Shown here piece by piece: positions 1 through 40,783 of a stretch of DNA of 40,783 bases; the stretch's first letter is position 1, and each line of letters opens with the position of its first letter. The notes under the pieces were generated by a model, which saw only the letters and a list, made by a program, of their open reading frames with translations, did not search any database and was not told where the DNA came from. The DNA lies in the NCBI GenBank assembly GCA_947449025.1, contig CANFQF010000006.1, positions 1 to 40,783 of the forward strand, written 5' to 3'. The position numbers and the translations under genes were made by a program. The stretch is from Comamonadaceae bacterium (GTDB taxonomy: Bacteria > Pseudomonadota > Gammaproteobacteria > Burkholderiales > Burkholderiaceae_C).

Positions 1-413
1 GCGCCACGGCCCTGGGCGATCATCACCGGCAGCACATGCTGCAGGCCCAGAAAGACACCGCGAACATTGATGGCCATCACCCGGTCGAACAGATCCTCGG
101 GGTAGTCCACCAGGTCATGGATCGGGCCCTGCCAGGCGGCGTTGTTCATAAAAACATCGATACGGCTCCAGGCCTGCAGGGCCTGGGCCACATAGGCGGC
201 AACGTCTTGGCTGCGGCTCACGTCGGCCACCGCCACCTGAGCCTCGCCGCCACGAGCCACCACCTCAGCGGCCGTCGCCTCGGCGGCGGCCCGGTCCAGG
301 TCGACCACCAGCACCCGGGCGCCCAGGCGTGCCAGGGCCACGCAGACGGCGCGGCCGATGCCGCCCCCGCCGCCTGTGACCACCGCCACCTGACCGTCGA
401 AATCGAGTTGCAT
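1..413 (-). CDS. SDR family oxidoreductase, C-terminus cut by window edge
   Basis: Only the first 137 or so residues are visible; the gene runs off the left edge. It begins MQLDFDGQ and shows the classical SDR glycine motif (TGGGGGIG, about residues 13-20), an Asp-containing VVDLD turn that favours NAD(H), and NNAAW in place of NNAG. The catalytic Tyr/Lys region is outside the window. By family it is an NAD(P)-dependent alcohol dehydrogenase or ketoreductase. Its ATG lies three bases after the stop of the monooxygenase gene upstream, so the two are almost certainly co-transcribed. An obvious pairing is alcohol oxidation to a ketone by the SDR followed by oxygen insertion by the monooxygenase; this is inference. 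Confidence 0.88.
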   Translation of the reverse strand, partial: MQLDFDGQVAVVTGGGGGIGRAVCVALARLGARVLVVDLDRAAAEATAAEVVARGGEAQVAVADVSRSQDVAAYVAQALQAWSRIDVFMNNAAWQGPIHDLVDYPEDLFDRVMAINVRGVFLGLQHVLPVMIAQGRG

Positions 414-416
414 CGC

Positions 417-2057
417 TCAGGCCGCCTGCGGCGCCTCCGATTTCGCGGCGCGGGCCGCCGGCGTCTTGCGCAGCGCGAAGCCGGAATAGCCTTGCTCGGC
501 GCACTCGCGCAGGTGGCGGCGGTAGCCGCGTACGCCGCCGGAGTAAGGCATGAAGACACGCGCCTTGCCCTTGACCTCCGCGCCGTTGTAATAAGAGTCA
601 GTGGTGAGATAGAGCGTCTCGCGGGCGCGCTCGTTCACATGCGCCACCCAGGCCTGCTCGGCCTCGGGCTTGGCCTCGAATTCAACGATGCCCTGGGCGT
701 CCATGGTCTTGATCAGAGCCGCCAGCCAGTCGATCTGTTCCTCAATGGATACCATCACATTGCTCAAAAGCGAGGGGCTTCCTGGGCCGACCACGATCAG
801 CATGTTGGGGAAGTCGGAGACCGACACGCCCAGTTGGGTCACAGGGCCGTCTTCCCACTTCTGGCGCAGCGTGATGCCCTCACGGCCCACGATGCTGGGC
901 TTGAAAAGAGAGCCAGTGAAAGCGTCAAAGCCGGTGGCGAAGATGACGATGTCAAATTCGTGCAGCTTGGCGGCAGTGCGGATGCCCTCGGGGGTGAATT
1001 CCACGATGGGCGACTCTTTCACGTCGGCCAGCTCGACGTTGTCGCGGTTGAAAGCCTGGAAGTAGCCGCTGTCCACCGAGGGGCGGCGCGCAGCGAAGTG
1101 GTGACCGCGGGGAATGAGCTTCTCGCGCACCTCGGGCTTGTCGATCACCGACCCGATCTTGCGGCGGATGAACTCGGCTGCGGTCTGGTTGGCCTCGGCA
1201 TTGAGCAAGATGTCGTAATAAGCCAGGGCAAAGCCAAAGCCCACCCGGTGCCAGGCCGCCTCATAGACCTTTTCCCGCTCCTCGGGGCTAACCTCTAGCG
1301 CCGACTGGCGGTTCACTGCAAACCCGAGGCCGGTGGGAGAGTTCCAGGCGCGCTCGCGGCGCTCGCGGTACTGGGCCTTGACCTGGCGGTCTTCTTCCTC
1401 CGACACCGGCGTGTTGGCCGCGGGAATGCTGTAGTTGGCGGTGCGCTGGAAAACCGTGAGGTGGGCCGCCTGCTTGGCGATCACCGGCGTCATCTGCATG
1501 CCCGACGAGCCGGTTCCGATGATGGCCACGCGCTTGCCGGTGAAGTCGATGGTCTCGCCACGGGGCCAGACACCGCTGTGGATGATGCGGCCCTTGAAGC
1601 CGGCCTGCCCGGGGTAGTCGGGGGCTTTGGTGGTGGACAACTGGCCCACGCACATCACGAAGTAGCGCGCGCTCCACTGGCGGCCGTCCACCGCGGTGAT
1701 CGTCCAGCGGGCGGCTTGCTCGTCGTAGCGCGCCTCGGTCATGCGGGTACTGAGCAAGATGTCCTTGCGCAGGTCGAAGCGGTCGGCCACGTGGTTGATG
1801 TAGCGCAGGATTTCGGGCTGGGTGGCGTAGCGCTCGCTCCAGCGCCACTCCTGCTCCAACTCCGGAGAGAAGCTGTAGGAGTAGTCGTAGCTCTCCACGT
1901 CGCAGCGGGCGCCAGGGTACTGGTTGTGGTACCAGACACCGCCCATGCCGTCGCTGGCCTCGAGCACCAGCACCTTCTTGCCCTGTCCCCGCAGCGTGTG
2001 CAGGGCCCGCAGCCCGGCAAAGCCGGCGCCAATCACGATCGCATCTACTTCTTGCAT
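417..2057 (-). CDS. Flavin-containing monooxygenase, Baeyer-Villiger type
   Basis: A 546-residue class B flavoprotein monooxygenase. It has an N-terminal FAD Rossmann motif (GAGFAG, residues 10-15), a second NADPH Rossmann motif (GTGSSG, 181-186) and, between them, the Baeyer-Villiger fingerprint F154-x-G156-x3-H160-x3-W164-P165. Length and motif order match cyclohexanone/phenylacetone-type BVMOs, which use NADPH and O2 to turn ketones into esters or lactones. The substrate cannot be read from the sequence. The C-terminus has an Ala-rich tail. It is the first gene of a minus-strand unit continuing into the truncated SDR, and it is divergent from the acyl-CoA ligase gene at 2260. The ATG at 2057 begins directly with the FAD-binding strand, so this start is preferred. 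Confidence 0.9.
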   Translation of the reverse strand: MQEVDAIVIGAGFAGLRALHTLRGQGKKVLVLEASDGMGGVWYHNQYPGARCDVESYDYSYSFSPELEQEWRWSERYATQPEILRYINHVADRFDLRKDILLSTRMTEARYDEQAARWTITAVDGRQWSARYFVMCVGQLSTTKAPDYPGQAGFKGRIIHSGVWPRGETIDFTGKRVAIIGTGSSGMQMTPVIAKQAAHLTVFQRTANYSIPAANTPVSEEEDRQVKAQYRERRERAWNSPTGLGFAVNRQSALEVSPEEREKVYEAAWHRVGFGFALAYYDILLNAEANQTAAEFIRRKIGSVIDKPEVREKLIPRGHHFAARRPSVDSGYFQAFNRDNVELADVKESPIVEFTPEGIRTAAKLHEFDIVIFATGFDAFTGSLFKPSIVGREGITLRQKWEDGPVTQLGVSVSDFPNMLIVVGPGSPSLLSNVMVSIEEQIDWLAALIKTMDAQGIVEFEAKPEAEQAWVAHVNERARETLYLTTDSYYNGAEVKGKARVFMPYSGGVRGYRRHLRECAEQGYSGFALRKTPAARAAKSEAPQAA

Positions 2058-2215
2058 CTCTTATCCCTTGGGTGGCCACCTGGCGCTAACGGTCCCGGCG
2101 GCTTCAGCAATTTTCCAGGCAGTAGTTCAAGCTACTAGCCGGTATTTTTTCGATATTCTAGGTATGAAAATCCGACCCGCCGCAAAAAGTTCATCGGTGA
2201 ATACCCTTATCCCAG

Positions 2216-2245
2216 CCGGTAGACAAGGCTACCGGTGAGTATTAT
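2216..2245. promoter_or_regulatory. Inverted repeat and -10-like box upstream of the acyl-CoA ligase
   Basis: The 202-base divergent gap 2058-2259 contains a perfect 7-bp inverted repeat, CCGGTAG (2216-2222) and CTACCGG (2229-2235), separated by six bases. It is followed by a -10-like TATTAT (2240-2245) only 15 bases before the ATG at 2260. The repeat could be an operator lying between -35 and -10. No good -35 or ribosome-binding site is visible, so any message would have a very short leader. An AT-richer patch around 2146-2170 could hold the opposing promoter for the monooxygenase. Confidence 0.35.
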
Positions 2246-2259
2246 AGTGCCAGCCTGCC

Positions 2260-3999
2260 ATGCACACATCCCAGAGCACCGCCCCTCTTTCCGCCGCCGC
2301 AGTTCCTGTCTCGCAGCGCCAGGAGGCCCTGCGCCTGCGCTTTCCAGCCTGGCAGGCCCGCACACTCGACCAGCTTTTTGACGCTATCGCGGCGGAGTTC
2401 CCACAGCGCCCCTGCGTTGTGACCGACGAGGGGCGCTGGAGCTACGCGCAGGTCAAGGCCCAGTCAGAGCAGCTGGCTGCAGGCTTGGCTGCTGCGGGTG
2501 TCCGACCCGGCGATCACGTCGGTCTGCTCATGGCCAACTACCCGGCCTTCGTCGCCACCAAGCTCGCGATTGCGCGGGCTGGCGCGGTATGCGTGCCAAT
2601 CAATTTCCTGAACCGGCGCGACGAGTTGGGCTATGTGCTGCGCCAGTCCGACGCGGTGCTGCTGATCACGATGGACCAGTTCAGGGGCCTGAACTACGAG
2701 CAGTTTCTCGACGAGCTAGCACCGGGCTGGGCGCAGCAAGGCGGCGGCGAGACCTTCCCGAGGCTGCGGCAGGTAGTGGTGTTTCCTACGGGGGAAGGGC
2801 CGGGCCCCCGCGAGGGCGCTGCGCAGTTGCAGGACTTCGGCGTCGGCCTCACTTGGCAGCCGATCGCGCAGCGCGACCCCGCCAGTAACTGCGACATCAT
2901 CTACACCTCCGGCACCACCGGCGCGCCCAAGGGCGTGATGATCACCCACGACATGATGCTGCGCACCGCCTTCGGCAGCGCCTGGGGCCGCGCCTTCGAA
3001 GACGGCCGCCGCATCTTGTTTTCGCTGCCGATGTACCACGTCTACGGCTATGTGGAGGGCATGCTGGCGGCGCTCTTCGTCGGCGGCTCCATCGTGCCGC
3101 AGCTGCGCTTTGACGCCGCCGAGACGCTGGACGGAATCGAGCGGCATGAGGCCAGCGACGTGCTGCTGATTCCCACCATGACGCTGGCGCTGGTCGACGA
3201 GCAGCGCAGGCGTCGCCGGGCCCTGCCCTCCTTGCGTTCGATGATCTCCTCGGGCGGCCGCTCACCGGCCACCCTTTGGGCGCAGATCGACGAGTGGCTC
3301 GGCCCCGTGGAACTCACCACCGGCTACGGCATGACCGAGGTCACGGCCTCCAGCACCGTCACCCGCCCGGATGATCCGGCCGAGCGGCGCCTCACCACCA
3401 ATGGCCGTCTGCGCGATGTGGGCCCCGCGGGTGACCCGGCCCTGGGCGGCCGCTTAGTGGCCTACCGCGTGGTTGACCCCGAGACTGGCCACATCGTGGC
3501 CCCAGGCGAGGTCGGCGAACTGCAAGCCCGGGGCCCGGGTGTGACCGCTGGCTACTACAACAAGCCGGAGGCGACTGCCGAGGCCTTCACCGCGGACGGG
3601 TGGCTGCGCAGCGGCGACCTCGGGCGTATTGACGCCGACGACTACCTCACCCTGGTGGGCCGACGCAAGGAGTCCTACCGCTGTGGCGGTGAGCTCGTGA
3701 TGCCCACCGAGGTGGAAGACCTGCTGGTCACCCACCCCGCCGTGCTCCAGGCCCATGTCGTGCCGGTCCCGGACGAACGCATGGGCGAGGTCGGCGTGGT
3801 CTTCGTGGTGCTGCGCGAGTCGCCGCAGGTGAGCGACGAAGACATCCTGGCCTTGTGCCGCGAACGGGTAGCCCGCTTCAAGGTGCCGCGCCATGTGCTG
3901 CGGATTCGCGCCGAAGACATACCCGCCACACCCTCGGGCCGCGCCCGCAAGTTCCTGCTCACGCAAATCGCGATTGAGCGGCTGGGGCTCACGGCCTGA
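2260..3999 (+). CDS. AMP-dependent acyl-CoA ligase (FadD-like) with Arg at the usual catalytic Lys
   Basis: A 579-residue ANL-superfamily enzyme that would activate a carboxylic acid to its CoA thioester via an acyl-adenylate. Visible motifs are the P-loop YTSGTTGAPKG (about 216-226), GYGMTE, SGDLG, and GRRKESYRCGGE of the hinge region. In the C-terminal lid, where the family has G-K, this protein reads PSGRARKF with Arg561 at the catalytic Lys position and a Lys three residues later. That Lys normally promotes adenylation, so activity or substrate use may differ. It heads a plus-strand set containing two hotdog proteins, a DUF35 protein and a thiolase-like protein. The ATG at 2260 has no clear ribosome-binding site, but no better start lies before the conserved N-terminal region. 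Confidence 0.88.
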   Translation: MHTSQSTAPLSAAAVPVSQRQEALRLRFPAWQARTLDQLFDAIAAEFPQRPCVVTDEGRWSYAQVKAQSEQLAAGLAAAGVRPGDHVGLLMANYPAFVATKLAIARAGAVCVPINFLNRRDELGYVLRQSDAVLLITMDQFRGLNYEQFLDELAPGWAQQGGGETFPRLRQVVVFPTGEGPGPREGAAQLQDFGVGLTWQPIAQRDPASNCDIIYTSGTTGAPKGVMITHDMMLRTAFGSAWGRAFEDGRRILFSLPMYHVYGYVEGMLAALFVGGSIVPQLRFDAAETLDGIERHEASDVLLIPTMTLALVDEQRRRRRALPSLRSMISSGGRSPATLWAQIDEWLGPVELTTGYGMTEVTASSTVTRPDDPAERRLTTNGRLRDVGPAGDPALGGRLVAYRVVDPETGHIVAPGEVGELQARGPGVTAGYYNKPEATAEAFTADGWLRSGDLGRIDADDYLTLVGRRKESYRCGGELVMPTEVEDLLVTHPAVLQAHVVPVPDERMGEVGVVFVVLRESPQVSDEDILALCRERVARFKVPRHVLRIRAEDIPATPSGRARKFLLTQIAIERLGLTA

Positions 4000-4095
4000 A
4001 GCACCAGCACCCTCTCACCTCTACCAACCGACTTCGCACGGGCCGCAACCGGCCGGGCGACGCCGGACCCCGACAAGACCCACGAAAAGGACTCC

Positions 4096-4542
4096 ATGAC
4101 AGACACCCTCCTCGGACGCCCCGTGCACGGGCTCATCACGCGGGACACACCGGTGGGCCACCCACTGGTCGGCGTGAAAAAGCGCGCCCTGATCCAGCTC
4201 ATGGGCTCCCGCCTTTGGGGGCGCTTCAACCCCAACCACTGGGACCCGGTGTATGCCGCCCAGACCGGCTTGGCCGCCCCCATCCAGACCGGCGAGATGT
4301 CCTCGGCCTATATCGCCGAGATGTGCGTGAACCACTTTGGCGCCAACTTCCTGCGCGGCGCGCGGGTGGTGTGCAAATACGTCGGCTCGACTCTGGCCAA
4401 TGAGGTGATCACCACCCACGGCGTGGTGCGGGAGAAAACTCCCAAGGGCAAGGGCTTTCGCTTCACCGTCGACGTCTGGGCCGAGAACGAGGCCGGCGAG
4501 AAGAAAACCGTGGGCTGGGTCGAAGTGGACGTGGGCGTCTGA
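4096..4542 (+). CDS. MaoC-like hotdog dehydratase/hydratase subunit
   Basis: A 148-residue single-hotdog protein. It carries a hydratase-2-like motif, N45-P-N47-H48-W-D50-P, followed by a Gly-rich turn and PIQTGEM, in the place where R-specific enoyl-CoA hydratases have D-x4-H. An AAAGGA-type ribosome-binding site precedes the ATG. It lies 13 bases upstream of a second, dissimilar hotdog protein and then DUF35 and thiolase-like genes. In actinobacterial sterol side-chain degradation a comparable set (ChsH1-ChsH2 hydratase with DUF35, partnered by the Ltp2 aldolase) hydrates an enoyl-CoA and then splits it by retro-aldol cleavage. That precedent suggests this is the catalytic half of a heteromeric hydratase; the assignment is inference from gene order and fold. 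Confidence 0.8.
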   Translation: MTDTLLGRPVHGLITRDTPVGHPLVGVKKRALIQLMGSRLWGRFNPNHWDPVYAAQTGLAAPIQTGEMSSAYIAEMCVNHFGANFLRGARVVCKYVGSTLANEVITTHGVVREKTPKGKGFRFTVDVWAENEAGEKKTVGWVEVDVGV

Positions 4543-4555
4543 AGGAAGCAATCGA

Positions 4556-5098
4556 ATGACTGAGAACAAAACTCTCCCCGCTACCGACGCCCTGACTCCG
4601 ATGACCGAGATCCAGGTCGGTCAGGTGCGTGACTTCGTGGACAGCCTGGCCGAGGAGTCGCAGACCTACTGGGACATGGTGACCATCGGCGACGAGCTCT
4701 CGCGCGAGCTGCACATCACGCCCGAACTCGTCATTCTCTACGCCGATGCGGTGGAGGACTTCAACCCCTGGTACGAGGGCTGGAAGATGAACACCTGGCA
4801 GATTCCAGGTGAGTCGCCCTTCGGCCCCGCGGTGGTGCCACCGCTGCTGGTCTCGCACTTTGTGCTGTCGGTGCAGTTTGACCACACCAAGCCCTTCGCA
4901 GTCGGCTCCATCCACACCTTCCACGACTCGGAAATCCTCGAGCCGATTCCGGTGGGCGCCACCGTGCGCATCACCACCCGGGCGATCGACAAGTTCATCA
5001 AGCGCGAGCGCCGCTACGTGCGCCACGAAGTGCATGTGACCGATGTGACCAGCGGCACGCTGTACATGCGCGAAGTACGCGACATTCTTTCGCTGTGA
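4556..5098 (+). CDS. Hotdog-fold MaoC-like protein (FAS1-like dehydratase half)
   Basis: A 180-residue protein. A roughly 40-residue N-terminal segment precedes one hotdog domain with YADAVEDFNPWYEG and, later, FGPAVVPPLLVSHFV, patterns seen in the N-terminal, often non-catalytic, half of double-hotdog hydratases. It lacks an obvious catalytic His at the usual place, so it probably partners the 4096-4542 protein. A GGAAG ribosome-binding site precedes the ATG. Its stop codon overlaps the GTG start of the DUF35 gene by four bases, so the two are probably translationally coupled. Confidence 0.75.
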   Translation: MTENKTLPATDALTPMTEIQVGQVRDFVDSLAEESQTYWDMVTIGDELSRELHITPELVILYADAVEDFNPWYEGWKMNTWQIPGESPFGPAVVPPLLVSHFVLSVQFDHTKPFAVGSIHTFHDSEILEPIPVGATVRITTRAIDKFIKRERRYVRHEVHVTDVTSGTLYMREVRDILSL

Positions 5099-5559
5099 GC
5101 GGCGCCATGCAAGCTGCGCCAGTCGTGCAGGGCCTCTTCGAGGGCCAGGGCGACGCCACCCGGCTTTTGGCCTCACGCTGCCGCGGCTGCGGCTCGGTGT
5201 ACTTCCCGCGCAGCCTCAGCTGCCGGCATCCGCGCTGCACTGACAAAGCGCCACAGGACATTCTCCTGGGCCCCCACGGCACCGTGTACAGCTTCACGGT
5301 GCAGGCTTACCGGCCACCACCGCTCTTCGTCATGGACGACTGGGCCCCCTACGCCCTGGGCCTGATCGAGCTACCCGAGGGCCTGCGGGTCATGGCCATG
5401 CTCACCGGCCGTGCGCCACAGGACTGGCGCATCGGCGAGCCGGTGACTTTGACCACGGGGGTGCTGTTCCGGGACGCCGAGGGACGTGAGGTGCTTACCT
5501 TCCAATTCAGGCCGCTCGCCATATCCACGGCCACTGCTGCCGAGGGAGCTCTCGCATGA
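5095..5559 (+). CDS. Zn-ribbon/OB-fold DUF35 protein
   Basis: A 154-residue protein with a rubredoxin-like zinc ribbon followed by an OB fold, typical of the DUF35 family that binds acyl-CoA and associates with thiolase-superfamily enzymes. Four cysteines, C29-x2-C32 and C43-x4-C48 (counting from the GTG start), would bind zinc; the GTVYSFTV strand and the rest form the OB fold. The GTG at 5095 overlaps the previous stop; an ATG at 5107 is an alternative start. It overlaps the thiolase-like gene by four bases (ATGA), the arrangement expected for subunits of one complex. Confidence 0.85.
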   Translation: MSGAMQAAPVVQGLFEGQGDATRLLASRCRGCGSVYFPRSLSCRHPRCTDKAPQDILLGPHGTVYSFTVQAYRPPPLFVMDDWAPYALGLIELPEGLRVMAMLTGRAPQDWRIGEPVTLTTGVLFRDAEGREVLTFQFRPLAISTATAAEGALA

Positions 5560-6746
5560 GGCCGGTCTACGTGCTGGGCGCGGGCGCCCACCCCTGGGGC
5601 AAGTTCCCAGACAAGCCCCAACTGCAGTTGGCACTTGACGCACTGGCCGAGGCGCTGAAGGACGCGGGCCTGGCCTGGGCCGACGTGCAAGGCCTGGTCG
5701 CTGCCAGCTCCCGCTTCGAAGGCGGGATGGGCTGGGGCCTGCATGCGAATGAAATCCTGCAGGCGGGAGGCGAGAGCGGCATTCCCGCGATCAACGTGGG
5801 CGGTGGCTGCGCCGCCGGGGCGATTGCCATCCACGAGGCCTACGCCATGGTTGCCAGCGGCCAGTGCGATGTCGCCACAGCCGTGGGGGCCGAGCGCATG
5901 CCCAAGGGCTTCATCCCCCGCCCGCCGGGGCTGGCCGACGACATCAGTGACCCGGACTTCCTGCGCTGGGTGGCGATGGGCGCCACCAACCCGGCCTACT
6001 GGGCACTGGAGGCGCGCCGACGCATGCACGACTTCGGCACGCGCGCGGAGACCTTCGCCGCCGCCTCTTCGCTGATGCACCAGCACGCGCTGGGCAACCC
6101 CCGGGCCCGCTACCGAAAAGCCTGCTCGGTGCAGGAGGTGCTGGCCTCCCCGGTGGTGAGCGACCCGCTGCATTTGCTGGAGATCTGCGCGGTGAGCGAC
6201 GGCGCCGCTGCTCTGGTACTGGGCACAGAAGAACAAGCCCGCCAACGCGGCGGCCCGATGGTGCGGGTGGCCGGCTGCGCCGCTGCCACCGGCCAGTTTG
6301 GCGACCCGGCCGCGCGCATACCCACCGTCTCACAAACGCTGTTGCCCGGCGTTTCACACACCAGCGAGGTGGTGGGCGCGGTCCAGCGCGCCATGGCCCA
6401 GGCCGGCGTATCGCATGCCGACGTCGACCTGATCGAGATGGCAGACAACACCGCCTGGCATGTGCTGGCCTGGCCCGAGCTGTTCGGCTTTGCCGAGCCG
6501 GGTGAGTCGGACCGCCTGGTCGCCAACGGCGGATACGGCCTCGCCGGCCGCTTGCCGATCAACCCCAGTGGCGGCTTTCTCTCGTTTGGCGAGGCCACCA
6601 CGGCCCAAGGCGTGCTGCAGGTGTGCGAGCTGGCCTGGCAGCTCCGGGGCGAGGCCGCGGGCAGGCAGGTCGAAGGCGCGCGGGTCGGTTTGAGCGCGGT
6701 GTTGGGGCTGGGCGCCAATGGTGCTTCGGTGGTGCTCACGCGATGA
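5556..6746 (+). CDS. SCP-x-type thiolase-like protein, possible retro-aldolase
   Basis: A 396-residue thiolase-superfamily protein of the SCP-x/lipid-transfer group. The nucleophile region reads VGGGC85AAG, so the Cys is retained. The loop that normally carries the GHP histidine reads SGGFLSFGE346ATTAQG, with Glu in place of His, and the C-terminal Cys-Gly motif is replaced by GLGANGAS. These changes argue against an ordinary thiolytic enzyme. Partnership with DUF35 and MaoC-like proteins recalls Ltp2, a thiolase-fold aldol-lyase of sterol degradation. It may therefore cleave a beta-hydroxyacyl-CoA to a ketone or aldehyde plus acetyl- or propionyl-CoA. A diverged thiolase is the alternative. 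The start overlaps the DUF35 stop. Confidence 0.82.
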   Translation: MRPVYVLGAGAHPWGKFPDKPQLQLALDALAEALKDAGLAWADVQGLVAASSRFEGGMGWGLHANEILQAGGESGIPAINVGGGCAAGAIAIHEAYAMVASGQCDVATAVGAERMPKGFIPRPPGLADDISDPDFLRWVAMGATNPAYWALEARRRMHDFGTRAETFAAASSLMHQHALGNPRARYRKACSVQEVLASPVVSDPLHLLEICAVSDGAAALVLGTEEQARQRGGPMVRVAGCAAATGQFGDPAARIPTVSQTLLPGVSHTSEVVGAVQRAMAQAGVSHADVDLIEMADNTAWHVLAWPELFGFAEPGESDRLVANGGYGLAGRLPINPSGGFLSFGEATTAQGVLQVCELAWQLRGEAAGRQVEGARVGLSAVLGLGANGASVVLTR

Positions 6747-6955
6747 AGAACCAGGTGCACCACGTGCTCCAGACAGGCATTCAACCCTGCAGGTTCGCAC
6801 TGGGTATTGCGATCCCAAAGCCAAGGCGTGACGCGCCCTAAAATCCTTCCTAGGCATTCGCGCGGCGGCACGTGAGAGCGCACCTGAACCCCCACCTGAG
6901 CCTGCAACGACCACAGCCGCAACTTCTTTCTTTTCCCTCCACAAATTTTTCGACC

Positions 6956-7813
6956 ATGAGCACTCGACACATTGGCGTCATCGGCGCCGGCACCATGGGC
7001 AATGGCATCGCGCAGGTCTGCGCCGTCGCCGGCCTAGACGTCACGATGACCGACATCTCGGACGCGGCCCTGCATAAGGGCGTAGCCACCATCAGCGGCA
7101 GCCTCGACCGGCTGGTGCAAAAGGAAAAATTGACACCTGAGGCCAAGGCCCAGGCCTTGGCACGCATCAAGACCTCCACCTCTCAGGCCGACCTTTCCAG
7201 CTGTGGCCTGGTGATTGAGGCTGCCACGGAGAACCTGGAACTCAAGCTGCGCATCCTGCGCGATCTGGAGAAGGTGGTCGGCCCGGATACGGTCATTGCC
7301 AGCAACACCTCGTCCATCTCCATCACCCAAATGGCCGCGGTGCTGCAGCACCCCGAGCGCTGCGTGGGCATGCACTTTTTCAACCCGGTGCCGGTGATGG
7401 CGCTGATGGAAGTGATCCGCGGCCTGCAAACCTCCGACACCACCCACCAGGTGGCAGTGGAATTTGCCCAGGCGGTGGGCAAGACCCCGATCACGGTCAA
7501 GAACGCGCCGGGCTTTGTGGTGAACCGCATCCTCTGCCCCATGCTGAACGAGGCCATCTTCGTGCTGCAGGAGGGCCTGGCCTCCCCCGAGGAAATCGAC
7601 GCCGGCATGCGCCTGGGGTGTAACCACCCGATCGGCCCGCTGGCCCTGTGCGACATGATCGGCCTGGACACGCTGCTGGCGGTAATGCACGTGTTTCACG
7701 AAGGTTTTGGCGACCCCAAGTACCGCCCGGCGCCTCTCCTCAAGGAGATGGTCGACGCTGGCCGCCTGGGCCGCAAGGTGGGACGGGGCTTTTACGATTA
7801 CGCGAAGAAGTAG
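6956..7813 (+). CDS. 3-hydroxyacyl-CoA dehydrogenase (3-hydroxybutyryl-CoA dehydrogenase type)
   Basis: A 285-residue stand-alone NAD-dependent dehydrogenase oxidising (S)-3-hydroxyacyl-CoA to 3-oxoacyl-CoA. It shows an N-terminal GAGTMG dinucleotide fold (about 10-15), SNTSSISIT, the catalytic His region [11 protein letters not shown], and a C-terminal helical domain with NAPGFVVNR and [11 protein letters not shown], all canonical for the Hbd/PaaH family. The reading frame is open further upstream, but the ATG at 6956 begins exactly at the family start. The 209-base gap before it (6747-6955) holds no gene and may contain its own promoter; I see no convincing one. A strong hairpin follows the stop. 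Confidence 0.93.
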
Positions 7814-7832
7814 GCGCCACCCGACCAGAGTC

Positions 7833-7855
7833 AAGGGCCCCTCGTGGGCCCTTTT
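7833..7855 (+). terminator. Rho-independent terminator after the 2260-7813 gene set
   Basis: A perfect 8-bp stem, AAGGGCCC (7833-7840) pairing with GGGCCCTT (7846-7853) around a five-base loop, runs into a TTTT tract (7852-7855) 20 bases after the dehydrogenase stop. The stem is symmetric enough to act in both directions, but the T tract favours the plus strand. The remaining gap to 8006 shows nothing else. Confidence 0.75.
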
Positions 7856-8006
7856 CCATTTGACCTGCTTTGCTGCCCTCGGTTGGCGTTGGCGTGCGAC
7901 GCTCGCTGGCCTTTGCGCTGCAGGCCATGGGAAAAAGAGAAGTTTGAGGGGAGAAGGCCAAGAGCAAATCGCCTACAGGTCAGCCCCAGCAGGCAATTGA
8001 GTGGCC

Positions 8007-8540
8007 TCAGTGAGAGGGCCGCCCGGCGGTGTTACCGCCATCCACGGGGACCACCGCACCGGTGACGAAGCTGGCATCGTCCGAAAGCAGGAAGGCGACC
8101 ACCGCCGCCACCTCCTCGGGCTCACCCACCCGCCCCAGTGGATAGGCGGCGCGGATACCCTCGGCCTTGCTCGGGTCGGCCAGGGTGCTGGCGATCATAG
8201 GGGTGCGGATCAGGCCGGGCGCGACCGCGTTGACCCGGATGCCCATGGGCCCGAGTTCCACGGCCATGGCCTGGGTGATGCCCGACACGCCCATCTTGGC
8301 CGCCACATACGCCAGCCGGTTGGGGAGGGCGCGGATACCTGCGGTGGAGGAGATGTTCACGATCGCGCCTGAACGGCTGGCCGACTGCATCGCACGCACA
8401 AACGCCTGGCAGGCGTTGAAGGTGCCGTCGAGGTTGACTGCGAGCACCCGCTCCCAGGCCTCGGGAGTCCAGTCCATCAGGGTGCCGATGCCGCTGGCGG
8501 CACCGGTCACGAGTACTGCGCGGTCGTCGAACTGCTGCGT
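8007..8540 (-). pseudogene. SDR remnant: start codon lost and cofactor/NNAG region deleted
   Basis: The frame reads [18 protein letters not shown] and jumps directly to [20 protein letters not shown], so about 70 residues normally lying between the TGxxxGIG motif and the helix after NNAG are missing. The C-terminal part is intact: ISSTAG, the Y-x3-K motif (YVAAK), and the VDGG end. At the expected N-terminus the codon is ACG (8538-8540), where ATG would give MQQFDDRA; no in-frame ATG, GTG or TTG lies between the upstream stop and the glycine motif. The product (177 codons against about 250) cannot form a normal NAD(P) site. It trails the DUF2889 gene by four bases. A sequencing or assembly error is possible, but two independent lesions favour real decay. 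Confidence 0.75.
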
Positions 8541-8544
8541 GGCG

Positions 8545-9153
8545 TTACGCCGGCCCGCCGCTCGCGCTGTCGCTCGAAGCCGGTGCCGGCCGGTGAAACT
8601 GCGGCCAGCGCTTGAGAACCAGCGGGCCGTCAGAGGCATAGGCATAGCAGCCGTCGATCTGGCGCGGCTTGCCGTTTTCATCGACCCGATCAGGACCCTT
8701 GATCAGGAGGAAGCCCAGAGACTGAAAGACAGCGGTTGCCATCGGGGTGAGAATTTCCATCAGGTGGGTACAGCTGCGCGCACCGGAGAGGCGGCTTCGG
8801 ACCTCGCTGTTCCAGCCCTTGGACATGCGCAGGCCCACCAGGGTTTGCAGCGCACGGCCACCCTCAGGGCAATGAGAAAAAGGCGCGTAGTCGGTGAAGG
8901 TCTCGATTTCGCGCACCACCATGCCAAGGTCGTAGACAAGGCGCACGCCCATGTCGTGGATCGCATCGCCAGCGGGCACCGAGCGGCCCTCGCGGTGATG
9001 AAAGTCCACGGTCTTGCGGTCGACCACCCGGCCCTCGATCTCGAACAGACCGTCGCTGCGCTGGTAGGCAGTGAAGTCGATCTTGCGGGTGTGCAAGACC
9101 TCGCGGGTGACCGCGCTTCTGGGGGCAACGCCCGTGGAGGTGGGGGTGGTCAT
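8545..9153 (-). CDS. DUF2889 family protein
   Basis: A 202-residue protein matching the DUF2889 pattern: an early [21 protein letters not shown] segment split by the RVVDRKT strand, [16 protein letters not shown], and a mid-protein cluster, [17 protein letters not shown], with conserved Arg, Cys and His. The family has no firmly established function; its members often sit beside acyl-CoA or aromatic/alicyclic degradation genes. Here it follows the CitE-like lyase gene by 116 bases, a gap containing an imperfect GGTTCGGGT-like tandem repeat (about 9196-9256). No signal peptide or membrane segment is seen. The ribosome-binding site before the ATG is weak. Confidence 0.75.
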
Positions 9154-9269
9154 CGTGATGCTCGCTGGATATGTCGAGTGGGATCTTGGCTTAGCCGAAG
9201 GGTCAACGGGTCGTTCGGGTGGTTCGCATGGTCCGGGTACTGGGGGTGGTCCGGTCGCAGTGAGCGACT

Positions 9270-10124
9270 TCAGGCGCCCACAAGACCGGCCTGGGCCAGC
9301 GTCTGCCGTGCCAGCCGGACGACCGGCAGGTCCACCATCTTGCCGTCCAGGCTGAAGGCCTGACCGGGGTGGGCCGCGTCGGCCTCGACAACGCGTCGGG
9401 CCCAGTCAACCTCGGCGGCCGTGGGCGAGAAGGCCTCGTTGACCGGGCCGGCCTGCGCAGGGTGGATGCAGAGCTTGGCGCCAAAGCCGAAGGCACGTGC
9501 GCGCCGGGCGTCGGCGCGCAGCCGCGCCTCGTCGCTGGTGTCGACCGTCACCCCATCGACCGGCGCGGGCAGCTGCGCGCGGCGTGAGGCCGCTACCAGC
9601 GCCAGGCGCACCGGTGTGAGCTCGGGCTCCTCCGGGGTGCAGCGCATGCCCAGATCGAGCTGGAAGTCCAGGTGGCCGAAGGACAGGCGAGCCACCTGCG
9701 GCGCACGTGCGATGGCGTCGACCGCGTCCAGCCCCTCCAACGACTCAATGAGAGGCACGAGCCGGGCGAGCGGGCCCAGCACGGCGGCCAGGGCGGCGAT
9801 ACCCTGCGCCGAAGCGGCCTTGGGCACCACCACACCGCCCAGGCCGCGCGCCACCCAAGGCGCGAGCAGGGCCAGATCGTCGGCGTGCCATTCGGTATCG
9901 GCGGGATTGATGCGGACCAGGGCGCGCGCCCCTTGTTCAGGGGTGAATGCGGCCAGCCCTTGCGAGAGCTGCTCACGGGCTTGCGCCTTTTGATCCAGGG
10001 CTACCGCGTCCTCGAGGTCGAGAATCACGGCGTCGGCGGCAGAGGCCAGTGCCTTGGCAAAGCGCTCCGGACGCGAAGCGGGAACGAAGAGGAAGCTGCG
10101 TGCGCGAGTAATGAGAGAAGTCAT
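9270..10124 (-). CDS. HpcH/HpaI-CitE family acyl-CoA lyase (citramalyl-CoA lyase-like)
   Basis: A 284-residue TIM-barrel lyase of the CitE family. FLFVPASRPERF opens the protein, LDLEDAV (35-41) holds acidic metal ligands, VPLIESLEGLD carries the conserved Glu, and CIHPAQ lies near the end. The family cleaves malyl-CoA-like esters such as (S)-citramalyl-CoA to acetyl-CoA and pyruvate. It lies directly downstream of an HTD2-type hydratase and a class III CoA transferase, the same functional trio as bacterial itaconate degradation (CoA transfer, hydration, lyase). The ATG at 10124 (MTSLITRARS) fits the family start better than the in-frame ATG at 10169. A 98-base gap separates it from the hydratase. 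Confidence 0.85.
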   Translation of the reverse strand: MTSLITRARSFLFVPASRPERFAKALASAADAVILDLEDAVALDQKAQAREQLSQGLAAFTPEQGARALVRINPADTEWHADDLALLAPWVARGLGGVVVPKAASAQGIAALAAVLGPLARLVPLIESLEGLDAVDAIARAPQVARLSFGHLDFQLDLGMRCTPEEPELTPVRLALVAASRRAQLPAPVDGVTVDTSDEARLRADARRARAFGFGAKLCIHPAQAGPVNEAFSPTAAEVDWARRVVEADAAHPGQAFSLDGKMVDLPVVRLARQTLAQAGLVGA

Positions 10125-10222
10125 GGTTTCACGTCTGCCTGAGTCGTCGCCCGCGGCGGCCGGGGTCACCAGCGATAGGCCACCAGGAGCAGAGCCATCG
10201 GGAAGCGGGCTCGGTTGCCAAC

Positions 10223-11119
10223 TTACCCGAACTGGATTTCCGCCTGCATGGTGAGCCAGCCCTCATGGTCCTGTGCCCACAGGCGGGCACTGCGTCCATC
10301 TACCGCGGGCGCACCACAAACCCGAAACGGATGCAGATCGGTGGTCGGTCGAACCGCACGGAAGCTAAAGCCGGTCACACGGGCCTCGGGCCGCTCGCGC
10401 CGGGCCAGGTCGGCCAGCAGGGTAGCAATCAGCGGGCCGTGCACCACCAGGCCAGGGTAGCCCTCGGCGCCGGTGGCATAAGGCCGGTCGTAATGGATAC
10501 GGTGGGCATTGAAGGTCAACGCCGAGAAGCGGAACAAGAGCACCGGGTCAGGCACGATTTCGCGCGACCAGGTGGCGTCGCTGGGCGCCGCCTGAGGCGC
10601 CGGCACTGGGTCGCCGGCTTGCGCAGGCGCGCGGTAGACGATGTCTTGTTCCTCGGTCAGCGCGAGCAGGCCGCCAGCGCGGACTTCGTGGCGCAGCAGC
10701 AGGAAGACCAGGTCGCCGCTGCGCCCGGACTTGTGGGTGACCGACTCGATGCGGGTGCTGCGCTCCAAGGCGTCGCCCACACGCAGCGGCGCATGCCACT
10801 GCAGGCGGCCGCCAGCCCACATGCGGCGCGGCAGCGGCACCGGCGGCAGGAAGCCGCCGCGACGCGGGTGACCGTCGGCACCAATCTCGCGCTGCGGGGC
10901 GCGCGGCAGGAAATACAGCCAATGCCACAGAGGCGGCAAGGCGGCGCCGGAAGATGCGGGTGTGTCGGCATCCCGGTCCAGCGTCGCAGCCAGGGCGCGC
11001 ACCGGGGCGGCGCCCGCGGGCTCTTCGAAGGATTCGCTGCGGCCCTCCCAGGTGCGCAGGTGGGCCAGCAGCTCCGGGGTGATGCGCACGGGCTCGGGGG
11101 TCTGCGTGGCATCAGCCAT
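10223..11119 (-). CDS. HTD2/mesaconyl-C4-CoA-hydratase-type dehydratase (double hotdog)
   Basis: A 298-residue protein of the HTD2/Meh family. The N-terminal hotdog contains LYFLPRAPQREIG, DGHPRRGGFLPP and RRMWAGG; the C-terminal hotdog contains FRFSALTFNAHRIHYDRPYA and GLVVHGPL, in which the N-x-H-x-I-H-x-D pattern supplies the hydratase residues. Relatives hydrate mesaconyl-C4-CoA or itaconyl-CoA to citramalyl-CoA, or act as 3-hydroxyacyl-thioester dehydratases. With the CitE-like lyase after it and the CoA transferase before it, a C5 dicarboxylyl-CoA substrate is the most economical reading. The start codon overlaps the stop of the CoA-transferase gene by one base. Confidence 0.85.
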   Translation of the reverse strand: MADATQTPEPVRITPELLAHLRTWEGRSESFEEPAGAAPVRALAATLDRDADTPASSGAALPPLWHWLYFLPRAPQREIGADGHPRRGGFLPPVPLPRRMWAGGRLQWHAPLRVGDALERSTRIESVTHKSGRSGDLVFLLLRHEVRAGGLLALTEEQDIVYRAPAQAGDPVPAPQAAPSDATWSREIVPDPVLLFRFSALTFNAHRIHYDRPYATGAEGYPGLVVHGPLIATLLADLARRERPEARVTGFSFRAVRPTTDLHPFRVCGAPAVDGRSARLWAQDHEGWLTMQAEIQFG

Positions 11120-12303
11120 CAGACCACTCCCTTGGCGCGCAGCGCCGCGATCGCCTCCGCGGAATAGCCGATCTCCTGCAGCACCTCGTCGGTGTGCTCG
11201 CCGCAGGAGGGCGGCCGGCGGCGGATGCTGGGCGGCGTGCGCGAGAGCTCCACCGGGGTTGCGGTCAGTGGCACAGGCCGCGGGAGGCCGGGGAAGTCGA
11301 TCGGGCGCAGCGCGTCGGCAGCCGCGATGATGGGATCGGCCAGGGCCTCACGCGGGGAGTTGACGGCTCCTGCGGGCACGCGCCCGGCCTCCAACTCGGC
11401 GAGGGCCTGCGGCCGCGTGCGCACCGCGCACCAGTCGGCCATCAGGCGGCTTAACTCCTCGCCATGCTCGCCGCGGGCCAGGTCATCCTGCAGGCGCGGA
11501 TCGTCGGCCAGCTCGGGGCGGCCCACCACGCGGGCCCACCGCTTGAACATGCCGGCGCCGATCACCTGCGCAATGATCCATCGGTCGTCGCTGCAGCGGA
11601 ACATGTCAGAGGGCGCGTAGTGCGGCGCCCGGTTCATGGTGGCCTTTCGATCGACGCCCAACGCGGCTTCCTCAATGAGGCTGCCGCTGGAATAAGTGAG
11701 TGCGGTGCGAAGCAGGGAGGCGCCGACCTCCTGACCCATGCCGCTGGTCTTGCGTTCGTAGAGCGCCATCATGGTGCCGAGCGCGCAGGCCATACCAGTG
11801 CCGAAGTCGACCACCGGCGCCATCATCTTCACCGGATGATCGGGCAGGCCGCTCATATGGACCGCACCGCTCATGCACTGGGCCACGCCGTCAAAACCCA
11901 CACGGTCACTGACCGCCTCGCTGGTGCCAAAGGCGGTGGAGGCGGTGAGGATCACATCGGGCTTGATGCGCCGCAGGCTTTCGTAGTCCAGACCGAGTTT
12001 GACGAGCGTGCGCGGGGGCATGTTGGCGATCACAACGTCGGCGCGGCGCACCAGGTCATGCAGCACCTGCTGTCCGTCGGCGGTGTCGATTTCCAGTGCA
12101 ATCGATCGCTTGTTGCGATTGACCTGGAGGAACTGTGCGCCCTCGCCTTGCGAGGAGACCGGCAAGATGGTGCGGTCTTCGGCGCCGCCCACACGGTCGA
12201 CGCGGATCACGTCAGCGCCGTAGTCGGCGAGCAGCGCGGCGCAGTACGGGCCGGCGATGAAGCGGCCCAGGTCGAGGACGCGAATGCCTTGCAGGACAGT
12301 CAT
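11119..12303 (-). CDS. Class III (CaiB/BaiF) CoA transferase
   Basis: A 394-residue family III CoA transferase. It begins LQGIRVLDLGRFIAGPYCAALLADYGADVIRVD, split by the usual GP-x-C turn, and carries NRNKRSIALEID and the catalytic Asp166 in APVVDFGTG. These enzymes move CoA between carboxylates through Asp-linked anhydride and thioester intermediates, without ATP. Itaconate and succinate-type transferases belong here, which fits the hydratase and lyase genes that follow, but acceptor and donor cannot be told from sequence. It lies 15 bases after an SDR gene and is tightly coupled to the hydratase gene. Confidence 0.9.
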   Translation of the reverse strand: MTVLQGIRVLDLGRFIAGPYCAALLADYGADVIRVDRVGGAEDRTILPVSSQGEGAQFLQVNRNKRSIALEIDTADGQQVLHDLVRRADVVIANMPPRTLVKLGLDYESLRRIKPDVILTASTAFGTSEAVSDRVGFDGVAQCMSGAVHMSGLPDHPVKMMAPVVDFGTGMACALGTMMALYERKTSGMGQEVGASLLRTALTYSSGSLIEEAALGVDRKATMNRAPHYAPSDMFRCSDDRWIIAQVIGAGMFKRWARVVGRPELADDPRLQDDLARGEHGEELSRLMADWCAVRTRPQALAELEAGRVPAGAVNSPREALADPIIAAADALRPIDFPGLPRPVPLTATPVELSRTPPSIRRRPPSCGEHTDEVLQEIGYSAEAIAALRAKGVV

Positions 12304-12318
12304 GTGCTTCCCCGCCTA

Positions 12319-13068
12319 TCAGCCGTAACGGCCGCCGGTGACATGCAGCACCTCGCCCGAGATGAAACTGGCCCGCTCGCTGGCCAGGAAGGCCACCGCG
12401 TCGGCCACGTCGTCCGGTCGGCCCGAGCGCTTGACCGGTTGCACGGCCAGCGCACGCTCCTTCAACACCTCGTAGGTGTCGAGCGCGCGGATCATCTCGG
12501 TTTCCATGAAGCCAGGCGCCACGCAGTTGACGGTGATGCCGTAGCGCCCCTCCTCCATCGACAGCGCCTTGGCCATGCCGATCAGACCGGCCTTGGCAGC
12601 GGAGTAGTTGGCCTGCGTCGGGTTGCCGAAGTGGGCGCGGGAGCTGATGTTGATCACGCGGCCCCAGCCCTGCTCGATCATCTTGGGCATGACGGCACGG
12701 CTGGCGAGAAACGCGCCCTTGAGCATGACGTTGATCACCAGGTCCCAGTCGTCCTCACTCATTTTGACCAGGTACTTGTCGCGCGGGGCGCCCGCGTTGT
12801 TCACGAGGATGTGCACGCCGCCAAAGGTGGCTACCGTCTCCTGGACGAGCCGCTCGACGTCGGCCTGTTTGGTGATGTCGCCCACCACGCAGTGGGCCTG
12901 CAAGCCCTCGGACCGCAGGGCCTCGGCGGTTTTGTTCGCGAGTTCACCATTGATGTCGGTGATCACCACCTTGGCGCCCTCCTGGGCCAGGCGACGCGCC
13001 GTGGCAGCACCGAGGCCGCGCGCCGAACCGGTGACGATGGCCACCTTGTCTTTCAGTCCGAGATCCAT
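12319..13068 (-). CDS. SDR family oxidoreductase (3-oxoacyl-ACP reductase-like)
   Basis: A 249-residue classical SDR with all signature parts: TGSARGLG (13-20), the TDIN turn, NNAGAP, the Ser of INISSRA, the catalytic Y-x3-K (YSAAK), and the C-terminal HVTGGRYG. It would be an NAD(P)-dependent hydroxyacyl dehydrogenase or alcohol dehydrogenase. The ATG at 13068 has a GGA-type ribosome-binding site (AAGGAC) nearby and begins at the normal family start, so the open frame upstream to 13128 is not used. It is the first gene of the minus-strand operon ending in the SDR remnant at 8007, and it is divergent from the MDR gene at 13198. Confidence 0.92.
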   Translation of the reverse strand: MDLGLKDKVAIVTGSARGLGAATARRLAQEGAKVVITDINGELANKTAEALRSEGLQAHCVVGDITKQADVERLVQETVATFGGVHILVNNAGAPRDKYLVKMSEDDWDLVINVMLKGAFLASRAVMPKMIEQGWGRVINISSRAHFGNPTQANYSAAKAGLIGMAKALSMEEGRYGITVNCVAPGFMETEMIRALDTYEVLKERALAVQPVKRSGRPDDVADAVAFLASERASFISGEVLHVTGGRYG

Positions 13069-13148
13069 CTCACAGTCCTTTCGAATCCTCTTGCCGGCGA
13101 CCCAGAGGCGGCAGCGGTAGCCTGCCAAAACTTGCCGGACGAACGATC

Positions 13149-13187
13149 AAAATATATCATGCATTACTCGCTCGCCCCCTCTGGAGA
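13149..13187. promoter_or_regulatory. AT-rich promoter region with an ATGCAT half-site, before the MDR gene
   Basis: The 129-base divergent gap between the SDR (13068) and the MDR reductase (13198) contains an AT-rich run (AAAATATATCATGCATTAC, 13149-13167) holding ATGCAT (13159-13164). This resembles one arm of the TGCAT-N-ATGCA motif found elsewhere in the window. A TGGAGA ribosome-binding site follows, about 10 bases before the ATG at 13198. Promoter elements could serve both directions. Confidence 0.35.
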
Positions 13188-13197
13188 ACACCCCATC

Positions 13198-14160
13198 ATG
13201 CCCGCTCCCCTCCCCTCCCACCGACGCGCCGTCGCCTTCGAGACTTTCGGCTCGCCCGAGGTTCTGCGGGTCATGGAAGTGCCGGCCTATCAGCCGCAGG
13301 CGGGTGAGGTGCTGGTGCAGGTAGCAGCCGCCACCGTCAACCCCACGGACCTCTTGATGCTCGGCGGCAGCCAGGCCGCCCGGATGCGCGATCTGGTGCC
13401 CCCCTACATCGCCGGCATGGAGCTCGCCGGCACAGTCGTCGCCATTGGAGAGGGCGTGCAAGGGCTCAGCACGGGGCAATCAGTCATCGGCATCGTCAAT
13501 CCGCGTCGGCCACAGGGTGGCGCGCAAGCGCAGTTCGTCTGCCTGCCAGCGGCCTCGGTGGCGCCACTGCCAGCGGGCACCGACTTGGTAGCCGCTGCCA
13601 CCCTGCCAATGAACGGCCTGACCGCGTGGATGTGCCTTGAGTTCATGAACCTGCCCGTGGGCGCCTCCTTGCTGGTGACAGGCGCAGCCGGTGCGGTGGG
13701 CGGCTTCGTGATCGCGCTGGCCCGACGCGCCGGTCTGCATGTGGTGGCTGACGCCAAGGACGAGGATCGTGAACTTCTCACCCGCCTGGGCGCCCACGAG
13801 CTAGTGCCGCGCGGTGAAGGCTTTGCCACCGCGGTACGGGTGCGCTACCCGGCCGGCCTGGACGGCGCGGTCGATGCCGCCCTGCTCGGGAACATCGCGG
13901 CCGGCTTGGTGCGCCAGGGCGGCGCCATGGTGTCGCTGCGAGGCAGCCAGGACATCCAACGAGAGGATATCCGTCACACCCATGTGTCAGTGCTGCAGGA
14001 GGCCAGCAACCAGCAGGTCCTGCGCTGGCTGGTCGATCGGATGCAGGACGGCACCCTGGCCATGCGCGTCGGCCGGGTGCTGCAGATGGCGCAGGCCAAA
14101 GAGGCCTATGCGCTGGTGAACCAGGGCGGGCTGCGCGGTCGGGTGGTGCTCACGCCCTGA
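13198..14160 (+). CDS. MDR-family NAD(P)H quinone/enoyl reductase (zeta-crystallin-like)
   Basis: A 320-residue zinc-independent medium-chain reductase. It has FGSPEVLRVMEVP, AATVNPTDLLMLGG, GMELAGTVVAIGEGV, LVTGAAGAVGGF (the cofactor Rossmann motif) and the C-terminal A-x2-AYALVNQGGLRGRVVL. None of the structural-zinc cysteines of alcohol dehydrogenases is present. Members reduce quinones or conjugated C=C bonds with NADPH. The frame is open far upstream, but the ATG at 13198 has a good ribosome-binding site and begins at the normal N-terminus; the upstream part is the shadow of the opposite-strand operon. It is transcribed alone and converges on the Bug-protein gene. Confidence 0.88.
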   Translation: MPAPLPSHRRAVAFETFGSPEVLRVMEVPAYQPQAGEVLVQVAAATVNPTDLLMLGGSQAARMRDLVPPYIAGMELAGTVVAIGEGVQGLSTGQSVIGIVNPRRPQGGAQAQFVCLPAASVAPLPAGTDLVAAATLPMNGLTAWMCLEFMNLPVGASLLVTGAAGAVGGFVIALARRAGLHVVADAKDEDRELLTRLGAHELVPRGEGFATAVRVRYPAGLDGAVDAALLGNIAAGLVRQGGAMVSLRGSQDIQREDIRHTHVSVLQEASNQQVLRWLVDRMQDGTLAMRVGRVLQMAQAKEAYALVNQGGLRGRVVLTP

Positions 14161-14204
14161 TCGCCCGATGTACGCCCCGCCCCCACCACAAGGGCGCGGC
14201 AGGT

Positions 14205-14230
14205 AGGCGCGCCCCTCGGGGCGCCCGCCT
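14205..14230. terminator. GC-rich hairpin between convergent genes
   Basis: Between the convergent stops, AGGC-GCGCCCC (14205-14215) can pair with GGGGCGC (14218-14224) and GCCT (14227-14230), an 11-bp stem with a two-base bulge and a tight loop. It lacks a T tract on either strand, so a terminator role for both genes rests on position only. Confidence 0.35.
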
Positions 14231-15189
14231 CACTCGGGCTGGATGCCCGCGCGGTTGACCACTTGACGCATCACGCCGAGGTCCTCGTTCCACAGACGCG
14301 TCTGCGCGTCGCCACACAGTACCAGCGGGATCAGGTCACGCTTTTCCATGTTTGTCTGGGCGGTCTGGGACTTCAGGGCCTGAGACATCAGGTCACGCAG
14401 CTGGGCGAGCACCGCCGGCGGCGTTTTCGCTGAGGTGTAGAAACCGAACCAGACCTGGATCTGGTAGCCAGGCACGCCCGCTTCGCTGGCAGAGGGCACA
14501 TCCGCCAGGGCCTTGAGCCGCTGCGAGCCCGCCAGGGTGAGTGCGCGCACCTTGCCGGTTTGATAGAAGGGCATGGCCGACACATGGTCAATGAAGATCA
14601 TGTCGACCTGACCGCCGCCCACGTCGGTGAGCGCCTGCACGCTGGAGCGGTAGGGAATGCCGGTGAGCTTGATGCCCGCGGACTGCATGAACAGCTCGCC
14701 CGCCAGACGCTGCACCGTACTGGCATAGCCGAAGGTGATCTTGCCCGGGTCGGCCTTGGCAGCAGACACCAGATCGGCCACGGTCTTGTAACGGGACGCC
14801 CCGGTGATATTGAGCACATTGCTGGTACGTGCGAAGGTGCACACTGACGCGAAGTCCTTCACCGCGTCATAGGGCATGCTCTTTTTCATGAGCGGGTCCA
14901 GCACGGTCAGCGAGTTGCTGGTGAACATGACGGTGTGGCCGTCGGCAGGCGCATTGAGCACCGCCTGTGCGCCCATGGCTCCCTCAGCGCCCAACCTGTT
15001 GTCAATGATCACGTTCTGCTTGGCAATTGCCGAGAGCACCTGAGCGAACTCGCGGGCGTTGACGTCGGTGGTCGTCCCGGCGCTGAAGGGAACCACCACC
15101 GTGATCGGCTTGCTGGGAAAGGTCTGAGCGGTTGCGGCGCTCACCAGGGCAAGGCCCGCCAGGGCCAAAAGGGACATTCGTTTGAACAT
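14230..15189 (-). CDS. Bug family (TctC-like) periplasmic substrate-binding protein
   Basis: A 319-residue secreted solute-binding protein. The N-terminus MFKRMSLLALAGLALV is a signal peptide ending in an A-x-A site (SAATA-QTFP). The mature part has FPSKPITVVVPFSAGTTTD, with an Asp/Thr pocket typical of the Bug fold, then DNRLGAEGAMGAQAV, ADGHTVMF and the C-terminal helix. Bug proteins bind carboxylates or amides and feed TctAB-type transporters, but here no TctA or TctB membrane gene accompanies it, as is common in Burkholderiales. It likely captures the pathway substrate or a related acid. The ATG at 15189 has a clear GGAGG ribosome-binding site. It follows an SDR and an LLM oxidoreductase on the same strand. 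Confidence 0.92.
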   Translation of the reverse strand: MFKRMSLLALAGLALVSAATAQTFPSKPITVVVPFSAGTTTDVNAREFAQVLSAIAKQNVIIDNRLGAEGAMGAQAVLNAPADGHTVMFTSNSLTVLDPLMKKSMPYDAVKDFASVCTFARTSNVLNITGASRYKTVADLVSAAKADPGKITFGYASTVQRLAGELFMQSAGIKLTGIPYRSSVQALTDVGGGQVDMIFIDHVSAMPFYQTGKVRALTLAGSQRLKALADVPSASEAGVPGYQIQVWFGFYTSAKTPPAVLAQLRDLMSQALKSQTAQTNMEKRDLIPLVLCGDAQTRLWNEDLGVMRQVVNRAGIQPE

Positions 15190-15242
15190 GCGTGCCTCCA
15201 AATGAAAGACGGGGGAACCAGGGAACAACGAAAAGAACCAGG

Positions 15243-16001
15243 TCAGACCAGTGCGCGGGTCTGACCACCATCGAGTTGCAGGTTTTCGCCTGTCATAAAA
15301 CCCGAATGGACCGAGGCCAAAAAGGCCACCATCGCCGCCAGTTCCTCGGGCTGGCCGACCCGCTTCATCGGCACCGACTTGATGCGCTCTTCCAGGTTGT
15401 GGAAGGTGCTGAAGGTCGGGGTGATGACCGTCGCCGGCGCCACCGCGTTGACCGTCACCCCGGTGTGCGCCAGTTCGAGCGCCAGGTGCTTGAGGGCCGC
15501 CTGCACGCCGGCGCGGAAGATGGTCGACAGGGCATGCCGGACCATCGGCTGCTTGATGCTGGCCGAGGTGATGGCGACGACACGTCCCCAGCCCGAGGCG
15601 ACCAGCAGGGGGGTGATGCGGCGCAGGATCAGCAGCGCGCCATGCAGCTGCTGCTGATAGGCCTGGTCCCAGCGGTCCTGCTCGGTCTCGTCGAGAAAAT
15701 CGCGCATGGGGCTGGGCGGTCGCGGGGTGTTGAGCACCAGAATCTGCACGTCGCCCAGAGCCGCCGATTGCGCCCCGAGGCGGTCGACGTCTTCGGCGCT
15801 GGTGATGTCACCGGAGCAGGTCTCGACCGAGACCCCGTGCGCCGCACGCAGCGATTCGGCGGTGGCGGCCAGCCGAGCCGCGTCGCGCGCGAAGATGAGG
15901 AGGTTCACTCCCTCCTGCGCCAGACGCTCGCACACCGCAAGGCCCAAACCCTGGCTGCCGCCAATGACCAGCGCGCGCTTGCCTGCAATACCCAGATCCA
16001 T
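15243..16001 (-). CDS. Atypical SDR lacking the catalytic Tyr-x3-Lys
   Basis: A 252-residue SDR-fold protein. The glycine motif is IGGSQGLG (13-20) rather than TGxxxGxG, NNAG is replaced by NTPRPP (91-96), and where YxxxK is expected the protein reads HALSTIFRAG (156-165), with Leu158 in the Tyr position and Arg163 near the Lys position. A subgroup of SDRs with an LSN-x2-R-x-G-type motif is known among annotated 3-oxoacyl-ACP reductases, and their chemistry is uncertain. The C-terminus (LQLDGGQTRALV) is intact, so this is not decay. A GAGGAG ribosome-binding site supports the ATG. It sits between the F420-type LLM enzyme and the Bug protein, in one apparent operon. Confidence 0.85.
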   Translation of the reverse strand: MDLGIAGKRALVIGGSQGLGLAVCERLAQEGVNLLIFARDAARLAATAESLRAAHGVSVETCSGDITSAEDVDRLGAQSAALGDVQILVLNTPRPPSPMRDFLDETEQDRWDQAYQQQLHGALLILRRITPLLVASGWGRVVAITSASIKQPMVRHALSTIFRAGVQAALKHLALELAHTGVTVNAVAPATVITPTFSTFHNLEERIKSVPMKRVGQPEELAAMVAFLASVHSGFMTGENLQLDGGQTRALV

Positions 16002-16100
16002 GTTGTCTCCTCTTTGTTGTTGTCTCGTGCCCTGCGCGGACTCGCCCGAACGCCTGGCTTGACCTCTGGCGTGACCTCAGCTTCACGCCGGCTGGGTGAT

Positions 16101-16973
16101 TCAGCGGCCCACGCCCAGGTTCTTCGCAATCTCGTCGAGCCGGCGGCGCTTTTGATCCAGCGTCATTTCGAAATCGAGCCGGCCCTGCAGCGTCTCGGAG
16201 GGCACCACCAGGGTGTCGAAGCCGGCGTCGACATAGGGCTGCATCTGCTCCTTGGACGGCTCGCCCCACACGCGAGCCTGGAAGGAGTAGGGCGTGGTCA
16301 GACCCGCGTCGGCGCGGATCTTGTCAATCGCCTGCTTGTAACCAATGGCCTCCTCGGGGCGCACCATCGGCCCGTACCAGCCGTCGCCCACGCGCGCGGC
16401 CCGCTCCAGCGCCTTGGGCATGGTGCCGCCAAATACCATCGGCACCCGCACCGGCCATTCGGTCACGCGCAGTTCCTTGAAAGGGAAGTGCGGCCCGTCG
16501 TTGCTGACCCACTCGCCGTTGAACAGGCGTGGCAGCAAGGGCACCGCCTCGTTGTAACGCTTATGGCGTTGCTCAAAGGGAATGCCCAGGCCTTCGGACT
16601 CCTCTTTCCACCAGCCGGCGCCCATGCCCAGCTGGAAGCGTCCGCCGCCAATCTGCTGCGCGGTGATCGCTGCGCGTGCAGTCGCCACCGGATGGCGCAG
16701 AGACATCAGATAAATGCCGGTGGTGACGGTCAGCTTTTCGGTGCCGCCCAGAATGCCACCCACCATGGTCCACATGTCATACATCTTGCGGGCCACGGTG
16801 TGCACCGGCACAAAGGTTTTGCCCTCGTCATGCGGGTGGGCCGACTCAAATTCACGCGGCTCCAGAATGTGCTCACCGAGCCAAATGCCGTGGAAGCCCA
16901 GGCCTTCGGCATGGCGGGCCAGGGGAACGATGTCGTCAGGGCGAATGCCATACGTGGCGAAGCCAAATTTCAT
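16101..16973 (-). CDS. LLM-class F420-dependent oxidoreductase
   Basis: A 290-residue luciferase-like TIM-barrel protein resembling the TIGR03619 group of predicted F420-dependent enzymes. It opens MKFGFATYGI, has the strand-end motif LGEHIL, then TTGIYLMSLRHP, GRFQLGMGAGWWKEES and FEQRHKRYNEAVPLL, and DGWYGPM near the C-terminal half. The absence of an FMN-reductase partner and the adjacent F420 biosynthesis genes support F420 over FMN. Such enzymes transfer hydride to or from alcohols, enones, nitroaromatics or acyl groups; the substrate here is unknown. The ATG at 16973 has an AGGA box and is preferred to an in-frame TTG six bases upstream. Confidence 0.88.
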   Translation of the reverse strand: MKFGFATYGIRPDDIVPLARHAEGLGFHGIWLGEHILEPREFESAHPHDEGKTFVPVHTVARKMYDMWTMVGGILGGTEKLTVTTGIYLMSLRHPVATARAAITAQQIGGGRFQLGMGAGWWKEESEGLGIPFEQRHKRYNEAVPLLPRLFNGEWVSNDGPHFPFKELRVTEWPVRVPMVFGGTMPKALERAARVGDGWYGPMVRPEEAIGYKQAIDKIRADAGLTTPYSFQARVWGEPSKEQMQPYVDAGFDTLVVPSETLQGRLDFEMTLDQKRRRLDEIAKNLGVGR

Positions 16974-17067
16974 GAACAAATCCTGTTTGCGAGCGGCGCT
17001 CGAAGGGGAGCTTGCAGCTTAAAAAGGGCGGGCAGCGCCGTCCAATGGTGAATTTGAATACGCAATA

Positions 17068-18000
17068 TCAAGGCACCGAATCTCGTACACCCGGGTCGGC
17101 TACGTCTGCGCCGGCAAGACCGTGCCAGGCCTCGCCCAGCGCCTCGGTAAAGCAGGCCAGCACCTCGTCGGCCGCCTGCGCCGAGCGGTGGACAAAGCTA
17201 AGGGGCAGCGAGGCTTGGAACTGGGACAACTCGTAAAACCGTCCTGCAGCAGCACCGGCATTGGCCTCCATGCGCTGCACAAAGCCGATGCCCATGCCGC
17301 CCGCCACCATGGCCCGAAGCAAAGACGCATTGCTCACTTCCACCGCGCCGCGAATATCCAAACCCTCTTCCCGAAACAGGCGTTCGATCAGCTCCTGACT
17401 CGGGGTGCCGCCACCGGTGACCACCCAGGGCTGGGCCGCAATCTCGGCGGGGCGGGCATGCTCGAGCCGATCGCGCCAGGCGGCCGGCGCCACCAGCACA
17501 TAGTCCAGCGCCCCCATGGGGTGACAGACCAAATCATCGCCACGCACCGTGCCCACGATGGCGCCGCCATCCAGTTCGCCCGCCTTGATCGCCTGCCGGA
17601 TCGAGCGGGTGTTGCCCGCTTCCAGCGACAGCTCGGTCATGGGAAAGCGTTCACGCATCACCTTCATGGCGCTGGCCAGGGAGGCCAGCAGCCGGGGGTT
17701 GGCAATGGTGCCGATGGACAGCCGGCCAGCCGGCACGCCGGCGAGCTGGCGCGCGCGCTCATTGAGCTCGTGCGAGGCCTGCACCACCTGGCCGGCCCAT
17801 TCGGCAATGCGCTGGCCGGCGGGGGTGACCTCCAGGCCCCGGGCAGTGCGGCGAAACAGGGTCAGGCCGAAATGCGCCTCCAGCGCCCGGATATGGTGGC
17901 TGGCCGTGGGCTGGCTGATATGCAGCCGCTCTGCGGCGCGGGTGAGATGCCCCTCCTGCACCACGGTGACGAGGGTCTTGAGCTGGGTGAGGTCGTACAT
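17068..18000 (-). CDS. LysR-type transcriptional regulator
   Basis: A 310-residue LysR regulator. The N-terminal winged helix-turn-helix reads LTRAAERLHISQPTASHHI, followed by LFRRTARGLEVTPAG; the remainder is a periplasmic-binding-protein-like sensor domain with LSIGTIANPRLL, and GGTPSQELIERLF and GGMGIGFV at the expected positions. It is divergent from the F420 biosynthesis operon and lies just upstream of the LLM/SDR/Bug operon on its own strand, so it is the natural candidate regulator for both. The ATG at 18000 matches the usual LysR start (MYDLTQLKT); the open extension to 18054 is not typical and would overlap the operator-like sequence at 18050. Confidence 0.92.
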   Translation of the reverse strand: MYDLTQLKTLVTVVQEGHLTRAAERLHISQPTASHHIRALEAHFGLTLFRRTARGLEVTPAGQRIAEWAGQVVQASHELNERARQLAGVPAGRLSIGTIANPRLLASLASAMKVMRERFPMTELSLEAGNTRSIRQAIKAGELDGGAIVGTVRGDDLVCHPMGALDYVLVAPAAWRDRLEHARPAEIAAQPWVVTGGGTPSQELIERLFREEGLDIRGAVEVSNASLLRAMVAGGMGIGFVQRMEANAGAAAGRFYELSQFQASLPLSFVHRSAQAADEVLACFTEALGEAWHGLAGADVADPGVRDSVP

Positions 18001-18049
18001 GGGTAGCGCCCGTCTGGCGCCTGCGGGCGCGACAGCCCGGGGGTGGCGC

Positions 18050-18061
18050 TGCATGATGCAT
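18050..18061. promoter_or_regulatory. TGCAT-N-ATGCA palindrome, copy 1
   Basis: TGCATGATGCA, an 11-bp palindrome with one central base, lies 50 bases upstream of the lysR start and about 290 bases before the F420 operon. The same 11-mer with a different central base recurs at 27119 and 40045, each time in front of a gene start. A dimeric regulator site is the likely explanation. Confidence 0.55.
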
Positions 18062-18123
18062 CGTGTACGTCAACCCGGCATCCGGGCGTACCCTGAGGCC
18101 ACCTTCCGCAGGTCATTCGCAGA

Positions 18124-18142
18124 TCCGATAGGCCCTATCCGA
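18124..18142. promoter_or_regulatory. 19-bp imperfect palindrome, candidate LysR operator
   Basis: TCCGATAGGCCCTATCCGA is symmetric apart from the centre and one base pair in each arm, with a perfect 13-bp core (GATAGG-C-CCTATC). It lies eight bases upstream of a possible -35 (TTGGAC) facing the F420 operon, the usual place for a LysR activation site. Confidence 0.45.
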
Positions 18143-18339
18143 AAACATCATTGGACGCTCCTACAGGGGGCACCTAACCTCCCCTCCAACCACCGCCACC
18201 CGGTTCGGTGGTGCCGGACCCTGTACAGACGCCCCATGCCCAACTTCCGCACGACCGCCGCCAGACACCGCCAGGTGCCGCCCTGTGCCGCGTCTTCTGG
18301 CGCGGAACTGCAAGGCCCCTGCGACGTGGAGACGCCCCG

Positions 18340-20757
18340 GTGAGCCAGGCAAGCGACGCACGCAGCCTGACCGAGGCCCTGACCCGGCAGCCGCTAACCG
18401 AGCTGCTGGCTCAGGCCCGCGCCCAGAGCATCGCCGCCCATGGCTCGCGCGTGAGCTATTCGCGCAAGGTCTTCATTCCGCTCACCCGCCTGTGCCGCGA
18501 CAGCTGCGCCTATTGCACCTTTGCCACCACGCCGTCCAAGGTGCAACGGCCCTACCTTCGCCCTGAGGAGGTGCTGGCCATTGCCCGTGCGGGCCAGGCC
18601 GCCGGCTGTCAGGAGGCCCTGTTCACTCTGGGCGACAAGCCCGAGCTGCGCTACGAGGCCGCGCGGGAAGACCTCGCCCAATTGGGCTACAGCAGCACCA
18701 CCGACTACCTGGCGGCCATGTGCGCGCTGGTGATGGCGGAAACCAGCCTGCTGCCACATGTGAACGCCGGCGTGATGAGCGGCGAGGAAATGCTGCGCCT
18801 GCGCGAGGTCTCGATCTCGCAGGGGCTGATGCTCGAATCGACATCGGACCGCCTGTGCGAGCGTGGCGGCCCGCACTTTGGCTCCCCGGACAAGACACCT
18901 GCAGTGCGTCTGGCCATGCTCGAGACCGCGGGAACGCTGGCCATTCCGATGACCACTGGCATCCTGATCGGCATCGGCGAAACCCGCCAGGAACGGGTCG
19001 AGGCGCTGCTGGCCATTGCCGACCTGCAACGCCGCCACGGCCATGTGCAGGAAGTGATCGTGCAGAACTTCCGCGCCAAGGCCGGCACCCGCATGGCCGG
19101 CTGCGCCGAACCCGACCTGGACGACCTGCTGTGGACGGTGGCCGCAGCCCGCCTGGTGCTGGGCGCGCAGGCCAACATCCAGGTGCCCCCCAACCTCTCC
19201 GACGCCAGCTTCGGCCGGCTGCTGGAGGCCGGCATCAACGACTGGGGCGGCATCTCGCCGGTGACCCCGGACCATGTGAATCCCGAGCGCGCCTGGCCCG
19301 CCATCAATACGCTGCGCCAGGTCACCGAGGCGGCTGGCTACGAGCTCGTCGAGCGGCTGGCCGCCTACCCGGCCTGGTGCCAGGACGCAGACCGCTGGCA
19401 GGCCCCCGCGCTCGCAACCACGCTGCGCCACCGGGTGGATTCGGAAGGCTACCCGCGCAGCGACGCCTGGGTGACGGGGGCCGGTGAGCCGCCGCCGGCG
19501 GCCATGGCGCCCCCCGCACTGACCACCAAGCCTTGCACCCCTGGCGGGCCGCTGCGCGAGGCCCTGGCCCGCGCCCTGGACGGCCAGGCCCTGGACGAGG
19601 CCGGCCTGGTGACCCTGTTTGGCGCCCGCGGCGACGGCTTCCACGCCGTCTGCCAGGCCGCCGACCGACTGCGCCGCAATACGGTGGGCGACACCGTGCG
19701 TTACGTGGTCAATCGCAACATCAACTACACCAACGTCTGCCAGTACAGCTGCAGCTTCTGCGCCTTCGCCAAGGGCCGGGGCGCGCAGGACCTGCGCGGC
19801 GTGCCCTACGACCTGGCGCAAGAAGAAATCGCGCGCCGGGTGTCCGAGGCCTGGGCGCGCGGCGCCACCGAGGTCTGCATGCAGGGCGGCATTCACCCGG
19901 CCTACACCGGCGACACCTATGTCGAAATCTGCCGCACCGTGAAGGCGGCCCAGCCGCAGATGCATGTGCACGCCTTCTCGCCGCTGGAAATCCTGCACGG
20001 CGCGCAGACCACCGGCATGGACCTGGCGGGCTTTCTGACCCGGCTGCGCGACGCGGGCCTCAGCACCCTGCCCGGAACCGCCGCCGAGATATTGGACGAC
20101 GAGGTACGCGCGCGCATCTGCCCCGACAAGCTCAATACCGCGCAGTGGCTGGAGGTGATGGAGACCGCGCACCGCGTCGGCCTGCGCAGCACCGCTACGA
20201 TCATGTTCGGCCATCTGGAAAAGCCGGTGCACTGGGCGCGCCACCTGATGCGGATCCGCGCGCTGCAAGCGCGCACCGGTGGCTTCACCGAATTCGTGCC
20301 CCTGCCCTATGTGCACATGGAGGCACCGATGCACCGCAAGGGCCTGTCCCGGCGCGGCCCCACCTTCCGTGAGGCGGTGCTGATGCACGCGGTGGCGCGG
20401 CTCGCGCTCCATCCGGTGCTGGCCAATATCCAGACCTCCTGGGTCAAGATGGGCCCGGAAGGCGCCATGGCCTGCCTGCAAGCCGGCGCCAACGACCTGG
20501 GCGGCACGCTGATGAACGAAAGCATCTCGCGCGCGGCCGGCACGGTGCACGGGCAAGAGATGCCGCCCGCCGTCATGGACGCCCTGATCCGCCGCGCAGG
20601 CCGCGAGCCGGCGCAGCGCTCCACCCTGTACGGCACCCCGCCGGCCGAGCGCTGCGCCGCCTCGCGCGCGGCGGCGCCGATCGCGCCCGTGGTGCTGACG
20701 CCCCTCGCACGTCGCCCACGCAGCGTGTCGCAGGCTCAGACCTCACCCACCCCCTGA
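18340..20757 (+). CDS. fbiC: FO synthase, CofG-CofH fusion (FbiC type)
   Basis: An 805-residue two-domain radical SAM enzyme that makes the deazaflavin chromophore FO from tyrosine and the flavin precursor 5-amino-6-ribitylamino-uracil. The CofG half has C52-x3-C56-x2-C59 (LCRDSCAYCTF) and the CofH half has C467-x3-C471-x2-C474 (VCQYSCSFCAF), each binding a 4Fe-4S cluster. Order and length match actinobacterial FbiC (about 850 residues), whereas archaea use separate proteins. The GTG at 18340 is preferred over the open frame from 18208 because GGAG lies about eight bases before it and homology begins soon after. It is the first gene of the F420 operon. The last 50 residues are Ala/Pro/Arg-rich and look non-essential. 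Confidence 0.95.
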   Translation: MSQASDARSLTEALTRQPLTELLAQARAQSIAAHGSRVSYSRKVFIPLTRLCRDSCAYCTFATTPSKVQRPYLRPEEVLAIARAGQAAGCQEALFTLGDKPELRYEAAREDLAQLGYSSTTDYLAAMCALVMAETSLLPHVNAGVMSGEEMLRLREVSISQGLMLESTSDRLCERGGPHFGSPDKTPAVRLAMLETAGTLAIPMTTGILIGIGETRQERVEALLAIADLQRRHGHVQEVIVQNFRAKAGTRMAGCAEPDLDDLLWTVAAARLVLGAQANIQVPPNLSDASFGRLLEAGINDWGGISPVTPDHVNPERAWPAINTLRQVTEAAGYELVERLAAYPAWCQDADRWQAPALATTLRHRVDSEGYPRSDAWVTGAGEPPPAAMAPPALTTKPCTPGGPLREALARALDGQALDEAGLVTLFGARGDGFHAVCQAADRLRRNTVGDTVRYVVNRNINYTNVCQYSCSFCAFAKGRGAQDLRGVPYDLAQEEIARRVSEAWARGATEVCMQGGIHPAYTGDTYVEICRTVKAAQPQMHVHAFSPLEILHGAQTTGMDLAGFLTRLRDAGLSTLPGTAAEILDDEVRARICPDKLNTAQWLEVMETAHRVGLRSTATIMFGHLEKPVHWARHLMRIRALQARTGGFTEFVPLPYVHMEAPMHRKGLSRRGPTFREAVLMHAVARLALHPVLANIQTSWVKMGPEGAMACLQAGANDLGGTLMNESISRAAGTVHGQEMPPAVMDALIRRAGREPAQRSTLYGTPPAERCAASRAAAPIAPVVLTPLARRPRSVSQAQTSPTP

Positions 20758-20804
20758 GTGCCGCAGACTGCGGCCCCCTCCCCCACGCTGGAAGTAAGCT
20801 CGAT

Positions 20805-21476
20805 ATGACCCCCACCCCCCACACCATCGCCGTCATCGGCGGAACCGGCGCCGAAGGCAGCGGCCTTGCAATCCGGCTGGCGCATGCAGGCCACCGCGTC
20901 ATCATCGGCTCGCGCGACGCAGCCAAGTCAGCGCAGGTCTGCGCAGAACTTGCGGCGCTCTCGCCGGGGGCGCAGCTTGAAGCCGCCAACAACCGGGACG
21001 CTGCTGCGGCGGCGCAGATCGCCATCCTCACCGTGCCACATTCGGTGCAGCAGGCCACCGCCCTGGACCTGCGGGAACAGCTCGCCGGCAAGATCCTGAT
21101 CGACGCCACCGTGCCGCTGGTGCCGCCCAAGGTCGCCCGGGTGCAACTGCCCGAGGGCGGCTCTGCGGTCGCCGCGCTGCAAAAGCTGCTCGGTGATTCG
21201 GTGCGCGTGGTGGCTGCCTTCCAGAACGTGTCGGCACATCACCTGCGCGACCTCACCCATTCGGTGGACTGCGATGTGCTGGTGTGCGGCGACGACATCC
21301 CCGCGCGCGAGACCGTCATCGGCCTGGTGCGTGACGTCGGGCTGCGCGGCGTGCACGCGGGCCCGATTGCCAATGCCGCCGCCGCGGAGGCGCTCACCTC
21401 GGTGCTGATTGCCATCAACATCCGCTACAAGGTTCCGGGAACCGGCATCCGCATCACCGGCCTGCCCAGCGCGTGA
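20805..21476 (+). CDS. npdG: F420H2:NADP+ oxidoreductase (NADPH-dependent F420 reductase)
   Basis: A 223-residue protein of the FNO/NpdG family, which passes hydride between NADPH and F420. The N-terminal Rossmann motif is [17 protein letters not shown], followed by [10 protein letters not shown] (binding the NADP phosphate). [21 protein letters not shown] and the C-terminal [13 protein letters not shown] are typical. Placed 47 bases after fbiC and 50 bases before cofE, it provides reduced F420 to the LLM enzyme across the divergent promoter region. In actinobacterial picrate degradation a reductase of this type likewise accompanies LLM hydride transferases. A GGAAG sequence 11-16 bases upstream serves as ribosome-binding site. 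Confidence 0.92.
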
Positions 21477-21526
21477 CCGGAGCGCAGGCTCCGACGTATT
21501 GAACTGCCCGCCATCAGTCGCCCGCG

Positions 21527-22312
21527 ATGAGCCCCCCGCAATTGCGCCTCTTCGCCCTGCCCGGCCTGCCGGAGGTGCACCCTGGCGACGACCTGAGCGC
21601 ACTGATCGTGGCCGGCCTGGGCGCAGCCGCGGAGACGCTGCAGGCGGGCGACGTAGTGGTGATCGCGCAAAAAATCATCTCCAAGGCCGAGGGCCGGCTG
21701 GTCACGCTGGACTCGGTGCAGCCTTCGACGACCGCCCGCGAGCTGGCCGCGCAAGCCGACAAGGACCCGCGGCTGGTGGAGTTGATCCTGCAGGAGTCGT
21801 CGGAGGTGCTGCGTTGCCGCCCGGGCGTGATCGTCGTCGAGCACCGCCTGGGCTTTGTCATGGCCAACGCCGGTATCGACCAATCGAATGTGCAGCAGGC
21901 AGGCGCAGGTACCGCGCTGCTGCTGCCGCTGGACCCAGACGCCTCCTGCGAACGCATTCGCGCTGCGCTGCGTGCCGCTACCGGCGCCGAGGTGGCCGTG
22001 CTGGTCATCGACAGCCATGGCCGCGCCTGGCGCCAAGGCACCGTCGGCGTCACCATTGGCGCCGCCGGCATGCCCGCGCTGCTGGATTTGCGGGGCCGGC
22101 CAGACCGCCACGGGCGCACCCTGCGGGTCACCGAGGTGGGTCAAGCGGATGAAGTTGCCGCCGCCGCATCGCTTCTGATGGGGCAGGCCGACGAGGGCAC
22201 GCCGGTGGTGGTGGTGCGCGGTGTGCCGCAGATGGCGGGCATCCCCTGGGGAGCAGGCACCGGCAAGGCGCGGGACCTGGTGCGTCCGCGCGAAATGGAC
22301 ATGTTCCGATGA
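21527..22312 (+). CDS. cofE: Coenzyme F420-0:L-glutamate ligase
   Basis: A 261-residue CofE that adds glutamates to F420-0 using GTP. Recognisable segments are FALPGLPEVHPGDDL, DVVVIAQKIISKAEGR, the VMANAGIDQSNV metal-binding stretch, VLVIDSHGRAWRQGTVGVTIG, and RGVPQMAGIPWG near the end. It is the single-domain form: the nitroreductase-like C-terminal domain of actinobacterial FbiB, which reduces dehydro-F420-0, is absent. It lies between npdG and cofD. No strong ribosome-binding site is seen before the ATG. Confidence 0.93.
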   Translation: MSPPQLRLFALPGLPEVHPGDDLSALIVAGLGAAAETLQAGDVVVIAQKIISKAEGRLVTLDSVQPSTTARELAAQADKDPRLVELILQESSEVLRCRPGVIVVEHRLGFVMANAGIDQSNVQQAGAGTALLLPLDPDASCERIRAALRAATGAEVAVLVIDSHGRAWRQGTVGVTIGAAGMPALLDLRGRPDRHGRTLRVTEVGQADEVAAAASLLMGQADEGTPVVVVRGVPQMAGIPWGAGTGKARDLVRPREMDMFR

Positions 22313-22334
22313 AACGCCGCGAGGAGACCGCCGC

Positions 22335-23315
22335 ATGATCATCGCGCTCGCAGGCGGCGTGGGTGGCGCCAAGCTCGTACACGGTCTTGCACAAACGCTG
22401 CCGCCCGAGCGGCTGCTGGCGGTGGTCAACACCGGGGATGACTTCACCCACCTCGGGCTGCCAATCTGCCCCGACCTCGACACCGTGATGTACACCCTGG
22501 CGGGCCTGGCCAATCCCGAAACCGGCTGGGGCATCGCCGGTGAGAGCTGGCGCTTCATGGACTCGATGGCGCGCCTGGGCGGCGAGACCTGGTTCCGCCT
22601 GGGCGACCAGGACCTGGCCACCCATGTGCGGCGCAAGGGCCTGCTGGGCAGGGGGCTGTCCCTCTCGGCGGCCACGCGGGAGTTAGCCAGTGCCCTCGGC
22701 GTGAAGCACCGCATGGTGCCTGCGACCGACGACCCGCTGCGCACCCGCGTCGCGACGGATGCGGGCGAGATCGAATTCCAGGATTACTTCGTTCGGCAGC
22801 AGTGCCGGCCGACGCTGCGCGGCCTGCGCTTCGAGGGCGCCGCGCAGGCGCGGCCCTCGCCTGCCTTCGCCGAAGCACTGGCAGACCCGGCGCTGGAGGC
22901 GGTGGTGATCTGTCCGTCCAACCCCTACCTCAGCATAGACCCGGTGCTCGCGATTGGCGGGGTGCGCGAGGCCCTGGCCGCGATAGAGGTGCCGGTGATC
23001 GCGGTCTCACCCATCGTCGGTGGACAGGCGATCAAAGGGCCGGCAGCCAAGATCATGCGCGAGCTCGGGCGTGAGCCCAGTGCGCTGGAGGTGGCGCGGC
23101 ATTACCGTGGCCTGGTCGATGGCTTTGTCATCGACACCGCAGACGCTGGTGCCGCAGACGCGATTGCGGCCCTGGGCATGACGCCCCATGTCACCGGCAC
23201 AGTGATGAAGAGCGATGCCGACCGAGCCGGCCTGGCCGGCGACGTGATCGCCCTGGCCGCTAGGCTGCAGCAAGCGGCGGCGCAGGGCAGCAGCACCCGA
23301 CGGAGGGCCGCATGA
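22335..23315 (+). CDS. cofD: 2-phospho-L-lactate (or analogous) transferase, F420-0 synthesis
   Basis: A 326-residue CofD/FbiA that joins FO to the phospho-acid moiety of a GDP- or GMP-activated donor. The N-terminus MIIALAGGVGGAKLVHGLA holds the nucleotide-binding loop; VNTGDDFTHLGL, CPDLDTVMYTL, VICPSNPYLSI and SPIVGGQAIKGPA are family landmarks. The ATG at 22335 has a GAGGAGA ribosome-binding site; the open frame upstream to 22221 is not used. Its stop overlaps the cofC start by four bases (ATGA), so the two are coupled. Confidence 0.94.
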   Translation: MIIALAGGVGGAKLVHGLAQTLPPERLLAVVNTGDDFTHLGLPICPDLDTVMYTLAGLANPETGWGIAGESWRFMDSMARLGGETWFRLGDQDLATHVRRKGLLGRGLSLSAATRELASALGVKHRMVPATDDPLRTRVATDAGEIEFQDYFVRQQCRPTLRGLRFEGAAQARPSPAFAEALADPALEAVVICPSNPYLSIDPVLAIGGVREALAAIEVPVIAVSPIVGGQAIKGPAAKIMRELGREPSALEVARHYRGLVDGFVIDTADAGAADAIAALGMTPHVTGTVMKSDADRAGLAGDVIALAARLQQAAAQGSSTRRRAA

Positions 23316-23935
23316 CACCCTGGCTGGTCCTGCCGGTCAAATCCCTGGCGGACGGCAAGAGTCGGCTGGCGCCGCACCTTGCGCCCGATGCACGGCGCGC
23401 CCTGAACACCCGCCTGCTCGAACGCTCGCTGGCGCTGGCTACCGGCTTTGCTGGCACGCACCGTACCCTCGTGGTGAGCCACTGTGAGGAGGTACTGGCC
23501 CGCGCCAGCGCCGCTGGCGCTTACGCCCTGCGCGAGCCGCACCCCGGTCTGAATGAGGGCCTTTCGCATGCATGCGAACTCCTGGGTCGGCGGGAGGGCG
23601 AGCGGCTGATCGTGCTGGCCTGTGACCTGCCACTGGCCACGGCCGAAGACTTGGCATCACTCGCGGCGCAAGACGGCGTGGTGCTGGCCACCGACCGCGC
23701 CGGCACCGGTACCAATGCGCTCTCGCTGCCCTGCGGCCTGGCGTTCCAATTCCGCTACGGCGTGAATAGCCGACAACTGCACACCGAAGAGGCCGACCGT
23801 CTGTCCCTGCACTGCCAGACGGTGCAACGGCCCGGGCTGGCTTTTGACCTGGACACCGCCCAGGACTGGCGGGATTGGGTCGAAGCCTGCGGCCCGCAGC
23901 CCTGGGCACTTCAGGGTCTGATGAACCTGGCCTGA
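23312..23935 (+). CDS. cofC: Phospho-acid guanylyltransferase of F420 synthesis
   Basis: A 207-residue CofC/FbiD that activates 2-phospholactate, phosphoenolpyruvate or, in some Burkholderia relatives, 3-phosphoglycerate with GTP. Visible are LPVKSLADGKSRLAP (the nucleotidyltransferase loop), LIVLACDLPLATAEDL with the metal-binding Asp, and ATDRAGTGTNALSLP. Which three-carbon acid is used cannot be decided by eye. It completes the recognisable F420 gene set, and the next gene (MDR) starts 24 bases downstream. A 16-bp perfect palindrome inside the coding region (23563-23578) has no evident role. Confidence 0.92.
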   Translation: MTPWLVLPVKSLADGKSRLAPHLAPDARRALNTRLLERSLALATGFAGTHRTLVVSHCEEVLARASAAGAYALREPHPGLNEGLSHACELLGRREGERLIVLACDLPLATAEDLASLAAQDGVVLATDRAGTGTNALSLPCGLAFQFRYGVNSRQLHTEEADRLSLHCQTVQRPGLAFDLDTAQDWRDWVEACGPQPWALQGLMNLA

Positions 23936-23959
23936 TGAAACTCGCCTGAGGAGACGCCG

Positions 23960-24943
23960 ATGCAAGCCGCTTGGTACGAGCAAACCGGATCCGCCCGCGA
24001 CGTGCTGCGGATCGGGGAGATGGCGACACCCACACCCGGGCCCGGCGAGTTGCGGGTGCGTGTGCACTGGTCGGGCGTGAACCCCACCGACGTGCGGCGT
24101 CGCGCCGGCGGCAGCGGCCCGATTCCCTTTGCCCGCGTGGTGCCACACATGGACGGCAGTGGCGTGGTGGACGCAGTGGGTGCTGGCGTCGACCCGGCCC
24201 GCGTCGGCGAGTCGGTCTGGCTGCACCGGGCTGCGTGGAAGCGCCCAGGGGGCAGTTGCGCCGAGTACTGCGTTGTGCCGCAAACCCATGCAGTGACGCT
24301 GCCGCCCGGCATCGACCTGCGGGCCGGCGCTACTTTGGGCGTGCCCGCTCTGACCGCCCACCGTGCGGTCTTCGGCTTTGGCGCGGTGCGCGGGCGCACA
24401 GTGCTGGTGACGGGTGGGGCCGGCGCAGTGGGTTTTTATGCCATCCAGCTCGCACGCTGGGGCGGAGCGCGGGTGATCGCGACGGCCAGCGACGAGACCA
24501 AGCAGGCCGAGGCGCTGCGCGCCGGAGCTGAGGCGGTGATCGACTACCGGCGCGAAGACGTCGCCCAAAGCGTGCGCGCGCTCACCGCTGGCGCCGGTGT
24601 CGACCACCTGGTGGAGGTGGACTTCGGTGGCAACCTGGCGGCGACGACCGAGCTGATGAAACCCTACGGCACCATCGCCGCCTATGCGTCGATGGGCGAC
24701 AGGACGCCGGCCCTGCCCTTCTACCCCATGCAGCTGCGGGCGCTGTCGCTCATGATCGTTGCCCTGTTCGACCTGCCCGCGCCCTTGCAGGCCACGGCTT
24801 CGACCGAGGTGAGCCAATGGCTGCGAGAAGGTGCGCCGCGCTTCCCGGCGACGCGCGAATTCAGCCTGGCCGAAGTGGCCGAGGCGCATGAGGCCGTCGA
24901 GCAGGCAAGCACGGCCAGGGCTCTGCTGCGTTTGGCACCCTAG
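23960..24943 (+). CDS. MDR-family NADPH:quinone/enoyl reductase
   Basis: A 327-residue zinc-independent medium-chain reductase similar in type to, but clearly distinct from, the one at 13198. It shows EPGELRVRV-like PGPGELRVRVHWSGVNPTDV, HMDGSGVVDAVGAGV, VTGGAGAVGFYAIQLA (the NADPH fold), the DYRREDVAQSV region and the C-terminal LAEVAEAHEAVEQA. It would reduce an alpha,beta-unsaturated carbonyl or quinone. A TGAGGAGA ribosome-binding site precedes the ATG. Being 24 bases after cofC and before the first SnoaL/MmgE pair, it links cofactor synthesis with catabolic genes in one transcript. Confidence 0.9.
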   Translation: MQAAWYEQTGSARDVLRIGEMATPTPGPGELRVRVHWSGVNPTDVRRRAGGSGPIPFARVVPHMDGSGVVDAVGAGVDPARVGESVWLHRAAWKRPGGSCAEYCVVPQTHAVTLPPGIDLRAGATLGVPALTAHRAVFGFGAVRGRTVLVTGGAGAVGFYAIQLARWGGARVIATASDETKQAEALRAGAEAVIDYRREDVAQSVRALTAGAGVDHLVEVDFGGNLAATTELMKPYGTIAAYASMGDRTPALPFYPMQLRALSLMIVALFDLPAPLQATASTEVSQWLREGAPRFPATREFSLAEVAEAHEAVEQASTARALLRLAP

Positions 24944-24984
24944 ACAACATCGACCCACCACACCGACAGACACGAGGCATCTCC

Positions 24985-25563
24985 ATGACCGAACCCGACC
25001 TCACTCCCGCCCTGCGACGACTGATCGACAAGGACGAGATCCGCGACGCGATCTGCCGCTATGCGCGCGGCGTCGACCGCGGCGACTGGGACCTGGTGCG
25101 CACCGGCTACCACCCAGACGCCTATGACGCCCACGGCGACTACCGGGGCGGCGTCGACGGCTTCATCGCCTGGCTCGACGAGCGCTTCGCGGGCGTCGAC
25201 AACTCGATGCACTTCCTCGGCCAGAGCCTGATCGAATTCAAGGGCCCTGACCTCGCCGTGGTCGAGACCTACTTCGTCAGTCGCCGGCTGGTGCCGCCAA
25301 CCGGCGACGCGGCAGCGGCGGCGGGCCCCTCGGACGCCATGGTGCGCGAGGGATGGGGGCGCTATGTCGACCGCTTCGAGCGCCGCGAGGGCCAGTGGCG
25401 GGTGGCACACCGCACCGTGGTGTTGGAAGCGCTGTCCAGCGCGCTGGCGCTCGGCGGCAAGCGAAACGCCACGGGCAGCTGGGGTCACCGGGACCGAAAC
25501 GACCGCCTATACGCGCTGCAGGCCGAGATGGCGTCCGAGATGGCACCCGGGGATGGCGCCTGA
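24985..25563 (+). CDS. SnoaL-like (NTF2-fold) protein, possible dehydratase A
   Basis: A 192-residue SnoaL-like/NTF2-fold protein. It has IRDAICRYARGVDRGD and GYHPDAYDAHGDYRG, giving Tyr26, Asp31 and, in SMHFLG, His76. This Tyr-x4-Asp...His pattern is the one used by bile-acid 7-alpha-dehydratase BaiE and scytalone dehydratase, so a dehydratase or isomerase role is plausible but unproven. Residues 100-115 form an Ala/Gly-rich insert that the second copy (29377) lacks. It lies 41 bases after the MDR gene and 94 bases before an MmgE/PrpD gene. The gap after it contains short TGACCC-like repeats and no gene. Confidence 0.8.
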   Translation: MTEPDLTPALRRLIDKDEIRDAICRYARGVDRGDWDLVRTGYHPDAYDAHGDYRGGVDGFIAWLDERFAGVDNSMHFLGQSLIEFKGPDLAVVETYFVSRRLVPPTGDAAAAAGPSDAMVREGWGRYVDRFERREGQWRVAHRTVVLEALSSALALGGKRNATGSWGHRDRNDRLYALQAEMASEMAPGDGA

Positions 25564-25657
25564 TCGGGCCGCTGAACCGAACTTGACCCTCACCCTGACC
25601 CTGAGCTCACCGCCAGCCCCGCGCTGAAGCAAAAAAGAGAGAACAAGAGGCCCCACC

Positions 25658-27076
25658 ATGACCGCCCCTCACACCCCACATGACAACATCGAGGCGCTGG
25701 ACTGCCCGCCGCTGGAGCAAGCCACCGTTGATTTCGTCCAGCGATTTGACGCTACGCAAATCGACAGCGGTGTGCGGGCCGCGGTCAGTCGCGTGATGCG
25801 GGACCAGTTGGCGGTGCAGATCGGCTGCTCGCAGCTGCCCTGGTCCAAGCAGGTTCTCACCTACGCCAGCGCCAACGCGGCGCCGGGCCGCAGCTTGGTC
25901 ACTGGCAGCGCGCTGCGCCTCAATGCGGCCGATGCAGCCTTTGTCAATTCGACCTATGCCAGCGGCTTCGAGTACGACGACACCCACCTGGCCAGCAACA
26001 GCCACCCGGCCTGCTGCGTGGTGCCGGCGGCGCTGGCCATTGGGCAGGAGCAAGGCGCCACGCTGGAAGACATCCTGCCGGCGCTGGTGGCCGGCTACGA
26101 GGTCTACACCCGCATCGGCATGCTCGCCGCGCCCGAGCTGGTCAAAAGCGGCTTCCAGCCGCATCCGGTGCTCTCGGTGTTTGGCGGCGCTGCCGTGGCC
26201 GCCAAGCTGCGCGGGCTCAGCGCCGCGCAGACGCTCAACGCACTGGGCAGCTCGCTGAGCTTTGCCGCAGGCACCTTGGAACCCACCTCCACGGGCGGAT
26301 CGATCAAGCGATCGCAATCGGGCATCGGCGTGCGTGGCGGCATGGTGGCGGCCGAACTCGCCCGGGCCGGCATCACCGGGCCGCGGGCCTTTCTCACCGG
26401 GCACAAGGGCTTTTACGCCACCTTCGTCAAGCGGGGGCCGGGCGAATCCCCCGAGCGGGTCTTCGCGCCCGGGCAGCCGCTGCAGATCCACCAGGTCTGG
26501 CTCAAGGCCTACTGCTGCTGTGGCTGCATCCACCCCTACCTGGACGCCATCGCGCCCTTCGTTCATCGCCTTGACGAGATCGAGCGGGTCTCGGTGCGGG
26601 CACAGACATCGAGCTATCTGCTGGCGTGCTCCAACGCCAACACCTTCAATCCGGGGAACATCGAAGACGTTCAGTTCAGCCTGCCGGTGCAACTGGCGTT
26701 CGCGATGCTCGGCTTAGGCAACGACTACCGCAGCCACATGGACTACATGGCCGGCACGATCGACATGGACCGGGTGCGCGCTGTGATGCAGCGCATCGAG
26801 GTGGTCAAGGCGCCCGAGCTCGATGCGCAGCACCCCGGCAAGTTTGTGGCCGATCTCACCGTCCATTTGCGCGGCGGCGAGTCACACCAGGTGCTGGTGG
26901 ACACACCGCTGGGGACACCGGGCAATCCGCTGTCCGAGGCGCAGCAAGACGCCAAGTTCATGGCGCTCACCGCTGGCGTGCTGGGACAGTCGCGTGCCCA
27001 GACCCTGCTGCAAACGCTGCGTGAGTTCGACACCCGCCTGCGGGTCGAAGACCTGCTGGCCATGTGCGCGCCTTGA
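25658..27076 (+). CDS. MmgE/PrpD family protein A
   Basis: A 472-residue MmgE/PrpD-fold protein, the family of 2-methylcitrate dehydratase, cis-aconitate decarboxylase and iminodisuccinate epimerase. A helical N-terminal domain contains NSTYASGFEYDDTH, the conserved substrate-site segment (usual form A-H-x-x-D/E-x-D-D), and HPACCVVPAALAIGQ; a C-terminal lid domain follows, with KAYCCCGCIHPYLDA, where three consecutive cysteines replace the usual YP-x-C. Members dehydrate, isomerise or decarboxylate branched polycarboxylates. It is paired with the SnoaL-like gene upstream; a mirror-image pair follows at 27941-29931. An AAGAGAGAACAAGAGG stretch supplies the ribosome-binding site. Confidence 0.85.
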   Translation: MTAPHTPHDNIEALDCPPLEQATVDFVQRFDATQIDSGVRAAVSRVMRDQLAVQIGCSQLPWSKQVLTYASANAAPGRSLVTGSALRLNAADAAFVNSTYASGFEYDDTHLASNSHPACCVVPAALAIGQEQGATLEDILPALVAGYEVYTRIGMLAAPELVKSGFQPHPVLSVFGGAAVAAKLRGLSAAQTLNALGSSLSFAAGTLEPTSTGGSIKRSQSGIGVRGGMVAAELARAGITGPRAFLTGHKGFYATFVKRGPGESPERVFAPGQPLQIHQVWLKAYCCCGCIHPYLDAIAPFVHRLDEIERVSVRAQTSSYLLACSNANTFNPGNIEDVQFSLPVQLAFAMLGLGNDYRSHMDYMAGTIDMDRVRAVMQRIEVVKAPELDAQHPGKFVADLTVHLRGGESHQVLVDTPLGTPGNPLSEAQQDAKFMALTAGVLGQSRAQTLLQTLREFDTRLRVEDLLAMCAP

Positions 27077-27095
27077 GCCTTACCCAGGCGGCGGG

Positions 27096-27130
27096 TTGGC
27101 CTGCCTCCGGCCTATTTCTGCATAATGCAT
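27096..27130 (+). promoter_or_regulatory. Promoter with TGCAT-N-ATGCA palindrome (copy 2) before the GST gene
   Basis: TGCATAATGCA at 27119-27129 is the second exact copy of the 11-mer. A -10-like CATAAT (27121-27126) lies within it and TTGGCC (27096-27101) could be the -35 at 19-base spacing, so a protein bound to the palindrome would block or steer polymerase. The palindrome is 73 bases before the GST start codon. Confidence 0.55.
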
Positions 27131-27138
27131 AGTTAGGC

Positions 27139-27164
27139 CGAACCACACCTCGGGTGTGGCTTCG
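27139..27164 (+). other. Stable hairpin in the GST leader
   Basis: CCACACC (27143-27149) pairs perfectly with GGTGTGG (27153-27159) around a three-base TCG loop, extended by CGAA/TTCG with one bulged C. It lies just after the putative promoter, so it would be near the 5' end of the GST message. It could also end read-through from the upstream operon, though no T tract follows. Confidence 0.5.
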
Positions 27165-27201
27165 TTCGCCTCTACTGGCCTTTATTTCGCAGGGGATCCG
27201 G

Positions 27202-27879
27202 ATGCTCAAGTTTTATTACTCACTGGCGCCCAACCCGCGCAAGGTCTCGCTCTTTCTGGAAGAGGCGGGACTGCCTTTCGAGGCAATCCCGGTCGACACC
27301 CGCAAGGGCGAGCAGCACCTGCCCGCCTTCACCGCGCTCAACCCCAATGCCAAGGTGCCTGTGATCGTTGACAGCGACGGCACCACCGTGTTCGACAGCA
27401 GCGCCATCCTCTTGTACCTGGCCGAGAAGACGGGCCGCTTCCTGCCGGCACCTGCGGCGCGCGGCGACCTGCTGTCCTGGCTGTTGTTCACCGCTTCGGG
27501 CATCGGGCCCTACACCGGCCAGGCGATCCACTTCAAACGCTACGCGCCCGAGACCCTGCCCTACGCGGTGCAGCGCTATGAGTTCGAAGCCTGGCGTCAC
27601 TGGCGCATTCTTGACCGCCACCTGGCCGACCGCGCCTGGATGGTGGGAGATGACTACAGCATTGTCGACATGGCCGTGTGGGGCTGGGGCAAGTCGGCGA
27701 CGAGCGCTTTAGGCGAGGACGCCTGGGAGCAATTGCCCCACCTCAAGCGACTGCTGGACACCATCGACGCCCGGCCCGCGGTGCAGCGCGCACTGGCAAT
27801 CAAGGACCGCTACCAATTCAAGACCGACCTGGACGACCAGGCCCGCCAGGCCATGTTTCCGCACATGAAGCGGCCGTGA
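27202..27879 (+). CDS. Glutathione S-transferase
   Basis: A 225-residue soluble GST. The thioredoxin-like N-domain begins KFYYSLAPNPRKVSLFLEEAG, split by SLAPN, has the cis-Pro in KVPVI, and DSSAILLYLAE, the glutathione gamma-Glu binding segment (Asp where Glu is common). The all-helical C-domain has the N-capping box YSIVDMAVWGWG. It resembles the bacterial Nu/YghU-like groups. GSTs in catabolic clusters isomerise, dehalogenate or open epoxides with glutathione, or protect against reactive intermediates. The ATG at 27202 follows an AGGGG ribosome-binding site; the open frame back to 27154 lies in the leader hairpin and is not used. It separates the two MmgE/SnoaL pairs. Confidence 0.92.
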   Translation: MLKFYYSLAPNPRKVSLFLEEAGLPFEAIPVDTRKGEQHLPAFTALNPNAKVPVIVDSDGTTVFDSSAILLYLAEKTGRFLPAPAARGDLLSWLLFTASGIGPYTGQAIHFKRYAPETLPYAVQRYEFEAWRHWRILDRHLADRAWMVGDDYSIVDMAVWGWGKSATSALGEDAWEQLPHLKRLLDTIDARPAVQRALAIKDRYQFKTDLDDQARQAMFPHMKRP

Positions 27880-27940
27880 GGCCGCGTATTGTTTTCTGCG
27901 GCCCTGTGGGCCCCCACCCATTGCGAGAGAAGGAATTCCC

Positions 27941-29380
27941 ATGACCACCTTGACCGAACAACTGGCGCAGTTCGCCGCCCGCACCACCTTCGACACCCTG
28001 CCCTCTCTGGTGGTGCGCGAGTGCAAGCGCGACATTCTTGACGCGATCGGCTGCGCGCTGGCCTCCAAGGGCCAGCCCAAGTCCGATAAGGGTATTGCCG
28101 CCGGATTGCGCATCGGTGGCACCGGCGGAGAGGCCACCGTGATCGGCACCGGGCGGCGCTCGTCCATCTTCGGTGCGGCCTTCGCCAACGGCGAAATGAT
28201 CAACACCCTGGATGCAGATACGGTCATGCCGCCCGGCCATGTGAGCCCCTATGTGCTGCCCGGCGCCTTCGCCACCGCCGAGTCGCTGGGCCGCAGCGGC
28301 AAGGACATGATTGCCGCGACTGCGGTCTCGCACGAGATGTCGGTGCGCTTCGGCCTGGTGATGGACCAGACCCGCGACCACCAGGACGGCAAGGTGACCA
28401 CCGCACCCATCCTGGGCTACAGCGCCACGATCTTCGGCGCCGCGGCGTCGGCGGCCAAACTCAAGGGCCTGCCGGCCGACACCATCGCCCACGCGCTGGG
28501 CCTGGCCGCGGCCATCACGCCAGTCAACGCCCATGGCGCCTGGCTGCGGCACTCGCCGCCGTCCACCATCAAGTACCTGCTGGCTGGCGCATTGGCGCAG
28601 TCGGCGCTCACCGCCGCCGAAATGGCCGAACTGGGTCACCGGGGCGACCTGCAAATGCTCGACGACGTCGAGTTCGGCTACCCGCGCTTCATCGGTACCA
28701 AGCGCTGGGACTCCCAGGGGCTGGTGGAGGGCCTGGGCAGCGACTGGCGCTTCCCCTCGCGTCAGTTGTTCAAGCCCTATCCGCACTGCCGTGTGATGCA
28801 TGCGCCGCTGGACATCGTCATCGACCTGATCCACCGGCACGACATTCGGGTCGAAGAGATCGAATCCATCACCGCCTGGGGCGAGGCATGGGCCTATGTG
28901 CTGCCCTCATTCACTTTCGACACGATTGCACGGGTAGAGGACGCTCAGTTCAGCTTCACCCACGGCCTGGCGGTCGCGGCCCACCGCGTGCCCGCCGGCC
29001 CGCGCTGGCAGGACCCGAAGGTGGTGTTCGACCCCTCGGTGATGGCGCTGCGGGACAAGGTACGCCTCGAAGTCCACCCGGACGCAGTCGGTGCCATGGA
29101 GGGCAATGCCTCCAGCCGCCCGTCGCGGGTGACCATCCGCGCGCGCGGGCAAGATTTCTCCGGCGATCGCCAGTTCCCCAAGGGTACGCCCTCGCCTGAC
29201 CCCAGCACCTACATGAGCGACGAGGAGCTGGTGGCTAAATTTCGCGCCTTCACCGACGGCCTGGTAACAAAGGCCACCGCCGACCAGGTGATCGACTCCG
29301 TGCTCGCACTCGAGACGGTGCCCGACTTCTCGGCGGTGATGCGCGCGCTGGTCTGGACTGGCCAGGGCGATGCGGCATGA
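27941..29380 (+). CDS. MmgE/PrpD family protein B
   Basis: A 479-residue MmgE/PrpD protein, a clear paralogue in fold of the one at 25658 but far diverged. It has FANGEMINTLDADTVM in the active-site segment (usually A-H-x-x-D), HVSPYVLPGAFATAES, NAHGAWLRHSPPSTIKY, and a C-terminal lid with LFKPYPHCRVMHAPLD, the conventional KPYP-x-C form that copy A has lost. Roles as for the family: dehydration, isomerisation or decarboxylation of carboxylates. It has a GAGAAGGA ribosome-binding site and overlaps the following SnoaL gene by four bases (ATGA), implying coupled translation and perhaps a shared complex. Confidence 0.87.
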   Translation: MTTLTEQLAQFAARTTFDTLPSLVVRECKRDILDAIGCALASKGQPKSDKGIAAGLRIGGTGGEATVIGTGRRSSIFGAAFANGEMINTLDADTVMPPGHVSPYVLPGAFATAESLGRSGKDMIAATAVSHEMSVRFGLVMDQTRDHQDGKVTTAPILGYSATIFGAAASAAKLKGLPADTIAHALGLAAAITPVNAHGAWLRHSPPSTIKYLLAGALAQSALTAAEMAELGHRGDLQMLDDVEFGYPRFIGTKRWDSQGLVEGLGSDWRFPSRQLFKPYPHCRVMHAPLDIVIDLIHRHDIRVEEIESITAWGEAWAYVLPSFTFDTIARVEDAQFSFTHGLAVAAHRVPAGPRWQDPKVVFDPSVMALRDKVRLEVHPDAVGAMEGNASSRPSRVTIRARGQDFSGDRQFPKGTPSPDPSTYMSDEELVAKFRAFTDGLVTKATADQVIDSVLALETVPDFSAVMRALVWTGQGDAA

Positions 29381-29931
29381 CGCTGGACGCATCCACCGAG
29401 CGCCGGCTGCTGCAGCTGCTGGACGAGCGCGATATCCGCGATGTGCTGACCCGCTACTGCCGCGGGGTCGACCGCTGCGATGCGCAATTGATTGACAGCT
29501 GCTACCACCCGGACGCGATGGACGACCACGGCACCTGGCGTGCCTGGGGCCGCGACGCGGGGGCGACCATCGTGGAGAAGGTACGCCCTGGCAAAGACGT
29601 CGCCATGCACTTTATGGGCAATGTGCATATTGAGGTCGAGGGTGACACCGCCTTCACCGAGTCCTACCTGATGGCCTATCGCACCTTTCAGCGTGAGGGG
29701 CAGGACTACACCCGGGTGCGGGCGCTGCGCTTCGTGGACCGCTTCACCCGCCGCGAGGGCCAGTGGCGTATCTCCGAACGGGTGGTGGCCGACGACTGGC
29801 ACCGGGTCGACCGGGTGGCCGAAACCATGGCCGAGGCCGGCCAATTTCGCCAAGGCAGCAAGGACCGGGAAGACCCGGTCTACGCCATCCGGCGCGGGCC
29901 GCTGGCGCGGGTGCCCGGTCAAGCGACCTGA
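29377..29931 (+). CDS. SnoaL-like (NTF2-fold) protein, possible dehydratase B
   Basis: A 184-residue SnoaL-like protein related to the one at 24985: both share IRD-x5-RY-x-RGVDR-x-D and YHPDA-x-DDHG/DAHG. The candidate catalytic residues Tyr27, Asp32 and His78 (AMHFMG) are kept. It is translationally coupled to the MmgE/PrpD B gene and is the last gene of the plus-strand block, converging on the eight-gene CoA operon. The 106-base gap after it shows no clear terminator. Confidence 0.82.
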   Translation: MTLDASTERRLLQLLDERDIRDVLTRYCRGVDRCDAQLIDSCYHPDAMDDHGTWRAWGRDAGATIVEKVRPGKDVAMHFMGNVHIEVEGDTAFTESYLMAYRTFQREGQDYTRVRALRFVDRFTRREGQWRISERVVADDWHRVDRVAETMAEAGQFRQGSKDREDPVYAIRRGPLARVPGQAT

Positions 29932-30037
29932 AAAGCGGGGCCAAGCACGGGCACTGGCATGGGCCCGCAAGGCGAGACCCCAGATGTCTCAGCGTGGCCC
30001 TGCCTGAGCCACGCCCGCCACGCCCGCCTCAACCGCC

Positions 30038-31687
30038 TCAGCGGGCGGCGGTCAACAGCCCGCGGCCGATCACCTGCGCCTGAATTTCCGCCGCGCCTTC
30101 GAAGATATTGAGGATGCGCGCATCGCACAGCACCCGGCTGATCTCATACTCGAGCGCATAGCCGTTGCCGCCGTGGATCTGCAGGCCGTTGTCGGCATTG
30201 GTCCAGGCCAGTCGGGCCGCCAGCAGCTTGGCCATGCCCGCCTCCACGTCGCAGCGGCGCCCCTTGTCCTTTTCCTCGGCGGCAAAGTAGGTCAGTTCGC
30301 GCACCAGCGCCAATTCGGCCACCATCAAGGCCAGCTTGTCGGCCACACGGGGAAAGTCGATGATCGGCGCGCCAAACTGCTTGCGGTCGTTGGCGTAGCG
30401 CCAGGCCAGGTCGAAGGCGCGGCCGGCCACACCGACCGCCCGGGCGGCAGTCTGGATGCGCGCTGCCTCGAAGGTCTGCATCAGCTGGCGAAAGCCCTGG
30501 CCCCGCACGCCACCAAGCACCGCTTCAGCGCCGACCTCGAAGCCGTCAAAGGCAATGTCGTACTCGCGCATGCCGCGATAGCCCAGCACCTCGATCTCGC
30601 CGCCGGCCATGCCGGTGGCGGGGAAGGGGTTGTCACGCGTGCCGCGTGGCTTGGGCGCCAGGAACATGCTCAGACCGTTGTGGTCGGTGCTGCCTGGCTC
30701 GGTGCGGGCCAGGAGGGTCATCAGGTCGCTGCGCGAGGCGTGGGTGATCCAGGTTTTGTTGCCGTCGATACGCCAGCCACTGTTCGTCGGGGTGGCGCGG
30801 GTGCGCAGCGACCCCAGATCAGAGCCCGTATCGGGTTCGGTAAAGACTGCTGTGGGCAACACCTCGCCCGTGGCGATCTTGGGCAGCCAGTGGGCCTGCT
30901 GCGCGGGCGTGCCGCCACACAAAATGAGTTCGGCCGCAATCTCCGAGCGGGTGCCCAGCGAGCCTGCGGCAATCCAGCCCCGGCTCAATTCCTCGGTCAC
31001 GATGCACATCGCCCGCTTGCCCAGGCCCAGGCCGTTGAAGTCGCCCGAAATGCTCACGCCGAACACGCCGAGCTCGCCAAGCTGGGCGACCAGATCGTCG
31101 GGAATCAGGTCGTCGGCCAGGTGCCACGCATGCGCGTGCGGGGTGATCTCTTTTTCGGTAAAGCGGCGGAACTGATCACGAATGAGGTCGAGGTCCTCGT
31201 CGAAGGAGGTCTCGCTGATCGGACGGTCGGCGCGCAGGTGGTCGATCAAGGCGCGGCGGGTATCGGGTGCGGCGGACCGGGCCATCAAGGCAGCGACCGC
31301 AGGCTCCGTAGCCAGGGCGGCAGCGGCACCGGCCAGACCCAGTTCCGCCGGCCGGAAAATTTCGGTCTGCGACATCGGGATGCCGCTCGTGAGCTGGGCC
31401 AGATACTCGCCCACGCCCAACGTCAACACCAGTTCTTCCCCCTGCTGCAAGCGGCCCTGAGCGGCCAGACGCTCGCCCCAGCTGGCGGCGCTGTGAATGG
31501 CCTCGACGGTGGTCGCCACCCAGGCCAGGCCATGGAGCGCACGCTGGTGCGCCTGCAGCAAGGCGGCCTGGGGCTTGCCGCCCTCGGTGCAGCGCTGGGT
31601 GACCACCCGCCGGGTATCGGCCAGGTAGGCGCGGGCAGCCGCTGCAGCGGCCTGGAGTTGCTGGATCAGAGGGGAGGACGCGCTCAC
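30038..31687 (-). CDS. Acyl-CoA dehydrogenase with N-terminal extension, methylsuccinyl-CoA dehydrogenase-like
   Basis: A 549-residue acyl-CoA dehydrogenase with about 160 extra N-terminal residues before the usual core, the architecture and length of (2S)-methylsuccinyl-CoA dehydrogenase of the ethylmalonyl-CoA pathway, which makes mesaconyl-CoA. Core motifs: AVFTEPDTGSDLGSLRTRA (FAD/substrate), WITHASRSD, FGAPIIDFPRVADKLA, HGGNGYALEYEISR, and NIFEGAAEIQ with the catalytic Glu530. The GTG at 31687 is the preferred start: it follows the CaiB stop by 11 bases; the open frame further upstream is the shadow of CaiB. Last gene of the operon beginning at 39822. Methylsuccinyl-CoA as substrate is inference; other branched acyl-CoAs remain possible. 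Confidence 0.85.
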   Translation of the reverse strand: MSASSPLIQQLQAAAAAARAYLADTRRVVTQRCTEGGKPQAALLQAHQRALHGLAWVATTVEAIHSAASWGERLAAQGRLQQGEELVLTLGVGEYLAQLTSGIPMSQTEIFRPAELGLAGAAAALATEPAVAALMARSAAPDTRRALIDHLRADRPISETSFDEDLDLIRDQFRRFTEKEITPHAHAWHLADDLIPDDLVAQLGELGVFGVSISGDFNGLGLGKRAMCIVTEELSRGWIAAGSLGTRSEIAAELILCGGTPAQQAHWLPKIATGEVLPTAVFTEPDTGSDLGSLRTRATPTNSGWRIDGNKTWITHASRSDLMTLLARTEPGSTDHNGLSMFLAPKPRGTRDNPFPATGMAGGEIEVLGYRGMREYDIAFDGFEVGAEAVLGGVRGQGFRQLMQTFEAARIQTAARAVGVAGRAFDLAWRYANDRKQFGAPIIDFPRVADKLALMVAELALVRELTYFAAEEKDKGRRCDVEAGMAKLLAARLAWTNADNGLQIHGGNGYALEYEISRVLCDARILNIFEGAAEIQAQVIGRGLLTAAR

Positions 31688-31698
31688 GTGATTGGCCT

Positions 31699-32907
31699 TC
31701 AGGCGATGAGGCCCGCGTCGTGCAATTGGCCGATGCGGGTGGGGGACAGGGACAGAACTTCGGCCAGTACCTGGTCGGTGTGCTCGCCCAGGTGAGGCGC
31801 ACGCTGGACCGGCAGACGCGGCGTGGCGTGAAAGGTGGCGGCAGCGCCAGGCGCCGGGTAGCGCAGGCCGCTGGGGTGCTCGAGCGACTCGAACAAGGGC
31901 GCGGCCAGCGCCAGACGCGGGTCGGTATCGACTGCGGTACGCAGGGTTTGGTAACTGGACCACAGCACGCTGCCCGCCTCGAAGCGCTCGCGCGCCTGCG
32001 CCAGGCTCAGCGCCCCGATGGCTTGTTCGAACAGCGGGAACAGCGCGAGCCGGTGCGTGAAGCGCTGCCCTTCCTCGGCAAAGTCGGCATGGACCTGCGT
32101 GGCGATGGCGGCCACCTGTGCCTGCAGATCCAGCGCCTTCACCAGGCCGCTCCACTGGCGAGCGGTGATGGCCACCACCATCACCCGCTGCCCGTCGGCG
32201 GTAGCAAAGTCGCGGCCAAAGGCGCCAAAAAGCGCGTTGCCGTAACGGGGGCGGTCGCCCGTGGTCAGGGCCTCGGCCAGTTGGCCGGTGTGGCCTAGGC
32301 AGGACAGCGCGATGTCCGACAGGGGCACGGTCACCTCCTGGCCCTGACCGGTACGCAGGCGGTGGCGCTCGGCGGCCATGAGGGCGAAGGCGGCGTAGGC
32401 ACCGGTCACGAGGTCCCAGGCGGGCACCACATGGTTGACGGGCTCCTCGGCGTTGCGGTCTGAGCCGGTGATCCAGGGCATGCCCAGGGCGGCGTTGACG
32501 GTGTAGTCCACCGCCGGGGCGCCGTCGCGCCAACCCAGCACACGGGCGGTAATCAGGTCGGGCCGGTGGGCCGCAAGCGCTTCATGCGACAAAAAGCCCT
32601 GTTGCGGGTAGTTGGTGACGAACAGGCCCGCGTCCGGTCCGGGCGCGGTGATCAGGTCGACCGCGAGCTGGCGGCCTTCGGGCCGGCCCATGTCGATGGC
32701 GACCGAACGCTTGCCTTTTTGCAACCCTTCCCAATACAGGCTGCGGCCGTCGGCCGAGACCGGCCAGCGGTTGAAGTCCATGCCGCCGCCGATCGGGTCG
32801 ATGCGAATCACCTGGGCGCCCATCTGGGCCAGATGCAGCGCGCAGGACGGACCGGCGATGAAGGAAGCACACTCGACGACCCGCAGGTCGGACAGGAACG
32901 GGTACAT
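31699..32907 (-). CDS. Class III (CaiB/BaiF) CoA transferase
   Basis: A 402-residue family III CoA transferase, distinct from that at 11119. It has LRVVECASFIAGPSCALHLAQ, split by the GP-S-C turn, RIDPIGGGMDFNRWP, KGKRSVAIDM and the probable catalytic Asp165 in VPAWDLVTGAYAAFA. The C-terminal part ends with the usual GEHTDQVLAEVL-x-LS. It likely loads CoA onto a pathway acid from another acyl-CoA or frees CoA from a product. It sits between the crotonase (27 bases) and the Mcd-like dehydrogenase (11 bases). Confidence 0.9.
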   Translation of the reverse strand: MYPFLSDLRVVECASFIAGPSCALHLAQMGAQVIRIDPIGGGMDFNRWPVSADGRSLYWEGLQKGKRSVAIDMGRPEGRQLAVDLITAPGPDAGLFVTNYPQQGFLSHEALAAHRPDLITARVLGWRDGAPAVDYTVNAALGMPWITGSDRNAEEPVNHVVPAWDLVTGAYAAFALMAAERHRLRTGQGQEVTVPLSDIALSCLGHTGQLAEALTTGDRPRYGNALFGAFGRDFATADGQRVMVVAITARQWSGLVKALDLQAQVAAIATQVHADFAEEGQRFTHRLALFPLFEQAIGALSLAQARERFEAGSVLWSSYQTLRTAVDTDPRLALAAPLFESLEHPSGLRYPAPGAAATFHATPRLPVQRAPHLGEHTDQVLAEVLSLSPTRIGQLHDAGLIA

Positions 32908-32934
32908 CGGGTAATCAGATCAAATCAGCTGGAA

Positions 32935-33720
<786 letters not shown>

Positions 33721-33781
33721 CTGCATATGCCTCGGTTCAGGGGACGGGGTGCGACGTGTGAGCGCCTCGGGGGCGAGCCGC

Positions 33782-35005
33782 TCAGGTGCGCTCGAACACG
33801 GCAGCCAGGCCCTGGCCGCCGCCGATGCACATGGTCTCGAGCGCGTAACGGCCGCCGCGCCGATCGAGCTCACGAAGCAGGGTGGCCAGAATGCGCACGC
33901 CGGTCGCGCCCACCGGGTGGCCCAGCGAGATACCCGAGCCGTTCACATTGAGGCGCTCGTAGTCGCCCTTGTCAAAACCCAGGCCGTAGGTGCAAGCCAG
34001 CACCTGGGCGGCGAAGGCCTCGTTCAGTTCGAACAGGTCCAAGTCCTTGAGCGAGAGGCCCGTGCGCTGAAGCACCAGCTGGGTGGCGGGTACCGGACCG
34101 ATCCCCATGCGCTCGGGGTCCACCCCGGCCACCGCCCAGCCGACCAGACGGCCCAGGGGCTTGAGGCCCAGGGCGGCCGCCTTCTCGGGTGTGGTGACGA
34201 TGCAGGCAGCAGCGCCGTCGTTCTGGCCGCTGGCATTGCCAGCGGTCACGGTCGATTCCGCATCGAGCTTGAGGCGCACCGGCGAGAGCGAACCCAGACT
34301 CTCCATCGTGGTCTCGGGCCGGGGATGCTCGTCGACCGAGATCTGCTGCGGGCCCTTGCGGCCCTTGACCGTGACCGGCACGATCTCGTCGGCGAAGCGG
34401 CCGGCCTGCTGGGCGGCCACTGCGTTCTGGTGCGAGCGCAGAGCCAGTTCGTCCTGCGCCTGGCGCGTCACCTTGTACTCACGGCGCAGGTTCTCCGCCG
34501 TCTCCAGCATGCCGCCCGCCACCGGGTGATGGCGACCGCCCGAAGTGATGCGGCCGCGGGCGATGCGGTCCCAGAAAGGCTGCGAGTCACCCTTGATGCC
34601 AAAGCGACCCCCCAACACATAGTGCTCGGCCTGGCTCATGCTCTCGGTGCCACCGGCAATGACGAGGTCGGCCACGCCAGTCTGCACCCGCATCGCGGCA
34701 TCGATCACCGCCTGCAGGCCGGAGCCGCAGCGGCGGTCGATCTGCAAGCCCGGCACGCGCACGCCGAGCTCGGCGTCGAGGGCGGCAATGCGGCCGATGG
34801 CCGGCGCCTCGCCGTTGGGGTAACACTGACCAAAGACAACGTCGTCAATATCACTGCCCTGGATGCCTGTGCGGCGAATCAGCTCCCTGATCACCGTCTC
34901 GGCCAGCGTGGTAGCCGGGACGTCCTTGAACATGCCACCGTAGCGGCCCACGGGTGTGCGAAGGGGTTCGCAGATGACGGCATGCCTGAGGACGGCTTGG
35001 TTCAT
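33782..35005 (-). CDS. Acetyl-CoA C-acyltransferase (thiolase)
   Basis: A 407-residue degradative thiolase with a full catalytic set: nucleophile Cys93 in [17 protein letters not shown], the GHPVGATG histidine, and the C-terminal CIGGGQG cysteine. It cleaves 3-oxoacyl-CoA with CoA to shorten the chain by acetyl-CoA (or propionyl-CoA from a branched chain). Unlike the thiolase-like protein at 5556, nothing is missing here. It follows the acyl-CoA dehydrogenase by 46 bases and precedes the crotonase by 61 bases. Confidence 0.95.
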
Positions 35006-35051
35006 GGGGAAGGGATCCGATCAGAAATAAAACGACGCGCCCGGACAGGAT

Positions 35052-36218
35052 TCAATAGGACTTGGGCAGGCCCAGCTTCTTCTGCGCAATGAAGTTAAGC
35101 ACCATCTCCTGCGACACCGGCGCGATCTTGAGCAGACGAGCCTCACGCCACAGGCGTTCAATGTGGTACTCCTTGGCATAGCAAAAGCCGCCGTGCGTCT
35201 GCATCGCGCGGTCACAGACCTCGAAGGCGGCCTCGGTGGCCAGGTACTTGGCCGCGTTGGACTCGGCGCCGCAGGACTTGCCCTGGTCAAAAAGCTGGGC
35301 GGCCTTCTCAGACATCATCTGCGCCGCTTCCAGGCGCATCCAGGAATCTGCCAGCGGGTGCTGGATCGCCTGGTTCTTGCCGATGGGGCGGTCGAACACC
35401 ACCCGGTTCTTGGCGTACTCGGTGGCCAGCTCCAAGGCGCGCCGGCCCAGGCCGATCTGCTCGTAGGCCACCACCACGCGCTCGGGGTTCAGGCCATCGA
35501 ACAGATAGGACATGCCCTTGCCGACCTCACCGATGACGCGGTCGTCGCTGACGATCAGGTCCTTGATGAACAGCTCGTTGGAGTCCACCGCGTTGCGCGC
35601 CAGCTTGGGAATCGGGCGAGCATCAATGGCCGTGCGGTCGAAGTCGGCCAGGAACAGGGTGAAGCCGTCCATCGGGTTCTTGGGGTCACGCGGCGAAGTG
35701 CGCGCCGTGAGCAAGACCATATGGGCGTTTTGCGCGTTGGTGATCCAGACCTTCTGGCCGTTGATCTTCCAGCCGCCGTCGACTTTTTCGGCCTTGGTGG
35801 TCAGGCGCGAGGTGTCGACGCCGGCAGTTGGTTCGGTGAGGCCAAAGCACATCACGGTCTTGCCCGAGGCGATGCCGGGCAGGAAGCGCTTTTTCATCTC
35901 CTCGGAGCCGTGGTTGATGATGCAGCCAGGCGGGAAGATGTAGAAGTGAATCGCCGAGGCGCCGTTGGCGCCGCCGTAATAAGACACCTCTTGCAGCATC
36001 ACCGAGGCAGCTTCGAGGCCCAGGCCCATGCCGCCATAGGCCTCGGGAATCATCGTGCCCATCCAGCCGCCTTCAGCGAAGGCGTTGATGAAATCCCAGG
36101 GGTATTTCTTTTCTTCGTCGTGCTCGCGCCAGTACTCGAGGTCGAAGCGGGAGGCCAGCGCACGGGCGGACTCGCGAATCATCTTCAGGTCGGCGGTATC
36201 GGTCTGGGTGTTTGCCAT
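35052..36218 (-). CDS. Acyl-CoA dehydrogenase with helix-G catalytic Glu
   Basis: A 388-residue flavin acyl-CoA dehydrogenase. Core motifs are [41 protein letters not shown] and [13 protein letters not shown]. At the position where medium-chain enzymes carry the catalytic Glu (YEGTSE), this one reads IAPVSQEM with Pro367; instead Glu246 in LNPERVVVA occupies the helix-G position used as base by isovaleryl-CoA and long-chain enzymes. That favours branched or bulky acyl-CoA substrates, by analogy. Electrons would go to ETF, whose beta subunit gene lies at 40084. It follows the CoA synthetase by 16 bases. Confidence 0.92.
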
Positions 36219-36234
36219 GGTGTTGACTCTGTTT

Positions 36235-38184
36235 CTAGAGGGTGGGGATCTGGTCCAAAGGGGTCAGCGGGTCGTGGGCGGACAGGTCGCCCAGGGGCTG
36301 GCCGAGATGGCGCGCGCGGATCGCGCGCCGCATGATTTTTCCGTTGCGGGTCTTGGGCAGGCCGGCAACGACATGGGCCTTGCTGGGCGCCATGGCCTTG
36401 CCAATCAGGGCGGTCACGCCGGCAATCAGCGTCTCGGCGGCGACCGTGGCGCCAGGCTTGGCGACCACGAAGGCCACCACCGCCTGGCCCTTCATTTCGT
36501 CGGGCACGCCGATGACGGCTGCCTCGGCAACGCCGGGCTGGGTCACGAGCGCAGACTCGATCTCGGCCGGGCCCACGCGGCGACCGCCGATCTTGAGCGT
36601 GTCGTCCGAACGGCCGTGGACATGCCAGTAGCCGTCGGCGTCGATGCTGCACAGGTCGCCATGCACCCAGACGTCCGGCCAGCGGCTCCAGTAGGTATCC
36701 AGGTAGCGCGCATCGTCCTTCCAGAAGCTGTGCGCCATGCCGGGCCAGGTATTGAGCATCACCAACTCGCCAATCTCGGGCGTGGCGCGGGCATCGGCGT
36801 CGAGCACGTCGACGTCCATGCCAGGCAACGGACCGCAAAACGACGCGGGGGTCTGCGGCAGCATGGTGTAGCAAGACAGGATGCCGCCACCGGTTTCTGT
36901 GCCGCCGGAGTAGTTGAGGATTGGCAGGCGCTTGCCGCCCACCTGCTCGAACAGCCAATGCCAGGAGGGCTCGTCCCAGGCCTCGCCGGTGGAGGCAAAG
37001 GCGCGCAGGCTCGACAGGTCCACACCCTTGCCGTCGACATCGCGTGAGCGCAAGCCGCGGGCCGCCGTGGGCGCGATGCCCTGCACCGTCACCCGGTTGC
37101 GTTCGACGATGCGCCAGAGGCGATCGGGCTCCGGGTAGTCCGGCAGGCCCTCGATCATCACCACGGCGGACCCGCAATGCAGGCCGCCGACCACCATCAG
37201 GGGGCCGAGCATCCAGCCCATGTCGGCGATCCAGCCCAACACATCGCCTGCTTGCAGGTCGAAGCCGTAGCCGAAGTCGATGGCCGACTTGAGCAGATAG
37301 CCGATGTGCGAGTGCACGATGCCCTTGGGCAGCCCGGTGGTGCCCGAGGTGTAGATGATGAAAAGCGGGTGGTTGGGGTCTAGCGCTTCAGGCGCCGGCG
37401 CCGGGCCCGCCAGGGGCGCGGCCACGTCTTTCCACCAGTGATCACGGCCTGGCGCCATGGCAATGGCTTCACCCGAGTTGGGCACCACCACCAGGTGCTT
37501 CACCGTCGGCGACAGCGCCAGCGCGCCCTCGGCAATCTGTTTCATGGGCACCGGCTTGCCACGGCGTGTGGTGCCGTCGGCGGTGACCAGTACCTTGGCC
37601 TCCGAGGCCTGCAGGCGTGTGGCCAGCGACTCGCTGCCGTAGCCAGAGAAGGAGGGCACCACCACCGCGCCGATTTTGGCACTTCCCAGAATGACCACCG
37701 CCGCCTCGGGCACGGAAGGCATGAACAGCGCTACCCGGTCCCCCTTGCCCACGCCCAGGGCCTGCAGGCCGGCGGCGAAACGGTCGACCTCGGTCTTGAG
37801 CTCGGTGAAGGTCAGGCTGCGTCGGCTGCCGTTGTCGCCTTCGTAGGTGACGGCTGTCCGCCCCGCCTGCTGCGGGTCGGCCGCATGGCGGTCGACGCAG
37901 CTGTCGACGATGTTGAGTGTGGCGCCGGTGAACCAGCGCGGGAAGGCGCGGCCAGCCGACTCGTCGCACACCTTCTGCACCGGCCCACGCAGCGGGATGC
38001 CCAAGTCCTCGGCGGCAGCCGGCCAGAACCACTCCGGGCGATCGACCGAAGCGCGGTGAAAGTCCTCCATGCTGGAAAAACCCCAGCGCTTGAGGGCGGC
38101 AGCCATCCGGCTGCGTTCTATATGAGCGGCTGTGGGCCGCCACACGGCGGCTTCGTCGCGTCCGAAACTGGGGCGTCCCTTCAT
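36235..38184 (-). CDS. Acetyl/propionyl-CoA-synthetase-like AMP-forming acyl-CoA ligase
   Basis: A 649-residue ANL ligase of the acetyl-CoA/acetoacetyl-CoA synthetase size class. An N-terminal cap (about 1-90, with RPEWFWPAAAEDLGIPL) precedes the core: IIYTSGTTGLPKGIVHSH (adenylate loop), YSGGTETGGG, GDLCSIDADGYWHVHGR and LPKTRNGK616IMRR with the catalytic Lys present. It would activate a short or medium acid. The ATG at 38184 begins four bases after the stop of the MaoC gene; the frame open beyond it upstream is the antisense-like alternative reading of the Lys/Ala tail and is not used. Confidence 0.92.
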   Translation of the reverse strand: MKGRPSFGRDEAAVWRPTAAHIERSRMAAALKRWGFSSMEDFHRASVDRPEWFWPAAAEDLGIPLRGPVQKVCDESAGRAFPRWFTGATLNIVDSCVDRHAADPQQAGRTAVTYEGDNGSRRSLTFTELKTEVDRFAAGLQALGVGKGDRVALFMPSVPEAAVVILGSAKIGAVVVPSFSGYGSESLATRLQASEAKVLVTADGTTRRGKPVPMKQIAEGALALSPTVKHLVVVPNSGEAIAMAPGRDHWWKDVAAPLAGPAPAPEALDPNHPLFIIYTSGTTGLPKGIVHSHIGYLLKSAIDFGYGFDLQAGDVLGWIADMGWMLGPLMVVGGLHCGSAVVMIEGLPDYPEPDRLWRIVERNRVTVQGIAPTAARGLRSRDVDGKGVDLSSLRAFASTGEAWDEPSWHWLFEQVGGKRLPILNYSGGTETGGGILSCYTMLPQTPASFCGPLPGMDVDVLDADARATPEIGELVMLNTWPGMAHSFWKDDARYLDTYWSRWPDVWVHGDLCSIDADGYWHVHGRSDDTLKIGGRRVGPAEIESALVTQPGVAEAAVIGVPDEMKGQAVVAFVVAKPGATVAAETLIAGVTALIGKAMAPSKAHVVAGLPKTRNGKIMRRAIRARHLGQPLGDLSAHDPLTPLDQIPTL

Positions 38185-38188
38185 CGCA

Positions 38189-38863
38189 TCAAGCCTTCGC
38201 AGCGGCCTTGCGCGCCTTGGCAGGGGCCTTGGAGGCCTTGACCGCTTGGGTCGCCTTAGCAGGCTTGGCAGGCTTGGCGACGGCCTTAGCCTTGGCAGGC
38301 TTTGCCGCAGCCTTGGCCTTGGTGGCTTTGGCCAGCTCCTTGGCCTTGGCGGCGGCACGGGCGGCCTTGCTGGCTGCGGAGGCTGCCTTGCTCTTGGCGA
38401 TCAGCGCTTCGTAGTCCTTGCGTTTGAGCATCAAACCAGCGCGCGTGCATTCGCAGACGATCTCGTCGTGCTGGTTGTAGCCGATGTGGCGGAACCAGAC
38501 GATGCCGGAGTCGGTACGCTTTTGCGACTCGCGGAGCTTGACCACTTCGGTCACCACATGAATGGTGTCGCCCGCAAACACCGGGTTGACAAATTTCACC
38601 TCGTCATAGCCCAGGTTGCCCAGGGTCGTGCCGATGGTGGTGTCGATCACGATCACGCCGTTGACCAGCGCAAAGATGAACATGCTGTTGATCAGCGGCT
38701 TGCCAAAGATGGTGCTCTTGCAATATTCGTGGTCAATGTGCAGCGGCGCGCAGTTGTAGGTGAGCGCGGAGAACAGCATGTTGTCCATCTCCGTCGCGGT
38801 GCGGCGGATCGGATGCTCAATGCGCATTCCGACAGAAAATTCTTCGTAGCAAAGTCCGGCCAT
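38189..38863 (-). CDS. MaoC-like hydratase with a histone H1-like Lys/Ala/Pro tail
   Basis: A 224-residue protein in two parts. Residues 1-150 are a MaoC-type hotdog with YNCAPLHIDHEY (N37...H42-x-D44) and FGKPLINSMF, resembling enoyl-CoA or mesaconyl-CoA hydratases. Residues 157-224 are almost entirely Lys, Ala and Pro (KAAAKPAKAKAVAKPAK type), like bacterial histone H1/AlgP-like tails. Such a tail on a hydratase is unusual; it may bind polyanions (DNA, polyphosphate, membranes) or just tether the enzyme. The domain boundary is in frame and the stop lies four bases before the next ATG, so it is not an obvious frameshift. Preceded by the CitE-like gene, suggesting hydration followed by C-C cleavage or the reverse. 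Confidence 0.87.
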   Translation of the reverse strand: MAGLCYEEFSVGMRIEHPIRRTATEMDNMLFSALTYNCAPLHIDHEYCKSTIFGKPLINSMFIFALVNGVIVIDTTIGTTLGNLGYDEVKFVNPVFAGDTIHVVTEVVKLRESQKRTDSGIVWFRHIGYNQHDEIVCECTRAGLMLKRKDYEALIAKSKAASAASKAARAAAKAKELAKATKAKAAAKPAKAKAVAKPAKPAKATQAVKASKAPAKARKAAAKA

Positions 38864-38925
38864 GTGGGTTTCTCCTTCGTGTTCCTGATTGTTCGAGTTT
38901 GTTCGTGTTTGTTCGTGAGGGTGGA

Positions 38926-39822
38926 TTACTTGCCTTTGCGGCTCAGGGTCGCGTGCAGCTCGAGCACCTGCTTGGCCGTCTTCACGTGGGCGTAGTCAAT
39001 GTGCTGCCCTTCGTACTGCACGGCGGCATTGCCCTCGGCCACCGCCTTGTCGAAGGCCTCGATCATTCCCTGATAGAAGATGACATCCTGCGCAGAAGGC
39101 GCGAACACCTCGTTGGCAATCGCGATGTGCGAGGGGTGGATCATCACCAAGGTGGTAAATCCGATTTCGCGGTTACGCAGGGCGAACTCTCGCGCGCCTG
39201 CCGGGTCCTTGAGGTCTTGCCAGAGGCCGACCCAGGAGTGCTGGCGACCCGCGGAGCGGTTGGCCAGGTGGGCGCGGCTGCGAAGGTACAGGGTCTCGGC
39301 GCCGCCGGGGGTGAACTGAAAGCCCACGGAGCGGGACACGTCGGCATCTTTGGCGGTGCCGGCAAACAGGGTGGCCACCCGGGGCGAGGCAGCGAGGATT
39401 TCCTCGCAGCTGGCGTAGGCCTGGGCGGTCTCGAGTGAGGCCACGATCTCGATCTTGCCGGCGACCACACCGTTGCGGCGCTCGAAGTGGGTGATCAATG
39501 CCTCACAGGCAACAAAGTCACGCGGGCCGTAGTTCTTGGGCAGCAGGACGCCGTCGAGGCCGGGAATGGCGATTTTCTCGAGGTCGTCGCCGGTCATGCC
39601 AGTTTCCAGGGCGTTCAGGCGGACGTACACACCAATCTCGGGGTGTTCGGCGGCCAGCATGCGGATGGACGCAGCCACCACCTCGCGGGCCTGTGCCTTG
39701 AGGTCCAGGGGGACAGCGTCCTCCAAGTCGAGGATGACCCCGTCCACGCCGGCGGCGACGGCCTTGGCCGGCCAACCTTCCTTGTGGCCAGGCACGAACA
39801 TGACGGAGCGCATCGGTTTCAT
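38926..39822 (-). CDS. HpcH/HpaI-CitE family lyase (malyl/methylmalyl-CoA lyase-like)
   Basis: A 298-residue CitE-type TIM-barrel lyase, the second in the window. It opens MRSVMFVPGHKEGW and has LDLEDAV (31-37) with the metal-binding acids, YVRLNAL, DGVLLPKNYG, EIVASLET with the conserved Glu, and MIHPSHI. Relatives cleave or form malyl-CoA, beta-methylmalyl-CoA or citramalyl-CoA. Next to a MaoC hydratase, and in the same operon as an Mcd-like dehydrogenase, a beta-methylmalyl-CoA or citramalyl-CoA substrate is plausible. First gene of the eight-gene minus-strand operon; AGAGGA lies before the ATG. Confidence 0.88.
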   Translation of the reverse strand: MKPMRSVMFVPGHKEGWPAKAVAAGVDGVILDLEDAVPLDLKAQAREVVAASIRMLAAEHPEIGVYVRLNALETGMTGDDLEKIAIPGLDGVLLPKNYGPRDFVACEALITHFERRNGVVAGKIEIVASLETAQAYASCEEILAASPRVATLFAGTAKDADVSRSVGFQFTPGGAETLYLRSRAHLANRSAGRQHSWVGLWQDLKDPAGAREFALRNREIGFTTLVMIHPSHIAIANEVFAPSAQDVIFYQGMIEAFDKAVAEGNAAVQYEGQHIDYAHVKTAKQVLELHATLSRKGK

Positions 39823-39866
39823 TACGGGAGTTCCTCTTTAGCTGCGGGGCTGATGTGGGCTGTCAA

Positions 39867-39895
39867 ACTATACACAATGCATTATCGTGCAGAAA
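39867..39895 (-). promoter_or_regulatory. Promoter of the eight-gene operon with a degenerate TGCAT site
   Basis: On the minus strand a -10-like TATAGT (39867-39872) follows TGCACGATAATGCA (39878-39891), a looser relative of the TGCAT-N-ATGCA motif with a longer spacer. The site lies between -10 and a weak -35-like TTTCTG (39890-39895), the classic place for a repressor. The CitE start is 45 bases downstream. The rest of the gap to 40044 has no convincing gene. Confidence 0.5.
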
Positions 39896-40044
39896 TGAAG
39901 GGGAATATTGCCCAGATGAAAGGCTGGATGAGGGGCCAATTCGGCGCCACCGCATCCGGTGACGCCCCCAGCGCCGCCCTCCGCGATATCGCTCCACCAC
40001 ACGCGACGGACGGGATTGCATGACCGACAGGGGATCACTCTTCG

Positions 40045-40055
40045 TGCATTATGCA
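40045..40055 (+). promoter_or_regulatory. TGCAT-N-ATGCA palindrome, copy 3, before etfB
   Basis: TGCATTATGCA is the third exact copy of the 11-mer, 28 bases before the ETF beta ATG. A -10-like CATAAT (40054-40059) overlaps its right arm, as in copy 2 at 27119. No good -35 was found at standard spacing. Confidence 0.55.
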
Positions 40056-40083
40056 TAATCAAGGGTTTCCATGGAGGAGTGGC

Positions 40084-40783
40084 ATGAAAGCCCTGGTCGC
40101 AGTCAAGCGGGTGGTGGACTACAACGTGAAAGTCCGGGTCAAGTCGGACAACACGGGTGTGGACATCGCCAACGTCAAAATGAGCATGAACCCCTTTGAC
40201 GAGATTGCCGTCGAAGAGGCGGTTCGCTTGAAGGAAAATGGCGTGGTCACCGAGGTGATCGCTGTCTCTTGCGGCCCCCAGGCCTGCCAGGAGACTCTGC
40301 GCACGGCCATGGCCATTGGCGCGGACCGCGGCATTTTGGTGCTCACGGACCAAGAGCTGCAGCCCCTGGCGGTGGCCAAGCTCCTGAAGGCCCTGGTCGA
40401 CAAAGAGCAGCCGCAGCTGGTGATCCTGGGCAAACAGGCCATCGACGACGACTGCAACCAGACCGGCCAGATGCTCGCCGCCTTGGCCGATATGCCCCAG
40501 GCCACCTTTGCCTCCAAGGTGGAGATCGAAGGCGCCGGTGCTGGCGTGGCCAAGGTCACCCGCGAGGTCGACGGCGGCCTCGAGACCCTGCAACTGTCGC
40601 TGCCGGCGGTGGTCACCACCGACCTGCGCCTCAACGAGCCGCGTTATGTGACCTTGCCCAACATCATGAAGGCCAAGAAAAAGCAGCTCGACACCTTCAG
40701 CCCGGCGGACCTGGGCGTGGATGTGGCCCCGCGCATCAAGACCTTGAAGGTCAATGAGCCCCCGAAGCGCTCGGCCGGCGTCA
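40084..40783 (+). CDS. etfB: Electron transfer flavoprotein beta subunit, C-terminus cut by window edge
   Basis: The first 233 residues of ETF beta (usual length about 250) are visible. It begins [20 protein letters not shown], split by VDYN, and contains [18 protein letters not shown], the AMP-binding region ([12 protein letters not shown]), [18 protein letters not shown] and the ETF signature stretch [38 protein letters not shown] in part. With the alpha subunit, presumably just outside the window, it carries electrons from acyl-CoA dehydrogenases to ETF:quinone oxidoreductase. GGAGGAG precedes the ATG. It is divergent from the operon encoding two acyl-CoA dehydrogenases, its likely electron donors. 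Confidence 0.95.

Follow-up and report, generated by a model that had tools for sequence, protein, structure and literature searches.

The window analysed here, a stretch of 40,783 nucleotides taken at its full length, lies in a Burkholderiales draft genome of 304 contigs and carries a set of F420 genes surrounded by genes for CoA-ester metabolism (Table 1). The five F420 genes, encoding CofGH, NpdG, CofE, CofD and CofC, are contiguous on one strand with short gaps, as a preliminary description of this DNA had proposed, and each exceeds its curated NCBIfam cut-off. They run on in the same direction into genes for MDR-type, SnoaL and MmgE/PrpD proteins; from CofGH through the second SnoaL_4 protein, successive gaps are 47, 50, 22, −4, 24, 41, 94, 122 (77 if counted from 27154), 61 and −4 bases, ranging from −4 to 122 after CofC. 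The described divergent arm is also borne out, with LysR, LLM, SDR and TctC/Bug genes all assigned by Pfam and all on the minus strand. The GST gene and the SDR gene at 15243..16001 are additions to the gene list of that description.

Table 1. Features of the window, with the basis of each assignment
Feature	Coordinates	Strand	Basis or remark
RipC-like lyase	9270-10169		below curated cut-off
Itaconyl-CoA-hydratase-like MaoC protein	10223..11119	-	PDB 8khg, 250.4 bits, query residues 23-297
Class III CoA-transferase	11119..12303	-	Pfam
SDR dehydrogenase	12319..13128	-	Pfam
MDR-type dehydrogenase 1	13243..14160	+	Pfam; start approximate, within ORF 11464-14160
Bug/TctC periplasmic binding protein	14230..15228	-	Pfam TctC
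SDR dehydrogenase	15243..16001	-	Pfam
LLM-class oxidoreductase, candidate F420H2 user	16101..16973	-	PF00296; ORF from 16979
LysR-type regulator	17068..18054	-	Pfam
38-base stretch, candidate regulator site	18121..18158	none	LysR-CofGH gap; identical in three species
CofGH (FbiC), FO synthase	18334..20757	+	NF006687, 1131 bits (cut-off 1018)
NpdG/Fno, NADPH:F420 reductase	20805..21476	+	TIGR01915, 198.7 (cut-off 149.8)
CofE, F420-0 glutamate ligase	21527..22312	+	TIGR01916, 288.3 (cut-off 180.65)
CofD/FbiA	22335..23315	+	TIGR01819, 295.6 (cut-off 257.45)
CofC/FbiD	23312..23935	+	TIGR03552, 129.5 (cut-off 105)
MDR-type (quinone oxidoreductase-like) dehydrogenase	23960..24943	+	Pfam ADH_zinc_N, ADH_N
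SnoaL_4 protein	24985..25563	+	Pfam PF13577
MmgE/PrpD protein 1	25658..27076	+	Pfam
Glutathione S-transferase-like protein (GST)	27199..27879	+	Pfam; ORF opens at 27154
MmgE/PrpD protein 2 (MmgE2)	27941..29380	+	Pfam; PDB sequences
SnoaL_4 protein 2 (SnoaL2)	29377..29931	+	Pfam
Acyl-CoA dehydrogenase 1 (ACAD1)	30038..31240	-	Pfam; approximate start
Class III CoA-transferase, 2-methylfumaryl-CoA isomerase-like	31699..32907	-	TIGR04253, 441.7 bits, below cut-off 725
Enoyl-CoA hydratase/isomerase (ECH)	32935..33735	-	NF005595, 411.4 (cut-off 292); approximate start
Thiolase	33782..35005	-	NF004853, 680.7 (cut-off 551)
Acyl-CoA dehydrogenase 2 (ACAD2)	35052..36218	-	Pfam; 64% to R. opacus plasmid gene
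Acetyl/acetoacetyl-CoA-synthetase-like ligase	36235..38163	-	Pfam; approximate start
HpcH/HpaI lyase	38926..39822	-	Pfam; 64% to Rhodococcus JS3073 plasmid gene

The conserved stretch between the two arms contains a palindrome, GATAGG-C-CCTATC (18127-18139); no sigma-70-like site was found. The CofGH reading frame opens at 18208, with a likely start at GTG 18334, judging from where homologue matches begin, and CofD lies in a longer frame from 22221, in which GAGGAG precedes the ATG at 22335. A hairpin resembling a terminator lies where the GST gene ends (27870-27885), but it was not taken for the end of the operon: three such hits were obtained where chance predicts 5.1, and by eye this one is absent from the matching stretch of the congeneric genome G006.

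F420 supply genes and the candidate user

The profile scores of the F420 genes are not a matter of chance. Judged by sequence, the core FO/F420 pathway (CofGH/FbiC, CofC, CofD and CofE, each above its curated cut-off) is present together with the NADPH-dependent F420 reductase NpdG, which is related to solved FNO structures (PDB 5n2i and 1jax) and shows a GSR motif in alignment. CofE is without a nitroreductase fusion. A PEP-based route would call for a dehydro-F420-0 reductase (FbiB C-terminal or nitroreductase type); neither an FbiE-type dehydro-F420 reductase nor a nitroreductase was found among the scanned ORFs of the window, and a nitroreductase-family gene lies in the G006 stretch that flanks the block. 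We rejected a CofC of the 3PG-F420 type, since Ser or Thr at the position of M. rhizoxinica S162 marks 3-PG enzymes (PMC8764529) and the window CofC has neither: counted from the residues named in that paper, the position holds Gly in the alignment to 6bwg and Tyr in a gapped alignment to 7p97.

The LLM protein belongs to its superfamily both by PF00296, above cut-off, and by an AlphaFold model with the LLM fold (pLDDT 88). Its best NCBIfam match is the F420-dependent LLM oxidoreductase family TIGR03619, for which it scores 138.9 bits and fails the cut-off of 166.9. A fold search with the model returns both FMN and F420 enzymes and does not separate the cofactor classes. With this fold result and the sub-threshold score, the enzyme could use FMN; we nevertheless regard F420 as its likely cofactor. 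Elsewhere, the host genome encodes a second LLM protein (C95) and one PNPOx_N (PF01243) protein (C157); a PF04075 profile search of it gave no match, although the controls also matched nowhere.

Among the remaining proteins, the Bug/TctC protein has PDB relatives that include Bug27 and a terephthalate-binding protein, and MmgE2 is related to IDS-epimerase and cis-aconitate decarboxylase. Several flanking enzymes appear to resemble CoA enzymes of itaconate and mesaconate metabolism, among them the itaconyl-CoA hydratase homologue; the RipC/Ccl cut-off of 375 was not reached by window proteins (176 and 91.9 bits). In the left part of the window (2260-6746), a ChsH2-like OB protein and an SCP-type thiolase suggested a steroid-type side-chain pathway, which was set aside; this part has no match in the block-side stretch of G006 and is therefore excluded from the island.

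Conservation among congeneric genomes

Across 60 congeneric genomes, our own (G000) included, CofGH was found in five: near-identical copies in our genome, G006 and G029 (the latter two 88-96%), and divergent ones in G214 (61%) and G230 (55%). LLM is 97-98% identical in G006 and G029, with the next best congener at 32%, and the ACS-like ligase is 97 and 95% identical in the same two of the 59 other genomes, with the next at 46% among up to 20 candidates scored per genome. LLM and ligase (each at least 95%) and near-identical CofGH thus share one distribution, 3 of 60. MDR-type dehydrogenase 1 is likewise conserved in G006 and G029.

Each of the three carrier genomes is a fragmented assembly, our own in 304 contigs and the other two in about 300 and 180. 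At the DNA level, G006 matches window positions 8005-8494, 8481-9169, 10220-19015, 19467-29931, 30036-31137 and 35271-38989, and G029 matches 11519-20689 and 30320-40527, together covering about 31 kb. Neither of the two G029 contigs contains the interval 20.7-30.3 kb, and a search of G029 for MmgE2 at 1e-60 gave no hit. Values of dN/dS are 0.033-0.295 against G006 (19 genes in 20 rows, CofGH being in two parts and ACAD1 excluded because its alignment was out of frame) and 0.025-0.131 against G029 (8 genes); the SDR gene at 12319-13092 has one in-frame stop in its aligned G006 counterpart.

These comparisons support co-inheritance of the island parts in three congeneric species. The rpoB regions of G000 and G029 are 5% apart and their blocks 5-10%; at 90-95% DNA identity, the block is no more alike than rpoB (95%), so common inheritance fits better than recent transfer between species, as judged from this one pair, rpoB having no match in G006.

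F420 loci elsewhere in Burkholderiales

The flanks, within 6 kb, of 28 other Burkholderiales F420 loci were searched by tblastn at 1e-6 with window proteins as the only queries, so that distant members were missed; five of the loci had under 2 kb upstream of CofGH. The flanks total 251 kb, and the control comprised 540 kb in 29 stretches from 16 of the 28 genomes, picked by position rather than at random. Relatives of MmgE and SnoaL were found at 0 of 28 loci each, and relatives of the CoA-transferase, ACAD and ECH at one of 28 each. The counts exclude the ligase, thiolase and 3-hydroxyacyl-CoA dehydrogenase; matches of this kind occur near the F420 locus of G538, and near that of G214 for the thiolase only. 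LLM relatives, by contrast, stood at 11 of the 28 loci (12 in the flanks versus 0 in the control), at about 24-35% identity to the window LLM, which does not imply the same enzyme. TctC gave 32 matches in the flanks versus 21 in the control, some of these matches being pieces of one gene.

The neighbourhood search that the preliminary description had suggested therefore gives a divided answer: LLM and TctC relatives are enriched around F420 genes, but the catabolic partners are absent or rare, and F420 genes do occur in relatives without them, which in part counts against the dedicated pathway proposed there. On this pattern, the F420 cassette is best seen as a general, portable supply unit of Burkholderiales, joined here to one particular pathway.

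Interpretation

We consider it reasonably probable that the window holds a Burkholderiales catabolic island equipped to supply its own F420 cofactor, with the portable cassette joined to this pathway. In such an island, LysR at the divergent promoter would switch on both arms with the substrate, and the Bug protein would capture an organic acid. NADPH would reduce F420 through NpdG, and LLM would pass a hydride from F420H2 to the substrate or an early intermediate, or take one from it. The SnoaL, MmgE/PrpD, SDR and MDR proteins might then rearrange, dehydrate or redox-adjust the compound, and the CoA-transferase, itaconyl-CoA-hydratase-like MaoC protein, ACADs, hydratase, thiolase and HpcH/HpaI lyase would break it down into acetyl-CoA and a 2-oxo acid.

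Three other explanations, which are not mutually exclusive, bear on this reading. A binning error or chimera, by which the contig would be foreign to the Burkholderiales genome, is already disfavoured and highly improbable. The assembly is indeed in 304 contigs, and the tetranucleotide comparison gives two of the four window parts (1-8000 and 8001-20757) a higher correlation with their best single stretch from another genome than the own-genome mean, but this test is weak and two of the other-genome stretches come from the congener G230. All parts correlate with their own contigs at 0.69-0.75, inside the spread seen for 10-kb pieces of the genome itself (mean 0.65, s.d. 0.07); window parts recur in three separate congeneric assemblies at a divergence like or slightly above that of rpoB (G000-G029); and CofGH falls in a clade of 20 rows, 19 labelled Burkholderiales and one a Burkholderiaceae record, in agreement with the betaproteobacterial host first suggested. 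The F420 operon might instead be a stand-alone cofactor cassette that landed among catabolic genes, its downstream genes being neighbours rather than partners. The rarity of partner genes at the 28 other loci, the divergent F420 versions with other neighbours in two congeners, and the richness of these genomes in TctC genes all fit this idea, which we still hold to be unlikely given the retention of the block in three species at near-rpoB divergence, the shared distribution of LLM, ligase and CofGH, and the tight spacing downstream of CofC.

The remaining alternative concerns the user: LLM might be an FMNH2 monooxygenase or otherwise F420-independent, with F420 serving another enzyme, such as the MDR protein, the C95 LLM or one yet to be discovered. 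The sub-threshold score, a fold common to FMN monooxygenases, and a second LLM in the genome that may use a cofactor of either kind leave this a minority prospect of some weight; against it stand the F420-named best family, the over-cut-off R. opacus relative in that same family and the enrichment of LLM relatives at Burkholderiales F420 loci. The self-contained make-reduce-use module joined to CoA catabolism that had been proposed is partly supported: a make-and-reduce set with a candidate user does lie among catabolic genes, and the parts are co-inherited in three congeneric species. The further claim of a dedicated, undescribed F420-dependent pathway is weakened by the rarity of the catabolic partners at other F420 loci of the order, by published F420 production in Betaproteobacteria and by its dependence on an LLM below the family cut-off.

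More speculatively, and with low expectation, LysR-controlled, on-demand F420 synthesis could feed one LLM hydride-transfer step that makes an otherwise resistant compound of the alkyl-itaconate/mesaconate type (a C5-branched dicarboxylate) accessible to CoA-based degradation, and the same cassette might repeatedly have been fitted to different Bug-linked acid pathways in Burkholderiales. An LLM, a reductase, a candidate regulator site and a small set of genes make the island a concrete place to test the role of F420 in Betaproteobacteria; the closeness of F420 operons to Bug and LLM genes across the order gives a route to finding its function there.

Comparison with known systems

According to a 2021 review (PMC8498797), Betaproteobacteria produce F420, these bacteria use Fno as F420 reductase, LLM-type hydride transfer from F420H2 is known in biodegradation, and experimental work on bacterial F420H2-dependent reductases or F420-reducing dehydrogenases had been confined to Actinobacteria. 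The window agrees with such loci in its Fno and in the Burkholderiales placement of its CofGH. It shares betaproteobacterial F420 synthesis with the 3PG-F420 producer Mycetohabitans/Paraburkholderia rhizoxinica but differs in lacking the diagnostic CofC residue and in having a candidate F420 enzyme, P. rhizoxinica being described in the review as without homologues of known ones (PMC8498797). Among the titles and abstract openings listed from open-licence papers, we saw none describing a proteobacterial F420 operon linked with Bug, MmgE/PrpD or CoA-transferase genes, which is not proof of absence from print. Plasmid 2 of Aromatoleum aromaticum EbN1 carries the same five F420 genes in the same order, its CofGH being 60% identical; unlike the window, it places a gene of the pyridoxamine oxidase family ahead of CofGH and a crotonase behind CofC, and the 29 features shown for the stretch include no LLM, SnoaL or MmgE gene.

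Itaconate is degraded through Ict-Ich-Ccl, and mesaconyl-CoA steps belong to the 3-hydroxypropionate bicycle. The island resembles these in its itaconyl-CoA-hydratase-like MaoC protein, its 2-methylfumaryl-CoA-isomerase-like and other class III CoA-transferases and its RipC-like lyase. It departs from them in that RipC, isomerase and transferase scores all fall below curated cut-offs, G006 lacks the lyase next to the MaoC gene at this site, and F420, LLM, SnoaL and ACAD genes are added. In the actinobacterial npd layout for picrate and 2,4-dinitrophenol degradation, Fno accompanies an LLM hydride transferase; the window likewise encodes NpdG/Fno and an LLM protein in one catabolic region, but with F420 biosynthesis genes in the same block and with CoA-ester, MmgE/PrpD and Bug genes around them.

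On Rhodococcus plasmids, the 39 features of the R. opacus DSM 44186 stretch include none for F420 biosynthesis, the window LLM has no match in that of Rhodococcus sp. JS3073, and MmgE and SnoaL match neither (tblastn, 1e-6). The ligase, ACAD2, hydratase and lyase nevertheless have relatives on both, at 49-64% identity. In R. opacus, relatives of the ligase (54%), ACAD2 (64%) and lyase (49%) share a plasmid region with an over-cut-off TIGR03619 LLM that is 34% identical to the window LLM over its full length, placing relatives of the right-hand operon, in this one case, within 10-15 kb of an F420-type LLM.

An F420 cassette within a catabolic gene block

The window is one entire contig of a 3.64-Mb draft genome (304 contigs, 93% complete) whose placement in the order Burkholderiales is sound. 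In a profile search, all 5 F420 genes exceeded the curated NCBIfam cut-offs, and we regard the presence of F420 synthesis genes as practically certain; this and the other degrees of confidence given here are judgements. The cassette is followed on the same strand by genes for MDR, SnoaL_4, MmgE/PrpD, GST, a second MmgE/PrpD (MmgE2) and a second SnoaL_4 protein (Pfam), with intergenic gaps of −4 to 122 bases along the run, and LysR, LLM, SDR and TctC genes form a divergent arm, bearing out the gene observations of the preliminary description. A scan of the window for tRNA genes was negative, as was an Rfam search at the gathering score.

Features of the window and colinear DNA in congeneric genomes G006 and G029
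Feature	Position	Strand
FMO-like flavoprotein monooxygenase	417–2057	−
Putative side-chain degradation operon	2260–7813	
SDR and DUF2889 genes (one each)	8005–9169	
Left lyase	9270–10169	
MaoC protein	10223–11119	
TctC/Bug	14230–15228	−
LLM	16101–16973	−
LysR	17068–18054	−
Conserved 38-base stretch	18121–18158	
Palindrome	18127–18139	
CofGH	18334–20757	+
NpdG	20805–21476	+
CofE	21527–22312	+
CofD	22335–23315	+
CofC	23312–23935	+
MmgE2	27941–29380	+
SnoaL2	29377–29931	+
ACAD1	30038–31240	−
CoA-transferase	31699–32907	−
ACAD2	35052–36218	−
ACS-like ligase	36235–38163	−
HpcH/HpaI lyase	38926–39822	−
G006 contig C63	8005–8494, 8481–9169, 10220–19015	
G006 contig C182	19467–29931, 30036–31137	
G006 contig C278	35271–38989	
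G029 contig C27	11519–20689	
G029 contig C170	30320–40527	

To the left, genes for an AMP-ligase, two small proteins (one MaoC-like), a ChsH2-like OB/zinc protein, an SCP-type lipid-transfer thiolase (464.9 bits; NF004715 cut-off, 424) and a 3-hydroxyacyl-CoA dehydrogenase look like a separate side-chain degradation operon; the part of G006 that adjoins the block lacks a match to it. The neighbouring SDR gene is about 230 bases shorter than in G006, and the N-terminal part of its product has no Pfam match.

The longest exact stretch common to three species in the LysR–CofGH gap is 38 bases (the second longest is 22) and contains the palindrome GATAGG-C-CCTATC, a candidate LysR site; the window holds no second copy.

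Co-inheritance within the genus

Across 60 genus genomes, including the window's own, CofGH occurs in five: its own, G006 and G029 (88–96%), G214 (61%) and G230 (55%). The LLM protein is 97–98% identical in G006 and G029 and at most 32% in all other genus genomes. From the opposite end of the window, the ACS-like ligase recurs in the same two genomes (97 and 95%), reaching at most 46% elsewhere among matches at 1e-120, with at most 20 candidates scored per genome. MmgE2 has a 95% copy in G006, the remaining matches at 1e-60 being paralogues (50–64%) in G006, G022 and the window's own genome; G029 has no match at 1e-60, and its contigs break off at window position 20689 and resume at 30320.

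Together the relatives' contigs match about 31 kb of the window, colinear inside each contig; order between contigs is visible only at C63/C182, where both breaks lie inside CofGH. G006 carries an additional TctC match (33%) between SnoaL2 and ACAD1 and lacks the left lyase at the corresponding place. Recent exchange would be one explanation for such sharing, but DNA differences from G029 of 5–10% in the block, against 5% in a 4.7-kb rpoB region, speak against it. Values of dN/dS (Nei–Gojobori with Jukes–Cantor) of 0.033–0.295 relative to G006 (19 genes) and 0.025–0.131 relative to G029 (8 genes) indicate purifying selection all through the block, least strict on CofC. We are fairly confident that the block is a functional unity.

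The LLM protein, the cofactor and the pathway

The window's genome encodes five PF00296 proteins. Those on C9 and C11 (the latter in an NRPS-like open reading frame) exceed cut-offs for the non-F420 families MsnO8 and MupA/Atu3671 FMN type, that on C75 is nearest to alkanesulfonate monooxygenase, below its cut-off, and that on C95 matches TIGR03619 best, at 73 bits. The island LLM is nearest to the F420-named TIGR03619, at 138.9 against a cut-off of 166.9. Its AlphaFold model, with a pLDDT of 88.3, adopts the LLM fold, and its structural matches include both FMN and F420 enzymes, headed by a Bacillus cereus luciferase-like protein; in sequence, the top match among solved structures is F420-dependent hydroxymycolic acid dehydrogenase (1.6e-13). 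The protein is rare: 399 order genomes yielded, at 1e-25, only itself and one 31% match, and the strongest other match in 150 family genomes has 28% identity (8.9e-22). It probably uses F420.

PMC8764529 gives Ser/Thr in CofC as the mark of 3-PG enzymes. At this column, placed by manual counting, the window CofC has Gly when aligned with Mycobacterium tuberculosis FbiD and Tyr when aligned with the Mycetohabitans enzyme, an alignment gapped exactly there. Because the diagnostic Ser/Thr is missing, ordinary F420 from PEP or 2-phospholactate is more likely than 3PG-F420. PEP as precursor would need a dehydro-F420 reductase, and none was found among the scanned window ORFs. Left of the block in G006 (L100, 5177–5863), a nitroreductase-family gene lies with CoA-transferases and a hydratase; it is possibly such a reductase or a pathway part.

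Resemblances, mostly below cut-off, suggest that the pathway may end in C5-branched dicarboxylate CoA chemistry: the MaoC protein matches itaconyl-CoA hydratase (8khg, 250.4 bits), the CoA-transferase is nearest to 2-methylfumaryl-CoA isomerase, scoring 441.7 bits against a cut-off of 725, the left lyase is nearest to RipC (176; cut-off 375), and kin of MmgE2 include IDS-epimerase and cis-aconitate decarboxylase.

F420 loci across Burkholderiales

CofGH was found at 1e-60 in 27 of 399 order genomes, including the window's own. We compared 6-kb surroundings at 28 other loci (the other 26 genomes plus G214 and G230; 251 kb of flanks) with 29 control stretches (540 kb) from 16 of the compared genomes. 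In this gene-neighbourhood check, of the kind proposed in the preliminary description, relatives of LLM were enriched (11 of 28 loci, 12 matches; none in control), as were those of TctC (15 loci, 32 matches; 21 in control), but those of MmgE and SnoaL were found at none of the 28, and those of CoA-transferase, ACAD and ECH at one each. As far as searched, the window's partner genes are peculiar to this clade. At 13 of the 28 loci, in four families (L130, L136, L137, L138, L140, L142–L145, L147, L150, L153 and L156), CofGH is preceded within 2 kb by a TctC match in the same direction; seven of the 13 are from one genus, implying few independent events. This recurring association merits separate study.

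In a quick tree of 109 rows, the window CofGH falls inside a 20-row Burkholderiales clade (SH-aLRT 98), with G214 inside and G230 outside, both long-branched and of unsure placement. CofGH-like tblastn matches occur in 74 plasmid records, 55 of which cover at least 80% of the query. By these occurrences and the flank counts, the cassette is portable and often stands beside Bug and LLM genes.

The proposed dedicated F420 pathway is partly supported: it gains from the co-inherited block with its make-and-reduce genes and loses from the sub-cut-off LLM score and from partners that were rare or not found at the other loci. On balance, we favour a catabolic island that brings its own F420 supply, with the LLM protein as probable user.

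Relation to known systems

Plasmid 2 of Aromatoleum aromaticum EbN1 has the window's cassette order, CofGH–NpdG–CofE–CofD–CofC. This plasmid is typed as conjugative; its cassette lies amid transposases and genes for catabolism, and immediately upstream of it stands a gene of the pyridoxamine-oxidase family. Unlike the window, a Paraburkholderia sp. PGU19 plasmid has the order NpdG–CofE–CofD–CofC–CofGH, neighboured by two LLM and two NTF2-family genes.

Relatives of the genes from 39822 to 30038 are carried by plasmids of Rhodococcus opacus DSM 44186 (ACAD2 64%, ligase 54%, lyase 49%, hydratase 63%) and Rhodococcus sp. JS3073 (62, 55, 64 and 55%, respectively, and thiolase 65%). A plasmid search with the window LLM was headed by four Rhodococcus LLMs (33–34.5%), one of which lies in the R. 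opacus region, about 9–15 kb from these relatives. JS3073 is named a 4-nitroanisole degrader in the reference list of PMC12442393, an entry with no tie to these genes. In actinobacterial picrate degradation, as described in PMC8498797, LLM-type F420H2 reductases act. Against this background, the find is no artefact, yet not new in kind either: its novelty lies in uniting the known cassette and the known reductase with an LLM protein, their probable user, within a single inherited catabolic island of Burkholderiales.
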